Shown here piece by piece: positions 1-64,000 of a DNA stretch of 64,000 nt. A program made the translations under genes and the position numbers. Within the stretch, counting starts at the first letter, position 1, and the number at the start of each line of letters is the position of its first letter. The DNA lies in assembly GCF_900111455.1 (NCBI RefSeq), contig NZ_FOIE01000006.1:186001-250000 (forward strand), read 5' to 3'. The notes below the pieces were generated by a model that searched no databases, was not told the DNA's origin, and saw only the letters and a list, made by a program, of their open reading frames with translations. This DNA comes from Geodermatophilus poikilotrophus (GTDB taxonomy: Bacteria > Actinomycetota > Actinomycetes > Mycobacteriales > Geodermatophilaceae).

Positions 1-1
1 G

Positions 2-388
2 GACGTCGTCACGCTGCCCTACCCGGGGTTCCCGACCGACCTGCAGCCGATGGCGGTGGCGCTGGCGGCGGTCTCCACGGGGACGGCGCTGATCACCGAG
101 AACGTGTTCGAGGGCCGCTTCATGTTCGTCAACGAGCTGGTCCGGCTCGGTGCCTCGGTGCGCACCGACGGGCACCACGCCGTCGTCCGGGGCCGGGAGC
201 GGCTCTCCAGCGCGCCGGTGGTGGCCACCGACATCCGCGCCGGCGCCGGCCTGGTCCTGGCCGGTCTGGTCTCCGACGGCGTCACCGAGGTGCAGGACGT
301 GCACCACGTCGACCGCGGCTACCCCGACTTCGTCGACCAGCTGCGCGGCCTGGGCGCGCACATCGAGCGGGTCGAGCGGCCCGGCTGA
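2..388 (+). CDS. murA: UDP-N-acetylglucosamine 1-carboxyvinyltransferase, C-terminal part
   Basis: This is the 3' end of a gene that begins before the window; about 128 codons of a usual 420-450 are present. MurA adds enolpyruvate from PEP to UDP-GlcNAc, the first committed step of peptidoglycan synthesis in the cytoplasm. The visible part is the end of the EPSP-synthase-type fold: a PGFPTDLQP segment, then ENVFEGRF, and near the end [15 protein letters not shown], which matches the RGYxxxxxxL signature of the family. The stop is TGA at 386-388. A class III cyclase gene follows after 20 bp on the same strand. Identity is firm; the missing N-terminal half lies outside the window. Confidence 0.95.
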
Positions 389-408
389 GCCCGAGCACGA
401 CCACCCGG

Positions 409-1473
409 GTGTACCGCACACTCGGGCAGGTGCACGACGAGGACGGGACGCGTCGCACCGAGCCTGCCGCCGAGCTCGACCGGCTGCTGCTGGGCGGCCG
501 CCGGCGGTACACCCGGGCGCAGGTGGCCGCGCTGTCCGGCATGCCGCCGGACGGCTTCCGGCGGCTGTGGCACGCGCTGGGGTTCCGCGAGGCCGCCGAG
601 GACGACGCGGCGTTCACCGACGGCGACGTCGCCGCGCTGCACGCGCTGGCGGACCTCGTCGAGGCCGGGTTCGTCGTCCCGGGCACCGAGGCCTCGTTCG
701 CCCGTGCGCTGGCGCAGCCGTTGGCGCGGCTGGCCGACTGGCAGAACGCTCTGCTGACCGGCGCGCTCGCCCGCGACCGCGACGGAGGACCCGCCCGGCC
801 GGGCAGCACGCCCGGCGACGTGCCGCCGGCGGTCGACGCGCTGCTGTCGCTGCTGCGCGAGGTGCAGGACCACGTGTGGCGCCGCCACCTGGCCGCAGCG
901 GTCGAGCGGGCGCCGGCCGCACCGGCCGGTGGCGAGGAGCGCGAGCTGGCCGTCGGCTTCGCCGACCTCGTCGGCTACACGACCCGCACCCGCGGCATGA
1001 GCGGCGCGGAGCTGGCCGTCATGGTGGAGGACTTCGAGGCGACCGCTGCCGAGGTGGTCGCGCGCGGCGGCGGGCGGGTGGTGAAGACCGTCGGCGACGG
1101 GGTGCTCTTCACCGCCGCGGACCCGGCCGCCGCGGCGGAGATCGGGCTGTCGCTGCCCGAGCGGTGGGGGGCCGTGGACCGGCCGCCGCTGCGGGTCGGC
1201 CTGGCGCACGGCCGGGTGCTCACCCGGCTCGGGGACGTCTACTCGTCAGTGGTGAACCTGGCCAGCCGGCTGACCACGGTGGCCCGCGCCGGGAGCGTCC
1301 TCGTCGACCGGGAGCTGGCCGCCCGGCTCCGGCAGCACCCCGGCTACCGGATCGAGCCGCTCCACCGCCGCTCGGTCCGCGGCTTCGACGACCTGCAGCC
1401 GTGGCTGGTCAGCCGCTGCAGCGAGGCCGAGGAACCGCCGGACCCGGCCGCGCCGCCCGATCGCCCGCTCTGA
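409..1473 (+). CDS. Class III adenylate cyclase with N-terminal regulatory domain
   Basis: A 354-residue soluble protein predicted to convert ATP to cAMP. The C-terminal catalytic domain (about residues 175-350) has the two metal-binding aspartates, D186 in FADLVGYT and D230 in VGDGVLF. K226 and D276 are at the adenine-specifying positions, and N283 and R287 in VNLASR are at the transition-state positions, so the set looks complete. The N-terminal 150 residues carry a helix-rich segment (YTRAQVAALSGM, later ALHALADLVEAGFV). This resembles the regulatory domain of the pH-responsive mycobacterial cyclase Rv1264; that comparison is from family knowledge and the pH response is inferred. No membrane or HAMP segment is seen. 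The start is GTG, 20 bp after murA. Confidence 0.85.
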   Translation: MYRTLGQVHDEDGTRRTEPAAELDRLLLGGRRRYTRAQVAALSGMPPDGFRRLWHALGFREAAEDDAAFTDGDVAALHALADLVEAGFVVPGTEASFARALAQPLARLADWQNALLTGALARDRDGGPARPGSTPGDVPPAVDALLSLLREVQDHVWRRHLAAAVERAPAAPAGGEERELAVGFADLVGYTTRTRGMSGAELAVMVEDFEATAAEVVARGGGRVVKTVGDGVLFTAADPAAAAEIGLSLPERWGAVDRPPLRVGLAHGRVLTRLGDVYSSVVNLASRLTTVARAGSVLVDRELAARLRQHPGYRIEPLHRRSVRGFDDLQPWLVSRCSEAEEPPDPAAPPDRPL

Positions 1474-1536
1474 ACCCCGATCGGGCCTCGTGCAGGGTGG
1501 CCGAGCGGAGCGAGGTCCGGGGGCACGAGGGCCCCG

Positions 1537-1851
1537 TCAGCCGGCGGGGAACGACGAGGCCAGCACGCGGGCGCGATCGACGTCCTCGGGGAAGACCAGC
1601 ACCTCCGCGCGGTGGGCGCCGGTGGCGCGCACCGTGGAGCGGATCCCCGCGTCGGAGAGCACCGCGCGCAGCGCCAGGGCCGACTCCCGCCCGGACAGCG
1701 TGGCGACGCGGGTGAGCAGACCGTCGTCCGCCGGGGGACGACGGCGCGGCTCACCGCGGAACGCCCACCGCAGGAACAGCGCCAGCCCGGCGATCACGGC
1801 GAACGCGATCACCGGTCCCGCCAGGTAGTGCGTACCGGCCACGGGTGTCAT
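1537..1851 (-). CDS. Small single-pass membrane protein, DUF2007-like signal-transducing type
   Basis: A 104-residue protein with one hydrophobic helix near the N-terminus (AGPVIAFAVIAGLALFLRWAF), a basic linker, and a small soluble C-terminal domain with strands such as AEVLVFPEDVDRARVLA. That layout resembles DUF2007 putative signal-transducing proteins, but no function is known. The start ATG at 1849-1851 has GGAGG four bases upstream, which favours it over a start 25 codons further out. It is transcribed away from ecm, so the 92-bp gap holds divergent promoters. The family assignment is tentative; the membrane helix is clear. Confidence 0.6.
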   Translation of the reverse strand: MTPVAGTHYLAGPVIAFAVIAGLALFLRWAFRGEPRRRPPADDGLLTRVATLSGRESALALRAVLSDAGIRSTVRATGAHRAEVLVFPEDVDRARVLASSFPAG

Positions 1852-1910
1852 CCGGCCTCCTCTCGGCGCCTGCGAGTGTGCCACCGGGGGACACCCGGAG
1901 GGGGCCTCGC

Positions 1911-1935
1911 TACTGGTCAGTAACACCCCTACACT
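1911..1935 (+). promoter_or_regulatory. ecm promoter with overlapping palindromic operator
   Basis: A near-perfect palindrome TACTGGTCAGTA lies at 1911-1922 (extended TACTGGTCAGTAAC), just upstream of a -10 box TACACT at 1930-1935. The -10 is followed by only 8 bases before the ecm ATG, so the transcript is probably leaderless. The palindrome overlaps where the -35 or spacer would be. Related sequences precede ccr, the hydroxyacyl-CoA dehydrogenase gene and etfB. The size and symmetry fit a TetR-type regulator; that is inference. Confidence 0.6.
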
Positions 1936-1943
1936 CCGCTGGC

Positions 1944-3938
1944 ATGCCGTTCCCTTCGTCCTCGGAGGAGCGCGACCGCCCCTGGGTCATGCGCACCTAC
2001 GCCGGCCACTCGTCGCCGGCCGAGTCCAACGCGCTGTACCGGCGGAACCTCGGCAAGGGGCAGACGGGTCTGTCGGTCGCCTTCGACCTGCCCACGCAGA
2101 CCGGCTACGACCCCGACGACGAGCTGTCCGTCGGTGAGGTCGGCAAGGTCGGCGTGCCGGTGACCCACATCGGCGACGTGCGCACGCTCTTCGACGGCAT
2201 CCCGCTCGACGGGATGAACACGTCGATGACGATCAACGCCACCGCGATGTGGCTGCTGGCGCTCTACCAGGCGGTCGCCGAGGAGCAGGGGCACGACGTC
2301 GGCGAGCTGGCCGGGACGACGCAGAACGACATCATCAAGGAGTACCTGTCGCGGGGGACCTACGTCTTCCCACCCGGGCCCTCGATGCGGCTGATCACCG
2401 ACATGGTCGCCTACACGGTCTCGGCGATGCCCCGGTGGAACCCGGTCAACATCTGCAGCTACCACCTGCAGGAGGCCGGGGCGACGCCGGTGCAGGAGAT
2501 CGCCTACGCGATGAGCACCGCGATCGCCGTCCTGGACTCGGTGCGCGACTCCGGCCAGGTGCCGCCGGAACGCTTCGGCGAGGTGGTCGCGCGCATCTCC
2601 TTCTTCGTCAACGCGGGCGTCCGCTTCGTCGAGGAGATGTGCAAGATGCGCGCGTTCACGCAGCTGTGGGACGAGCTGACCCTCGAGCGCTACGGCGTCG
2701 AGCGTCCCGAGCACCGCCGGTTCCGCTACGGCGTCCAGGTCAACTCGCTGGGCCTGACCGAGGCGCAGCCGGAGAACAACGTCCAGCGGATCGTGCTGGA
2801 GATGCTCGCGGTCACCCTCTCCAGGGACGCCCGCGCCCGCGCCGTGCAGCTGCCGGCGTGGAACGAGGCGCTGGGCCTGCCCCGGCCGTGGGACCAGCAG
2901 TGGTCGCTGCGCCTGCAGCAGGTGCTGGCCTACGAGACCGACCTGCTGGAGTACGACGACCTGTTCACCGGATCGGTCGTGGTGGAGCGGAAGGTCGCCG
3001 AGCTGGTCGAGGGCGCCCGCGGGGAGATGGCCCGGGTGCAGGAGATGGGCGGCGCGGTCGCCGCCGTCGAGTCCGGCTACATGAAGGGCCAGCTGGTCGC
3101 CTCGCTCGCCGAACGGCGCCGCCGGATGGAGAACGGGGACGACGTCGTCGTCGGCGTGAACCGGTTCGAGGGCACCGAGCCCAACCCCCTGCTGGCCGAC
3201 CTCGACGCGGCGATCCAGGTCGTCGACCCGGCCGTGGAGGCCGCGGCGTGCGAGTCGGTGCGGGCGTGGCGTGCCGAGCGCGACCCGGAGCCGGTGCAGA
3301 AGGCGCTCGAGCGGCTGCGCGCGGTCGCCGCCACCGAGGAGAACCTGATGGACGCCACCCTCGACTGCGCCCGCGCCGGCGTGACGACGGGGGAGTGGGC
3401 CGGCGTGCTGCGCGAGGTGTTCGGCGAGTACCGGGCGCCCACCGGGGTCGCCGCGGCCGCCGGGGGCGGTGCGGCCGACCGGACGCTGGCCGACGTCCGG
3501 GAGCGGGTCCGCGCCACCGGCGAGGAGCTCGGCGGGCGGCTGCGCTTCCTGGTCGGCAAGCCCGGCCTCGACGGACACTCCAACGGCGCCGAGCAGATCG
3601 CCGTCCGCGCGCGCGACGCCGGCTTCGAGGTGGTCTACCAGGGCATCCGGCTGACCCCGGCGCAGATCGTGAGCGCCGCGGTCGAGGAGGACGTGCACGT
3701 CGTCGGCCTGTCGGTGCTCTCCGGCTCGCACCTGCAGGTGGTCCCGGCCGTGCTGCGCGGGATGCGGGAGGCCGGCCTGGACGACGTCCCCGTGGTCGTC
3801 GGCGGGATCGTGCCCGACGGGGACGCCCGCCTGCTGCGCGAGCAGGGCGTGGCCCGGGTCTTCACGCCCAAGGACTTCGGGCTGACCGACATCATGGGCC
3901 AGATCGTCGACGTGGTCCGCGAGGCCAACGGCCTCTGA
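1944..3938 (+). CDS. ecm: Ethylmalonyl-CoA mutase (MeaA-type, coenzyme B12-dependent)
   Basis: A 664-residue single-chain acyl-CoA mutase predicted to convert (2R)-ethylmalonyl-CoA to methylsuccinyl-CoA in the cytoplasm. The N-terminal TIM-barrel half begins with the family hallmark RTYAGHS and continues through KGQTGLSVAFDLPTQTGYD and NTSMTINATAMWLLALY. The C-terminal cobalamin domain has the DxHxxG motif (D543, H545, then G548) followed by SVLSG and VVGGIVP. Length and the opening motif match MeaA/Ecm proteins of Rhodobacter and Streptomyces better than methylmalonyl-CoA or isobutyryl-CoA mutase. Ccr, epimerase and MeaB genes in the same window support the assignment. The ATG at 1944 is chosen because a -10 box lies 8 bases before it; an upstream in-frame ATG would overlap the operator. 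Confidence 0.88.
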   Translation: MPFPSSSEERDRPWVMRTYAGHSSPAESNALYRRNLGKGQTGLSVAFDLPTQTGYDPDDELSVGEVGKVGVPVTHIGDVRTLFDGIPLDGMNTSMTINATAMWLLALYQAVAEEQGHDVGELAGTTQNDIIKEYLSRGTYVFPPGPSMRLITDMVAYTVSAMPRWNPVNICSYHLQEAGATPVQEIAYAMSTAIAVLDSVRDSGQVPPERFGEVVARISFFVNAGVRFVEEMCKMRAFTQLWDELTLERYGVERPEHRRFRYGVQVNSLGLTEAQPENNVQRIVLEMLAVTLSRDARARAVQLPAWNEALGLPRPWDQQWSLRLQQVLAYETDLLEYDDLFTGSVVVERKVAELVEGARGEMARVQEMGGAVAAVESGYMKGQLVASLAERRRRMENGDDVVVGVNRFEGTEPNPLLADLDAAIQVVDPAVEAAACESVRAWRAERDPEPVQKALERLRAVAATEENLMDATLDCARAGVTTGEWAGVLREVFGEYRAPTGVAAAAGGGAADRTLADVRERVRATGEELGGRLRFLVGKPGLDGHSNGAEQIAVRARDAGFEVVYQGIRLTPAQIVSAAVEEDVHVVGLSVLSGSHLQVVPAVLRGMREAGLDDVPVVVGGIVPDGDARLLREQGVARVFTPKDFGLTDIMGQIVDVVREANGL

Positions 3939-3940
3939 GA

Positions 3941-3997
3941 GGACCCCGTCCAGAGGCTCACCGCTCGCAGGCTCGCGGTGAGCCTCTGGACGGGGCC
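3941..3997. repeat. Type 1 intergenic palindrome (likely bidirectional terminator)
   Basis: This is the most perfect copy of the palindrome family. A 21-bp stem (3944-3964 with 3975-3995, arms starting CCCCGTCC and ending GGACGGGG) closes over the 10-base loop TCGCAGGCTC. It lies between the convergent ends of ecm and the Gfo/Idh oxidoreductase gene, 2 bp after the ecm stop. A terminator role is likely, but there is no T-run. Confidence 0.85.
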
Positions 3998-4004
3998 GGT
4001 CAGG

Positions 4005-5030
4005 TCAGAGCTGGACGACGACGCCCTCGATGGCGCTGCGGCGGGCGGCGTCGAGCACCGTGGCGGTGGCGACGGCGTCCTGCGGGTCGACCGGCACCGG
4101 CCCCTCTGCTCGGACGGCGGCGGCGAAGGCGGGGTAGAAGGTGTCCCAGCGGCCGCGCTCGGTGGGCACCACGACACCCTCGACACCGCGCCGCAGCCGC
4201 CCCCAGCGCTCCTCGGGCTCGGCGCCCCACCGCTCGCCCAGCGTGGCCGGCGTCTGCCCGGCCAGCAGCGCGGCCTCCTGCCCGTCCATCGGCCCGCCGA
4301 CGACGTAGGCGCCCTCCGTGCCGCTCACCCGGAAGCGGTCACCGGGAGCGCCCTGGCTCCAGCTGCCCCACAGGTGCGAGTGGGCGCCGCCGGCGTGGGT
4401 GAGCGCGACGAAGACGTCGTCGTCCAGGCCCGTCTCCCGCAGCCGCCACTCGGCGTAGACGCTCGTCACCGGGCCGAGCAGCACGAGGGCCTGGTCGACC
4501 AGGTGGCTGCCGAAGTCCAGCAGGGTGCCGCCGCCCGCGGCCGGCGGGCCGGGCTCGGCCTGGAACCGCTCGAAGCGCGACTCGAACCGGGTCACCGTGC
4601 CGAGCCGGCCGGCGTCGACCAGTGCCCGGACGGTGCGGAAGTCGGAGTCCCAGCGGCGGTTCTGGTACGGCGCCAGCGCCAGCCGGCGGGCCGCGGCCAG
4701 CCGCACCGTCCCCTCCGCGGCCGGGGCGTCCAGCGCGAAGGGCTTGTCGCAGACCACGGCGAGGTCCAGACCCAGTGCCTGCTCGGTCAGCGGGGTGTGC
4801 GTGTCCGCCGGCGTGGAGATCGCCACCGCCTCGGCGCCGGCGTCGGCCAGCTCCTCGAGCGAGCCGAACGTGCGCAGGCCGGGGTGCTCGGCGGTCACCT
4901 GCGCCCGGCGCTCGGCCGACGTCGTCACCACGCCGAGGAGGTCGACCTCCGGCGCAGCAGCCAGCAGGGGGGCGTGGAAGTACCGGCCGCCGAAGCCGTA
5001 CCCGACCAGTCCGAAGCGCACGGGGTCCAT
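4005..5030 (-). CDS. Gfo/Idh/MocA family NAD(P)-dependent oxidoreductase
   Basis: A 341-residue dehydrogenase. The N-terminal Rossmann fold opens with FGLVGYGFGGRYFHAPLL and is followed by the family's AISTPADTH and CDKPFALD segments; the K in CDKPF is the usual catalytic or cofactor-positioning lysine. The C-terminal alpha/beta substrate domain contains GGGTLLDFGSHLVDQAL. The substrate is not clear; the family covers inositol, sugar and other polyol oxidoreductases, and the sequence is closest in feel to YdgJ-type proteins. The ATG at 5028-5030 follows a possible -10 (CATGAT) six bases upstream. The next gene upstream on the same strand is the DUF2071 gene, ending 23 bp away. Confidence 0.85.
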   Translation of the reverse strand: MDPVRFGLVGYGFGGRYFHAPLLAAAPEVDLLGVVTTSAERRAQVTAEHPGLRTFGSLEELADAGAEAVAISTPADTHTPLTEQALGLDLAVVCDKPFALDAPAAEGTVRLAAARRLALAPYQNRRWDSDFRTVRALVDAGRLGTVTRFESRFERFQAEPGPPAAGGGTLLDFGSHLVDQALVLLGPVTSVYAEWRLRETGLDDDVFVALTHAGGAHSHLWGSWSQGAPGDRFRVSGTEGAYVVGGPMDGQEAALLAGQTPATLGERWGAEPEERWGRLRRGVEGVVVPTERGRWDTFYPAFAAAVRAEGPVPVDPQDAVATATVLDAARRSAIEGVVVQL

Positions 5031-5053
5031 GCCGCGATCATGCCCGGCCCGGG

Positions 5054-5782
5054 TCACCGCAGGCGGGGGCCGAAGCGGACGTCGACGCCCGGGGAGAACA
5101 GCACGCTGTCGGGTGCGCCGCGGACGGTGGGCAGGCCGCCCGCCGCCAGCAGGTCCTCCTCGCACGTGACGAGCTCGGCGGCGTGCAGCGGCCAGGCAGG
5201 GTGCTCGTTGGGCCAATAGGCCAGGCGGCCGGACGCCGTCTGGTGCAGCCCCCAGCGGCCGGTGAGGAAACCGGCCAGGGGACCGGGGTCCGGCAGCCGG
5301 GCACCGACCCGGACGACGATCCGCCCGCCCGTGCCGCGCGCACCGGGCCAGCGCCGGCGGGAGGTGTAGGTGACGAGGTCGCCGTCGCGGCGCACCCGCA
5401 TCCGCGCCCAGCAGTAGGGCAGGCCGGCCACCCAGCGAGCGGCGAGCACGGGCAGCAGCCGGTCGGCGTCGAGCGACCGGAACACCACGCCGCGCCGTCC
5501 CCGGTCGTCGACCGAGTACAGCCGGACGTTGGTCTCGGCGAAGGACCCGGCCCACGGCAGGCCGGGCGCGCCGAGCACGCCGATCCGGCGCATCCGGAAG
5601 GGGATCAGCCCGACGTACGTGGCGCCGTCCAGCAGGTCGGGACGGGTGCCCGCCGGGAGCAGCGGGGCGACGAGTGCCGGGTCCACCGCCCAGTGCAGGA
5701 AGGTGACGTCGCGCCAGCCCTGCGTGAACACGGTGCGCCCGGCCGGCCGGGGTGCGGTGCCGGTGACCGGCTCGGGTTCCAC
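5054..5782 (-). CDS. DUF2071 (YqjF-like) family protein
   Basis: A 242-residue protein that matches DUF2071/YqjF-like sequences: an early TQGWRDVTFLHWAVDP, the central AGSFAETNVRLYSVDDRGRRG, and a late WPLHAAELVTCEEDLL. Members are widespread in actinobacteria and have no established reaction. No signal peptide or membrane helix is seen. I take the GTG at 5780-5782 as the start because a longer in-frame ATG at 5857 would run into the divergent crotonase gene. It may be cotranscribed with the downstream oxidoreductase gene (23-bp gap). Confidence 0.7.
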   Translation of the reverse strand: MEPEPVTGTAPRPAGRTVFTQGWRDVTFLHWAVDPALVAPLLPAGTRPDLLDGATYVGLIPFRMRRIGVLGAPGLPWAGSFAETNVRLYSVDDRGRRGVVFRSLDADRLLPVLAARWVAGLPYCWARMRVRRDGDLVTYTSRRRWPGARGTGGRIVVRVGARLPDPGPLAGFLTGRWGLHQTASGRLAYWPNEHPAWPLHAAELVTCEEDLLAAGGLPTVRGAPDSVLFSPGVDVRFGPRLR

Positions 5783-5838
5783 GCCCCGAGACTGCCAGCC
5801 CGTTGCCCCCACCCGCCTCCCCGTGGTGTGGTCGCTGC

Positions 5839-6612
5839 ATGACTGCTGAGGGCGCACCCCGGGTCGAACGCGACGGCGACGTCGTCACCCTCACGATGTG
5901 CCGGCCGGCGAAGCGCAACGCCCTGTCCCGCGACCACCTGACCCAGCTGCTGGCCGCCGTCACGGCCGTGGGGGAGAGCGACGCGGCCGGCCTGGTGATC
6001 GCCGCGGAGGGGCCGGTCTTCAGCGCCGGCCACGACTTCGCCGACGTCGCCGGCCGGCCGGTCCCCGAGGTGCGCAGCCTGCTGCAGTTGTGCACCGAGC
6101 TGATGCAGGCCCTGCACGACGTCCCGCAGGTGGTGCTGGCCCGCGTGCACGCCCTGGCCACCGCGGCCGGCTGCCAGCTGGTGGCCTCCTGCGACCTGGC
6201 CGTCGCCGCCGAGTCGGCCGGCTTCGCCGCCCCGGGTGGCAAGGGCGGCTGGTTCTGCCACACGCCGATGGTGGCCATCGCCCGCGACGTCGGCCGCAAG
6301 CGCGCGATGGAGCTCGCGCTGACCGGTGACGTCATCGACGCGGCGACCGCGCTGGACTGGGGGCTGGTCAACCGGGTGGTGCCCGACGCCGAGCTGGACG
6401 ACGCCGTCGCCGACCTCATGGCCCGGGCGACCCGCGGGTCCCGGGCGAGCAAGGCGTGGGGCAAGCAGACGATGCACGCCCAGCTGGGCCGGCCCGAGCG
6501 GGACGCCTACACGACCGCGGTCGAGGTGATGGCCGCCGCGAGCCAGCTCCCCGGGGCGGTCGAGGGCATGTCGGCGTTCCTGGAGAAGCGGCGCCCGGTC
6601 TGGGCCGACTAG
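5839..6612 (+). CDS. ECHDC3-like enoyl-CoA hydratase/isomerase family protein
   Basis: A 257-residue crotonase-fold protein. The oxyanion-hole segments FSAGHDFADV and ATAAGCQLVAS are present. The two glutamates used by classical enoyl-CoA hydratase are not: the first position is Q113 (GCQL where hydratases have GCEL or GYEL), and the second falls in a glycine-rich APGGKGG stretch. The following FCHTPMVAIAR matches the ECHDC3 subgroup. Hydration of crotonyl-CoA is therefore doubtful, and another CoA reaction or a non-catalytic role is possible. Contrast the canonical hydratase at 44872. The start is ATG, with a divergent DUF2071 gene 56 bp away. Confidence 0.75.
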   Translation: MTAEGAPRVERDGDVVTLTMCRPAKRNALSRDHLTQLLAAVTAVGESDAAGLVIAAEGPVFSAGHDFADVAGRPVPEVRSLLQLCTELMQALHDVPQVVLARVHALATAAGCQLVASCDLAVAAESAGFAAPGGKGGWFCHTPMVAIARDVGRKRAMELALTGDVIDAATALDWGLVNRVVPDAELDDAVADLMARATRGSRASKAWGKQTMHAQLGRPERDAYTTAVEVMAAASQLPGAVEGMSAFLEKRRPVWAD

Positions 6613-6665
6613 GGCCCCGTCCTGCCCACCCTCCACGAGCTCACGGCGGGGCCCGGCACGGGGCC
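6612..6665. repeat. Type 1 intergenic palindrome
   Basis: Arms GGCCCCGT (6613-6620) and ACGGGGCC (6658-6665) flank a shorter CCACCCTCC...GGCGGGG core. It begins at the last base of the crotonase stop codon. From 6666 to about 6850 I see no gene or clear regulatory element before the ribosome-binding site of the next gene. Confidence 0.7.
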
Positions 6666-6867
6666 GACGTGGCTGCAGGGGGTCGCACGGTGAGAGTGGA
6701 CACACGGGGGATGGGAGCGACGCCGGCTGCGCCTTGTCCTCTGACGTGCGCGACAGATGGGACCTCACCCGGCGGCGTGCGCTCGACTTCGGACGGATGA
6801 CGGCCGACTCCTGAGCGCCCGCGCGCCCCGTCGTCCCCTCCCGCACCAGTCCCCGGAAGGCACTCCC

Positions 6868-8202
6868 GTGCTCGCTCGTCTCCGCCGCGTCCCGTTCGCG
6901 GCGCAGGTCCTCCTCGCCCTCGTGCTGGGCGTCGCCCTCGGGCTCGTCGCCCGCGACCTGGGTCCCGTCGCCGACGGCACGCCCAACTGGCTGACCAGCA
7001 CCCTCCAGACCGTCGGCAGCACCTTCGTCACGCTGCTGAAGGTCCTCGTCCCGCCGCTGGTCGTCACTGCGGTGATCGTCAGCATCGCCAACCTCCGGCA
7101 GGTCTCGAACGCCGCCCGGCTGGCCGGGCAGACGCTGCTGTGGTTCGCGATCACCGCCCTCGTCGCGGTCTCCCTCGGCATCGGCCTGGGCCTGCTCACC
7201 CAGCCGGGCCGCAACAGCTCCGTGGACGCGGCCGCCCAGGCCCCGCCGGAGACCACCGGTTCCTGGTGGGACTTCCTCACCGGTCTGGTGCCCGCCAACA
7301 TCCTCGGTCTGCAGTCCTCGGCCGAGGGTGGGCTGTCCTTCAACGTGCTCCAGCTGATCGTGCTGGCCGTGGCGATCGGCGTGGCCGCGCTCAAGGTCGG
7401 CGAGCCGGCCGAGCCGTTCCTGGCGCTGACCCGCTCGGCGCTGGCGATCGTCCAGAAGCTGCTGTGGTGGGTCATCCTGCTGGCCCCGATCGGCACCGTC
7501 GGCCTGATCGGCAACGCGGTGGCCAGCTACGGCTGGGAGTCCCTCGGCTCGCTCGGCGTCTTCGCCGGCTCCGTGTACGCCGGCCTCGCGCTCGTGCTGT
7601 TCGTCGTCTACCCGGTGCTGCTGCGGCTGCACGGCCTCTCGCCGCTGCGGTACTTCGCCGGCGCCTGGCCGGCCATCCAGCTGGCCTTCGTCTCCCGCTC
7701 CTCGATCGGCACGCTGCCGGTGACCGAGCGGGTGACCGAGCAGAACCTCGGCGTCCCGCGGTCCTACGCCTCGTTCGCCGTGCCGCTCGGCGCGACGACG
7801 AAGATGGACGGCTGCGCGGCGATCTACCCGGCCCTGGCCGCGATCTTCGTGGCCCAGTTCTTCGGCGTGGACCTGTCGCTCACCGACTACCTGCTGATCG
7901 CGCTCGTCTCGGTCGTCGGCTCGGCGGCCACGGCCGGGGTCACCGGCGCGGTGGTCATGCTGACGCTGACCCTCTCCACGCTGGGCCTGCCGCTGGCCGG
8001 CGTCGGCCTGCTGCTGGCGATCGACCCGATCCTGGACATGGGGCGGACCGCGGTGAACGTCGCCGGCCAGGCGCTGGTCCCGACGATCGTCGCCAAGCGC
8101 GAGGGCATCCTCGACGTTGACCGCTACCGGTCGAACTCGACGGTGGACCCGGTGGCCCGGGTCGAGGTGGACGACGACCTGCGCCAGCCCGCGGTCGCCT
8201 GA
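6868..8202 (+). CDS. Dicarboxylate/amino acid:cation symporter (DAACS, GltPh-like)
   Basis: A 444-residue inner-membrane transporter with about eight hydrophobic segments and the two re-entrant hairpin motifs of the glutamate transporter family: RSSIGTLPVT (GltPh RSSSGTLPVT) and a TM8 segment DPILDMGRTAVNVAG with the carboxylate-binding D390, R393 and N397. Two cation-site positions are changed. The NMDGT motif reads KMDGC (K312 at the Asn position), and the residue equivalent to GltPh D405 is Q401. Substrate binding looks intact, but sodium coupling may differ. The start is the GTG at 6868, with GGAAGG 7 bases upstream. The C-terminal 35 residues are hydrophilic and acidic. Confidence 0.85.
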   Translation: MLARLRRVPFAAQVLLALVLGVALGLVARDLGPVADGTPNWLTSTLQTVGSTFVTLLKVLVPPLVVTAVIVSIANLRQVSNAARLAGQTLLWFAITALVAVSLGIGLGLLTQPGRNSSVDAAAQAPPETTGSWWDFLTGLVPANILGLQSSAEGGLSFNVLQLIVLAVAIGVAALKVGEPAEPFLALTRSALAIVQKLLWWVILLAPIGTVGLIGNAVASYGWESLGSLGVFAGSVYAGLALVLFVVYPVLLRLHGLSPLRYFAGAWPAIQLAFVSRSSIGTLPVTERVTEQNLGVPRSYASFAVPLGATTKMDGCAAIYPALAAIFVAQFFGVDLSLTDYLLIALVSVVGSAATAGVTGAVVMLTLTLSTLGLPLAGVGLLLAIDPILDMGRTAVNVAGQALVPTIVAKREGILDVDRYRSNSTVDPVARVEVDDDLRQPAVA

Positions 8203-8205
8203 AGG

Positions 8206-8260
8206 AGGACCCCGTCCTCCCCACCCTTCGCCGGCTCGGGGTGGGACCCGGGACGGGGCC
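8206..8260. repeat. Type 1 intergenic palindrome (between convergent genes)
   Basis: CCCCGTCC (8210-8217) pairs with GGACGGGG (8251-8258), with an inner CCCACCC/GGGTGGG stem. It starts 3 bp after the transporter stop and faces the end of the lipoprotein gene. A role as terminator for both genes is likely. Confidence 0.75.
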
Positions 8261-8316
8261 GCCCGGCCACCGGCAGGCCCGGCCCTCCCGTCCGGAGGAG
8301 CCGGGCCTGCGTCGTC

Positions 8317-9186
8317 TCAGCCGCCGGCGAGGTCGGCGCAGCCGGCCTCGTGCGGGAGCAGCGGGCGCAGCGTCAGCGACCACCGGCTGCCGTCGCCGGC
8401 GACCCACGGCGTCAGCGTGGTGGCCGACGCCGCGGCGGTGAGCACGGCCTCGGCCTCGGCGCCGCGGGCGACGACGCAGGACAGGCCCAGCCCGCCCGGC
8501 AGCGGCTCGCCGGGCAGCGCCGGGCCGGGCCAGGACGCCTCCGGCTGCACCAGCGCGGGGTCGGCGGGCGGCGTCCACGGTGCGACGACCGCGGCCACCG
8601 CCTCGGCCTCGTAGAGCCCGGAGCCGGTGGTGCCCAGCGGCTCCGGCGACGTCAGCACCTCCAGCAGGCCGAGCAGCTCCCCGCGCGCCGCCTGCTGCTC
8701 CGGAGTGAGCCCGCTGTCCTCGGGCAGTTCGAACAGCGCCTCGACCTCGCGCACCGCCGTCCCCTCGTCGGTGACGAGGGTGAACCGGGTCGCCGGGGCG
8801 TCCGCGACCGGTGGGGTGCCCAGGTCGGCGGTGTCGGTCACGCCGGCCGCGACGGCGCGGTCGACGACCGTCTGCACGCCGTCGGCGTCCAGCCGCCACA
8901 CCTGCAGGGACGGCAACGCCGGCGGCGGGTAGACCTCGATCTGCGCTCCGGGGGCCACGACCCGACCGTCGCCGTACACGGCGACCAGCGGCACCCGGGC
9001 GGCCAGCGCCTCCGGCGTGGTGAAGCCGCGGACGTGCTCGACCGCCAGCACCAGCCGGCCCGGCCCGTCGGCGACGGGCGTCGGCCGGGGAGCTGCGGCG
9101 TTGCCGCCACCGCCGCCACCGCTGCCGGCGCAGCCGGTCACCAGCGCGAGCAGGGCCAGGACGGCGGGCAGCGCGGCGCGTCTCAC
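8317..9186 (-). CDS. Putative secreted lipoprotein of unknown function
   Basis: A 289-residue protein. An N-terminal signal sequence ends in the lipobox LVTGC (Cys at about residue 19), followed by a glycine-rich linker, so the mature protein is probably lipid-anchored on the outer face of the membrane. I do not recognise a domain in the rest. It contains strand-like repeats such as [12 protein letters not shown] and RFTLVTDEG and ends with [11 protein letters not shown]. The start is GTG at 9184-9186. It is transcribed divergently from nucS with 77 bp between them. Confidence 0.65.
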
Positions 9187-9249
9187 CGGGCCAGGATGCC
9201 GTGCTGCGGCGGGCCCCCCGTCGCCCCGGGCCGTTCGTTGCCGGTTCGG

Positions 9250-9263
9250 TACCGTCGGTCCCC
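9250..9263 (+). promoter_or_regulatory. nucS -10 element, leaderless start
   Basis: TACCGT at 9250-9255 fits the actinobacterial SigA -10 consensus TANNNT. The GTG start follows after 8 bases, which predicts a leaderless nucS mRNA and explains why no ribosome-binding site is seen. Confidence 0.5.
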
Positions 9264-9935
9264 GTGCGTCTGGTCATCGCCCGCTGCTCGGTCGACTACG
9301 TGGGGCGGTTGACCGCCCACCTGCCCATGGCGCCGCGGCTGCTGCTGGTCAAGGCCGACGGGTCGGTGTCGGTGCACGCCGACGACCGCGCCTACAAACC
9401 GCTGAACTGGATGACCCCGCCGTGCTCGTTCAGGGACGAGCTGGTCGACGGCGCGGGCACCTGGACGGTCACCAACAAGGCCGGCGAGCAGCTGATCATC
9501 ACCATCGAGTCCGTCGAGCACGACAGCTCCCACGAGCTCGGGGTCGACCCGGGCCTGCAGAAGGACGGCGTGGAGGCCGAGCTGCAGCGGCTGCTCGCGC
9601 TGCACGTCGAGACCTTCGGGGCCGGCTGGTCGCTGGTCCGCCGCGAGTACCCGACCGCGATCGGCCCGGTGGACCTGCTCTGCCGCGACGCCGACGGCAG
9701 CACCGTGGCCGTCGAGGTCAAGCGCCGCGGTGAGATCGACGGCGTGGAGCAGCTGACCCGCTACCTCGAGCTGCTCAACCGCGACCCGCTGCTGGCGCCG
9801 GTGCGCGGGGTCTTCGCCGCCCAGGAGATCAAGCCCCAGGCGCGGGTGCTCGCGGGCGACCGCGGCATCGAGTGCCTGACCGTCGACTACGCCGTCCTCA
9901 AGGGCACCGACGACCCCTCGCAGCGGCTGTTCTGA
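9264..9935 (+). CDS. nucS: Mismatch-specific endonuclease NucS/EndoMS
   Basis: A 223-residue nuclease that cuts both strands at mismatches such as G-T and provides the mismatch repair of actinobacteria that lack MutS/MutL. The N-terminal half is the beta-rich dimerisation domain ([25 protein letters not shown]). The C-terminal RecB-like nuclease has the acidic catalytic set D137 (PVDLLCRD), E151 and K153 ([16 protein letters not shown]). The length equals that of mycobacterial NucS. The usual C-terminal beta-clamp-binding tail is represented by DDPSQRLF. The GTG at 9264 is chosen from homologue length and the -10 box 8 bases before it. Identity is firm. Confidence 0.93.
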
Positions 9936-9936
9936 G

Positions 9937-10045
9937 AGGGGACCCTCTGCCCCCACCGAACAAGGACCCCGTCCTCCTCACCCCTTGCAGGCTCGGGGGT
10001 GAGCCTCGGGACGGGGCCGGCGGCGGGCCCCTGCAGAGCGGCCGC
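9937..10045. repeat. Nested composite palindrome (type 1 inside type 2)
   Basis: Outer type 2 arms (GGACCCTCTGCCCCCACC from 9940 and GGGCCCCTGCAGAG ending near 10040) flank a complete type 1 palindrome at about 9964-10018: CCCCGTCC 9967-9974 with GGACGGGG 10009-10016, and inner CTCACCCC/GGGGTGAG. It lies directly after the nucS stop. Confidence 0.75.
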
Positions 10046-10050
10046 CCGGC

Positions 10051-10064
10051 TTACCGGCCGGCAG
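10051..10064. promoter_or_regulatory. Putative operator upstream of hydroxyacyl-CoA dehydrogenase gene
   Basis: TTACCGGCCGGCAG differs by one base from the palindrome TACCGGCCGGTA found in front of ccr and etfB. It lies 87 bp upstream of the dehydrogenase start and just past a composite palindrome. It is assigned to the same putative regulon by similarity. Confidence 0.45.
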
Positions 10065-10150
10065 CAGGCGCGAGCGGTCCGGGTGCGAGACTGCCCCCGA
10101 TCGCGGACGGGGTGCCCGGGGCCGGGTGCCGGCGCAGAGGAGATGGCAGC

Positions 10151-11932
10151 GTGGCCAGAGAACTGACCGAGGTCGGCGTGGTGGGACTGGGCACCATGGG
10201 CGCCGGCATCGCCGAGGTGCTCGCCCGGGCGGGCCTGTCGGTGACCGCCGTGGACGTCGACGAGGCAGCCGTGGCCCGCGGACGGGAGCACCTGGAGCAC
10301 TCCACCGGACGAGCGGTCCAGCGCGGCAAGCTCGACGCCGCCGAGCGCGACGCCATCCTCGGCCGGATCCGGTTCGGCACCTCGCTGGAGGACCTGGCGC
10401 AGGCCGAGCTCGTCATCGAGGCCGTGCCCGAGCGGCTGGAGCTCAAGCGCGAGATCTTCTCGGCGCTGGACAAGATCTGCCCGCCGGACACCATCCTGGC
10501 CACCAACACCTCGAGCCTGTCGGTCACCGAGATCTCGGTGGCGACCGGGCGGCCGGGCAAGGTCATCGGGATGCACTTCTTCAACCCGGCGCCGGTCATG
10601 AAGCTGGTCGAGGTGGTGCGCACGGTGGTGACCGAGCAGCCGGTGGTCGAGGACGTCGAGGCGCTGGCCGAGCGGCTGGGCAAGGTCGACGTCACCATCG
10701 GCGACAAGGCCGGCTTCATCGCCAACGCGCTGCTGTTCGGCTACCTCAACCACGCGGTCTCCATGTACGAGAACCGCTACGCCAGCCGTGAGGACATCGA
10801 CGCGGCCATGCGGCTGGGCTGCGGCCTGCCGATGGGCCCGCTGGCCCTCATGGACCTCATCGGCATCGACACCGCCTACGAGATCCTCGAGACGATGTAC
10901 CGGCAGTCCCGCGACCGGCTGCACGCGCCCACCCCGATCATCAAGCAGATGATGACCGCGGGCCTGCTGGGCCGGAAGACCGGCCGCGGCTTCTACACCT
11001 ACGCCGGCCGGGACTCCGCGGAGGTGGTGCCCGACGCGCAGACCCCGGCCGAGGGCGGAGCCGCGCAGGGCGCGCGTGAGGTGCGCACGGTGGGCGTCGT
11101 CGGCTCCGGGACGATGGCCACCGGGATCATCGAGGTCGTCGCCAAGGGCGGCTACGACGTCCGCTTCGTCGCCCGGTCGCCGGAGAAGGTCGAGGCGGTG
11201 CACCGGGAGCTGGCGAGGTCGCTGGAGAAGCAGGTGCAGCGCGGCCGGCTCGACGAGGCCGCGCGCGACGAGGTGCTCGCCCGGGTCGGCGGGACGACGT
11301 CGCTCGACGACCTCGCCGACCGCGACCTGGTCATCGAGGCCGTCGTCGAGTCGCTGCCGGTCAAGGAGGCGCTGTTCGCCGCCCTCGGCGAGATCGCCGA
11401 GCCCGGCGCCGTGCTGGCCACGACGACCTCCAGCCTCCCGGTCATCGAGTGCGCCCAGGCCAGCGGCCGGCCGGAGGACGTCGTCGGCATGCACTTCTTC
11501 AACCCGGCGCAGGTGATGAAGCTGGTGGAGGTCGTCTCGACGATCTCCACCGCGCCCGACGTCGCGGCGACCGCGCACGCGGTGTCGCAGCGCCTGGCCA
11601 AGCACGCGGTGTCCTGCACCGACCGGGCCGGGTTCATCGTCAACGCGCTGCTGTTCCCGTACCTCAACGACGCGGTGAAGATGCTCGAGGCGCACTACGC
11701 GACCGCCGACGACATCGACGCCGCCATGAAGGTCGGCTGCGGCTACCCGATGGGGCCGTTCGAGCTGCTGGACGTCGTCGGCCTCGACGTGTCCCTGGCC
11801 ATCGAACGGGAGCTCTACACCGAGTTCCGCGAGCCCGGCTTCGCGCCGGCCCCGCTCCTCGAGCACCTGGTCACCGCCGGGTACCTGGGCCGCAAGACCG
11901 GCCGCGGGTTCCGGGACCACGCGCGCCGCTGA
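10151..11932 (+). CDS. Tandem-domain 3-hydroxyacyl-CoA (3-hydroxybutyryl-CoA) dehydrogenase
   Basis: A 593-residue protein made of two complete copies of the 3-hydroxybutyryl-CoA dehydrogenase unit, each about 285 residues. Each copy has an NAD-binding turn (GLGTMGAG; GSGTMATG), the catalytic-His segment MHFFNPAPVMKLVEV or MHFFNPAQVMKLVEV, a GFIANALL or GFIVNALL segment, and GRKTGRGF at its end. Both therefore look catalytically competent. The linker around residues 290-315 is Ala/Gly-rich. It probably oxidises 3-hydroxyacyl-CoA, or in reverse reduces acetoacetyl-CoA in the ethylmalonyl-CoA route. Double-length versions are known in Streptomyces. The start is GTG at 10151 with a GAGGAG ribosome-binding site. 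A zinc-motif gene follows 4 bp after the stop. Confidence 0.88.
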   Translation: MARELTEVGVVGLGTMGAGIAEVLARAGLSVTAVDVDEAAVARGREHLEHSTGRAVQRGKLDAAERDAILGRIRFGTSLEDLAQAELVIEAVPERLELKREIFSALDKICPPDTILATNTSSLSVTEISVATGRPGKVIGMHFFNPAPVMKLVEVVRTVVTEQPVVEDVEALAERLGKVDVTIGDKAGFIANALLFGYLNHAVSMYENRYASREDIDAAMRLGCGLPMGPLALMDLIGIDTAYEILETMYRQSRDRLHAPTPIIKQMMTAGLLGRKTGRGFYTYAGRDSAEVVPDAQTPAEGGAAQGAREVRTVGVVGSGTMATGIIEVVAKGGYDVRFVARSPEKVEAVHRELARSLEKQVQRGRLDEAARDEVLARVGGTTSLDDLADRDLVIEAVVESLPVKEALFAALGEIAEPGAVLATTTSSLPVIECAQASGRPEDVVGMHFFNPAQVMKLVEVVSTISTAPDVAATAHAVSQRLAKHAVSCTDRAGFIVNALLFPYLNDAVKMLEAHYATADDIDAAMKVGCGYPMGPFELLDVVGLDVSLAIERELYTEFREPGFAPAPLLEHLVTAGYLGRKTGRGFRDHARR

Positions 11933-11936
11933 GCCG

Positions 11937-12242
11937 GTGCCGCGCCGCAGCGGGCGCAACGGGTCGCGGCCTGCGGGCCGCGCCCCGTTCCGCCGTCCCG
12001 AGGTCGTGGAGGAGGCGGCCGACGGCGACTGGGTGGTGCGCCGGATCACCGGCGCCGCGAGCGGCAAGACCTACCGCTGCCCGGGGTGCGACCAGGAGAT
12101 CCTGCCGAGGACGCCGCACCTGGTGACCTGGCCGGCCTACCCGCGCGACTCCGACCTCGACCCCTGGGACACCGAGTCGGCCGCCGAACGGCGCCGGCAC
12201 TGGCACGCGCCCTGCTGGTCCGCGCGGGTGCACCGCCGTTGA
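11937..12242 (+). CDS. Small Cys/His protein (annotated in relatives as ATP/GTP-binding protein), unknown function
   Basis: A 101-residue basic protein with CPGC (YRCPGCDQEIL), then a conserved TPHLVTWP, and near the end HWHAPCW. The spacing of Cys, Cys, His and His/Cys suggests one bound zinc. Homologues next to hydroxyacyl-CoA dehydrogenase genes in Streptomyces are labelled ATP/GTP-binding, but no P-loop is visible here. The GTG start lies 4 bp after the dehydrogenase stop, so the two are very likely cotranscribed. The function is unknown. Confidence 0.65.
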   Translation: MPRRSGRNGSRPAGRAPFRRPEVVEEAADGDWVVRRITGAASGKTYRCPGCDQEILPRTPHLVTWPAYPRDSDLDPWDTESAAERRRHWHAPCWSARVHRR

Positions 12243-12243
12243 G

Positions 12244-12306
12244 GGAGGACCTCTTGCCCCCCACCGCTCGCACGCTCGCGGCGGGCCCCTGCAGGAGGCC
12301 GTTCCA
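12244..12306. repeat. Type 2 intergenic palindrome (between convergent genes)
   Basis: GGACCTCTTGCCCCCCACCGC pairs imperfectly with GCGGGCCCCTGCAGGAGGCC, and the CTCGCACGCTCG loop is shared with the type 1 copies. It fills the gap between the zinc-motif gene and the sortase gene, which converge here. Confidence 0.7.
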
Positions 12307-12927
12307 TCACGTCAGGACCGCCGTCACCACGACGTTGTCCTCGTAGCTGCGGGTGGAGCGGTCGAACTCGCCGCCGCAGGTGACCAGGTGCAGCTCCGCC
12401 CGCGGGGTGGGCCCGTAGACCGACTCGGTCGGGAAGTCGCGCTTCGGGTGCCGCTCGACCCCGGTGACGGCGAACCGCGCTGTGGTCCCGTCCTCGCGGT
12501 CGACGAGCACCTCGGCACCGGGCCCGAGCTCACCCAGGCGCGCGAAGACGGCCGGCCCGTCGACCGAGTCGACGTGCCCGGCGACCACCGCCGGACCCAC
12601 GTCGCCCGGAACGGCGCCGTCGGCGAACCACCCGGCCCGGTCGACGTCGTCCGGCGGCACCAGGACGCCAGTGGCGTCGGTGCCGAGCCGCAGCAGCTCG
12701 CTGTCCACGCCGATGGCCGGCACGCGCACGCGTACCGGCGGCGTCGCCGCCCGCTCCGTGCCGCGCTCGGCGACCACCGGGACGGGGGAGTGCGCGGCCG
12801 GCGCTGCCCCGGCGGTCCCTCCCGGCGCCGGGAGGACCAGTGCCACCGTGCCGGCGACCACCGCGGTGGCGGCGAGCAGCCCCCGGACCAGCGGCAGCAG
12901 TGGCCGCCGCGGCTGGGAACGGCTCAC
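12307..12927 (-). CDS. Class F-like sortase
   Basis: A 206-residue transpeptidase anchored by an N-terminal signal/membrane segment (VRGLLAATAVVAGTVALVLP). The catalytic triad is visible: H118 in VVAGHVDS, C184 in LVTCGGEFD and R193 in STRSYEDN. The TCGGEFD context and overall length fit the actinobacterial class F/E group rather than SrtA. It acts outside the membrane, joining a sorted protein to cell wall or another acceptor. The start is GTG. It lies 10 bp downstream of the DUF4397 gene on the same strand, so the two form an operon, and the DUF4397 protein is the obvious candidate substrate. Confidence 0.85.
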   Translation of the reverse strand: MSRSQPRRPLLPLVRGLLAATAVVAGTVALVLPAPGGTAGAAPAAHSPVPVVAERGTERAATPPVRVRVPAIGVDSELLRLGTDATGVLVPPDDVDRAGWFADGAVPGDVGPAVVAGHVDSVDGPAVFARLGELGPGAEVLVDREDGTTARFAVTGVERHPKRDFPTESVYGPTPRAELHLVTCGGEFDRSTRSYEDNVVVTAVLT

Positions 12928-12937
12928 CGGCCGGGCC

Positions 12938-13789
12938 TCAGGACCGGACGGCGTGCCGCGGGGAGCCCCGCCGCGACCGCCGGGCCAGGACCAGGCCGGT
13001 CAGCAGGGTGAGCCCGACCGCGCCGCCGACGAGACCCGGCTCCAGCTCCCTGGCCGCGGTACCGCCGGCGCCGGTCTCCACGCCGCCGGTCGGCACCACA
13101 CCGGAGCCCGCGCCGTCCAGGACGGTGCGCACGGTCAGCCCGCCCTCGGGCCGGTCGAGGACGAACAGGCTGTAGACCGAGCCCGCGGCGAGGTCGAGCG
13201 GCAGCTCGGTCGGCTCGCCGTCCACGGTCACCTGCAGGTGGGCCGCGTCGCCGGGCACGGCGGTGTACCCACCGGTCTCGGCGAAGGCCAGGTCCCCGGC
13301 GATCCCGGTGCCGCCGGCTGCGGCGTCGAGGGTCGGCGCGCTGGCCGCGGCGGACACCACCCGCACGCGCGCCTGCCCGGACGGCGGGGGCGCGAGGTCG
13401 TCCTCGAGCACCTCCAGACCCAGGTCGGCGAAGCGGCCCACCCCGGCGACGGTGCGTGCGCTGTCGCTGCCGACCTGCACGGTGGTGGACAGCACCGGCG
13501 GGGTGGCCGGGTCGGCCCCGGCCGCGCGCACGCTGACGGTGTAGGCGCCCTCGGGCAGGTCCTGGTAGCCGGAGATGGTCCCGTAGCCGACGCCGGGCAC
13601 GGTGAGCAGCGCCGTCCCGTCACCGGGGTCGGCGACCGGGTCGACGTACACGTCGACCGCCGGGGTGTCGGGGGACAGGTGGGCCAGGCGCAACAGCCCG
13701 GTCCCGGCGGCGCCGGCCGCGGACGGGGGCACGAGCACCGCCCCGGCGGTCACGGCGGTGACGGCCAGCACGCGGGTCCAGCGGGACAC
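12938..13789 (-). CDS. DUF4397 domain surface protein, probable sortase substrate
   Basis: A 283-residue exported protein with an N-terminal signal peptide (VTAVTAGAVLVPPSAAGAAG). Two DUF4397-like beta domains begin at LLRLAHLSPDTPAVDVYV and at ARVRVVSAAASAPTLDAAAG. At the C-terminus come a flexible VPTGGVETGAGG (about 232-243), a hydrophobic helix LVGGAVGLTLLTGLVLA, and a basic tail. This looks like a cell-wall sorting signal without a classical LPxTG. The adjacent class F-like sortase supports that reading. The GTG at 13787-13789 has GGAGGAACC directly upstream and is preferred over a longer frame. The role on the surface is unknown. Confidence 0.75.
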   Translation of the reverse strand: MSRWTRVLAVTAVTAGAVLVPPSAAGAAGTGLLRLAHLSPDTPAVDVYVDPVADPGDGTALLTVPGVGYGTISGYQDLPEGAYTVSVRAAGADPATPPVLSTTVQVGSDSARTVAGVGRFADLGLEVLEDDLAPPPSGQARVRVVSAAASAPTLDAAAGGTGIAGDLAFAETGGYTAVPGDAAHLQVTVDGEPTELPLDLAAGSVYSLFVLDRPEGGLTVRTVLDGAGSGVVPTGGVETGAGGTAARELEPGLVGGAVGLTLLTGLVLARRSRRGSPRHAVRS

Positions 13790-13996
13790 GGTTCCTCCAG
13801 CGGTCTCAGGGCCGGGCGCCGGTCCTGGCGTTCCTCCGCGCACGCCCCGGCCGCGCAGCAGGACGCCGAGCCGCCCGTCAGACGTGGGCGGACCGGGCGC
13901 GGCGGAGCAGCACCGCGCCCCTGTCCCGGCGTCCGTGGCCGGGGCCGCCCAGGAGCGGGCGTGCGGCGCTTGCTGCCGAGGAGGAGCGGCCCGCGA
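13790..13996. other. Intergenic region, promoter of the DUF4397-sortase operon
   Basis: 207 bp without a gene. It holds the ribosome-binding site of the DUF4397 gene at its left end. I see no family palindrome and no clear -10 box. The 3' end of the coiled-coil gene lies at its right edge. Confidence 0.4.
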
Positions 13997-15262
13997 TCAG
14001 CGCCGGCCGGGGACGGCGGGCTGGCTGCCGGTGTCGGCGGCGTCGGGCTGGACCGCCGGCTGGACGAGCGTCGGCGGGTCGACCCTGGACGGCGCCGGGG
14101 TCGCGGTGCTGCCCAGGGCCACCGGCCGCAGCTGCTGGGTCGTCTCCTGGTCCGGCGTTCCGTGCTGGGCCGGTGCGTCGGCCGCCGGGGTGAGGGCGGG
14201 CTGCGTCGGCGGGGCCGGGGGGCGGGTGGGCTGACGTGCCGCGGCCGCCTCGCCGTTGCCCGCGGGCGGCTCGGGGCGCTGCGCCGGCTGGGGTGCCGTC
14301 GTGGGCCGCGCCACCGGCTGCTGAGCCGTGACCGGCCCGATCGGCTGCGCCGGCCGCTGCTCGTCGCGGGCCGCCTCGGGCTGGGCCTGCGAGGAGCGCG
14401 GGGTCGGCTGCGGGCGGACTGCCGGCGCCGGCCGCCGGGAACCGGCCTGCGGCTCGGGACGCCGGTCGCCGAGGTCGGGCAGCCGCTCGAGCAGCGAACG
14501 CGCCTCGAGCAGCCGGCCGGTGAGCTCGTCGCGCACCGCGCGGATGGCCGCCGCGGCGGCCTCGGCGTCGCTGACCAGCTGGGTGGCGTGCTTCTCGGCA
14601 GCGGCGACCCGCTGCGCGGCGGCCTGGGCCGACGAGCGGTCGCGCTCCTCGTCCAGCCGCGCCGCCTCCTGCCGGCGGGCCCGCTGGGCGATCTCGAAGT
14701 CCTCCTCGACCTTCGCCCGCCGGGCCTGGGACTCGGCGTCGAGCCGGGCCACCTTCTCCTGGGCCTTGGCGACCAGCTCGTCGGCGCGGATCTGCGCCTT
14801 GCTGGCGATCTGCTCGGCGCTCTGCCGGGCCTCGGCGATCATCCGGTCGACCTCGGCCTGCCCGGCGGCGTGGCGCTCGTGCATCGCCCGCTCCTCGGCG
14901 GCGGTGTGCTCCCGCAGCGCCTGGGCCTCCTGCTCGGCGGACCGGCGGATCTCCGCCGCCTCCTCCTCGGCGAGCCGCAGCATGTGCTGGATGCGCTCGC
15001 TGAGGTTCTCGAAGGTGGTCGGCCCGGAGGACGCGGCCTTGCGCCGCAGCTGGTCGACCTCCCCGTGCAGCGCCGAGAGCTGGCCGGCGAGGTCGGACGA
15101 GCGGCTCATCGCCGCGTCGCGGTCGGCCAGGGCGACCTGGATGTCGGCCTCGAGGCGCTCGATCGTCTCGGCCACCTGGTGCCGGTCGTAGCCCCGGAGC
15201 ACCACGTCGAACGAGTGCTGGGCCTCGCGCATCGGCAGCATGTCGCGGCGGGGATCGGTCAT
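13997..15262 (-). CDS. FilP/Scy- or DivIVA-like coiled-coil polarity protein
   Basis: A 421-residue cytoplasmic protein. The N-terminal 30 residues (SFDVVLRGYDRHQVAETIERL) resemble the DivIVA/Wag31 membrane-targeting region. Residues about 35-290 form a long charged coiled coil rich in Ala, Glu, Arg and Gln. The C-terminal third is Pro/Ala/Gln-rich and disordered. Such proteins organise polar growth or a cytoskeletal scaffold. In Streptomyces the filP and scy genes lie, as I recall, next to the epimerase and thiolase genes, as this one does, which supports the assignment by position. The ATG at 15262 is chosen because the DivIVA-like motif starts 17 residues later. Confidence 0.72.
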   Translation of the reverse strand: MTDPRRDMLPMREAQHSFDVVLRGYDRHQVAETIERLEADIQVALADRDAAMSRSSDLAGQLSALHGEVDQLRRKAASSGPTTFENLSERIQHMLRLAEEEAAEIRRSAEQEAQALREHTAAEERAMHERHAAGQAEVDRMIAEARQSAEQIASKAQIRADELVAKAQEKVARLDAESQARRAKVEEDFEIAQRARRQEAARLDEERDRSSAQAAAQRVAAAEKHATQLVSDAEAAAAAIRAVRDELTGRLLEARSLLERLPDLGDRRPEPQAGSRRPAPAVRPQPTPRSSQAQPEAARDEQRPAQPIGPVTAQQPVARPTTAPQPAQRPEPPAGNGEAAAARQPTRPPAPPTQPALTPAADAPAQHGTPDQETTQQLRPVALGSTATPAPSRVDPPTLVQPAVQPDAADTGSQPAVPGRR

Positions 15263-15421
15263 GCGGTCATCCTCGCAGAGTCGGCGGGCGGGCCGGCGTG
15301 TCGTCAGGCCCACCCTGCAGGGTGCCAGCACGGCACCGGCCAGCGCCACGTGCCCGCACCCCGCAGAGCGCAGGGCGGCCGCCCTCCAGGGGCCCGCGCC
15401 GAGCCCGGCGACCTCCCGGAA

Positions 15422-15526
15422 CGGCCCTCCTGCAGGGTCCCGCCGCCGGCCCGTCCAGGGGCTCATCCCGGGCTCGCCAGGGACGGGGAGGACGGGGTCC
15501 TCCAACGGCGGGGGCAGGGGGTCCTC
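15422..15526. repeat. Nested composite palindrome (minus-strand orientation)
   Basis: Read on the minus strand, a type 2 left arm (GGACCCCCTGCCCCCGCCG), a type 1 unit (CCCCGTCC to GGACGGGCC), and a type 2 right arm (GGCGGGACCCTGCAGGAGGGCC) follow one another directly behind the ccr stop. The rest of the gap (15263-15421) holds the coiled-coil gene's upstream region and degenerate GC-rich dyads. Confidence 0.65.
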
Positions 15527-16858
15527 TCAGACGCCCCGGAACCGGTTGATCGCGGCGAGGTGCTGCTCGCGCTTCTCGGCGTCCGTGACGCCGAGGCCCT
15601 CGGTGGGGGCGAGGGTGAGCACGCCGACCTTGCCCTGGTGGCAGTTGTTCTTCACGTCGCAGGCGGCCTGCCCGACCTCCTCCATCGGGTAGACCTTGGA
15701 CAGCGTGGGGTGGATGAGGCCCTTGTCGATGAGCCGGTTGGCCTCCCACGCCTCCTTGTAGTTGGCGAAGTGGGAGCCGACGATCCGCTTGAGGTTCATC
15801 CACAGGTAGCGGTTGTCGTACTGGTGCAGGAACCCGCTGGTGGAGGCGCAGGTCACGATCGTGCCGCCCTTCTTGGCGACGTAGACGCTGGCACCGAAGG
15901 TCTCCCGGCCCGGGTGCTCGAACACGATGTCGACGTCGTCCCCGCCGGTCAGCTCGCGGATCCGCTTGCCGAACCGCTGCCACTCCCTGGGGTCCTGGGT
16001 GTCCTCGTCCTTCCAGAACCGGTAGCCCTCCGCCGAGCGGTCGATGACCAGCTCCGCACCCATGGAGCGGACGATGGCCGCCTTCTCCGGGCTGGAGACC
16101 ACGCAGACCGGGATGGCGCCGCCGTTGAGCGCCATCTGGGTGGCGTAGGAGCCCAGCCCGCCCGAGGCGCCCCAGATCAGCACGACGTCGCCCTGCTTCA
16201 TGCCCGCGCCGTTGCGGCTGACCAGCTGCCGGTAGGCGGTGGAGTTGACCAGCCCCGGAGCGGCCGCCTCCTCCCACGTCAGGTGCGCCGGCTTGGGCAG
16301 CAGCTGGTTGCTCTTGACCAGCGCGAGCTCGGCCAGGCCACCGAAGTTGGTCTCGAAGCCCCAGATCCGCTGCTGCGGGTCCAGCATCGTGTCGTCGTGG
16401 CCGGCCGGGTCCTCCAGCTCCACCGACAGGCAGTGCGCGACCACCTCGTCACCGGGCTTCCACCGGTTCACGCCCGGGCCGGTCCGCAGCACGACGCCGG
16501 CCAGGTCCGAGCCGACCACGTGGTAGGGCAGGTCGTGCCGGCGGGCCAGGTCGTGCAGCCGGCCGTAGCGCTCGAGGAACCCGAAGGTGGAGACCGGCTC
16601 GAAGATCGACGTCCAGACGGTGTTGTAGTTCACGCTGGAGGCCATCACCGCCACGATCGCCTCGCCCGGGCCCAGCTCCGGGGTGGCCACCTCCTCCACG
16701 TGCAGCGACTTGCGCGGGTCCTTGTCCTTGGCGGGCAGGCCGGCGAACATGTCCTGCTCGTCCTTGCGGACCAGCACGGCCCGGTAGGACTCCGGCACCG
16801 GCAGCCCGGCGAGGGCATCCAGCTGGTCGGCGAGGATGGCGTCCCTGATCTCGAACAC
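15527..16858 (-). CDS. ccr: Crotonyl-CoA carboxylase/reductase
   Basis: A 443-residue medium-chain dehydrogenase family enzyme that reductively carboxylates crotonyl-CoA with NADPH and CO2 to (2S)-ethylmalonyl-CoA. The four CO2-binding residues described in Kitasatospora Ccr (Asn81, Phe170, Glu171, His365) are found at N79, F168, E169 and H363 with a constant offset of two, which separates it from plain enoyl reductases. The NADPH-binding turn is WGASGGLGSYATQMA. Ccr can also feed polyketide synthesis, but there is no polyketide gene here, while ecm, epimerase and meaB are nearby. The start is GTG at 16856-16858. The -10 region overlaps a palindromic operator. Confidence 0.95.
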   Translation of the reverse strand: MFEIRDAILADQLDALAGLPVPESYRAVLVRKDEQDMFAGLPAKDKDPRKSLHVEEVATPELGPGEAIVAVMASSVNYNTVWTSIFEPVSTFGFLERYGRLHDLARRHDLPYHVVGSDLAGVVLRTGPGVNRWKPGDEVVAHCLSVELEDPAGHDDTMLDPQQRIWGFETNFGGLAELALVKSNQLLPKPAHLTWEEAAAPGLVNSTAYRQLVSRNGAGMKQGDVVLIWGASGGLGSYATQMALNGGAIPVCVVSSPEKAAIVRSMGAELVIDRSAEGYRFWKDEDTQDPREWQRFGKRIRELTGGDDVDIVFEHPGRETFGASVYVAKKGGTIVTCASTSGFLHQYDNRYLWMNLKRIVGSHFANYKEAWEANRLIDKGLIHPTLSKVYPMEEVGQAACDVKNNCHQGKVGVLTLAPTEGLGVTDAEKREQHLAAINRFRGV

Positions 16859-16919
16859 GTGGGTCTCCCGGGTCTTCGTCGGCTCGTGAGTCGGTGGAGC
16901 GGCAGTGCGGTGGCGCGAG

Positions 16920-16937
16920 ATGTTACCGGCCGGTAGG
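16920..16937 (-). promoter_or_regulatory. ccr promoter with palindromic operator
   Basis: TACCGGCCGGTA at 16924-16935 is a perfect 12-bp palindrome (extended GTTACCGGCCGGTAGG). On the minus strand the -10-like TAACAT (16920-16925) overlaps it, about 60 bases before the ccr GTG. A bound repressor would block RNA polymerase. It shares the site with ecm, etfB and the dehydrogenase gene. Confidence 0.6.
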
Positions 16938-16978
16938 TAGAGCGTCAGCCCACCCGTCGGGTGGTCGGGTGCGGGCGG

Positions 16979-17434
16979 TCAGTGCGCGGACGCCGCCGGC
17001 TCGACGAGCTCGACGAGGACACCGCCGGCGTCCTTGGGGTGGACGAAGTTGACCCGGCTGTCCGACGTCCCCCTCTTCGGGGCGTCGTAGAGCAGCCGGA
17101 GGCCGCGCTCCCGCAGCGTCGCGCTGACCGCCTCGACGTCGGTCACGCGGAAGGCCAGCTGCTGCAGGCCCGGGCCGGAGCGGCCGATGAACTTGGCGAT
17201 CGTCGACTCGGGGGTCAGCGGGGCGAGCAGCTGGATGCGGGTGTCGCCGTCGCCGACGGCGAGCATCGCCTCGCGGACGCCCTGCTCCTCGTTGACCTCC
17301 TCGTGCACCGAGTGCACGCCGAAGGCCTGGGCGTAGAAGGCCAGCGCCTCGTCCAGGTCCGGGACGGCGATGCCGACGTGGTCGATCGTGGTGAACAGCT
17401 CGGCCGGCAGGCCGGTGCGCGGATCGGTGGTCAT
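16979..17434 (-). CDS. mce: Methylmalonyl-CoA/ethylmalonyl-CoA epimerase
   Basis: A 151-residue vicinal-oxygen-chelate enzyme that interconverts the 2R and 2S forms of methylmalonyl-CoA and ethylmalonyl-CoA, linking Ccr (2S product) to Ecm (2R substrate). Family features are the opening FTTIDHVGIAVPDLDEALAFY with the first metal His, TRIQLLAPL, GLQQLAFRV with a metal-ligand position, and the closing NFVHPKDAGGVLVELVEP. The ATG at 17432-17434 has GGGAGG about 10 bases upstream. It lies 120 bp before ccr on the same strand. The ccr operator lies between the two genes, so ccr probably has its own promoter. Confidence 0.92.
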   Translation of the reverse strand: MTTDPRTGLPAELFTTIDHVGIAVPDLDEALAFYAQAFGVHSVHEEVNEEQGVREAMLAVGDGDTRIQLLAPLTPESTIAKFIGRSGPGLQQLAFRVTDVEAVSATLRERGLRLLYDAPKRGTSDSRVNFVHPKDAGGVLVELVEPAASAH

Positions 17435-17521
17435 CGCGGCATCCTCCCGGACCAGACGTCTCAGACGACAGGTGGGTCGGACACACACAGGGGAGGGTCC
17501 GCCGCACACAGGTGCGCGACG

Positions 17522-17580
17522 GGCCCTCGGGTACCTGGCTGCAGGGGTCCTTCCGCGGTGGGGGCGGCCGGGTCCTCCGT
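17522..17580. repeat. Degenerate type 2 palindrome
   Basis: Read on the minus strand, GGACCCGGCCGCCCCCACCGCGG is followed by GGACCCCTGCAGCCAGG, a worn copy of the type 2 unit. It lies directly after the alpha/beta hydrolase stop. The pairing is poor. Confidence 0.4.
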
Positions 17581-18416
17581 CAGCGACGCAGGAAGCCGAT
17601 CAGCGCCTCGTTGAACTGCCCGGGGTGCGAGGCGTTGAGCCCGTGCGGCCCGCCCTCGATGACGACCAGCTCGCTGTCCGGGATCAGCTCGTGCGAGCGC
17701 TCGCCGCTGACCTCGAAGGGCACGATCGCGTCCGAGTCGCCGTGGACGACCAGGGTCGGCACGGTGATCCCGGCGACGTCTCCGCGGAAGTCGGTGCGGC
17801 CGAAGGCGGTGATGCAGTCGAGCGTGCCCTTCGGCGAGGCGGCCGCGGCGATGTGCAGCGCGTACTGCCGCTGCTGCTCGCTGACCTGCAGGCCCCGGTC
17901 GCCGGCCGAGAAGAAGGTCGTCGTGAAGCCGTCGAGGAAGGCGAGGCGGTCGGTGACGACTCCCCGCTGGAACTGCTCGATGGTGGCGTCGTCCAGGCCG
18001 CCGTCCGGGTTGTCGTCGGACCTGTACAGGTACGGCGGGACGGCGGCGGCGAGCACCGCACGGCTGACCCGCTCGGTGCCGTGGGTGGCGAGGTAGCGGA
18101 CGACCTCGCCACCGCCCATGGAAAAGCCCACGAGCGCGACGTCGTGCAGGTCCAGGTGCTCGAGCAGGGCGTGCAGGTCGGCGGTGAAGGTGTCGTAGTC
18201 GTAGCCGTCCCACGGCTGCGACGAGTCGCCGAAGCCGCGGCGGTCGTAGGTGACGACGCGGTGGCCGGCCTCGACCAGCGGGCCGACCTGCGCCTCCCAG
18301 GAGCGGCCGGACAGCGGCCACCCGTGGATCAGCACGACCGGGCGTCCGGCGCCGACGTCCTGGTGGTGCAGCCGGATCGGGTGTCCGTTCTCGGTGCCGA
18401 CGTCCAGGTGGGGCAC
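17580..18416 (-). CDS. Alpha/beta hydrolase, non-heme chloroperoxidase-like
   Basis: A 278-residue cytoplasmic hydrolase with the oxyanion motif HGWPLSGRSW, the nucleophile elbow GFSMGGGE (Ser), the acid VVHGDSDAIVP (Asp) and the final catalytic His in EGGPHGLNAS. The pattern matches cofactor-free haloperoxidase/esterases; the natural substrate cannot be read from sequence. The start is GTG at 18414-18416, with GGGAGG five bases upstream. It is transcribed divergently from the thiolase gene across 201 bp, in which I see only a half-match to the operator motif near 18437. Confidence 0.85.
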   Translation of the reverse strand: MPHLDVGTENGHPIRLHHQDVGAGRPVVLIHGWPLSGRSWEAQVGPLVEAGHRVVTYDRRGFGDSSQPWDGYDYDTFTADLHALLEHLDLHDVALVGFSMGGGEVVRYLATHGTERVSRAVLAAAVPPYLYRSDDNPDGGLDDATIEQFQRGVVTDRLAFLDGFTTTFFSAGDRGLQVSEQQRQYALHIAAAASPKGTLDCITAFGRTDFRGDVAGITVPTLVVHGDSDAIVPFEVSGERSHELIPDSELVVIEGGPHGLNASHPGQFNEALIGFLRR

Positions 18417-18617
18417 GGGAGCCTCCCTCGTCTTAGATCACTGGTCTCTCGTGCGCTACCCGGCGGCGTACCGTCGGACGCACCGAGACGCTCGTCACGC
18501 CGGTGACCGCGCCGCCGCCCGCGTCCTATCCTGCGAGGGATCAGCGCCGTGTCCCCGCGGTGCGGCGCTACCGACCCCGCGGTCGCCGGCGTCGGCGGCC
18601 CGCCCCTGGAGGCAGTC

Positions 18618-19808
18618 ATGTCCCGTTCGGTCATCGTCAGCGGCGCCCGCACCCCCATGGGTCGGCTGCTCGGCTCGCTCAAGGACTTCTCCGCCGCCGA
18701 CCTCGGTGGGATCGCGATCAAGGCGGCGCTGGAGCGGGCCGGCATCGCCGGCGACCAGGTCGAGTACGTGATCATGGGGCAGGTGCTGCAGGCCGGTGCC
18801 GGCCAGAACCCGGCCCGTCCCGCAGCCGTCGCCGCAGGCATCCCGATGACGGTGCCCGCGATCACCGTCAACAAGGTCTGCCTCTCCGGCATGAGCGCCA
18901 TCGCGATGGCCGACCAGCTCATCCGCGCCGGCGAGTTCGACGTCGTCGTGGCCGGTGGCCAGGAGTCGATGACCCAGGCGCCGCACCTGCTGCCGGGCTC
19001 CCGCACCGGCACGAAGTACGGCGACGCCACGCTGGTCGACGCGATGGCCCACGACGGGCTGTCGGACACCTTCGACCAGGTCGCCATGGGTGCGCTGACC
19101 GAGCAGGCCAACAGCCGGTACGACCTGACCCGCGAGGAGCAGGACGCCTTCGCTGCCGAGAGCCACCAGAAGGCCGCCCGCGCGGGCAAGAACGGCGTCT
19201 TCGACGAGGCGATCACCCCCGTGCTCATCCCGCAGCGCAAGGGCGACCCGATCGAGTTCCGCGACGACGAGGGCGTCCGCGCCGACACCACGGTGGAGAC
19301 CCTGTCGCGGCTCAAGCCGGCCTTCGCCCCCGACGGCACGATCACCGCCGGCACCGCCTCGCAGATCTCCGACGGCGCCTGCGCGGTCGTGGTCATGAGC
19401 GCCGAGAAGGCCGCCGAGCTGGGGATCACCCCGATCGCGGAGATCGGCGCCCACGGCGTCGTGGCCGGGCCCGACGCGACGCTGCAGAGCCAGCCGTCGC
19501 GCGCCGTCAAGCGGGCCTGCGAGCGCGAGGGCATCGACCCCGCGGACCTCGACGTCGTCGAGTTCAACGAGGCGTTCGCCGCCGTCGCGCTGGCCTCCAC
19601 CAAGGAGCTCGGGATCGACCCGGAGAAGGTCAACCCCAACGGCGGCGCGATCGCCCTCGGCCACCCGATCGGCATGAGCGGCGCCCGGGTCGTGCTCGAC
19701 GTGGCGCTGGAGCTGCGCCGCCGCGGCGGTGGCGTGGGTGCCGCCGCGCTGTGCGGCGGTGGCGGGCAGGGCGACGCGCTGATCCTGCACGTGCCCGCGA
19801 AGGCGTGA
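18618..19808 (+). CDS. atoB: Acetyl-CoA C-acetyltransferase (thiolase)
   Basis: A 396-residue thiolase that condenses two acetyl-CoA to acetoacetyl-CoA or runs in reverse in beta-oxidation. The nucleophilic C88 lies in VNKVCLSGM, the catalytic His in [16 protein letters not shown], and the second Cys in [16 protein letters not shown] is also present. It feeds the hydroxybutyryl-CoA dehydrogenase and Ccr steps encoded nearby. The ATG at 18618 has GGAGG at 18608-18612. The stop overlaps the meaB GTG start (GTGA), so translation is probably coupled. The order epimerase-thiolase is also that of M. tuberculosis Rv1322A-fadA4, from memory. Confidence 0.92.
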
Positions 19809-20824
19809 CCTCGGAGGACACCGTCGTCCGGACGCCCGCCCCCGCCGCCCCCCGTGGGCGGCGGGGGCGGCGTGCCGTGGACGTCCCGGACCTCGTCGCC
19901 CGCGCCCGGGACGGCGAGGCCCGCGCGGTGGCGCGGCTGATCTCGCTGGTCGAGGACGCCAGCCCGGCGCTGCGCGAGGTCGCCGCCGCGCTGGCACCGC
20001 ACACCGGGTCGGCCCAGGTCATCGGGCTCACCGGCTCGCCCGGGGTGGGCAAGTCCACGACGACGACCGCGCTGGTCCGCGCCTACCGCGAGTGCGGGCT
20101 GCGGGTCGGCGTCCTCGCGGTCGACCCGTCGTCCCCCTTCTCCGGTGGGGCGCTGCTCGGCGACCGGGTGCGCATGCAGGATCACGCCGGGGACGCCGGC
20201 GTCTACATCCGCTCCATGGCCTCGCGCGGCCACCTCGGCGGGCTGGCCTGGGCCACGCCGCAGGCGCTGCGGGTGCTGGACGCCGCCGGGTGCGACGTCG
20301 TGCTGGTCGAGACCGTCGGCGTGGGGCAGTCCGAGCTGGAGGTCGCCTCGCTCGCCGACACCACGCTGGTGCTGCTCGCGCCGGGCATGGGCGACGGCAT
20401 TCAGGCGGCGAAGGCCGGGATCCTCGAGGTCGCCGACGTCCTGGTGGTGAACAAGGCCGACCGGGACGGCGCCGACCAGATCGTGCGGGACCTGCGCCAC
20501 ACGCTCTCCCTCGGCGGCCGGCACGACCTCCCCGGCGCCTGGCGCCCGCCGATCCGCCGCACGGTGGCGGCCTCGGACACCGGCATCGACGAGCTCGTCG
20601 GGACGATCGGGGAGCACCGCGCGTGGCTGGGCTCCTCGGGCGAGGGGCACCGCCGCCGGGTGGTCCGCGCGGCACGTGAGATCGAGGCGATCGCGCTGGC
20701 CGGGCTGCGGGAGCGGATGGGTGACGTCCGCGGCGCCGCGGCGCTGGGCACGCTGGCCGAGCAGGTGGTGGCGGGGGAGAGCGACCCGTTCCGCGCCGCC
20801 GACGCGCTGCTCGGGCGGCTGTGA
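19805..20824 (+). CDS. meaB: MeaB-type GTPase, B12-dependent acyl-CoA mutase chaperone
   Basis: A 339-residue G3E-family GTPase that loads and protects the cobalamin cofactor of methylmalonyl-, isobutyryl- or ethylmalonyl-CoA mutases. The P-loop GSPGVGKS is at residues 77-84. It is followed by [19 protein letters not shown] (metal- and mutase-sensing region), ETVGVGQSE (switch II-like) and the base-recognition NKAD. The C-terminal extension is the dimerisation arm typical of MeaB/ArgK. It overlaps the thiolase gene by four bases. A likely partner is Ecm at 1944, since no other mutase is encoded in the window. Confidence 0.92.
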
Positions 20825-20847
20825 GCCGCTGAGGGCACGATGACGGG

Positions 20848-22317
20848 GTGAACGGGAAGCCGGACGCCGTCGTCGTCGGGAGCGGGCCGAACGGGCTCGC
20901 CGCTGCCCTCCGCCTGGCTGCCGCCGGGCTGCGGGTGCAGGTCGTCGAGGCCGCCGGCCGCCCGGGCGGCGGGATGCGCACCGAGGAGCTCATGCGGCCG
21001 GGGTACCGGCACGACGTCTGCTCGATCGTGCAGCCGATGGCCGCCGCGGCGCCGTTCTTCCGCGAGTTCGACCTGCCCAGCCGGGGCGTCCGCCTCGTGC
21101 AGCCGGAGGTCAACTTCGCCCACCCCCTCGACGGCGGCGGCGCCTCGGTCGCCTACCACTCGCTGGCGGAGACCGCGGCCGGCCTCGGGCCGGACGGGCC
21201 GGCCTACCGCCGGCTGTTCGAGCCGCTCGTGGAGCACGGGGAGGACGTCGTCGACTTCTTCCTGACGAGCCGGCTGCGCCGGCTGCCCACCCGCAGCGTG
21301 CCGCAGATCGCGCACTTCGGGCTCAACGGGCTGCCCAACGTGCGCTGGCTCGCGCACCGCCACTTCGAGACCGAGGGTGCCCGCGCGCTGCTGGGCGGGG
21401 CGGCCGCGCACGGGATGCTCGACCTGACCCGGCCGCTCACCTCCGCGCTCGGGATGCTGCTGACGATGCTCGGCCACCACGTCGGCTGGCCGCTGGTCGA
21501 GGGCGGGTCGCAGAACCTCGCGGACGCGATGGTGACCGCCCTGGAGCAGCAGGGCGGCGAGGTCGAGACCGACCACCTGGTCACCGACCTGCGCGAGTTC
21601 GACGGCGTCCCGGCCGTGCTGCTGGACACCACGCCCGAGGCGTTCGTGTCGATGGCCGGCGACCGGGTGCACGAGGGCTACCGCCGCTGGGTGGACCGCT
21701 ACGAGCACGGTGCGGGCGTCTTCAAGGTCGACTGGATCCTGTCCGAGCCGGTGCCCTGGACCAACCCCGAGGTGCGGCGGGCCGGGACCATCCACGTCGC
21801 CGGGACCCTCGAGGAGACGATCGAGGGCGAGCGGGCCCCCAACGAGCGGAGGTCCACCGACCGCCCGTACGTGCTGGCCGTCCAGCCGACCGTGCCGGAC
21901 CCGACGCGCGCTCCCGAGGGCGGGCACGTCTTCTGGGCCTACGTGCACGTGCCGCACGGCTCGGACATCGACATGACCGGGCCCATCGAGGACCAGATCG
22001 AGCGCTTCGCGCCGGGCTTCAAGGACACGGTCGTCGAGCGGGCCACGAAGAACGCCGTCCAGATGGAGGCGTGGAACCCGACCTACCTCGGCGGGGACAT
22101 CTCCAACGGCCAGGCGACGCTGCGCCAGATGCTGGCCCGGCCGGTGCCGCGCTGGAACACCTACAAGACGCCGGTCGAGGGCGTCTACCTCGCCTCGTCG
22201 GCGACGCCGCCCGGGCCGGCCGTGCACGGTGCCTGCGGCGACAACGCCGCGCAGGTGGCGCTGCGCGAGGTGTTCGGGCTGCGGCACGTCCCCCGGCTGA
22301 GCCCCGCCCCGCGGTAG
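20848..22317 (+). CDS. FAD-dependent oxidoreductase, phytoene desaturase-like
   Basis: A 489-residue flavoprotein opening with the dinucleotide-binding VVVGSGPNGLAAALRLA and a second RPGGGMRTEE. It is followed by the HDVCSIVQPM segment common to the CrtI-like NAD(P)/FAD oxidoreductases of actinobacteria. The C-terminal FAD-binding part includes GVYLASSATPPGPAVHGACGDNAA. It is not expected to be a true carotenoid enzyme: no crtB or other carotenoid gene is near, and this clade is mostly uncharacterised. The start is GTG, 23 bp after meaB, possibly the same operon. A 17-bp segment that includes its stop codon is repeated 50 bp downstream. Confidence 0.75.
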   Translation: MNGKPDAVVVGSGPNGLAAALRLAAAGLRVQVVEAAGRPGGGMRTEELMRPGYRHDVCSIVQPMAAAAPFFREFDLPSRGVRLVQPEVNFAHPLDGGGASVAYHSLAETAAGLGPDGPAYRRLFEPLVEHGEDVVDFFLTSRLRRLPTRSVPQIAHFGLNGLPNVRWLAHRHFETEGARALLGGAAAHGMLDLTRPLTSALGMLLTMLGHHVGWPLVEGGSQNLADAMVTALEQQGGEVETDHLVTDLREFDGVPAVLLDTTPEAFVSMAGDRVHEGYRRWVDRYEHGAGVFKVDWILSEPVPWTNPEVRRAGTIHVAGTLEETIEGERAPNERRSTDRPYVLAVQPTVPDPTRAPEGGHVFWAYVHVPHGSDIDMTGPIEDQIERFAPGFKDTVVERATKNAVQMEAWNPTYLGGDISNGQATLRQMLARPVPRWNTYKTPVEGVYLASSATPPGPAVHGACGDNAAQVALREVFGLRHVPRLSPAPR

Positions 22318-22379
22318 CCGCCCGGCTCGTTCGGTGGTGGGTCGGCGTGGTCTCCGGACGCCGGTAGCCGCCCGGCTCG
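22313..22379 (+). repeat. 17-bp direct repeat copying a stop codon region
   Basis: GGTAGCCGCCCGGCTCG occurs at 22313-22329, where it includes the TAG stop of the FAD oxidoreductase gene, and again at 22363-22379. It looks like a local duplication in the gap before the MarR gene. Confidence 0.8.
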
Positions 22380-22409
22380 CCGGTCGACGAGGCGGCGCGC
22401 CGGTCCCCG

Positions 22410-22423
22410 TAGCCTCTGGGGCC
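22410..22423 (+). promoter_or_regulatory. marR -10 element, leaderless start
   Basis: TAGCCT at 22410-22415 is followed by 8 bases and the ATG of the MarR gene. A leaderless transcript is predicted; there is no ribosome-binding site. Confidence 0.45.
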
Positions 22424-22948
22424 ATGGTCCGTCCGCTGGGGTTGCCGTTCGATCCCATCGCGCGCGCCGGGGAGTCGTGGGAGCAGCGCTTCGGCCCCGC
22501 CGCGGCGATGCGCGCCGCGACCTCGGTCTTCCGGGTGCAGCAGATCCTGCTCGCCCGCTTCGACGAGGCGCTGCGGCCGCACGCGCTGACCTTCGCCCGC
22601 TACGAGGTGCTGGTGCTGCTCACCTTCAGCCGCACCGGCGAGCTGCCGTTGAAGGTGATCGGCAGCCGGCTGATGGTGCACCCGACCAGCGTCACCAACG
22701 CGATCGACCGGCTGGTCGCCGCCGGCTACGTCGACCGGCGTCCCAACCCCGCCGACGGGCGGGGGGTGCTCGCCGCGATCACCGACCGCGGGCGGGTCGT
22801 CGTCGAGGAGGCGACCGCCGCCCTGACCGCACTGGACTTCGGCCTCGGCGACGTGCCCGACGCCGAGCTGGAGACGCTGTTCGCCATCCTCGAGCGGGTC
22901 CGTCGCGGCGCCGGCGACGTGGCGGACGACGGCACGGCGGGGCGCTGA
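22424..22948 (+). CDS. MarR family transcriptional regulator
   Basis: A 174-residue winged-helix regulator. The core runs from [26 protein letters not shown] through the recognition region [23 protein letters not shown] to the wing [19 protein letters not shown]. Helices at both ends form the dimer interface. The DPADGR-type wing motif of MarR proteins is clear. The ligand and targets are unknown. Neighbours on the same strand are an FAD oxidoreductase and a thioredoxin-like gene; either could be a target, but no operator is obvious. Confidence 0.88.
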
Positions 22949-22997
22949 GCCCCGGCACCCCCGACACCGCTCCGGCCGCGGTGGGATGATCGAGGTC

Positions 22998-23963
22998 ATG
23001 CAGCCCACCCGTCCCGGACGCCCCGACCCGCGCGCGCAGGCCCAGCAGGCACAGCTGGCCGCCTCCCTCGCCGGCGCGGTCGACCTCGCCGCCGTCAAGG
23101 CCCGCTCCGAGGCCGCGGCACGGGCCCAGACCGCGCCCCCGCCGAGTGCCGCCGCGCCGGACGGCGCCCCGGGGGCCGCCGTCGTCGACGTCACCGAGGC
23201 CACCTTCCAGGCCGAGGTGCTCGACCGCTCCTTCCAGGTGCCGGTCGTGCTCGACCTGTGGGCCGAGTGGTGCGGGCCGTGCAAGCAGCTCTCCCCGGTG
23301 CTCGAGCGGCTGGCCGCCGAGGGCGGCGGCTCCTGGGTGCTGGCCAAGGTCGACGTCGACGCCAACCCGGCACTGGCCCAGGGCCTGCGGGTGCAGGGCA
23401 TCCCCGCGGTCAAGGCGGTCTGGCAGGGGCAGCTGGTCGCCGAGTTCACCGGTGCCATCCCGGAGGAGCAGGCGCGGCAGTTCGTCACGGAGCTGGTGCG
23501 GGCGACCACCGGTGGCGCCGTCCCGGGTGCCGGTGAGGAGCCCGGCGAAGCCGAGGACCCACGGCTGGACGTCGCCGAGGCCGCCCTCGAGCGCGGTGAC
23601 CTGACCGCCGCCGAGGCCGCCTACCAGTCGATCCTCGACGCCGAGCCCGACCACCCGGTGGCGGGCCTCGCGCTGCGCCAGGTGCAGCTGTTCCGCCGCG
23701 CCGACGAGGCCGGGCCGGATGCGCTCGCCGCCGCCGACGCCGCTCCGGACGACGTCGCCGCACAGGCGCGGGCCGCGGACTTCCTGCTGGGCACCGGGGA
23801 CGTCGAGGGTGCCTTCGAGCGGCTGCTGGACGTCGTCCGCCGGACCGCCGGGGACGACCGCGACCAGGCGCGCCGGCACCTGGTGGAGCTCTTCGGCGTC
23901 GTCGGCGACCAGGACCCGCGGGTCGCCGCAGCCCGCCGCCAGCTCACCCTCGCCCTGTACTGA
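22998..23963 (+). CDS. Thioredoxin-TPR protein (CnoX/YbbN-like)
   Basis: A 321-residue cytoplasmic protein. The N-terminal 55 residues are Ala/Gln-rich and disordered. A thioredoxin domain follows with the redox motif WCGPCK and the cis-Pro in GIPAVKAV. The C-terminal half has TPR-like helices ([31 protein letters not shown] and later units). This is the layout of CnoX, a holdase that passes oxidised proteins to chaperones; the Mtb counterpart is Rv1324, as I recall. The MQP start at 22998 matches relatives, but an ATG at 22986 in the same frame cannot be excluded. A chimeric palindrome follows the stop. Confidence 0.8.
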
Positions 23964-23965
23964 GA

Positions 23966-24020
23966 GCCGACCCCGTCCTCCGCACCGCTCGCAGGCTCGC
24001 GGCGGCCCCTGCAGGGGGCC
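23966..24020. repeat. Chimeric palindrome (type 1 left, type 2 right)
   Basis: The left half GACCCCGTCCTCCGCACCGC is of type 1 and the right half GGCGGCCCCTGCAGGGGGCC of type 2, joined through TCGCAGGCTCGC. It separates the convergent thioredoxin-TPR and metallopeptidase genes. Confidence 0.65.
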
Positions 24021-24024
24021 TCTG

Positions 24025-25422
24025 CTACAGGCCGACGTCGCAGGCGGCGGCGCCCTCGAAGAAGCCGTTGCGGAACAGGTCGACCAGCTGGAAGCCGGTC
24101 AGCGAGACCTCGGGCACCACCGACGGGTCGGTGCCGTAGGCCAGCAGGAACTGCACGGCCTCGTCGATGTCGCCGGGGGAGATGTCGGCGGCCGTCAGCT
24201 CGTCGTCGAAGAAGGCCGACGAGAACCAGCCGGTGAGGCACACCGAGGACCGGATGGCCGCCTCGTCGTCGGTGGACAGGCCCAGCTGGTCGCGCGCGGC
24301 GAGGGCGTAGGGCAGCGACACGGCGGTGATGACGGCGTAGTCGCCGCCGCCGAGCTCCTCGTAGGCCGGGCCGACCAGGTCCTCGACGTCGTAGCCCACG
24401 AGGTCCTCGTCGGCGCAGAACACCAGGTCCAGGTCGTCGGCGGCGCAGCTCGGCGGGCTGCCCTCGAAGGGCTCGAGCTGCGGCGGGGTGAACGCCTGGC
24501 CGAAGACCTGGTTGAACGCGAGGCCCCAGAACTCCGACAGGGCGTCGGCCGTGATCTGCTGCGCCTCGCCGAAGGGCGCGTTCCCGCCGCTCGCTGCCTC
24601 GCTGGCTGTCGAGAAGGCGCCCTGGGTGTAGGGGCGCTGGGCGGAGAAGTTGTCACGGCAGGCGGTCGGGCCGGCCTGGAAGCCCTCCTGGAACGCCGAG
24701 ATGCGGTCGAAGTAGGAGCCGTGCGCCGCCTCGGTGTCGATGCTGGTGCCCACCGGGTCGCGCAGCAGCAGGTAGCCGCGCAGCACCTCGTCGAGCTCGG
24801 GTGCGCGGATCTGCGTGTGCTCGCTCTCCCCGTCGGCGACCCACGCCGTCCAGGCGCCGGCGAAGCAGTCGGCCTGGGTCTCCACCGAGATGGAGTAGTC
24901 GGGGTAGCCGACGCGACCCTGCACCGCGTGGCCGAACTCGTGGGCCATCACCAGCGCGGGGATGAAGCGGCCGTACTGCTCGGCGAGCTCCTGCAGGAAG
25001 GCGCGGTCGTAGCTGATGGAGTCGGAGTTCGGCGCGTCCGGTGCCTGGCAGTAGAAGGCGTTGCCCTCCACGTCGCGGGGGTCGGAGCCGCAGCCGATGC
25101 CCTGCGGGTACGCGCCGGGGTCGACGTCGCTGGGGTCGGCGCTGAAGTAGCCGCCCTGGAGCGGCACGAAGTCCTGCCCGAAGACGTCGGGGAACTGCTG
25201 GGCCCAGTAGGCCTCGAGGTCGGCCAGGGCGTTGCGCGCCAGGGTGTCGATCGGGCCGCCGGTGGCGCCGACCACCTGCAGCTCGGCGGAGGGGATGTCG
25301 GAGGCCGGGGGCCGGGCTGCACTGGGCAGGCCGACGACGGCGACCGAGCAGCCGGACACCAGCAGCAGCGCGGCCGTGGTGAGCAGGGCCACGGCTGCGC
25401 GGCGCACGGAGGAGGCAGGCAT
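24025..25422 (-). CDS. Neutral zinc metallopeptidase lipoprotein (YpfJ-like)
   Basis: A 465-residue exported protein with a lipoprotein signal (LLLVSGCSV, Cys at about 25). The centre contains the zinc motif HEFGHAVQG (HExxH) followed by the glutamate-bearing SVETQADCFAGAW, as in putative neutral zinc metallopeptidases of the YpfJ family. An Asn/Asp-rich segment precedes it. The C-terminal third has further helices and a conserved CLTGWFS. Its substrate is unknown. It is anchored outside the membrane. The gene ends convergently with the thioredoxin-TPR gene and is transcribed away from the composite palindrome beyond which glgB lies. Confidence 0.82.
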   Translation of the reverse strand: MPASSVRRAAVALLTTAALLLVSGCSVAVVGLPSAARPPASDIPSAELQVVGATGGPIDTLARNALADLEAYWAQQFPDVFGQDFVPLQGGYFSADPSDVDPGAYPQGIGCGSDPRDVEGNAFYCQAPDAPNSDSISYDRAFLQELAEQYGRFIPALVMAHEFGHAVQGRVGYPDYSISVETQADCFAGAWTAWVADGESEHTQIRAPELDEVLRGYLLLRDPVGTSIDTEAAHGSYFDRISAFQEGFQAGPTACRDNFSAQRPYTQGAFSTASEAASGGNAPFGEAQQITADALSEFWGLAFNQVFGQAFTPPQLEPFEGSPPSCAADDLDLVFCADEDLVGYDVEDLVGPAYEELGGGDYAVITAVSLPYALAARDQLGLSTDDEAAIRSSVCLTGWFSSAFFDDELTAADISPGDIDEAVQFLLAYGTDPSVVPEVSLTGFQLVDLFRNGFFEGAAACDVGL

Positions 25423-25505
25423 GTCCCTGGGATCGTCCCATCGCGGTGGTGCCGTCGCCCCCGGAGCTGCGACGCCGGGCGTCGGCGCGACCCCGTGACG
25501 TGCGG

Positions 25506-25615
25506 GAACGGCCCCTCTCCAGGGCCCCGCGGGCCCCGTCCGGAGGCCCACCCCGAGCGTGCGAGGAGTGAGGGGGACGGGGCCCTTCACCGACTGGTGG
25601 GGGGCGGGGAGGTCC
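25506..25615. repeat. Nested composite palindrome (minus-strand orientation)
   Basis: On the minus strand, a type 2 left arm (GGACCTCCCCGCCCCCCACC) begins next to the glgB stop. It is followed by a full type 1 unit (25531-25584, GGGCCCCGTCC to GGACGGGGCCC) and a type 2 right arm (GCGGGGCCCTGGAGAGGGGCC). This is the third composite of the window. Confidence 0.65.
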
Positions 25616-28504
25616 TCAGTCGTGCACGAACCAGACGGTGCCCAGGGGCGGGACGGCGAGGGTGGCCGAGTAGGGCTGGCCGTGCCAGGGCTCCTCGACC
25701 GCCTCGACGGAGCCGTGGTTGCCGACGCCCGAGCCGCCGTACCCCTCGGCGTCGGTGTTGAGCACCTCGCGCCAGGTGCCCGGCCGCGGCAGGCCGATGC
25801 GGTAGCCGTGGTGGGGGGTGCCCGAGAAGTTCGCGACGCAGGCCAGCGCCTCGCCATCGGCGCCCTCCGAGCCGTCCCCGGCGGCCTCCGGGCGGCCGTA
25901 GCGCAGGAAGGACAGCACGTTGCCCGAGGCGTCGTTGGCGTCGATCCACTGGAAACCGGCGGGGTCGACGTCCTGGGACCACAGCGCGGCGGTCTCCCTG
26001 TACCGGGCGTTGAGGTCGGTCACCAGCTGCAGGACGCCGCGGTGCGCCGGGTCGTCGAGGTGCCACCAGTCCAGCGAGTGGCTCTCGGCCCACTCGGCGT
26101 CCTGGCCGAACTCCGACCCCATGAACAGCAGCTGCTTGCCGGGGTGGGCCCACATGTAGGCGAGGTAGCCGCGCAGGTTGGCCAGCTGCTGCCACCGGTC
26201 ACCGGGCATCTTCCGCAGCAGCGAGCCCTTGCCGTAGACGACCTCGTCGTGGCTGATCGGCAGCACGTAGTTCTCGGAGTAGGCGTAGACCATCGAGAAG
26301 GTCAGCTGGTTGTGGTGGTAGCCGCGGTACACCGGCTCCTTGGACATGTAGCCCAGCGAGTCGTGCATCCAGCCCATGTTCCACTTGAAGCCGAAGCCCA
26401 GGCCGCCGAGGTGGGTGGGCCGGGTGACGCCGGGCCAGGCGGTCGACTCCTCGGCGATGGTGACGACGCCGGGGACCTCGCGGTAGACGGTGGCGTTCAT
26501 CTCCTGCAGGAACGCCATCGCCTCCAGGTTCTCCCGGCCGCCGTGCACGTTGGGCACCCACTCGTCGCGGGAGTAGTCCAGGTAGAGCATCGAGGCGACC
26601 GCGTCGACGCGGATGCCGTCGACGTGGAACTCCTTGCACCAGTACAGCGCGTTGGCGACGAGGAAGTTGCGGACCTCGGAGCGGCCGAAGTCGAAGACGT
26701 AGGTGCCCCAGTCCAGCTGCTCGCCGCGGCGCGGGTCGCCGTGCTCGTACAGCGGGGTGCCGTCGAAGCGGGCCAGCGCCCAGTCGTCCTTGGGGAAGTG
26801 CGCCGGGACCCAGTCGACGATGACGCCGATGCCGGCCTGGTGTGCCCGGTCGATGAGGTAGCGCAGGTCGTCGGGGCTGCCGAAGCGGGAGGTCGGCGCG
26901 TAGTAGGAGGTGACCTGGTAGCCCCACGAGCCACCGAACGGGTGCTCGGCCAGCGGCATGAACTCGATGTGGGTGAAGCCGTGCTCGACGACGTAGTCGA
27001 CCAGCTCGTCGGCCAGCTGCCGGTAGGAGAGGCCCTGCCGCCACGAGCCCGCGTGCACCTCGTAGATGCTCATCGGCCGCTCGTGCCAGCCGCTGCGGGC
27101 CCGCTCGGCCAGCCACTCGTCGTCGGCCCACTCGTGGTGGGACTCGGTGACGATCGAGGCGTTGAGCGGCGGCACCTCGGTCTCGAAGGCCAGCGGGTCG
27201 GACTTGTGCCGCCACACGCCGTCGCGGCCGAGCACGTGGTAGCGGTACTTCACACCCACCTGGACGCCGGGGATGAAGACCTCCCAGACGCCGGAGGCGC
27301 CCAGCGACCGCATCGGGTAGGCGCGCGCCTCCCAGTAGTCGAAGTCGCCGGTCACCCGCACGCCCTGGGCGTTGGGCGCCCAGACCGCGAAGGAGACGCC
27401 CTCGACCCGGCCGCGCGGGGTGTCGTAGCGCCGCACGTGCGAGCCGAGCACCTCCCACAGCCGCTCGTGCCGTCCCTCGCGGATGAGGTGCTGGTCGATC
27501 TCGCCGACCGTGGGCAGCCAGCGGTAGGGGTCGTCGACGACGAAGGTGTTGGTGCCGCCCTCGCCGTCGCCGTAGGTCACCTCGACCCGGTAGTCACCGG
27601 GCTGCCCGGGCAGGTGGGCCTCGTGGATGCCGCCGTGCAGCTGCCGGGCGTCGTAGCGGGCGCCGTCCTCGTCGACGACGGTCACCGAGACCGCGTCGGG
27701 CCGCAGCGTGCGGACCACCCACCCGTCGCGGGCCGGGTGGGCACCGAGCACGCTGTGCGGGGCGTGGGACCAGCCGTCGACGACGGCGCGCAACTGCTCC
27801 TCGCTGACCTCGGCGGGTGCCTCCTGCTGGGCGAGGCCCTCCTCGGCGGGCGCCTGCCCCTCGGGGACGGTCGCCGCCGCCGCCTCCGGCCCGGTGCCGG
27901 ACGTGGTGTCCTCGGCGGGCCGGGTCTCCGATGGCTGGGTCCCCGGCGGCTGGGTCCCCGCGGGCGCGGTCTCGGCCGGGCCCGCGCCGCCGTCCTCGTC
28001 CGGGGCCTGCGGGGTGCTCGGCTCCGCCGGGTCCGGGCTCGGCGGCTCCGGCTGGCCGGCCGGAGCGCCGCTCGGACTGCCCGGCTCGGCGATCGGCGCC
28101 GGGGCGACCACCGGCTCGGCGGTGCCACCCTGCTCTGCGACGACGTCGCCCTGGGGAGCCTGCGCGCGCGGCGCGCGCTTGGGCGCCCGCTTCGCGGGCG
28201 TCTCGCCGTCGGCCGCCGCAGCCGCCGTCTTCTTGGCCGTCGTCCGCTTCGTCGTCGTCCCCCCGGCAGCCTTCGTCGCCGGCGCGTCCTTCTTGGCGGC
28301 GGGGGCCTTCTTGGCGGCGGGGGCCTTCTTCGCCGCCGCCCGCTTGCGCGCCGGGGTGGCGTTGACGATCGGCTCCGCCTCCGCCGCCTGCGCCTCGGCG
28401 GTCCGCTCCTCGACGACGGCCTGCAGCTCCTCCCGCGTCGCGGGAGCGCGCCCGTCGGTACCGGGGGAGTCGGTGGTGCGCTCGGTGTCGTCCGGGGGTG
28501 TCAT
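25616..28504 (-). CDS. glgB: 1,4-alpha-glucan branching enzyme with histone-like N-terminal extension
   Basis: A 962-residue enzyme that forms alpha-1,6 branches in glucan. The enzyme proper starts near residue 232 ([19 protein letters not shown]), with two CBM48-type modules, the GH13 barrel and a C-terminal beta domain. Catalytic residues are D634 ([10 protein letters not shown]), E685 (TIAEES) and D753 (ISHDEVV). The first about 230 residues are unusual: a Lys/Ala/Pro-rich basic part with AAKKAP repeats (about 48-118), then an acidic Pro/Glu/Gly-rich part. Typical GlgB is about 730 residues and lacks this. It is the last gene of the glgE-treS-mak-glgB operon, 28 bp after mak. The ATG at 28502-28504 starts the tail; no ribosome-binding site favours an internal start. 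Confidence 0.92.
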
Positions 28505-28532
28505 GGCTCGCCGTCCTCTTCGGTGCCGGTGT

Positions 28533-29927
28533 TCAGGTTCGTGGCTCGCCGCGCTGACCCGCGGCGGTGAGCCGGGACAGCGACTGCAGCGGGATCATCA
28601 GCCAGTGCGGGCGGTTGCGCGCCTCGTAGACGCACTCGTAGACGGCCTTGTCCGCCTCGAAGGCGCGCAGCAACGGGCTGTTGCCGCACGCATCCATGCC
28701 GCTCGCGGCCGCGTAGCCCGCGCAGAACGCGCTCCGGTTGCGCTCTGCCCACTCCTGCGCGCGGTAAGCGCGCTGTTGATCACCCGGCTGCTCCACGAGC
28801 ATGTGGCGGGCGGCGTAGTCGAAGCTCCGCAGCATCCCGGCCACGTCCCGCATCGGGCTGTCCAGCTCGCGGCGCGCGGCCAGCGGGCGGGCGGGTTCGC
28901 CCTCGAAGTCGAGCACGATCCACCCGGTGGCGGTGCGCAGCACCTGGCCCAGGTGGAGGTCGCCGTGCACCCGCTGGCGGACGACGGGCTCGGGGTTCTC
29001 CGCCACGGCCGCGTAGACCGCACGCAGCCCGTCGGCGTGCTCGGCCAGTTGCGGGACGACCTCGATCGCGGCGTCGAGCCGCTCGGTCATCTGCCGGGCG
29101 ACGGTGTTGAACCAGTCGCGGTCGGCCTCCTCGGTCGGCAGCACCTGCGCCATGTCGGCGTGCACCGAGGCGGTGGCCGCGCCGAGCCGCTCGCTGTCGG
29201 CGGCGAAGTCCCCGCCCACCTCGTCGGCGTGCAGGTCGCCCTCGGCGTAGAGGTCGCGCACGCTGGCGGTGGCCAGCCGCCACCCGTCGCTGGCGTTGGG
29301 CACGAACCGCTGCAGCATGAGGACCGTCGCCGGCGGGGTGTCGGCGTCCCGGTCGTGGTCGATCTCGGCGTGCCCGAGCAGCGGCGCGATGTGCGGGTTG
29401 CCGGTCCGGCGCAGGGCGCTGTGGACCTCGACGTCCGGGTTGAGGCCGGGCTCGAGCCGCCGGAACAGCTTGAGGATCGCCTCCTGCCCGTACACCAGCG
29501 AGGTGTTGCTCTGCTCGGCGGACAGGACGTCGCCGGGGAGCCCGGCCGGGATCTCGGCGCCCTCGCCCGGCACGAAGCGCATCGGGCCGACCGTCGCCGC
29601 CTCGGCGAGGTGGGTGAGCCAGGTGGCGGTCGCCTCGCGGTCGCGCATCGCGTCGTAGGCGTAGTTCTCGCCGTTCTCGTGGGGCACGGTGCCGACGAGC
29701 GCCGCGCTCAGCTCCTCGGCCGGGTGGTCCCGCCAGGACAGCGGGACCAGGTAGGTCTCCGTGGCGCCGTCGCTGTAGGTCACCGTCACCCGGTGGATGG
29801 ACAGGACGGGGTGGGAGCGGTCGAGGAAGAAGCTCTCCTCCGTGACGCCTGCCCACTCCCGTCCCTTGCTGCCGAACCAGCGCTGCGACGGCATCCACTC
29901 CCGGAGCAGTCCGGTCAGGGCGTTCAT
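28533..29927 (-). CDS. mak: Maltokinase (maltose 1-phosphate synthesis)
   Basis: A 464-residue kinase that phosphorylates maltose with ATP to maltose 1-phosphate, the donor for GlgE. Visible are the N-terminal [10 protein letters not shown] of the maltokinase cap, the kinase-like [10 protein letters not shown] (catalytic loop, Asp) and [13 protein letters not shown] (metal-binding Asp), typical of the aminoglycoside-phosphotransferase-like fold. The ATG at 29925-29927 overlaps the treS stop (ATGA), with GGAGGAG upstream, so translation is coupled to treS. In some actinobacteria treS and mak are fused; here they are separate. Confidence 0.92.
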
Positions 29928-31756
29928 CGGGCTCCTCCGGTGTCGGCCGTGTCGCCTGCAGCTGGTTCCTCGCCGGAGCCGACGAGGCCCGCGGCCAGCA
30001 GGGAGTCGGCCACCGCGGTGTCGTCGGTCTCGGTGGGCTCCTCCACCGGCTCGGCGGGCTTGGCCAGCTCGAACCAGTAGAAGCCGTGACCGGAGAGGGT
30101 GAGCATGTAGGGCAGGACGCCGATCTGCGGGAACTCCACCCGGCCGGTCAGCTCGATCGGGGTGTAGCCCTCGAAGCGGCGCAGGTCCAGCTCCACCGGC
30201 TGCGGGAACCGGGAGAGGTTGTTGACGCAGAGCACCACGTCGTCGCCGAACTCGCGGACGAAGGAGAGCACCGTCGGGTTGCGCGAGCCGATCTCGGCGT
30301 AGCTGCCCCGGCCGAAGGTCGGGTGCTGCTTGCGCACGTGGATCATCTGCCGCAGCCAGTGCAGCATCGAGTTGGTGTTGCGCAGCTGGGACTCGACGTT
30401 GGTGACCTGGTAGCCGTAGACCGGGTCCTGGTTCAGCGGCAGGTACATCCGCTGCGGGTCGGCGGTGGAGAAGCCGCCGTTGCGGTCCGGCGTCCACTGC
30501 ATCGGGGTGCGCACGCCGTCGCGGTCACCGAGCCAGATGTTGTCGCCCATGGCGATCTCGTCGCCGTAGTAGAGGACCGGCGAGCCGGGCAGCGACAGCA
30601 GCAGCGCGTTGAACAGCTCGAGGGTGTCCATGTCGTTGTCCAGCAGCGGCGCCAGCCGCCGGCGGATGCCGATGTTGGCCTTCATGCGGGGGTCCTTGGC
30701 GTACTCCGCCCACATGTAGTCGCGTTCCTCGTCGGTGACCATCTCGAGGGTCAGCTCGTCGTGGTTGCGCAGGAAGATGCCCCACTGGCAGTTGTCCGGG
30801 ATCTCCGGCGTCTGCGCCATGATCTCCGAGATCGGGAACCGCTGTTCCCGCCGGACGGCCATGAACAGGCGCGGCATCACCGGGAAGTGGAAGGCCATCT
30901 GGCACTCGTCGCCGTCCTCGCCGAAGTACTCGACGACGTCGGCCGGCCACTGGTTGGCCTCGCACAGCAGCACCCGGTCGGGGTAGTCGGCCTCGACGAC
31001 CTTGCGGACCTGCTTGAGGATCTCGTGGGTCCCCGGCAGGTTCTCGCAGTTGGTGCCCTCCTCCTCGATCAGGTACGGCACGGCGTCCAGCCGGAAACCG
31101 TCGATGCCCAGGTCCAGCCAGAACCGCAGGGCGTCCAGGATCGCCTCGGTCACCCGCGGGTTCTCGAAGTTGAGGTCGGGCTGGTGGGAGAAGAACCGGT
31201 GCCAGAAGTACTGCTTGCGCACCGGGTCGAAGGTCCAGTTCGAGCTCTCGGTGTCGACGAAGATGATCCGCGCGTCGGCGTAGCGGGTGTCGTCGTCGCT
31301 CCACACGTAGAAGTCGCCGTAGGGGCCGTCGGGGTCGCTGCGGCTGGCCTGGAACCAGGGGTGCTGGTCCGAGGTGTGGTTCATGACGAAGTCGATGATC
31401 ACGCGGATGCCGCGGGCGTGGGCGGCGGCGAGGAACTCGGTGAAGTCCTCGATGTCGCCGAACTCGGGCAGCACCGCGGTGTAGTCGCTGACGTCGTAGC
31501 CGCCGTCCCGCAGCGGGGAGGCGAAGAACGGCGGCAGCCACAGGCAGTCGACGCCGAGCCACTGCAGGTAGTCCAGTTTGTCGATCATGCCGCGCAGGTC
31601 GCCGACGCCGTCGGCGTTGCTGTCGGCGAAGCCGCGGACCAGCACCTCGTAGAAGAGCGCGCGCTTGTACCACTCGGGGTCGGTGCCGGGTGCCGGCAGC
31701 GCCGACGGCGCCGCCTCGGGGCGGCCGGCTGGGAGGTCGGGGACGGGAACGGTCAT
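29924..31756 (-). CDS. treS: Trehalose synthase (maltose alpha-D-glucosyltransferase)
   Basis: A 610-residue GH13 isomerase converting trehalose to maltose. The catalytic residues are D224 ([10 protein letters not shown]), E266 (LLCEANQW) and D333 ([10 protein letters not shown]), in line with mycobacterial TreS. The opening [19 protein letters not shown] is typical. An acidic tail of about 45 residues, rich in Glu, Asp and Thr (from [11 protein letters not shown] to the end), extends beyond the usual beta domain. It lies second in the operon; the stop overlaps the mak start. The ATG at 31754-31756 is assigned by homologue length. Confidence 0.94.
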
Positions 31757-31776
31757 CGCAGGAAGTCGCCCTCGGT

Positions 31777-31845
31777 TCTGCAGGGGGGAGCGGGTGGGTA
31801 CGGGGCCCGTCGCGAGCTGGCGAGCGGTGGGGGGAGGCGGGTCCT
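31777..31845. repeat. Degenerate intergenic palindrome in the glgE-treS gap
   Basis: On the minus strand GGACCCGCCTCCCCCCACCGCTCG is followed by CCAGCTCGCGACGGGCCCC and CCCCCCTGCAGAACC, a worn mix of type 1 and type 2 parts. It lies inside an operon, so here it would attenuate rather than terminate. Confidence 0.5.
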
Positions 31846-31848
31846 CTC

Positions 31849-33882
31849 TCAGGACACCGGCGGCGGTACCCGGACCTGCCGGGGATAGGCGATCGAGAAG
31901 ACGTGCGCCGGCTCCCGGTAGGGGTCGAGCTCGACGTAGTTGAACTGGCCCCAGTCCCAGCTGTTGCCGGTCAGCTCGTCGGTCACGGTGAACCGCTCGT
32001 ACCAGTCCAGTCCGATCGCCGGCAGGTCCAGGGACGTCGTGCCGATCTGGGTGTGGTGGCTGGAGAGGTTCACCACCACCAGGACGGCGTCCTGCGAGCC
32101 GGGGTCGGTCTTGGTGAAGCAGATCAGGTTCGGGTTGTCCACGGAGTGGAACCGCAGCGTGCGCAGCTGCTGGAGGGCCGGGTGGGCGCGCCGGATCTCG
32201 TTGAGCCGGCGCAGGTAGGGCGCGAGGCTGCGCCCGGAGGACTCGGCGGCGGCCCAGTCGCGCGGCCGCAGCTGGTACTTCTCGCTGTCGAGGTACTCCT
32301 CGCTGCCGGGGCGCACCGCGACGTGCTCGAAGAGCTCGAAGCCCGAGTAGACACCCCACGTCGGGCTCATCATCGCCGCCAGGACGGCGCGGATCTTGAA
32401 CATCGGCGGGCCGCCGAGCTGCAGCGACGCGTGCAGGATGTCCGGGGTGTTCACGAAGAAGTTCGGCCGCATGTAGTGGCTGTTGGTGGCCAGCTCGCGG
32501 CCGTACTCCTCGAGCTCCTCGCGCCCGGTGCGCCACGTGAAGTACGTGTAGGACTGCGTGTACCCGATGCGGGCCAGCTGGTGCATCATCGCCGGCCGGG
32601 TGAAGGCCTCGGCGAGGAAGAGCACGTCCGGGTCGGTCTCCTTGACCGTCCAGATCAGCCAGTGCCAGAAGTTCAGCGGCTTGGTGTGCGGGTTGTCGAC
32701 GCGGAAGACCCGCACCCCGGCGTCCATCCACACCCGGATGACCCGCAGGCACTCGGCGTAGATGCCCTCGGGGTCGTTGTCGAAGTTGACCGGGTAGATG
32801 TCCTGGTACTTCTTCGGCGGGTTCTCCGCGTAGGCGATCGTGCCGTCGGGCTTGGTGGTGAACCACTCCGGGTGCGCCTCGACCCAGGGGTGGTCGGGCG
32901 CGGCCTGCAGCGCGAAGTCCAGCGCCACCTCCATGCCCAGCTCGCGGGTGCGGTCGACGAAGGCGCGGAAGTCCTCCATCGTGCCCAGCTGCGGGTGGAC
33001 GGCGTCGTGCCCGCCCTCGGCGCTGCCGATGGCCCACGGCGAGCCCGGGTCGTCCGGCCCGATCTCGTAGGGGTTGCCGCCCGGGAACTGGGCGGTGTTC
33101 GGGCCCTTGCGGTTGACCGTGCCGATCGGGTGGATCGGCGGCAGGTACACCACGTCGAAGCCCATGTCGGCGATGGCGGGCAGCCGCTCGGCCGAGGTGG
33201 CGAACGTGCCGTGCGTGGGGCGGCCGTCGACGACCGGGCCGGTGGAACGGGGGAAGAACTCGTACCAGGAACCGAACAGCGCGCGGGGCCGGTCGACCCA
33301 GACCTCGTACTCCGGCCCCGGGGTGACCAGCTCGCGCACCGGGTGGTCGTGCAGGTACCGCTGCACCGCCTCGGCCAGCGCCGGGGCGACCCGGGCGGGC
33401 AGCTCCCGGGAGGTGTCGCGCAGCGCGGCGGCGGCCTCGGTGACGCGGTCGCGCCAGTCGGCGTCGGCCTCGGCGGCCACCCGGTCGAGCAGCCGGGCGC
33501 CCTCCTCCAGGTCGTTGGCGAGCTCCTCGGGCCCCTGACCGGCGGCGATCTTGACCTCGACGGCGTGGTGCCAGGTCGCGAGCGGGTCGCTCCAGGCCTC
33601 CACCCGATAGGTCCACCGGCCCTCGCGGTCCGGGACGACGGTGGTCAGCCAGCGGTCGGGCTGGTCGCCGAAGCGCTCCATCCGGTGCAGGGACGGCGCG
33701 GCGCCGTCCCCGCCCGGTGGGGTCCAGACGACGTTCGCGGCGACGGCGTCGTGGCCCTCGCGGAAGACGGTCGCGGTGATCGGCAGGTGCTCACCGACCA
33801 CGGCGCGCGCGGAGAACGCGCCGCAGGACACGACGGGGGCGACATCGGTGATGCCGAGGCGGAGGTCAGCGCGGCCAGTCAT
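31849..33882 (-). CDS. glgE: Alpha-1,4-glucan:maltose-1-phosphate maltosyltransferase
   Basis: A 677-residue GH13_3 enzyme that extends alpha-1,4-glucan with maltose 1-phosphate. The nucleophile is D396 ([10 protein letters not shown]) and the acid/base E425 (FLAEAF), each two positions from D394 and E423 of Streptomyces GlgE1. The N-terminal domain ([21 protein letters not shown]) and the helical insert are present. The ATG at 33880-33882 gives the family length of 675-677; an ATG at 33993 in frame would add 37 residues unlike any relative. It is the first gene of the operon and diverges from glgP. Confidence 0.94.
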
Positions 33883-34052
33883 CCCGGCCACGCTATCGAG
33901 GGCCCGTCGGGTGAGCACATCGGCCGCCGTGGCCTGCCGTTCGCGGTGCGGGACGGGCGGGACGGCGGGGTGACCGGGGCGTCGGCTGGCCATGGCTCAT
34001 CCTGACGCGTCCGGCGCTGCACCGCTCTGGCGGCGGCCGTGGCGCCCGTCAG

Positions 34053-34064
34053 TAGTCTCGCCCC
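34053..34064 (+). promoter_or_regulatory. glgP -10 element, leaderless start
   Basis: TAGTCT at 34053-34058 lies six bases before the glgP GTG. The 182-bp glgE-glgP gap must also hold the glgE promoter, which I cannot place. Confidence 0.5.
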
Positions 34065-36614
34065 GTGCGCGCTCTCCGCCGGTTCACCGTCCGGGCATCG
34101 CTCCCCGAGGAGCTGGTGCCGCTGTCCCACCTCGTCACCAACCTCCGCTGGTCCTGGCACGCCGAGACCCGCGACCTCTTCGAGGCGCTCGACCCGGAGC
34201 TGTGGCGGACCTGCAACGGCGACCCGGTCAAGGTCCTCGGCGAGGTCTCGGCCGAGCGGCTGGCCACCCTCGCGAGGGACCGGCGGTTCGTGCGCCGGCT
34301 GCAGGACGTCGTCGACGACCTGGAGGAGTACCTGTCCGCGCCGCACTGGTACCAGTCGCTGGGGGAGGGCGCGCCGGCGACGGTCGCCTACTTCTCCGCG
34401 GAGTTCGGTATCACCGAGGTGCTGCCGCAGTACTCCGGCGGGCTGGGCATCCTCGCCGGCGACCACCTCAAGGCCGCCTCCGACCTCGGTGTCCCGCTGA
34501 TCGGCGTGGGGCTGCTGTACCGGGCCGGCTACTTCGAGCAGGGCCTGTCGGCCGACGGCTGGCAACTGGAGCACTACCCGTCGCTGGACCCGCACGGCCT
34601 GCCGCTGAAGCTGCTGCGCCAGCCCGACGGCACCGCCGTCGTCATCAACGTCCCGCTGCCCGAGGGGCGCACGCTGTTCGCGCACGTCTGGCGGGCCCAG
34701 GTCGGCCGGGTGTCGCTGCTGCTGCTCGACAGCGACATCGAGGAGAACACCCCGGCCGAGCGCGGGGTCACCGACCGCCTGTACGGCGGCGACGAGGACC
34801 ACCGGCTGCGCCAGGAGATGCTGCTCGGCATCGGCGGCGTGCGTGCGCTGCGCGCCTACTGCCAGCTCACCGGGACGCCGGCGCCGGAGGTCTACCACGC
34901 CAACGAGGGGCACGCGGGCTTCCTCGGCATCGAGCGGATCCGCGAGCTCACCGAGTCGCACGGGCTGTCGTTCCCCGAGGCGCTGCAGGCGGTGCGCGCC
35001 GGCACGGTGTTCACCACCCACACGCCGGTGCCGGCCGGCATCGACCGCTTCCCGCGGGCGCTGATCGAGCGCTACTTCGCCGGCTTCGGGGTCCCCCTGG
35101 ACCAGCTGATCCCGCTGGGCGCCGAGGCTGACCCGACGAAGTTCAACATGGCCCACATGGGCCTGCGGCTGGGTCAGCGCGCCAACGGCGTCAGCCGGCT
35201 GCACGGGCACGTCAGCCGGGGCATGTTCAACTACCTGTGGCCGGGTTTCGACAAGGGCGACGTGCCGATCAGCTCGATCACCAACGGCGTGCACGCACCG
35301 ACGTGGACCGCCCGCGAGCTGGTCGAGATGGGCACCCAGGCCAGCAGCCAGGGCGACCCGGTCGAGGCCGGCGGCGAGGTGCACTTCGACGGCGTGGACC
35401 GGATCCCCTCCGGCGAGCTGTGGAGCACCCGCCGGATGCTGCGCGGCCGGCTGGTCGAGGAGGTGCGCCGCCGGCTGCGGGACACCGCCCTCTCCCGCGG
35501 CGCCGCGGAGTCCGAGGTGGGGTGGACCGACAGCGCGTTCGACCCCGACGTCCTCACGATCGGCTTCGCCCGCCGGGTCCCGTCCTACAAGCGGCTGACC
35601 CTCATGCTGCGCGACCCCGAGCGGCTGAGGGCGCTGCTGCTGGACCCCGAGCGCCCGGTGCAGCTGGTCATCGCCGGCAAGAGCCACCCGGCCGACGACG
35701 GCGGCAAGCAGCTCATCCAGCAGATGGTGAAGTTCGCCGACGACCCCGAGATCCGGCACCGCATCGCCTTCCTGCCCGGCTACGACATCGGCATGGCGCG
35801 CTACCTCTACTGGGGGTGCGACGTCTGGCTGAACAACCCGCTGCGCCCGCTGGAGGCGTGCGGTACCTCGGGCATGAAGGCCGCGCTCAACGGCGGGCTG
35901 AACCTCTCCATCCGCGACGGCTGGTGGGACGAGTGGTTCGACGGCCAGAACGGGTGGGCCATCCCCACCGCCGACGGCGTCGCCGACCCCGAGCGCCGCG
36001 ACGACATCGAGGCCCGGGCCATCTACGAGCTGCTCAGCAGCCAGGTGATCCCGCGCTTCTACGAGACCGACCGGGACGGCGTCCCCAGCCGGTGGGTCGA
36101 GATGGTGCGGCACACGCTGCGCGAGACCGGCCCCAAGGTGCTGGCGACCCGGATGGTGCGCGACTACGTGCAGCAGCTGTACGTGCCGGCGGCCGGCTCG
36201 TCCCGGGACATGGCCGAGTCCGGTTACGGCGCGGCCCGCACCGAGGCCGGCTGGCGCGCCAAGCTGCTCGACCGCTGGAGCACCGTGCGGGTCGCCCACG
36301 TCGAGGCCACCGGCGCCGGCGACACCCCGGAGATCGGCTCGACGCTGGCGCTGCGCGCGGAGGTGGAGCTGCCGGGGCTCACGCCGTCCGACGTCCAGGT
36401 GCAGGCCGCCTACGGACGGGTCGACGACGCCGACGGCCTCCACGAGGTGACCACCCTGCCGATGGCGCACGAGCACACCGACGGGTCGCGGCACTGGTTC
36501 TCCGCCACGCTGCCCCTGGAGCGCACCGGCGCCTTCGGCTACACGGTGCGCGTGCTGCCGCACTCGGAGCACCTGGCGGACCCGGCCGAGCTGGGGGTCG
36601 TGGCGAGCGCCTGA
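34065..36614 (+). CDS. glgP: Alpha-glucan phosphorylase
   Basis: An 849-residue GT35 enzyme that releases glucose 1-phosphate from alpha-1,4-glucan chains (or, in reverse, elongates them). It has the short-type actinobacterial layout: VRASLPEELVPLSHLVTNLRWSWH at the start, AYFSAEFGITEVLPQYSGGLGILAGDHLK, and the PLP lysine in ACGTSGMKAALNGGL. The C-terminal about 90 residues form an extra beta domain. The start is GTG. It is transcribed divergently from glgE, as in M. tuberculosis Rv1327c/Rv1328 (from memory). Confidence 0.93.
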   Translation: MRALRRFTVRASLPEELVPLSHLVTNLRWSWHAETRDLFEALDPELWRTCNGDPVKVLGEVSAERLATLARDRRFVRRLQDVVDDLEEYLSAPHWYQSLGEGAPATVAYFSAEFGITEVLPQYSGGLGILAGDHLKAASDLGVPLIGVGLLYRAGYFEQGLSADGWQLEHYPSLDPHGLPLKLLRQPDGTAVVINVPLPEGRTLFAHVWRAQVGRVSLLLLDSDIEENTPAERGVTDRLYGGDEDHRLRQEMLLGIGGVRALRAYCQLTGTPAPEVYHANEGHAGFLGIERIRELTESHGLSFPEALQAVRAGTVFTTHTPVPAGIDRFPRALIERYFAGFGVPLDQLIPLGAEADPTKFNMAHMGLRLGQRANGVSRLHGHVSRGMFNYLWPGFDKGDVPISSITNGVHAPTWTARELVEMGTQASSQGDPVEAGGEVHFDGVDRIPSGELWSTRRMLRGRLVEEVRRRLRDTALSRGAAESEVGWTDSAFDPDVLTIGFARRVPSYKRLTLMLRDPERLRALLLDPERPVQLVIAGKSHPADDGGKQLIQQMVKFADDPEIRHRIAFLPGYDIGMARYLYWGCDVWLNNPLRPLEACGTSGMKAALNGGLNLSIRDGWWDEWFDGQNGWAIPTADGVADPERRDDIEARAIYELLSSQVIPRFYETDRDGVPSRWVEMVRHTLRETGPKVLATRMVRDYVQQLYVPAAGSSRDMAESGYGAARTEAGWRAKLLDRWSTVRVAHVEATGAGDTPEIGSTLALRAEVELPGLTPSDVQVQAAYGRVDDADGLHEVTTLPMAHEHTDGSRHWFSATLPLERTGAFGYTVRVLPHSEHLADPAELGVVASA

Positions 36615-36616
36615 AG

Positions 36617-36670
36617 GAGGCCCGTCCTCCCCACCCTCCGCGAGCACAGGGCGGGACCCGGGACGGGGCC
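36617..36670. repeat. Type 1 intergenic palindrome
   Basis: GGCCCGTCCTCCCCACCC pairs with the GGGCGGGACCCGGGACGGGGCC arm (ending 36670). It follows the glgP stop by 2 bp. No gene lies between it and the FHA protein start at 36819. Confidence 0.7.
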
Positions 36671-36805
36671 GCCGCCTGCCCGGTCCACGTGCTCGGAGTG
36701 GGCCACGGAGGACACATCTGCCACGCCGGTCGCACCGGTCCCGACCGCCCGCCCGGTGATCGGCGTGGCGGGGAGGACGGATCACCCAGTCGGGCGAGTC
36801 GCCTC

Positions 36806-36818
36806 TAGGCTGGACGCC
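36806..36818 (+). promoter_or_regulatory. -10 element of the FHA gene, leaderless start
   Basis: TAGGCT at 36806-36811 is followed by seven bases and the ATG. It is a strong match to TANNNT and supports the ATG at 36819 over an in-frame ATG upstream. Confidence 0.5.
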
Positions 36819-37796
36819 ATGCCCGACCGCTGTGAAGTCCTGCCAGGCGACTCCGTCGTCGCGCGACGTGGAGGCGGCCTGCTGTGGGTGGACGCCCCCG
36901 GCTCGCCGGCCCTGGTCGCCGCGCTGCACGCCTGCCTGGGGGTGGCCGGCCCCGGCGCGGAGCGCGTCCTCGCGGCGGTCGCCGGTCAGGTCGCCGTCCT
37001 CGGCGGCAGCTCGGCGTCCTTCGCGCTCGTCCTCGTCGACACCGCGGGCGGCTCGGGCAACGGCACCGCGCTGTGGTGCGGCAAGGGCCAGCCGGCCGTG
37101 GACGGCGTCCCGGTGTCGGGCTCGTCGGTCGACGGCTGCACCCTCGCCAGCGGCTTCCAGCTCGGCCAGACCCTCTACGTCGGCCCCGGCCAGCCGGTGC
37201 CCACCATGCCGCCGGGGGTCGCCTACGACCTGATCGAGGGCACCGTCCCCGGCTCGGGGGCGATGCTGCAGCTGGCCGCGGCAGCACACCCGTCGTCGGC
37301 CGCCGCCCCGCAGGCGGCGCCGTCGTTCACCGCAGGCTCCGACGCGGGCTTCAGCAGCGCCGGGTCCTCCGGGTACGGCGCGACGGCCGCCCCCTCGCGC
37401 CCACAGGACGACGAGGGCGAGGCGACCGCCTTCTGGAAGCCGGAGGCCGCCCCCGCGCCGGTGCTGCGCTTCGACGACGGCCTGGTCGTGACCGTCGACG
37501 AGGACCTCGTGCTCGGCCGCCGTCCGGACAACCACGAGCTGGTCACCGCGGGCTCCGCCCGGCCGGTGCCCATCGCCGACACCCAGAACGTGCTCTCCTC
37601 GGCGCACGCCGCGATCCAGCGCAACGGCCGCGAGGTGTCGCTGGTCGACCTCGGGTCGCTCAACGGCACGCACGTCGCCGGTCCCGAGGCCACCGAGTGG
37701 ACCCAGCTCGAGCCCGGCGTGGCCCACCCGCTCTCCGACGGCGACCGCCTGCTGCTGGGGTGGACGGTCATCACCTTCGAGCAGCAGCCCGACTGA
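36819..37796 (+). CDS. FHA domain protein
   Basis: A 325-residue protein. The C-terminal about 100 residues form a forkhead-associated domain: VLGRRPDNHELV, the SSAHAAI loop, and LVDLGSLNGTHV, giving the conserved Gly-Arg, Ser-xx-His and Asn-Gly-Thr residues that read phosphothreonine. The N-terminal about 170 residues form a beta-rich region without a family I know, and the middle is Ala/Ser/Pro-rich. It probably docks to a Ser/Thr kinase substrate; no kinase is encoded in the window. It converges on glgX, so any link with glycogen metabolism is only positional. Confidence 0.8.
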   Translation: MPDRCEVLPGDSVVARRGGGLLWVDAPGSPALVAALHACLGVAGPGAERVLAAVAGQVAVLGGSSASFALVLVDTAGGSGNGTALWCGKGQPAVDGVPVSGSSVDGCTLASGFQLGQTLYVGPGQPVPTMPPGVAYDLIEGTVPGSGAMLQLAAAAHPSSAAAPQAAPSFTAGSDAGFSSAGSSGYGATAAPSRPQDDEGEATAFWKPEAAPAPVLRFDDGLVVTVDEDLVLGRRPDNHELVTAGSARPVPIADTQNVLSSAHAAIQRNGREVSLVDLGSLNGTHVAGPEATEWTQLEPGVAHPLSDGDRLLLGWTVITFEQQPD

Positions 37797-37799
37797 GGA

Positions 37800-37858
37800 A
37801 GGACCACCCTTCCCCCGACGCCTCGCAGGCTCGGCGCGGGACCCTGAAGGGTGGCCGT
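37800..37858. repeat. Intergenic palindrome (type 2-related)
   Basis: GGACCACCCTTC pairs with GAAGGGTGGCC around a CGCCTCGCAGGCTCGGCGCGGG core. The arms differ from other copies, but the changes on one side are matched on the other, which suggests selection for pairing. Confidence 0.7.
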
Positions 37859-37885
37859 GCCCGCGAGAGCGTTGAGCCGGCCACT

Positions 37886-37945
37886 GCCGGCGTTCCCCGC
37901 GCTGTGCCGACGCTGCGGTACCGGCACAGCACGAGGGACCCCGGC
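37886..37945. terminator. Long hairpin between convergent FHA and glgX genes
   Basis: A 24-bp imperfect stem (37886-37909 with 37922-37945) whose inner eight pairs CTGTGCCG/CGGCACAG are perfect, with a 12-base loop. It is unrelated to the palindrome family just upstream. It is a likely terminator for glgX and/or the FHA gene. Confidence 0.55.
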
Positions 37946-37977
37946 GGTGCGGCAGGGGACGGCACCGGGCCGCGGCG

Positions 37978-40110
<2,133 letters not shown>

Positions 40111-40174
40111 GGCAGCGATCCTGACAGCACCGGCCGACCCGGGGTCGCAGCGGCGCGGGTGCGGTGCGGGTTGG

Positions 40175-40187
40175 TTGGATGGGGGGC
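40175..40187 (+). promoter_or_regulatory. -10 element of the ABC ATPase gene
   Basis: TTGGAT at 40175-40180 lies seven bases before the GTG at 40188. The arrangement matches other leaderless starts in the window and is the reason for choosing this start. Confidence 0.35.
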
Positions 40188-40979
40188 GTGTCGAGCGATC
40201 CGGTCGTCGAGATGCAGGGTGTGGACGTCGTCCGGGGGGAGACGTGCCTGCTGCGCGGGATCGACTGGACGGTCGAGGCCGACCAGCGCTGGGTGGTCCT
40301 CGGTCCGAACGGCGCGGGCAAGACGACGCTGCTGCAGCTGGCCGCGGCGCAGATGCACCCCACGCGGGGGACGGTCACGCTGCTCGGCGAGACCCTCGGC
40401 GCGGTCGACGTCTTCGAGCTGCGGCCGCGGATCGGGCTGACCAGCGCCGCGCTGGCCCAGCGGATCGAGCCCGGCGAGCGCACCGGCGACGTCGTCCTCT
40501 CCGCCGGGTACGCCGTGGTCGGCCGCTGGCGGGAGCGCTACGACGTCGACGACCTCACCCGCGCAGCGGTGCTCATGCAGCAGTGGGGCGTGACCCCGAT
40601 GGCGCACCGCCCGTTCGGCACGCTCAGCGAGGGCGAGCGCAAGCGGGTGCAGATCGCCCGTGCGCTCATGCCCGACCCGGAGCTGCTGCTGCTCGACGAG
40701 CCGGGCGCAGGCCTGGACCTCGGCGGCCGCGAGGACCTGGTCAGCCGGCTGACGGACCTGGCCCGCTACCTCCACGCCCCCGCCCAGGTCCTGGTGACCC
40801 ACCACGTCGAGGAGATCCCGCCCGGTTACACCCACGCGCTGCTGCTGCGCGGCGGGCAGCTCGTGGCGGCCGGCCCGATGGACCAGGTGGTCACCCAGGA
40901 GGCGCTGTCGGAGACCTTCGGGCTGGCGCTGCAGGTGCAGCGCTCCGACGGGCGCTGGACCGCCCGCCGGGCCGCCTGA
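40188..40979 (+). CDS. ABC transporter ATP-binding protein, stand-alone
   Basis: A 263-residue ABC ATPase with Walker A GPNGAGKTT, Q-loop region, signature LSEGERKRV (a variant of LSGGQ), Walker B LLLLDEPGAGLD and the switch His in LVTHHVEE. No permease or binding protein is adjacent. The family resembles YlmA/ModF-like stand-alone ATPases, and Mtb Rv3041c occupies a comparable place near echA and etf genes (from memory). The substrate is unknown. An ATG three codons upstream (40179) is an alternative start. Confidence 0.82.
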   Translation: MSSDPVVEMQGVDVVRGETCLLRGIDWTVEADQRWVVLGPNGAGKTTLLQLAAAQMHPTRGTVTLLGETLGAVDVFELRPRIGLTSAALAQRIEPGERTGDVVLSAGYAVVGRWRERYDVDDLTRAAVLMQQWGVTPMAHRPFGTLSEGERKRVQIARALMPDPELLLLDEPGAGLDLGGREDLVSRLTDLARYLHAPAQVLVTHHVEEIPPGYTHALLLRGGQLVAAGPMDQVVTQEALSETFGLALQVQRSDGRWTARRAA

Positions 40980-41002
40980 GAGAGGTGAGAGGACCCGGCG
41001 AA

Positions 41003-41104
41003 GGACCCCCTGCCCCCCGCTCCTCGTGGAGGGGCCCCGTCCTCCCCACCCTTCGCAGGCTCAGGGCGGGACCCGGGCCGGGGATGGGAACCCTGCAGGG
41101 GGCC
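41003..41104. repeat. Nested composite palindrome (type 1 inside type 2)
   Basis: Outer arms GGACCCCCTGC (41003-41013) and GCAGGGGGCC (41095-41104) enclose a type 1 unit at about 41031-41085 (GGCCCCGTCC to GGGCCGGGG). The proposed ATG of the next gene (41084) lies inside its right part. Confidence 0.65.
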
Positions 41105-42814
41105 ACCTCGCGAGCTGCGAGCGGGGCCGCGCCGGTCCGCGCGCTCCGCGGTCCGTCGCTTCCCGCGGTCGTGGCCGGCGTCGCGCTGGCCCTCGGCGTC
41201 GTCGTCCAGCTGCTGCCGCTGGTGCTCTTCCCCACGGTGCTCAGCCAGGACGGCCCCGCGCACGTGGCCGGCGCCTGGGTCCTGCTCCACTCCGGGGACG
41301 ACGACGCCACCGGCGCGCTGCTGCGCGAGCACTACCGCAGCGACCTGACGCCGGTGCCCAACATGCTGGCCACGCTGCTGCTGGTTGCCCTGCTGCCCCT
41401 GGCCGGCCCGGACGGCGCGGAGGCGCTGCTGGTCGCCGGGCTCGTCCTCGGCCTGGTCGCCGCGCTGGCCTGCGTGGTGCGCGCCCTGGACCGGCGGGCC
41501 TGGTGGCTCGCCGCGGCCGCGCTGCCCCTCGCCGGCAGCCACCTGGTGGCCTACGGCTTCTACAACTACGTGCTCGGCGTGGTCGGGGCGCTGCTCGTCC
41601 TCGCGGTGGCGCTGCGCCGCCGCGACGGGTGGCGGCTGGCCGGGACGGCGGGGCTGGCCGCCCTGCTCGTGCTGACCTGGAGCGCGCACCTGCTGCCGTG
41701 GGTGTTCGCGGCGGGCAGCGTGCTGGTGCTGGCCGGGGTCCGCACCGTCGGCGCCGTCCGCGGCGGCCGCCCGGTCCCGGCCGCCGTACGGCAGCACGCC
41801 GTCCCGGTCCTGCTCGCCGCCGTGCCCTCGGCAGCGCTGACCGCCCGCTACCTCGCCACGGGGGAGGGGCCACCGGCCGAGGGCGAGGTCGAGCCGTCGC
41901 CGGCGCGGCTCGGCGCGCTGCTGACCGGGCTGCGGCCGTTCGTCACCGGCTGGGGCGCGGAGCGGCTGCCGGCGCTGCTCACCGTCGTCGTGCTCGCCGT
42001 CCTCGCTGCCGCGGCGCTGCGGCGGGCGCGGCCGGGGGGCCCCGGCCTGGGACCGGAGCGGGTCGCGCTCGGGCTGCTGCTGGCCGGTGTCACGGTGGTC
42101 TACTGGCTGACGCCGGACCGGCTGGGCGAGGACTTCGGCTTCCTCGCCGCCCGGCTGGCCTGGTTCCCGCCGCTGCTGCTGGTGCTGTGGGCGGCCACGC
42201 GCGCTCCGGGCCCGCGGGTCGGCGCCGCCGCGACCGTGTTCCTGGTGGTCGCGGCCTCGGCCGCCGCGCTCGGCCGGCTGCCCGCGCAGACCGCCGCGGC
42301 CGGCGAGGTCGGCGAGCTGCTGGCGCTGGCCGACCGGATCCCGCCCGGCTCCACCGTCGCCGTCCTGCAGTACGACCGGTCGGTGGTCTGGCCCGGCACG
42401 GGGGCGCCGGACCCGCTGCGCCACGAGTCCAGCCGGCTGGCGGTCCGCGCCGGGGGCGTCGACGTCGGCCACTACGAGGCGGTGCACGACTACTTCCAGG
42501 TGCGCTTCGACGGGCCGCCGTACCTGCGCCAGCGGCTGGACCCTGATCCGGAGATGCACGGACTGGAGCGCATCCCGCCGGTGGTCGACCTCCCCGCCGT
42601 CCGCGGCGACCTCGACGCGGTCGTGGTGCTGGGCCTGGACCGGGCCGGCGACGACGTGCAGCGGGCCGAGGGCACCCGGGAGGTCACCGCAGAGCTGCGC
42701 ACCCACTACGCACGGGTGGCGACCTCGCCGTCCGGCCTGGCGGTGCTGTGGCGCGCCGACCCGCCGTCCGGTCACACTGCGGCCGGTGGCAGCGCGGCCA
42801 CCCCCCAGGGGTGA
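41084..42814 (+). CDS. Multi-pass membrane protein, GT-C glycosyltransferase-like
   Basis: A 576-residue protein with about ten hydrophobic segments. A short first loop reads LSQDGPAHVAGAWVLL; the Asp-Gly-Pro-Ala-His pattern resembles the catalytic loop of GT-C type (GT39-like) polyprenyl-sugar transferases. The C-terminal about 180 residues are soluble and probably extracytoplasmic. The function as glycosyltransferase is inferred from this pattern and from the GT39-like neighbour. The start is uncertain: the ATG at 41084 lies within a repeat arm and has no spaced ribosome-binding site, and a GTG at 41171 would still keep the first helix. Confidence 0.55.
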   Translation: MGTLQGATSRAASGAAPVRALRGPSLPAVVAGVALALGVVVQLLPLVLFPTVLSQDGPAHVAGAWVLLHSGDDDATGALLREHYRSDLTPVPNMLATLLLVALLPLAGPDGAEALLVAGLVLGLVAALACVVRALDRRAWWLAAAALPLAGSHLVAYGFYNYVLGVVGALLVLAVALRRRDGWRLAGTAGLAALLVLTWSAHLLPWVFAAGSVLVLAGVRTVGAVRGGRPVPAAVRQHAVPVLLAAVPSAALTARYLATGEGPPAEGEVEPSPARLGALLTGLRPFVTGWGAERLPALLTVVVLAVLAAAALRRARPGGPGLGPERVALGLLLAGVTVVYWLTPDRLGEDFGFLAARLAWFPPLLLVLWAATRAPGPRVGAAATVFLVVAASAAALGRLPAQTAAAGEVGELLALADRIPPGSTVAVLQYDRSVVWPGTGAPDPLRHESSRLAVRAGGVDVGHYEAVHDYFQVRFDGPPYLRQRLDPDPEMHGLERIPPVVDLPAVRGDLDAVVVLGLDRAGDDVQRAEGTREVTAELRTHYARVATSPSGLAVLWRADPPSGHTAAGGSAATPQG

Positions 42815-43083
42815 CCCGCAGGTTCCGGTGACGGACCATGGGGGTAGACGGGTTTGGCCACGTCCGGGACGAGGACGTGGCGCACCAGTCCCGGGACGCC
42901 GGGAGAGTTGCGGAGGACGCGTGCGCAGGCCACAGCCGGGGACCGGCTCTCCCGCCGACGTCGGGCTCGGAGGACCTGCCGTTCCCGAGGCGACCGGAGA
43001 GGACGTCCGCGTCACGGTCACCGGGACCGGCACCGTCGTCGGCGCGGTCCGGTCCGCCGGGTGCCGGCTCGACCGTCGTACGC
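42815..43083. other. Intergenic region with one hairpin
   Basis: 269 bp between two membrane protein genes. A hairpin GCCACGTCC...GGACGTGGC (about 42857-42881, nine perfect pairs, seven-base loop) is the only structure I see. No family palindrome is present. An in-frame ATG at 42838 could extend the next gene through this region, but the extension is Arg/Pro/Ser-rich and not protein-like. Confidence 0.4.
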
Positions 43084-44718
43084 GTGTCGTCTAGGCCCGG
43101 CGGCACGCAGGCCGCTCCTCCCACCACCCTCCAGCGCCCGGCGCCGGCGCGACCGGGCCGCCGGTCGGCAGCGTGGCCCCGCCTCGGGGAGCGCCCGGGC
43201 CAGCCGTGGGCGGTCGTCGTGCTCGCCGTCGTCCTCGGCGGCCTCGTCACCGCCGGGGTCGTCGCCCGCTTCGTCGCACCGCCGGAGCTGTGGCTCGACG
43301 AGGCGCAGAGCGTCGCGATCGCCCGGCTGCCGCTGCCGGAGCTGTTCGCCGCGCTGGAGCAGGACGGCTCGCCGCCGCTGTACTACCTGCTGCTGCACGT
43401 CTGGATCGCGCTGTTCGGGGAGAGCGCCACCGCGGTGCGCGTCCTGTCGGCGGGGATCAGCGTCCTGACGCTGCCGCTGGCCTGGCACGTCGCCCGCCGG
43501 CTGGCCGGTCGCCGCGTCGCGGGCGCCCTGGTCGTGCTGCTCGCCACCTCGCCCTTCCTGATCCGCTACGCCAGCGAGACGCGGATGTACGCGCTGCTGG
43601 TGCTGCTGACCGTGCTCGGTGTCGGCGCCGCCGCCGCGGTGGTGCGCCGTCCCGGTGCCGGGCCGGTCCTCCGCCTCGGTGTGGTCGTCGGCGCCCTGCT
43701 CCTCACGCACGTGTGGGCCTTCCACGTCGTGGCGGTCACCGGGCTGCTCGCGCTCGCGCTGCTGCCGGTCCGCCGCGGCCCGGCGCTGCGCCTGCTCGCC
43801 GGGCTGGCCGTGGGCGGGCTGCTGTTCACCCCGTGGGTGTTCTCGCTGCTCGTGCAGCTGGCGCACACCGGGACGCCGTGGGCCGCGCCGCCCGCCTTCG
43901 CCGTGCTGACCCTGGCGCTGGAGGCCTGGCAGGGCGGGCCCCAGGTGCGCGCCCACGTCCTCGGGACGGCGCTGCTGCTGCTGGCCGCCCTGGGTCTGCT
44001 CGCCGCGGCCGCCGCCCGGCGTCCCGGCGAGCGCACGGTGCTGCTGTCGCTGCGGCCGCGGCCCTCGCGTGCGGTCCTGCTGGCGCTGTCGCTGGGCACC
44101 CTGCTGGTGGCCGGCGCGGTGAGCGGGCTGACGGGCACGGCGGTCGCCGGCCGCTACACCAGCATCGCCGTGGTGGGGTTCCTCGCGCTGGCCGCCCTGG
44201 GCGTCGCGGCCCTGCCCGGGACCGGTGTGCGCGCCACCGGGCTGGTCGTCGTCGCCGGGCTCGGGCTGGTCACCGCACTGCCGCAGCTGACCGACCCGCG
44301 CACCCAGGCGGGGGAGCTCGCCCAGGCGCTCGACGACGCCAGCCCCGGCGACGTCGTCGTCTTCTGCCCCGACCAGCTCGGGCCCTCGGTGGCCCGGCTG
44401 ATCCCGCCGGAGGCCGGGCTGGACCTGGTCGTCTACCCGGACCTGCGCCCGGCCGACCGGGTCGACTGGACCGACTACGAGGACCGCATGACGGGCACCC
44501 CGTCGGGCGCCGTCGCCGCCGACGTGCTGGAGCGCGCCGGCGACGGGTCGGCCGTATGGGTGGTCACCGGGCCGGGTTACCGGGTGCCCTCGACCCAGCG
44601 CTGCGGGTTCCTGGTCGACGCGCTCGAGGCCGCCCGCGGGCCGGCCGAGCTCGTCGTGGCGCCCGATCGCCGCGTGTTCGAGGACAGCCGGCTGCAGTAC
44701 CTGCCGCCGGTCGCCTGA
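43084..44718 (+). CDS. GT39-like membrane glycosyltransferase
   Basis: A 544-residue multi-pass protein. The first periplasmic loop has WLDEAQSVAIARLPLPEL and then DGSPPLYYLLLHVW; the Asp-Glu and SPPLYY patterns are those of the ArnT/PMT-like GT-C superfamily that uses polyprenyl-phosphate sugars. About ten hydrophobic helices follow, and a soluble C-terminal domain of about 150 residues (SPGDVVVFCPDQLGPSVARL). The acceptor is unknown. The GTG at 43084 is preferred because upstream sequence in frame lacks protein character. It probably forms a pair with the preceding GT-C-like gene. Confidence 0.7.
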   Translation: MSSRPGGTQAAPPTTLQRPAPARPGRRSAAWPRLGERPGQPWAVVVLAVVLGGLVTAGVVARFVAPPELWLDEAQSVAIARLPLPELFAALEQDGSPPLYYLLLHVWIALFGESATAVRVLSAGISVLTLPLAWHVARRLAGRRVAGALVVLLATSPFLIRYASETRMYALLVLLTVLGVGAAAAVVRRPGAGPVLRLGVVVGALLLTHVWAFHVVAVTGLLALALLPVRRGPALRLLAGLAVGGLLFTPWVFSLLVQLAHTGTPWAAPPAFAVLTLALEAWQGGPQVRAHVLGTALLLLAALGLLAAAAARRPGERTVLLSLRPRPSRAVLLALSLGTLLVAGAVSGLTGTAVAGRYTSIAVVGFLALAALGVAALPGTGVRATGLVVVAGLGLVTALPQLTDPRTQAGELAQALDDASPGDVVVFCPDQLGPSVARLIPPEAGLDLVVYPDLRPADRVDWTDYEDRMTGTPSGAVAADVLERAGDGSAVWVVTGPGYRVPSTQRCGFLVDALEAARGPAELVVAPDRRVFEDSRLQYLPPVA

Positions 44719-44721
44719 AGA

Positions 44722-44783
44722 AGGACCCCGCTGCCCCCACCACGCGCGAGCTCGCGGCGGGGCCCTGCAGAGGGGCCGTTCCA
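44722..44783. repeat. Type 2 intergenic palindrome
   Basis: GGACCCCGCTGCCCCCACC pairs imperfectly with GGCGGGGCCCTGCAGAGGGGCC. The following GTTCCA is shared with the copies at 12244 and 47564. It lies 3 bp after the membrane protein stop. Confidence 0.75.
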
Positions 44784-44829
44784 GTACCTCCCCGGGGCCG
44801 CCCGCCGGGGGCTGCGGCGGACCGCTGGC

Positions 44830-44866
44830 TAGGGTGCGGGCGACGACGTCGTCCACCCCCAGGAGG
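44830..44866 (+). promoter_or_regulatory. echA promoter and ribosome-binding site
   Basis: A -10-like TAGGGT at 44830-44835 and AGGAGG at 44861-44866 precede the GTG start. A short leader of about 30 bases is predicted, unlike the leaderless genes. Confidence 0.45.
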
Positions 44867-44871
44867 TCCCC

Positions 44872-45657
44872 GTGGCAGAGCCGGAGTTCGTGACGCTGCA
44901 GGTCGAGGACGGGGTGGGGACCATCCGCCTCGACCGGCCCAAGATGAATGCGATCGACGAGCAGCTGCACATGGAGGTCCGCGCCGCGGCCCTGGAGGCC
45001 GGGAAGCGCGAGGACGTGCGGGCCGTCGTCGTCTACGGCGGTGAGCGGGTGTTCGCCGCCGGCGCCGACATCAAGGCGATGTCCCAGCTCGACGGCCACA
45101 GCATGGTCGCCTGGGGCCGCGAGCTCACCGACTCCTTCACCGCCGTCCAGGAGATCCCCAAGCCGGTGATCGCCGCGATCACCGGCTACGCGCTGGGCGG
45201 CGGCTACGAGCTGGCCCTGTGCGCCGACTTCCGGGTCATGGGCGCCGGCGCGAAGGTCGGCCAGCCCGAGATCCTCCTCGGCGTCATCCCCGGCGCGGGC
45301 GGCACCCAGCGGCTGGCCCGGTTGGTCGGCCCGGCCAAGGCGAAGGACCTGGTCTTCACCGGCCGGCACGTCGGAGCGGAGGAGGCGATGGAGATCGGGC
45401 TGGCCGACGCGGTCGTCCCCGACGCGGAGGTGTACGAGACGGCGGTGGCCATGGCGCGCAAGTTCGCCGCCGGCCCGCCGCTGGCGCTGGCCGCCGCCAA
45501 GAGGGCGATCGACGAGGGCCTGGACCGGCCGCTGCGCGAGGGCCTGCTCCTGGAGAGCCGGCTCTTCGCCGAGCTGTTCGACACCGAGGACCAGGCGACC
45601 GGCATGCGCTCGTTCCTCGAGAACGGTCCCGGCAAGGCGACCTTCACCGGGCGCTGA
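44872..45657 (+). CDS. echA: Enoyl-CoA hydratase
   Basis: A 261-residue crotonase that adds water to 2-enoyl-CoA. Both catalytic glutamates are present, in GGGYELAL and GQPEILLG, along with the oxyanion segments FAAGADIKAM and GYALGGG, so it is a canonical hydratase, unlike the crotonase at 5839. It may link crotonyl-CoA and 3-hydroxybutyryl-CoA for Ccr. The GTG start has a perfect AGGAGG. The neighbouring etfBA operon on the same strand fits beta-oxidation or the ethylmalonyl-CoA route. Mtb echA17 occupies a similar place (from memory). Confidence 0.92.
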   Translation: MAEPEFVTLQVEDGVGTIRLDRPKMNAIDEQLHMEVRAAALEAGKREDVRAVVVYGGERVFAAGADIKAMSQLDGHSMVAWGRELTDSFTAVQEIPKPVIAAITGYALGGGYELALCADFRVMGAGAKVGQPEILLGVIPGAGGTQRLARLVGPAKAKDLVFTGRHVGAEEAMEIGLADAVVPDAEVYETAVAMARKFAAGPPLALAAAKRAIDEGLDRPLREGLLLESRLFAELFDTEDQATGMRSFLENGPGKATFTGR

Positions 45658-45709
45658 GCCACCCCGGGCCGGAGTGACCCAGCTCACCCAGGCCCCCCGG
45701 CAGCAGGGT

Positions 45710-45735
45710 CGTTACCGGCCGGTAACGTCCACTAT
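45710..45735 (+). promoter_or_regulatory. etfBA promoter with perfect 18-bp palindromic operator
   Basis: CGTTACCGGCCGGTAACG at 45710-45727 is a perfect palindrome and the best copy of the motif shared with ecm, ccr and the hydroxyacyl-CoA dehydrogenase gene. A -10-like CACTAT (45730-45735) follows at once, so the site covers the -35/spacer region. The leader is about 45 bases and contains GGAGG. Confidence 0.65.
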
Positions 45736-45787
45736 CGGAGCAGGCGGGCGACGGCCCGCGCCCTTTGTGCGTGGAGGTGGGTTGACG

Positions 45788-46567
45788 ATGGACATCGTCG
45801 TTCTGGTCAAGCAGGTCCCCGACTCCGGGAGCGAGCGCACCCTGGACTCGGCGGACAACACCGTCGCCCGGGGGAGCGCGGACAACGTCGTCAACGAGAT
45901 CGACGAGTACGCCATCGAGGAGGCCCTCGTCCTCAAGGAGGCCCACGGCGGCGAGGTCACCGTGCTGACCGTCGGCCCGGACTCGGCGGCCGACGCGATC
46001 CGCAAGGCCCTGTCGATGGGCGCGGACAAGGCCGTGCACGTGGTGGACGACGCCATCCACGGCGCCTGTGCCCCGCAGACCAGCGCCATCCTGGCCGCCG
46101 CGCTGCAGCAGATGTCCTTCGACATCGTGCTGTGCGGTGCGGAGTCCACCGACGGCCAGCTGTCGGTGATGCCGGCGCTGCTGGCCGAGCGGCTGGGCAT
46201 CCCGCAGCTGTCGGGCGCCCGCAAGCTCACCGTCGAGGGCGGCGTGGCGCGGGTCGAGCGGCAGACCGACGGCGGCTTCTGGGCGCTGGAGGCGCCGCTG
46301 CCGGCGGTCGTGTCCACCTGGGACACCATCAACGAGCCGCGCTACCCCTCGTTCAAGGGGATCATGGCCGCCAAGAAGAAGCCGGTGGAGAAGAAGTCGC
46401 TCGCCGACCTCGGCATCGACCCCTCGACCGTGGGCCTGGCGACGGCGACCAGCCAGGTCGTCGACTTCGCCGGCCGCCCGCCCAAGGGGGCCGGTGTCAA
46501 GGTCAACGACGAGGGCGACGGCGCCGCCCAGCTGGTCGACTTCCTGGCCGCCCAGAAGATCGTCTGA
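45788..46567 (+). CDS. etfB: Electron transfer flavoprotein, beta subunit
   Basis: A 259-residue subunit that, with EtfA, carries electrons from acyl-CoA dehydrogenases to the quinone pool. It has the opening MDIVVLVKQVPDSGSE, the AMP-binding region around NEIDEYAIEEAL and VLCGAESTDGQLSVMPALLAE, and a C-terminal arm with lysine-rich AKKKPVEKKS near the recognition loop. The ATG has GGAGG about ten bases upstream. etfA begins 31 bp downstream. Methylsuccinyl-CoA dehydrogenase of the ethylmalonyl-CoA pathway, not encoded here, would use this ETF. Confidence 0.94.
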   Translation: MDIVVLVKQVPDSGSERTLDSADNTVARGSADNVVNEIDEYAIEEALVLKEAHGGEVTVLTVGPDSAADAIRKALSMGADKAVHVVDDAIHGACAPQTSAILAAALQQMSFDIVLCGAESTDGQLSVMPALLAERLGIPQLSGARKLTVEGGVARVERQTDGGFWALEAPLPAVVSTWDTINEPRYPSFKGIMAAKKKPVEKKSLADLGIDPSTVGLATATSQVVDFAGRPPKGAGVKVNDEGDGAAQLVDFLAAQKIV

Positions 46568-46598
46568 GCCGGATCGAAGCGCAGGAGGAGACACAGTC

Positions 46599-47561
46599 AT
46601 GGCAGAGGTCCTGGTCCTCGTCGAGCTCAACCCGACCGGTGAGGGCGTCCGCAAGACCACGCTGGAGGCGCTGACCGCCGCCCGCGCGCTGGGTGAGCCC
46701 GCAGCGGTCGTCGTCGGCGGCCCCGGCACGGCCGCCGCCGCCAGGGCGCAGCTGGCCGAGTACGGCGCGCAGCGGGTCTACGTCGCCGAGTCCGAGGAGG
46801 TCGACCAGTTCCTGGTCGCACCCAAGGCCGAGGTGCTCGCCCAGCTGGTGGCCGAGAAGTCCCCGGCCGCGGTCGTCATCCCCTCCTCCCCGGAGGGCAA
46901 GGAGATCGCCGGCCGGCTGGCCATCAAGACCGGCAGCGGCTTCCTGACCGACGTCACCGAGATCGCCCCCGACGGCACCGCGACGCAGGTCGCCTTCGCC
47001 GGAGCGACGATCGTGCACTCCAAGGTCACCGTCGGCACCCCGATCTACACCGTGCGCGGCAACTCGGTCACCCCCGAGCCCGCGCCCGGCGCGGCCGAGG
47101 AGGAGCAGGTGGCCGTGCAGCTGTCCGACGCCGCCAGGGCCACCCGCGTCGTCGACCGGGTCGTGGAGCAGAAGTCCTCGCGCCCGGAGCTGACCGAGGC
47201 CTCGATCGTCGTCTCCGGTGGTCGCGGTGTCGCCTCGGCGGAAAACTTCTCCGTCATCGAGGCGCTCGCCGACTCCCTCGGTGCGGCGGTCGGCGCCTCC
47301 CGGGCCGCGGTCGACTCCGGCTACTACCCGCACACCTTCCAGGTTGGGCAGACCGGCAAGACCGTCTCGCCCCAGCTCTACATCGCGGTCGGCATCTCCG
47401 GGGCCATCCAGCACCGGGCCGGCATGCAGACCTCGAAGACGATCGTCGCGGTCAACAAGGACCCCGAGGCGCCGATCTTCGAGCTGGCCGACTTCGGCGT
47501 CGTGGGCGACCTGAACACCGTCGTCCCGCAGGCCACCGAGGCCATCACCGCCCGCAAGTAA
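46599..47561 (+). CDS. etfA: Electron transfer flavoprotein, alpha subunit
   Basis: A 320-residue partner of EtfB that binds FAD. The N-terminal domain opens with AEVLVLVE. The C-terminal FAD domain has the signatures [48 protein letters not shown] and [20 protein letters not shown]. The ATG at 46599 has AGGAGGAG at 46583-46590. It is cotranscribed with etfB under the palindromic operator. A type 2 palindrome follows the TAA stop. Confidence 0.95.
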
Positions 47562-47563
47562 GA

Positions 47564-47628
47564 GGACCTCGCTGCCCCCCACGCCTCGCTGACGCTCGGC
47601 GCGGGCCCCTGCAGCGAGGCCGTTCCAG
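47564..47628. repeat. Type 2 intergenic palindrome
   Basis: GGACCTCGCTGC (47565-47576) pairs with GCAGCGAGGCC (47611-47621). The inner CGCCTCGCTGACGCTCGGCGCGGG repeats the family core. It lies 2 bp after the etfA stop and is the likely end of the etfBA transcript. Confidence 0.75.
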
Positions 47629-47723
47629 CACGTCGCGGCGTCGAGCGCCGGTTCCCGTCGGGGGCCGGCGCTCGACGTCTGTCCGGCGGGAAGTGCCCGG
47701 GTGCCGACGGGGTTGGCTGAGAG

Positions 47724-49118
47724 GTGGGCGGAAGCGCAGTGCCGGGGATCCTCGACCAGGCACACCGGCGGACGACGGCCGGCCTGCTCATGCTCGTCAC
47801 CTTCATCGCGTTCGAGGCCATGGCCGTCGGGACGGCGATGCCCACTGCGGTCGCCGAGCTCGACGGGCTGGCCTGGTACGCCTGGCCGTTCAGCGCCTTC
47901 CTCGTGGCATCGGTCGTCGGCATGGTCGTCGGCGGGGACGCCGGCGACCGCCGCGGTCCCCGGGTCGCGCTGCCCTGGGGGGTCGCGGCCTTCGCGGCGG
48001 GACTGCTGGTCGCCGGGCTGGCCGGGGGCATGGCGGTCTTCGTCGTCGGACGGGCCCTGCAGGGGCTCGGCGCCGGCGTCATGGTGGTCCTGCTGTACGT
48101 CATCGCGGGCCAGGCCTACGAGTCGTCGCTGCGGCCCCGCCTGTTCGGTGCCATCTCCGCGGCGTGGGTGCTCCCGGCCCTGGTGGGTCCCGTCCTGGCC
48201 GGGCTCGTGACCACCCACGCCGGCTGGCGGCTGGTCTTCCTCGGCCTGCTGCCGCTGGTCGTCCTCGGCGCCGTCCTGGTGCTCTCGGCCGGCCGGTCGC
48301 TGACCGCGCCGGACGCGCCACCACCCGCGGCGAGGGGACGACGGTGGTGGGCGGTGCTCGCCGGTCTCGGGATCGCGGCGCTGCAGTACGCCGGGCAGCG
48401 CCTGGACCTGCCGGCGGTGCCCGTCGCCGTCGTCGGCGCGGCGGCCCTGGTCGCCGGCCTGCGCCCGCTGCTCCCACGCGGGACGGCCCGTGCCGCGCGG
48501 GGACTGCCGGCGGTGGTCGCGTCCCGTGGGCTCCTGGCCGGCGCCTTCTTCGGCATGGACGCGTTGATCCCGCTGGTGCTGACCACCGTGCACGGCTACA
48601 GCCCCACCGCCGCGGGCCTGCCGCTGACCGCCGGCGCGGTGGGCTGGGCGCTGGCCTCCCAGCTGCAGGGTCGTTTCCCGCAGGTGCCGCGGGAGCGGCT
48701 GCTCCGCCTCGGGTTCGCGCTGCTCGCCGTGGGGCTGGCCGCGACCGTGCTGGCCGCGGTCCCCGCGCTGGGCGGCTGGCCGGCCTACCTGACCTGGGCG
48801 GTCGCCGGCCTCGGCATGGGGTTCGGCATACCCAGCGTCGGTGTGCTGCTGCTGGAGCAGTCACCGGAGCACCGCAGGGGTGCGGACTCGGCCGCCCTGC
48901 AGATCGCCGACGTCACCCTGTCGGCCCTGTCCATCGGGCTGGCCGGCGTCCTCGTCGCGGCGGCGACGGAGGGACTGCTCGGCCTGCCCGCGGCGGTGGC
49001 GGCGTCCATCGCCGTCTGCACCGCCCTCGCGCTGCTGGGCGCGCGCCTGGCCGGGCGGGCGGCTGCTCCGCCGCGGGAGGCGGTCCCCAGCGCCGGGACT
49101 ACCCTGGCGGCGTCATGA
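47724..49118 (+). CDS. MFS transporter, EmrB/QacA-like drug exporter
   Basis: A 464-residue membrane protein with the N-terminal motif of drug:proton antiporters ([19 protein letters not shown]), the loop 2-3 motif [13 protein letters not shown], and about 12-14 helices. The substrate cannot be told. Its stop overlaps the cysteine desulfurase start (ATGA), so the two are translationally coupled although their functions seem unrelated. The start could be GTG 47724 or GTG 47739; both lie in frame and keep all helices. Confidence 0.78.
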
Positions 49119-50320
49119 GCAGCTCCGAGGCGGTCTACCTGGACCACGCGGCGACCACGCCGATGCTGCCCGCAGTGCTGGCCGCGATGACCGGGCAGCT
49201 GGGCCGCGTGGGCAACGCCTCGTCGCTGCACGCCAGCGGTCGCGCCGCGCGCCGGGTCGCCGAGCAGTCGCGCGAGCGGCTGGCCGAGGCGCTGGGCGCG
49301 CGCCCGTCGGAGGTGCTGTTCACCGGCGGCGGCACCGAGAGCGACAACCTCGCCGTCAAGGGCCTGTTCTGGGCCCGGCGCGACGCCGACTCCCACCGCC
49401 GGCGCATCGTGGTCAGCCCCGCCGAGCACCACGCGGTGCTGGACAGCGTCGAGTGGCTGGCCAAGCACGACGGCGCCGACGTCACCTGGCTGCCCGTCGA
49501 GCCGACCGGCCGCGTCACCCCGGAGGCGCTGCACGCGGCGCTGGGCACCGGTGAGGACGTCGCCCTGGTCAGCGTCATGTGGGCCAACAACGAGATCGGC
49601 ACGGTCAGCGACCTGGCCGCGCTCGCCGGGGTCGCGCACGACGTCGGCGTCCCGCTGCACACCGACGCGGTCCAGGCGGTCGGGCAGGTGCCCGTCGACT
49701 TCGCCGCCAGCGGCGTCGACGCGCTCACCATGACCGGCCACAAGCTCGGCGGGCCGATGGGTGCCGGGGTCCTGCTGCTGCGCCGCGAGGCCGAGTGCAC
49801 CCCGCTGCTGCACGGCGGCGGCCAGGAGCGCGACGTGCGCTCCGGAACCCTCGACGTCGCGGCGATCGTCGGCCTGCAGGTGGCCACCACGCTGGCCGTC
49901 GCCGAGCGGCAGGAGCGCGCCGCGCGGCTGGCCGTCCTGCGTGACCGGCTGGTGGCCGGCGTGGTGGCGCAGGTGCCCGACGCCCAGCTCAACGGCGCCC
50001 CGCTGGACGACGTCGTCGCCGGTGGGCCGGGACGGCTGCCGGGCAACGCACACCTGTCCTTCCCCGGCGCGGAGGGCGACGCGCTGCTCATGCTGCTCGA
50101 CGCCCGCGGCGTGGAGTGCTCCACCGGGTCGGCCTGCAGCGCCGGCGTCGCCCGGCCCAGCCACGTGCTGCTGGCCACCGGGGCCGACCCCGACCGCGCG
50201 CGCAGCTCGCTGCGCTTCAGCCTCGGGCACACCTCAACCGACGCCGACGTCGACGCGGTGCTCGACGTGATCGGCCCGGTCGTGGAGCGCGCCCGCCGAG
50301 CGGGGATGGGTCGACGATGA
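49115..50320 (+). CDS. Cysteine desulfurase (IscS/NifS family)
   Basis: A 401-residue PLP enzyme that takes sulfur from cysteine. PLP-binding K210 lies in MTGHKLGG and the persulfide cysteine C341 in [16 protein letters not shown] opens the protein and [11 protein letters not shown] is the PLP-cradle segment. With mnmA directly overlapping downstream (ATGA), the likely sulfur acceptor is MnmA for tRNA 2-thiouridine; Fe-S assembly is also possible. Mtb Rv3025c-Rv3024c has the same pair (from memory). Confidence 0.92.
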
Positions 50321-51390
50321 GGGTCCTGGCCGCGATGAGCGGGGGTGTGGACTCCGCGGTCGCCACGGCGCTGGCCGTCGACGCCGGGCACGACGTCACC
50401 GGTGTCCACCTGGCGCTCTCGCCGGACCGGCAGACGCTGCGCAGCGGCGCCCGCGGGTGCTGCAGCGTCGAGGACGCGCACGACGCCCGTCGGGTCGCCG
50501 ACGAGCTGGGCGTCCCGTTCTACGTGTGGGACCTCGCCGAGCGCTTCACCGAGGACGTCGTCGAGGACTTCGTCGCCGAGTACGCCGCGGGGCGCACGCC
50601 CAACCCCTGCCTGCGCTGCAACGAGAGGATCAAGTTCTCCGCGGTGCTCGACCGGGCCCGGGCGCTCGGCTTCGACGCGGTCGTCACCGGGCACCACGCG
50701 CGGCTGGCCCGCGGGGAGCTGCGGCGGTCGGTCGACGCGGCCAAGGACCAGTCCTACGTGCTCGCCGTCCTGACGGCCGACCAGCTGGCCGGCGCGGTCC
50801 TCCCGCTGGGCTCGATGACCAAGCAGCGGGTGCGCGAGATCGCGACCGAGCGCGGGTTCGCGGTGGCCACCAAGGCCGACTCGCACGACATCTGCTTCAT
50901 CCCCGACGGCGACACCCGCGGCTTCCTCGCCCGGCGGTTGGGCGCGCAGCCGGGGCCGGTCGTGGACGCCGCCACGGGCGCGACGGTGGGGGAGCACGCG
51001 GGCGCCTACGGGTTCACCGTCGGCCAGCGCCGCGGCCTCGGCGTCGCCGTCGGCGACTCCCGGCCGCGTTACGTGCTGGGCATCGAGCCGGTGACCCGCA
51101 CGGTGACCATCGGCACCGCCGACCTGGCCGGGGTGGGGGAGGTCCGCACCGCCCGGCCGACCTGGACGGGCACCGCGCCCGCGCTGCCGTTCGCCGCGGA
51201 GGTCCAGCTGCGGGCGCACGGCACCCCGGTGCCGTGCGAGGTCACCGCCGGGGACGACGGCGGCCTGCGGCTGCTGCTGGGAGCCCAGCAGCGCGGCGTG
51301 GCACCCGGGCAGTCGGCGGTGCTCTACGCACCCGACGCCGAGCGCGGCGACCTGGTGCTGGGCCAGGGCGCGGTCCTCGCCACGGCCTAG
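50317..51390 (+). CDS. mnmA: tRNA-specific 2-thiouridylase
   Basis: A 357-residue enzyme that thiolates U34 of tRNA(Lys, Glu, Gln). The ATP-pyrophosphatase loop SGGVDS is at residues 8-13. The catalytic cysteines are C98 (PNPCLRCN) and C193 ([11 protein letters not shown]). The remainder has the central and C-terminal beta domains ([14 protein letters not shown]). The start codon overlaps the desulfurase stop. A 17-bp sequence at its end, running up to the stop codon, is repeated in the downstream gap. Confidence 0.94.
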
Positions 51391-51422
51391 CCCCCGCCAC
51401 GGCCTGGTCCTCGCCACGGCCT
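51372..51422 (+). repeat. Short direct repeats at the mnmA stop codon
   Basis: GGTCCTCGCCACGGCCT occurs at 51372-51388 and 51406-51422, with a partial third copy (CCGCCACGGCCT, 51394-51405) between. The first copy is coding, the others lie in the 69-bp gap. It looks like slippage duplication. Confidence 0.8.
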
Positions 51423-51446
51423 GGCGTCGGCCAGGCGTCGCGGGGC

Positions 51447-51459
51447 TACCGTCTCGGGC
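51447..51459 (+). promoter_or_regulatory. -10 element of MetE-like gene, leaderless start
   Basis: TACCGT at 51447-51452 is followed by seven bases and the GTG start. No ribosome-binding site is present. Confidence 0.45.
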
Positions 51460-52497
51460 GTGGCAGCCCCGATCGAGCCCGCGCCCGGACCGCCCCCCGA
51501 GGAGGAGGCGGCGTCCGCACGCCCGTCGTGGGGACCGGCCACCGGCGTCGGCTCGCTGCCCGGTGCCGACCCGGTCGAGGCGCTCCGGGTGGTCACCGGC
51601 GAGCTGCCCGAGTTCGCACACCTGCCCGAGCTGCCCGGCCGCGGCGCGGGCGCGGACCTGGTCGGCCGCAGCGCCGCGCTGCTGGTGGACCTCGCCGTCG
51701 AGCTGACCCCTGCCGGCTGGCGGCTGGTGCCGCGCGCGGGCATCGACCAGCGTCGCGCCGAGGAGCTCCTGGCCCGCGACCTCGACGCGCTGCACGACGT
51801 GGCCGAGGGCTACACCGGCCCGTTCAAGGTGCAGGCCGCCGGCCCGTGGACGCTGGCCGCCGGCCTCGAGCGCACCCGCGGCGACCGCGCCATCGTCGAC
51901 CCCGGCGCCCGCCGGGACCTCGCCCAGTCGCTCACCGAGGGCCTCGCCGCGCACGTCGCCGCCGTCGCCGCGCGGGTGCCGGGTGCGCGGGTGGTGGTGC
52001 AGCTGGACGAGCCGTCGCTGCCCGCCGTCCTCCGCGGGGCGCTCCCCACGGCGAGCGGCTTCGGCAAGCTGCCCGCCGTCGAGGCGGCCGTGGTGGAGCA
52101 GGAGCTCGCCGCCGTCGTCGGTGCGCTGCCGGGCCCCGTCGTGGTGCACTGCTGCGCCGACCGCGCGCCGCTGGAGCTCTTCCGCTCGGCAGGGGCGGAC
52201 GCCGTCTCCTTCGACCTCGGGATGGTGCAGGACCTCGACGCCCTCGGCACTGCGATCGAGGCCGGCACGCGCCTCTTCCCGGGTGTCGTCCCGGGCGCCG
52301 ACGCGCCGCTGCCCGCGCCGAAGGCGACCGCGTCCCGGCTGCAGGCGTGGTGGCGGGAGCTCGGCTTCCCCGCCGACCGGCTGCACGAGGCCGTCACGCT
52401 CACCCCGTCCTGCGGCCTGGCCGGCGCGACGCCGGGCTACGCGCGCCGGGCCATGACCCACGTCCGCGAGGCCGCGAGGTACCTGCTGCCCGAGTGA
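51460..52497 (+). CDS. MetE C-terminal-like (UROD/MetE superfamily) protein
   Basis: A 345-residue protein with the fold of the catalytic half of cobalamin-independent methionine synthase. Zinc-site residues appear retained: His-Cys in VVVHCCAD and Cys in TLTPSCGLAG. Opening GVGSLPGADPVEALRVV is typical of the short actinobacterial members; the folate-binding N-terminal half of MetE is absent. It may transfer a methyl group to a thiol from a donor protein or small molecule, but the reaction is unproven. Mtb Rv3015c is the counterpart by position near ligA (from memory). Confidence 0.72.
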   Translation: MAAPIEPAPGPPPEEEAASARPSWGPATGVGSLPGADPVEALRVVTGELPEFAHLPELPGRGAGADLVGRSAALLVDLAVELTPAGWRLVPRAGIDQRRAEELLARDLDALHDVAEGYTGPFKVQAAGPWTLAAGLERTRGDRAIVDPGARRDLAQSLTEGLAAHVAAVAARVPGARVVVQLDEPSLPAVLRGALPTASGFGKLPAVEAAVVEQELAAVVGALPGPVVVHCCADRAPLELFRSAGADAVSFDLGMVQDLDALGTAIEAGTRLFPGVVPGADAPLPAPKATASRLQAWWRELGFPADRLHEAVTLTPSCGLAGATPGYARRAMTHVREAARYLLPE

Positions 52498-52552
52498 TCC
52501 CCAGACGAGCGAGGAGTGAGCGTGTGTGCGCACTCCGTGAGGTTCCGGGCCC

Positions 52553-52564
52553 TACGCTGCCGCA
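52553..52564 (+). promoter_or_regulatory. -10 element of M16-fusion gene, leaderless start
   Basis: TACGCT at 52553-52558 is followed by six bases and the GTG start at 52565. Confidence 0.45.
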
Positions 52565-56979
<4,415 letters not shown>

Positions 56980-56982
56980 CGG

Positions 56983-57039
56983 AGGACCCCGCTGCCCCCA
57001 CGCTCCGCAGGCTGAGCGCGGGACCCCGCAGCGGGGCCT
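56983..57039. repeat. Type 2 intergenic palindrome (between convergent genes)
   Basis: GGACCCCGCTGC (56984-56995) pairs perfectly with GCAGCGGGGCC (57028-57038). The core CGCTCCGCAGGCTGAGCG forms an inner hairpin. It separates the convergent ends of ligA and the ACT gene. Confidence 0.8.
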
Positions 57040-57707
57040 CAGGCCGGGGGCAGGTGGGCGACGCTGGCCGCGATGCCGGCGAGGTGGACCAGGCGGAGCA
57101 GCTCCGAGCGGCGGAACGCCGGCCCGCCGGAGCGGCCGATGACCACGGCGGTCCGGGGGCTGGTGAACGGGGTGGCCATCATCTCGATGGCCATCTCGCG
57201 CCAGCGCTCCGGCAGCCAGTCCGCCTCGCTGGGCAGCAGCTGTGCCCTGGTGAGCGGGAGCCACGGCAGGGTCATCCCGTCGAAGGACGGCGCGGCGTCC
57301 GACGCGGCCAGCACCTCGCACGGGCGGTCGCCGGCCCCGCACAGGACGGCGGCCCAGCCGCTGTGGAAGACCCGGGGCAGCTCGGCGGCCAGCAGCTTGA
57401 CCGCCGTGCCCTCCGCGGCCCGGGCCAGCGACTCCAGCAGTTCCAGCTCGCGGTGGGTGTCCAGCGGCCCGGCGAAGGGGCGCAACGACTCCACCTGCAC
57501 GCCCGGCACCCGCTGCGCGGCGGTGATCAGGCTGTCGGGGAGCCGGCCGGGGGGCAGGTCGACGACGATGTCGTCGACCGCGACGCCGCCGCCGCGCTCG
57601 AGCACGTCCACCGACACGATGTCGATGCCGGCCTCACCCAGCGCCGTGGCCACGGCGCCGAGGATGCCGGGGCGGTCGGGCACGACCAGCCGCAGGAGAT
57701 GGGACAC
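57039..57707 (-). CDS. ACT domain protein
   Basis: A 222-residue cytoplasmic protein. The N-terminal ACT domain reads HLLRLVVPDRPGILGAVATALGEAGIDIVSVDVLER, the ligand-sensing fold for amino acids. The C-terminal about 130 residues (KLLAAELPRVFHSGWAAVLCG) form a separate domain of unknown type. Homologues lie between ligA and gatC in mycobacteria (Rv3013, from memory). The ligand and target are unknown. The GTG at 57705-57707 has GGAGGAACC just upstream, the same leader as the DUF4397 gene. Confidence 0.78.
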   Translation of the reverse strand: MSHLLRLVVPDRPGILGAVATALGEAGIDIVSVDVLERGGGVAVDDIVVDLPPGRLPDSLITAAQRVPGVQVESLRPFAGPLDTHRELELLESLARAAEGTAVKLLAAELPRVFHSGWAAVLCGAGDRPCEVLAASDAAPSFDGMTLPWLPLTRAQLLPSEADWLPERWREMAIEMMATPFTSPRTAVVIGRSGGPAFRRSELLRLVHLAGIAASVAHLPPA

Positions 57708-57839
57708 GGTTCCTCCGTGCTCGGGGGTCGGCCGATCTCCGTCGATCGTGGGCGGCGACAGCTTCCCCCATCGACCGCCCGCCGGTCGAGCGACCTCCCG
57801 GCACCGCCTCCGGCCGACCGGCGCGGCAGGCTCGCCACG

Positions 57840-57845
57840 TACAGT
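57840..57845 (+). promoter_or_regulatory. Putative -10 element of the gatCAB operon
   Basis: TACAGT lies in the 203-bp gap between the divergent ACT and gatC genes, within the small dyad CCACGTACAGTGG. It would give a leader of about 58 bases for gatC. Confidence 0.35.
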
Positions 57846-57910
57846 GGCGGGGTTCCGAACGTCGTGACGAGCGCCCACCGAGCGCCGACGGACTGGAGTT
57901 CCGCCCCAGC

Positions 57911-58300
57911 ATGAGCACCCCCTCCACGCAGGAGACGGCCGAGTCGCAGGCGTCCGCCGGACTCGGGCGTGATGACGTCGCCGGACCCGGGCGTGATGAC
58001 GTCGCCGGACTCGGGCGTGATGACGTCGCCCACCTGGCCCGGCTGGCCCGGCTCGCCCTCACCGACGAGGAGCTCGACCACTTCGCCGGGCAGCTGTCCG
58101 CGGTGCTCGACGCCGTGGCCGCGGTCGGGAAGGCCGACACCGGCGACGTCCCGCCGATGACCCACGCGGTGCCGCTGACCAACGTCACGCGCGAGGACGT
58201 CGTCACCCCCAGCCTGCCGCGGGACGTCGTCCTCGCGCAGGCGCCCGCGGCGGAGGACGACCGGTTCCGCGTGCCGCAGATCCTCGGGGAGGAGGAGTGA
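57911..58300 (+). CDS. gatC: Asp/Glu-tRNA amidotransferase subunit C
   Basis: A 129-residue subunit that wraps around GatA and stabilises it. The family core begins at [21 protein letters not shown] and ends with [32 protein letters not shown]. The N-terminus is longer than usual (typical GatC is about 95-100 residues). It includes three in-frame copies of an eight-residue unit GxGRDDVA, a triplication of the first conserved motif. The stop overlaps the gatA GTG start. Confidence 0.93.
57959..58030 (+). repeat. 24-bp tandem repeat, three copies, inside gatC
   Basis: Units at 57959-57982, 57983-58006 and 58007-58030 differ at one base (the middle copy has CCC for CTC). Each encodes GLGRDDVA or GPGRDDVA. 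The near identity at DNA level points to a recent expansion. Confidence 0.9.
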
Positions 58301-59829
58301 CCGCCCCCGTGAACACCGACCTGACGCAGCTCGACGCCGCCGAGCTCGGCCGCCGGCTCGCGGCCGGCGAGACCAGCTCGGTCGAGCTCACCCGGGCCTA
58401 CCTCGACCGGATCGCCGCCCAGGACGGCGTCCTCGGCGCCTATCTGCACGTCGACGCCGAGGCCGCACTGGCCCGCGCCGACGAGGTGGACGCCGCCCGC
58501 GCCGCCGGTGCGGAGCTCGGCCCGCTGGCCGGTCTGCCGGTCGCGCTCAAGGACGTGTTCGTCACCGAGGGCGTGCCGACGACCAGCGGCTCGAAGATCC
58601 TCGAGGGCTGGCGGCCACCCTACGACGCGACCGTCGCCGCCCGGCTCAAAGCCGCCGGCACGGTGCTGCTGGGCAAGACCAACATGGACGAGTTCGCGAT
58701 GGGCTCCTCCACCGAGAACTCCGCCTACCGCCCGACCCGCAACCCGTGGGACCCCGACCGGATCCCCGGCGGCTCCTCCGGCGGGTCGTCGACCGCGGTC
58801 GCCGGCGGGCTGGCGCCGTGGGCGCTGGGCACCGACACCGGCGGCTCGATCCGCCAGCCGGCCGCGATGACCGGCCTGGTCGGGCACAAGCCCACCTACG
58901 GCGCGGTGTCCCGGTACGGGCTGATCGCGTTCTCCTCCAGCCTCGACCAGGCCGGCCCGATGGCGCGCACCGTGCTCGACGCCGCGACGCTGCACGAGGC
59001 GATCGGCGGGCACGACCGGTGCGACTCGACCAGCATCGACGCTCCTGCGCCGGTCCTGGTCACGGCCGTGCAGGAGGGGGCGCGCGGTGAGCTGGCCGGC
59101 CTGCGCGTGGGCGTCGTCCGCGAGCTCGGCGGCGACGGGCACACCGACGGCTACGACCCTGGCGTCCTGGACCGCGTGCGGGAGACCGTCGAGCTGCTCG
59201 AGGGCATGGGCGCCGAGGTCCGCGAGGTGTCCTGCCCGGCGTTCGACCTGGCGCTGCCGGCCTACTACCTGATCGCGCCGAGCGAGGCGTCGTCCAACCT
59301 GGCCCGCTTCGAGGGCATGCGCTTCGGCCTGCGGGTGGGGGACGACGGCAGCCACTCCCTCGAGGAGGTCATGTCGCTGACCCGTGAGCAGGGCTTCGGC
59401 CCCGAGGTGAAGCGGCGGATCGTGCTCGGCACCTACGCCCTGTCCGCCGGGTACTACGACGCCTACTACGGGCAGGCGCAGAAGGTCCGCACGCTGATCA
59501 CCCGGGACTTCACCAGCGCGTTCGACGACGTCGACGTGCTCGTCAGCCCGACCAGCCCGACGGTGGCCTGGCCGATCGGCGCGCGCGTCGACGACCCGCT
59601 GGCGATGTACGCCGCCGACCTGTGCACCCTGCCGGCCAGCCTCGCCGGGCTGCCGGCGATCTCGGTGCCGTGCGGGCTGTCCGAGGGGCTGCCGGTCGGC
59701 TTCCAGGTGATGGCCCCGGCGCTGGCCGACGACCGCTGCTACCGGGTCGCCGCCGCGGTCGAGGCAGCGCTGGACGCCGCCCGCGGCTCCCGGTTCCTCG
59801 ACGAGCTCACCCGGCGGGCGGCGGCGTGA
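58297..59829 (+). CDS. gatA: Asp/Glu-tRNA amidotransferase subunit A
   Basis: A 510-residue amidase that releases ammonia from glutamine for transamidation of Glu-tRNA(Gln) or Asp-tRNA(Asn). The Ser-cisSer-Lys triad is K85 (ALKDVF), S160 (GGSSGGSS) and S184 (TGGSIR), each six positions from the Staphylococcus GatA residues. It overlaps gatC by four bases, and its own stop overlaps the next small gene. Confidence 0.95.
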
Positions 59830-60026
59830 ACGGCGCGCTCAAGGCCGCCTGGGCCCTCACCGCGTTCGTCGTCCTCGTGGGCCTGATCGGCTGGATCGTC
59901 ACCGGCGAGGTGTTCTTCGCCGTCTTCATCGTCCTCGGCCTGCTGACCGCCGTCGGTGCCGTGCTGACCGGGCGTTCGCGGCCCGACGGCCGCGGCACCG
60001 GCCCGAAGGAGACCAACCCGAGATGA
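59826..60026 (+). CDS. Small two-helix membrane protein between gatA and gatB
   Basis: A 66-residue protein with two hydrophobic helices ([16 protein letters not shown] and [18 protein letters not shown]) and a basic tail. The GTG start overlaps the gatA stop and its TGA overlaps the gatB ATG, so it is translated inside the gatCAB operon. I do not recognise a family. Coupled translation at both ends and two clear helices make it a real gene in my view. It is too short for most gene finders and takes the place that pfkA has in mycobacteria (from memory). Confidence 0.7.
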
Positions 60027-61522
60027 GCGACACCCTCGTCGACTACGACGAGATCCTCACCCGCTACGAGCCGGTCATCGGCCTGGAGACCCACGTCGAG
60101 CTGGGCACCGCGTCGAAGATGTTCTGCGGCTGCGCCACCACCTTCGGCGCCGAGCCCAACACCCAGACCTGCCCGGTCTGCCTGGGCCTGCCCGGCTCGC
60201 TGCCGGTGGCCAACGCCGCCGCCATCGAGGCGACCATCCGCATCGGGCTGGCGCTGGGCTGCCGGATCGCCTCCTGGTGCCGCTTCGCCCGGAAGAACTA
60301 CTTCTACCCGGACATCCCCAAGGGCTTCCAGACCAGCCAGTACGACGAGCCGCTGTGCACCGCCGGCCACCTGGACGTCGAGGTCGACGGCGAGACCCAC
60401 CGGGTGGAGATCGAGCGGGTGCACCTGGAGGAGGACACCGGCAAGAACCTGCACGTCGGCGGGGCCACCGGTCGCATCCACGGCGCCTCGCACTCGCTGG
60501 TCGACTTCAACCGGGCCGGCATCCCGCTGGTCGAGATCGTCACCCGGCCGATCCCCGGCACCGGCGCCAGGGCCCCCGAGGTCGCCCGCGCCTACGTCAG
60601 CGAGCTGCGCGACATCATCCAGACCCTCGGCGCCTCCGACGTCCGGATGGAGCAGGGCTCCCTGCGCTGCGACGTGAACACCTCACTGGCGCCGGTCGGC
60701 AGCCTCGAGTGGGGCACCCGCACCGAGACCAAGAACGTCAACTCCCTGCGCAGCGTCGAGCGGGCGGTCCGGTACGAGATGCGCCGCCAGGCCGCCGTCC
60801 TCGACGCGGCCGGCCGGGTGCTGCAGGAGACCCGGCACTTCCACGAGGACACCGGAAGCACCTCGCCGGGGCGGAGCAAGGAGGAGGCCACCGACTACCG
60901 GTACTTCCCCGAGCCCGACCTGGTGCCGGTCGCCCCGGACGCCGAGTGGGTGGAGAAGCTCGCCGCCGAGCTGCCGGAGCTGCCGGTCGCCCGCCGCGCG
61001 CGGCTGCAGCAGGAGTGGGGCCTCTCGGCGACCGAGATGGCCTGGCTGGTCAACGCCGGCGCGCTCGGCCTGGTCGACGCCACCGTGGCCGCCGGCGCCA
61101 CCCCGGCCGACGCCCGCAAGTGGTGGCTCGGCGAGCTGGCCCGCCGCGCCAACGACGCCGGCGTGGAGCTCTCCGGGCTCGCCGTCACCCCGCGGCAGGT
61201 CGCCGAGCTGACCCGCCTGGTGGCGGAGGGGACGATCAACGACCAGCTGGCCCGGCAGGCGCTCGACGGCGTGCTCGCCGGTGAGGGCGACCCGGCACAG
61301 GTGGTCGCGGCCCGCGGCCTGGCGGTGATGGGGGAGTCCGACGAGCTGGTCGCCGCGGTCGAGGCCGCCATCGCCGGGGCGCCCGACGTCGTCGCCAAGG
61401 TGCAGGGCGGCAAGGTGCAGGCCCTCGGCGCGCTCGTCGGCGCCGTCATGAAGGCCACCCGCGGCAAGGCCGACGCCGCGACCGTGAGGCGCATGCTCGA
61501 GGAGCGCGTGGTCGGGAGCTGA
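60023..61522 (+). CDS. gatB: Asp/Glu-tRNA amidotransferase subunit B
   Basis: A 499-residue subunit that phosphorylates the misacylated tRNA and performs the transamidation. It opens with [23 protein letters not shown] (zinc and ATP region with cysteines), continues with [13 protein letters not shown], the phosphate-transfer cradle HLEEDTGK and [14 protein letters not shown], and ends with the helical YqeY-like tail domain ([20 protein letters not shown]). The ATG overlaps the stop of the 66-residue membrane protein. Confidence 0.95.
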
Positions 61523-61621
61523 GCGATCGAGCGCCGGCTGAGGCTGGGGGAGGGCACGTGGCCGCCGTGCGGTGCTGAGGACCGCGGGGACGGAGCGGTG
61601 CCGGCCAGTAGGCCGATGACG

Positions 61622-62785
61622 TCACAGCGGTGAGTCGGACGCCCCACCCGGGGGGAAGACGCGCAGCACCCGGTCGTCGTCCTCGGCCGGTGTGCCGATG
61701 CCGTCCTTGTTCGACGTCGTGATCCACAGCGCGCCCTCGCCGTCGAGGACGACGGTCCGCAGCCGGCCGTACCGGTCGGTGAGGAAGGCGCCGGGCTCCT
61801 CGGCCAGCACACCGCCGCCGTCGAGCTGCACCGTGTGCACCCGCCGGCCGTCCAGGGAGCCGATGAAGACGGTGCGGCCGGCGACCGCGCAACCGCCGAG
61901 CCCGCCCGCCTCCGTCGGGAACTGCACGACGGGGCCGGTGCTCGCCGGGCCCGCCGTCGGCCAGCCGGCGTCGCCGGCCTCGAGGACGGCGTTGAGCTCG
62001 TCGGGCCCGGAGGCGGCGTCGTCGGTGGCGTACAGCGACGCCTCGCCGCCCACGCACAGCGCGGTGACGTCGGCGTGGCCGCTGCTGTGCACGGAGCCCG
62101 CGCCCACCGGGCGGCCGAAGACGTCGACGTGCAGCACCTTGCCGGCCAGCGACGCGGGGTCCTGGGCCAGGGGTGCGTTCCCGGTGTCGCCGGTGCCCAC
62201 GAACAGCGTGCCGTCGCCGGCGAAGACCAGCCCGCCACCGTTGTGCGTCTCGCCGCGCGGGATGCCGGTGAGCACCGGGTTCGGGGTGCCGCCCATCGGG
62301 AAGCGGACCACCCGGTTGTCGGTGGCGGTCGAGACGTAGGCGTAGAAGAGCCCGTCCTCGGCGAAGGTGGGCGAGAGTGCCAGGCCCAGCAGCCCCCCGT
62401 CGCCGCCGGTGTCGATGCCGCTGACGGTCATGAGCTCGCGGGCGGGGGAGCGGTCCGGGAAGACCTGCAGCAGCCGCCCGGTCTCCCGCTCCCCGACGAC
62501 CGCGGTGCCGTCGGGCAGCACGACCAGCCCGGTGGGGACGGTCAGGCCGGAGGCCACCACGTTCGGGTCGCCGCCGTCCTCCTCGCTCTCCGGGTCGGCC
62601 GGGTCCCCCGGGCCGGGTGCCTGCGGGGACTCCGTGGGCGGCCCCACCTGCGGCGGTGGACCCTCCGGCCGCGGCCGGAAGGGGCCGGCCGGCTCGTAGC
62701 CGTCGCTGCCGCACCCGGCCAGGGCGACGGCGAGCAGGGCGGCGCCGGCCAGGCCCCGTCCCCCTCGCGCGCGCTGCCGGCTCAC
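61622..62785 (-). CDS. Glucose/sorbosone dehydrogenase-like lipoprotein (LppZ-like)
   Basis: A 387-residue exported protein with a lipobox (LAVALAGCGSDG) and a Pro-rich linker. A six-bladed beta-propeller of the soluble glucose/sorbosone dehydrogenase type follows: VPTGLVVLPDGTAVVGERETGRL, GGLLGLALSPTFAEDGLFYAYV, THNGGGLVFAGDGTLFVGTGD and closing ALWITTSNKDG. PQQ- and calcium-binding residues cannot be confirmed by eye, so enzymatic activity is uncertain. Mtb LppZ (Rv3006), near gatB, is the likely counterpart (from memory). The GTG at 62783-62785 is chosen by signal peptide position. Confidence 0.82.
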   Translation of the reverse strand: MSRQRARGGRGLAGAALLAVALAGCGSDGYEPAGPFRPRPEGPPPQVGPPTESPQAPGPGDPADPESEEDGGDPNVVASGLTVPTGLVVLPDGTAVVGERETGRLLQVFPDRSPARELMTVSGIDTGGDGGLLGLALSPTFAEDGLFYAYVSTATDNRVVRFPMGGTPNPVLTGIPRGETHNGGGLVFAGDGTLFVGTGDTGNAPLAQDPASLAGKVLHVDVFGRPVGAGSVHSSGHADVTALCVGGEASLYATDDAASGPDELNAVLEAGDAGWPTAGPASTGPVVQFPTEAGGLGGCAVAGRTVFIGSLDGRRVHTVQLDGGGVLAEEPGAFLTDRYGRLRTVVLDGEGALWITTSNKDGIGTPAEDDDRVLRVFPPGGASDSPL

Positions 62786-62811
62786 CCCTCGAACAGTACG
62801 TGCGCCGGATC

Positions 62812-62863
62812 GCCCCGTCCCGGGTCCGGCTCCGAGCCTGCGGGGGTGCGGGGGACGGGGTCC
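62812..62863. repeat. Type 1 intergenic palindrome next to a promoter
   Basis: GCCCCGTCCC (62812-62821) pairs with GGGACGGGG (62852-62860). Unlike other copies it lies between divergent gene starts, directly before the -10 box TAAGGT (62867-62872) of the dehydrogenase gene, so a role other than termination is possible here. Confidence 0.7.
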
Positions 62864-62866
62864 TCC

Positions 62867-62880
62867 TAAGGTCGAGGGCC
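62867..62880 (+). promoter_or_regulatory. -10 element, leaderless start of the D-2-hydroxyacid dehydrogenase gene
   Basis: TAAGGT at 62867-62872 is followed by eight bases and the GTG at 62881. Confidence 0.45.
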
Positions 62881-63843
62881 GTGCGCACCGAGTCCCGCGG
62901 TCCCTCCGTCGTCGGCCCCGACGAGACGCTGCACGTCCTCGTCCCCACCCCGGCGCTGGCCGAGGAGGTCGAGCGGCTGTCCCCGCGGGTGCGCGCGTAC
63001 CCGGTGGACGCCGACGCCGGCCCACCCACCGGCGAGGCCACCCGGGCGCAGGTGTGGGTGCCGCGGGTCAACCGCGCGACCCTGCCCGGGGACGAGTTCT
63101 TCGACGCGCTGCCCCGGCTGCGCCTGGTCCAGCTGCTCAGCGCCGGCGCGGAGCGGTTCGTCGGCCACCTGCCCGAGGGCGTGCTGCTCTGCAACGCCCG
63201 CGGTGCCCACACGCCCTCGACCGCGGAGTGGGCGGTCACCGCGACGCTGGCGGCCCAGCGCGGCATCCCGTTCTTCGTCCGCGAGCAGGACGCCGGCCGC
63301 TGGTCGTTCGCCACCCACTCCTCCCTGGTCGGTGCCCGCGTGCTCGTCCTGGGCGCCGGCGACATCGGCCGCACGATCGGCCGGATGCTCGCGGGCTTCG
63401 ACGTCGAGCTGACCTCGGTCGCACGGACGCCGCGGGAGGGGGTCCACGGCACCGACGAGCTGCCCCGGCTGCTGCCGGTGGCCGACGTGGTGGTCGTCGT
63501 CGTGCCGCTCACCCCGGCCACGACCGGGATGGTGGACGCCGCCTTCCTCGCCGCCATGCCGGACGGCGCCCTGCTGGTCAACGCGGCCCGCGGCGCCGTC
63601 GTCGACACCGACGCACTCCTGGCCGAACTCTCGTCGGGCCGGCTGCGCGCCGCCCTGGACGTCACCGACCCGGAGCCGCTGCCGCCGGGCCACCCGCTCT
63701 GGTCGGCGCCCGGGCTGCTGCTCACCCCGCACGTGGCCGGGGAGGTCCCGGCGACCGACGCGCGTGCCGCGGCCGCGCTGACCGCGCAGCTGGCCCGCGT
63801 GCTGGCCGGCGAGCCGTTGGTCAACGTGGTGGACGCCTACTGA
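62881..63843 (+). CDS. D-2-hydroxyacid dehydrogenase family protein
   Basis: A 320-residue NAD-dependent oxidoreductase. The nucleotide-binding turn is VLVLGAGDIGRTIGRML. The active-site Arg (NAARGAVVDTDAL), Glu (DVTDPEPLPPGHPLW) and His (LLTPHVAG) are in the usual positions. The substrate is unknown; the short lid and Ser-rich WSFATHSSLVGAR are like the GhrA/GhrB-like and SerA-related group rather than SerA itself, since there is no ACT domain. The start is GTG 62881. It diverges from the LppZ-like gene. Confidence 0.85.
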   Translation: MRTESRGPSVVGPDETLHVLVPTPALAEEVERLSPRVRAYPVDADAGPPTGEATRAQVWVPRVNRATLPGDEFFDALPRLRLVQLLSAGAERFVGHLPEGVLLCNARGAHTPSTAEWAVTATLAAQRGIPFFVREQDAGRWSFATHSSLVGARVLVLGAGDIGRTIGRMLAGFDVELTSVARTPREGVHGTDELPRLLPVADVVVVVVPLTPATTGMVDAAFLAAMPDGALLVNAARGAVVDTDALLAELSSGRLRAALDVTDPEPLPPGHPLWSAPGLLLTPHVAGEVPATDARAAAALTAQLARVLAGEPLVNVVDAY

Positions 63844-63879
63844 GGTCCCCACGGGGGCGGTCGGTGCGCCCGGCGACGG

Positions 63880-64000
63880 CTACCGGGGCTCGGCGGGAGC
63901 GGGGATGCGGCCGCCGGAGACGTCGGCCAGGCGGGGCAGGTCGCGGGCGCGCAGCACCGGCAGCCGCACCTCGGTGCGGCGGGTGGTGACCAGCCACAGG
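63880..64000 (-). CDS. 3' end of a minus-strand gene, possibly a PH-domain protein
   Basis: The minus strand is open from the window edge to a TAG at 63880-63882, giving a C-terminal piece of about 39 residues that includes LWLVTTRRTEVRLPVLR and RARDLPRLADVSGG and ends IPAPAEPR. The codon third positions are G/C as in real genes here. By position after gatB and lppZ it may be the PH-domain protein (Cfp6, Rv3004 in Mtb), recalled from memory. The piece is too short to be sure. Confidence 0.5.
   Translation of the reverse strand, partial: LWLVTTRRTEVRLPVLRARDLPRLADVSGGRIPAPAEPR

Follow-up and report, generated by a model that had tools for sequence, protein, structure and literature searches.

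REP-like repeats are usually attributed to RAYT transposases, and integron attC sites combine a GTTRRRY core site with an integrase. The GTAG superfamily of REPs and REPINs comprises elements of 20–40 nt whose GTAG termini often supply the TAG stop of the flanking ORF, while CGTC-tagged palindromic repeats occur in high copy and are said to be without a dedicated transposase; in the sections of this source at hand, the phyla given for both exclude Actinobacteria and 'actino' has 0 occurrences (PMC3733652). In the excerpt available for E. coli, 446 of the 4,072 predicted REPs lie no more than 15 nt from a stop codon (PMC12306157). Yeast mitochondrial GC clusters are described, in the part of the source consulted, as small, mobile and GC-rich palindromes whose units turn over rapidly and merge, with AG or ACT repeats on their flanks (PMC4478555). 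The mapped 'HS-U-lack' TEPs of S. clavuligerus, possible I-shaped terminators, are GC-rich 3'-end hairpins without a U-tract in the corresponding extract (PMC8269248).

Here we describe a palindrome family in a window of 64,000 nt (the whole stretch of DNA analysed). It resembles the GTAG superfamily in being short, high-copy and extragenic. However, the elements are longer, at about 60 nt, GTAG is rarely terminal (among 212 copies, 7 have it close to the 5' end and 1 close to the 3' end), copies nest within loops and Y1 transposases were found in none of the family genomes searched. The family shares palindromy and high copy number with the CGTC repeats, but CGTC is found near the 5' end of 3/212 copies and near the 3' end of 33/212 and is thus not a regular terminal tag. 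No AG or ACT repeats of the kind flanking GC clusters were noticed. Finally, the Streptomyces U-less ends represent a functional class and not a sequence-related repeat family.

Architecture, covariation and abundance

Each element consists of NRRA-GGACC, an outer arm, an inner stem, a loop that is often CTCGC-NN-GCTCG, and GGCC, in that order. Set against the terminal inverted repeats and target-site duplication that characterize MITEs, the whole element is a palindrome, and visual comparison of filled with empty sites brought no such duplication to notice. An earlier note on this DNA had proposed the family and had set a covariance search beforehand as the test that could refute it. The family withstood this test. 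The model recovered all ten coordinates named there and, at E<0.01, gave 16 matches in the window, 15 of them full-length and one partial (next match, E=0.36). The proposal of one structured family was borne out by covariation in two sets of copies, none used in the model, with changes on both sides in 9 of 16 pairs in the own genome (26 copies) and, across four other species (34 copies), in 11 of 16. One inner-stem pair is unpaired in 15/26 and 24/34 of these copies, respectively. The suggested two fixed arm types did not hold, since the arms are CCTCTTGC/GCAGGAGG at 12244 and CCACCCTTC/GAAGGGTGG at 37798. The claim of selection for structure stands only in part: paired changes are present, but decayed copies exist (31801, 6608), and subfamily founders or quasipalindrome correction would also yield paired changes.

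The absence of T-runs was confirmed, with TTTT found within 12 nt after the stem in 0/206 copies and at least five T in 8 nt, as in a canonical intrinsic terminator, in 1/206. Rfam families gave 0 matches above the gathering score in the window. A full-text literature search for the loop strings returned no paper on repeats, as judged from titles and the beginnings of abstracts, which agrees, to that extent, with the view that the family is undescribed.

The exact loop CTCGCAGGCTCG occurs 66+59 times in the own genome (125 genome-wide), compared with 2+0 for its reversed letters. Allowing up to two mismatches, the loop shows no excess in the window (26 found versus 31.2 expected), thus the evidence resides in the whole element and not in the loose loop. 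The covariance model found 113 matches in 464 kb of stretches mostly picked for the loop; another 400 kb, by chance devoid of exact loops, contained 26. By rough extrapolation, a genome may carry several hundred copies, in line with the hundreds of extragenic palindromes per genome typical of REP-like repeats; both abundance and position agree with the REP-like character that the note had considered. Matches are present in 102 of 112 genomes of the window's bacterial family, whose nearest named relatives are Geodermatophilaceae, and in 1 of 395 others sampled from the phylum. The distribution is patchy: G041 has 0 matches, while 15 of the 23 genomes of its genus stand at the highest count among the matches listed. 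G069 has a single match.

Copies in the window and their register at stop codons

On the forward strand, an element with perfect 21-nt arms (3937..4001, 61.9 bits) lies right behind the stop of a mutase gene (gene end 3938; named genes here are Pfam assignments, except the glgE-like gene). A degenerate element overlaps a TAG stop (6608..6669, 27.4 bits). Type-1 elements follow the stops of an SDF symporter gene (8203..8264, 66.2 bits) and a phosphorylase-like gene (36613..36674, 40.1 bits). Two elements sit between convergent genes, one behind a thioredoxin-like gene (23962..24024, 47.8 bits) and one of type 2 (56981..57041, 44.5 bits). Further type-2 elements were found at 12243..12304 (73.2 bits), where G024, G013 and G003 carry other-armed copies at the same stop, at 44720..44780 (50.5 bits), and behind the TAA stop of an ETF-alpha gene (47561..47624, 61.7 bits). 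The 37798..37859 element (72.4 bits) has the exact loop. On the reverse strand, a type-1 element lies behind the TAG stop at 62866 (62807..62867, 37.7 bits), and a decayed core follows the stop of a glgE-like gene (31801..31833, 25 bits, partial), the G024 orthologue of which retains the right arm.

Four window copies, all type 1, score as inserts in other copies, with the host halves identified by profile score. Behind the nucS stop, the left (9936..9959, +) and right (10021..10043, +) halves of a type-2 host enclose the copy at 9960..10022 (+, 64.7 bits), which is also supported by the nested fold. At the ADH gene stop, host halves at 15505..15526 (left, −) and 15423..15445 (right, −) flank 15444..15504 (−, 39.5 bits); this copy is nested in G024 too, and the G013 host loop is unfilled. 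At the glgB-like stop, 25528..25589 (−, 63.1 bits) lies between 25590..25615 (left, −) and 25510..25532 (right, −, ends approximate). The copy at 41028..41089 (+, 58.7 bits) is bounded by a left half ending in CTCG(T) (41002..41027, +) and a right half (41083..41105, +), and by eye another partial left half intervenes between this host and the stop. A start 2–5 bp from a stop, as claimed in the note, applies directly to 11 of the 16 window copies; in the other five the host copy, or the entire partial copy, follows the stop (by eye). Its 'many' between convergent genes amounted to 6/16 by our own gene calls.

The register at stop codons, the nesting and the differences between species go beyond that note. 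Within −9..8 nt, 55/111 copies have an ORF stop on their sense side and 7/111 have one on their antisense side. Among scored copies, 107/199 adjoin a coding stop, and their spacing depends on the codon: the start of GGACC is 4 nt from TGA in 66/84, whereas from TAG it is 5 nt in 10/14 and 4 nt in 0/14, and from TAA it is 4 nt in 0/9 (Fisher p 1.4e-12). The remaining 92/199 have no adjacent coding stop by our test, some being nested and some having a gene that fails it. In a different count, of the copies that follow a same-strand called gene (also 92), the stop is at most 7 nt away in 61, 8–31 nt in 16, 32–100 nt in 7 and farther in 8. The base before TGA is C in 44/51 genes with a copy, versus 126/207 without.

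Insertion at TGA stops only was rejected, as the stops beside copies are TGA in 40, TAG in 11 and TAA in 4 cases; called-gene stops overall are TGA in 206, TAG in 27 and TAA in 3 of 242 (six lack a stop at the called end). There was also no support for a rule by which every element supplies the stop codon itself. When the copy is present in the own genome only, 83 of 107 comparisons end at the same codon and the relative is longer in 24 (17 of them at 3938) and shorter in none, a count that includes some doubtful 'left half only' calls. When the copy is in the relative only, the protein end is unchanged in 9/9 comparisons. At 3938 the own protein is 2–13 residues shorter than in 17 copy-less relatives, and at 44718 it is 1–2 residues shorter than in the two copy-less relatives G013 and G014. 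Stop identity is mixed: at 8202, 4 copy-less relatives use TAG and 6 use TGA; two copy-less relatives have TAG at 37796; and at 6612 TAG ends the own gene, whereas TGA is found in most relatives. In one identical-core pair, of which one copy is nested and the other lies at the end of a gene, the TGA is not shared; thus the TGA probably belongs to the junction.

Nesting, species differences and possible routes of spread

By profile scoring, 30/212 copies are enclosed by the halves of another copy, whereas shuffled flanks gave 0.3 and partner swaps 10.6; at a stricter cut the numbers were 26, 0.03 and 6.9, respectively. Two cruder tests failed to detect an excess, using inverted flank matches of at least 8 (36/212 versus 33.7) or an arm score of at least 7 (26 versus 20.6). 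The insertion point is the loop, part of which is often lost (by eye), and tandem right halves occur.

Five pairs among the 79 own-genome copies have near-identical cores (at least 98%), with flank identities of 0.30 and 0.27 versus 0.32 for all pairs, and in one pair a copy lies behind a gene stop and the other is scored as nested. Related species have the same stop with and without a copy. Among 20 relatives at the nucS stop, 3 have a model match, 2 have remnants by eye and 15 have neither, and copies are present in both genomes in 44/267 ortholog comparisons. Mobility is well supported by these sequence comparisons; whether single sites reflect gain or loss is something we infer.

The note had suggested looking for a RAYT-like gene. 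We searched for the Y1 class only, and Y1_Tnp (PF01797, RAYT/IS200 type) was found in 0/1 own genome and 0/108 family genomes, with 5/14 control genomes positive; this search thus yielded no candidate mobilizing protein. An abundant, self-nesting family with scattered near-identical copies, in genomes where this search found no Y1 transposase, therefore offers a clean system for finding another way in which small palindromes spread.

One such way, which we consider possible though doubtful, is DNA repair with no transposase: an extruded hairpin would be cut in its loop, the break would capture or copy another element, and arm pairs would arise through quasipalindrome template switching. The partly lost loops, the tandem right halves, the lack of Y1 matches and, at nucS in G002, an apparent deletion bounded by GGAC repeats all point this way. 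However, template-switch correction should erase the frequently unpaired inner-stem pair, and the fixed junction register at stops suggests site recognition.

Gene-end hairpins and explanations for the family

Copies follow 39/156 convergent gene ends, 29/99 ends with wide gaps and 1/76 with gaps below 30 nt, at loci mostly selected for copies. As expected of T-less (I-shaped) terminators, stable hairpins, also seen in folds of seven window stretches, are placed at likely transcription-unit ends, as judged from gene order only. At the ADH stop, 13/13 relatives without a copy or remnant have a perfect hairpin with arms of 12–17 bp, unrelated to the family, with no TTTT within 90 nt and matched by at most 1/100 shuffles. 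The mean fold past the stop at convergent ends is −39.7 kcal/mol without a copy versus −36.4 with one, so a 3' hairpin does not depend on the family. Genes with copies do not stand out by the fold energy past their stops, and copy-less ends fold as well or better.

We somewhat favor the explanation that the family is a mobile, REP-like palindrome that spreads independently of RAYT, homing to stops as well as its own loops, and that it is retained because it serves as a 3'-end hairpin of the T-less kind. High-copy, non-autonomous palindromes of about 60 nt would enter right behind a stop codon, at a junction such as CTGA, CTAGN or CTCGT before NRRA-GGACC, or enter the loop of an existing copy to give nested copies. 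Some recombinase or repair route would act on the extruded hairpin. A gene-end copy, lying in sense, would once transcribed form, only a few nucleotides downstream of the stop, a long hairpin, replacing an ordinary T-less GC-rich hairpin and most likely helping to end or protect the mRNA; we infer this 3'-end RNA function. Against this explanation, repair or template switching could also produce nesting, and it does not account for the precise landing of inserts at native stops, where the protein end is so often unchanged.

It is less probable that the repeats are purely selfish, persisting by stops as insertions elsewhere are harmful and the target is stop-like (CTGA, CTAG), with sense orientation following from the target and no RNA role. 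Patchiness, including the empty G041, decayed copies and the enrichment of C before TGA, as a sequence target would give, suit this account. It fits poorly with the near absence of copies from close codirectional ends, with the arms at one orthologous stop (12242) that differ between G000 and G024 yet pair, and with copies away from stops (16, 7 and 8 of the 92 that follow a same-strand called gene), which are fewer than we would expect without selection. Ancient, vertically inherited 3'-UTR hairpins, acting as T-less terminators and homogenized by gene conversion and selection without transposition, would explain the position behind likely transcription-unit ends, the paired changes and the copies common to both genomes, but are very improbable given whole copies nested in loops, near-identical cores in unrelated flanks and close relatives with and without a copy at the same stops.

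Returning to the mobile, retained palindrome, the stop register allows a test of whether, in GC-rich bacteria, a set of gene ends can be provided by a mobile element. A bolder and rather unlikely extension is a portable gene end, which would home to CTGA/CTAG stops and its own loops, supply the 3' hairpin and be moved by a non-Y1 recombinase reading CTCGC-NN-GCTCG, with the same or a related enzyme serving similar repeats in G423 and G737. These two genomes, from other actinobacterial families, contain palindromic repeats with the same loop. The presence of the loop in a few genomes outside the family hints at a common recognition rule.

A structured and covarying repeat family

The palindromic repeats form a real and structured family. 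A covariance model of the element (R1) was derived from 464 kb of the G. poikilotrophus genome (G000; 4.83 Mb in 18 contigs), namely the window and 20 stretches picked for containing the loop. These hold 52 exact loops, of which 39 passed a filter on outer-arm pairing and 36 were aligned, three being dropped by eye. In the window, R1 identified 15 full copies and one partial copy at E<0.01, and the palindromes that the earlier note had placed behind stop codons are present at all ten of its coordinates. Up to E=0.1, the 464 kb contained 113 matches.

Changes on both sides of a pair were observed at 11 of 16 pairs in the 36 training sequences (74 cells versus 24.5 in shuffles), counts that are tilted toward the outer helix because the outer-arm filter chose the sequences. 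Two sets from outside the training, 26 copies from elsewhere in G000 and 34 matches from four other species (G024, G003, G013 and G014), carried such changes at 9 and 11 of the 16 pairs, respectively, and lost the covariation signal when pairing partners were slid, in alignments that were fitted to the model and thus lean toward the structure. In both sets, most copies leave one inner pair open (15/26 and 24/34).

The 26 copies were matched at E<0.01 in 400 kb sampled at round positions, which happens to contain none of the 125 exact loops of the genome, and so the ~300 copies per genome that this sample alone would give is an underestimate, and several hundred is a reasonable rough estimate. 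Their spread is highly uneven, with 8 of the 20 20-kb stretches (L127–L146) empty and one holding six.

In the consensus, NRRA-GGACC is followed by an outer arm of ~8–9 nt, whose sequence varies by subfamily, and then by an inner stem of 7 bp with a loop of 12 nt; next come an asymmetric internal loop and the complementary arm, with GGCC last. Among 212 copies, the loop is CTCGC-AG-GCTCG in 76, has another spacer in the same frame in others (GA 21, AC 15, AA 7, other forms 16) and does not fit CTCGC-n-GCTCG in 77. The long stem is visible in the predicted folds of the window copies, most with modest z-scores (−1.1 to −3.4). At 37797–37861 the minimum-energy fold differs and the element is seen in the centroid only, while at 9934–10048 a whole element is predicted inside the loop of another. 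No T-run was found 3′ of the element in the copies scored.

Between convergent genes at 1474–1536 of the window lies a further long palindrome whose loop (CTCGCTCCGCTCG) is related to that of the element; it is absent from the model matches, and similar palindromes occur in G003 and G011. Behind the ETF-alpha gene, a hairpin with 19-nt arms (47639–47677) lies 3′ of the element at 47561, giving two tandem hairpins, and G024, G003 and G014 have hairpins like it at the corresponding position. Tandem right halves of the element, with a unit of ~45 nt and a GTTCCAGCACGTCACC-like tail, occur in two stretches (L017 16577 and L010 9432) and could compete for pairing with the single left half.

Register, nesting and differences between species

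Among the 213 matches longer than 40 nt, 199 carry a GGACC-like anchor; these divide into 107 with a coding stop no more than 8 nt away and 92 with none. The distance from stop to GGACC is 4 nt for TGA (66/84), 5 nt for TAG (10/14) and 0–2 nt for TAA (8/9), so that the base 6 nt upstream of GGACC is a G in the commonest TGA and TAG arrangements. The same G precedes 71% of the 92 copies without an adjacent coding stop and 20 of 29 nested copies, and a C directly precedes TGA in 44 of 51 genes with a copy versus 126 of 207 without. This register, which is well supported at the sequence level, is read as a site-specific junction and not as a functional spacing.

Nesting, scored from separate profiles for the left half and the right half of the element, is likewise well supported. 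Copies lay between the halves of another copy in 30 of 212 cases, against 0.3 with shuffled flanks and 10.6 with swapped partners, and under a stricter cut in 26, against 0.03 and 6.9. In the window, nested copies are located at 9960, 15444 (minus strand), 25528 (minus strand) and 41028. CTCG occurs within 12 nt 5′ of GGACC in 13 of 29 nested copies, and the host loop is often partly lost around them. At the ADH gene stop, the host loop is intact in G013 and filled in G000 and G024; triple or deeper nests were seen by eye in G003 and G013.

Mobility of the element is also well supported at the sequence level. The nucS stop carries a nested pair in G000, whereas among 20 relatives there is a model match in G006, G126 and G013, a remnant-like sequence in G024 and G002 and neither in 15; two records named Modestobacter also have a copy there. 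The ADH stop has a copy or remnant in 6 of 19 relatives (G024, G003, G013, G014 and G094, with G008 as a remnant). Across 267 ortholog comparisons, which combine few sites with many relatives, are non-independent and are weighted heavily by 17 relatives at 3938, a copy was present in both genomes in 44, in G000 only in 107, in the relative only in 9 and in neither in 107. Within G000, five pairs among 79 copies have cores 98–100% identical and unrelated flanks. In G123, the 3′ end of nucS recurs as a second, partial copy close to the gene (C1:720550–720756).

Taxonomic range and the shared loop

Within the genus, R1 matched each of the 25 genomes searched (G000 included), and in the family 102 of 112, with per-genome counts that are lower bounds (the best 150, 131, 48 or 13 candidates were scored), so that diverged relatives were possibly missed. 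The ten unmatched family genomes comprise G041 and nine from three genera (g21, g22 and g23), several of them incomplete; low counts were obtained for G069 (at least one) and G057 (at least two). No match was found in 16 genomes from other families of the order, and in a phylum sample two of 396 matched, G000 and G135. The NucS protein of G000 is closest to those of records named Blastococcus, Modestobacter and Klenkia, in a comparison that may omit G000 itself or very near genomes. Blastococcus is a member of Geodermatophilaceae, in which Modestobacter and Klenkia are also placed. Among 80 named loci around nucS, 11 carry one of these three names, and the six matches fell in four loci, all named Modestobacter or Blastococcus. 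A literature search, with many papers outside its coverage, returned no description of this family in titles or the starts of abstracts; papers drawn on for comparison were PMC12306157, PMC8269248, PMC4478555, PMC3733652 and PMC2267715.

The exact loop occurs at least once in 225 of 394 genomes of a class sample, in most cases about as often as the reversed control, with outliers in G423 (50 versus 0), G737 (24 versus 0) and G591 (23 versus 1). In G423 (L184–L193) and G737 (L199 and L200), inspection by eye places the 12-nt loop CTCGCAGGCTCG in repeats of other kinds, whose stems differ. A shared origin or a shared recogniser is possible for these repeats, with convergence as the alternative. 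In G135, from another family, two tandem hairpins (L147 1440–1640) have the same loop on different stems.

Search for a mobiliser and proposed function

A transposase search covering the Y1 class (Y1_Tnp, PF01797) gave no match in G000, in 108 family genomes (G000 counted) or in six outside genomes carrying the loop, and matched 5 of 14 control genomes.

The best-supported function is that the hairpin would act at the RNA 3′ end, as suggested by position, orientation, gene order and the other hairpins found at the same stop in relatives. By a simple in-house gene caller, the upstream gene is on the same strand for 92 of the 113 matches, on the opposite strand for 15 and missing for one; five lie inside called genes. 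The 92 copies start within 7 nt of the stop in 61 cases, at 8–31 nt in 16, at 32–100 nt in seven and farther in eight, the last partly explained by missed genes. Copies are carried by 39 of 156 convergent gene ends and, among codirectional ends, by 29 of 99 with gaps of at least 100 nt, 8 of 57 with 30–100 nt and 1 of 76 with less than 30 nt, in a sample mostly chosen for copies, which inflates these rates. At the ADH stop, all 13 relatives without a copy or remnant have hairpins with perfect arms of 12–17 bp and without TTTT within 90 nt, a result that no more than 1 in 100 shuffles equalled.
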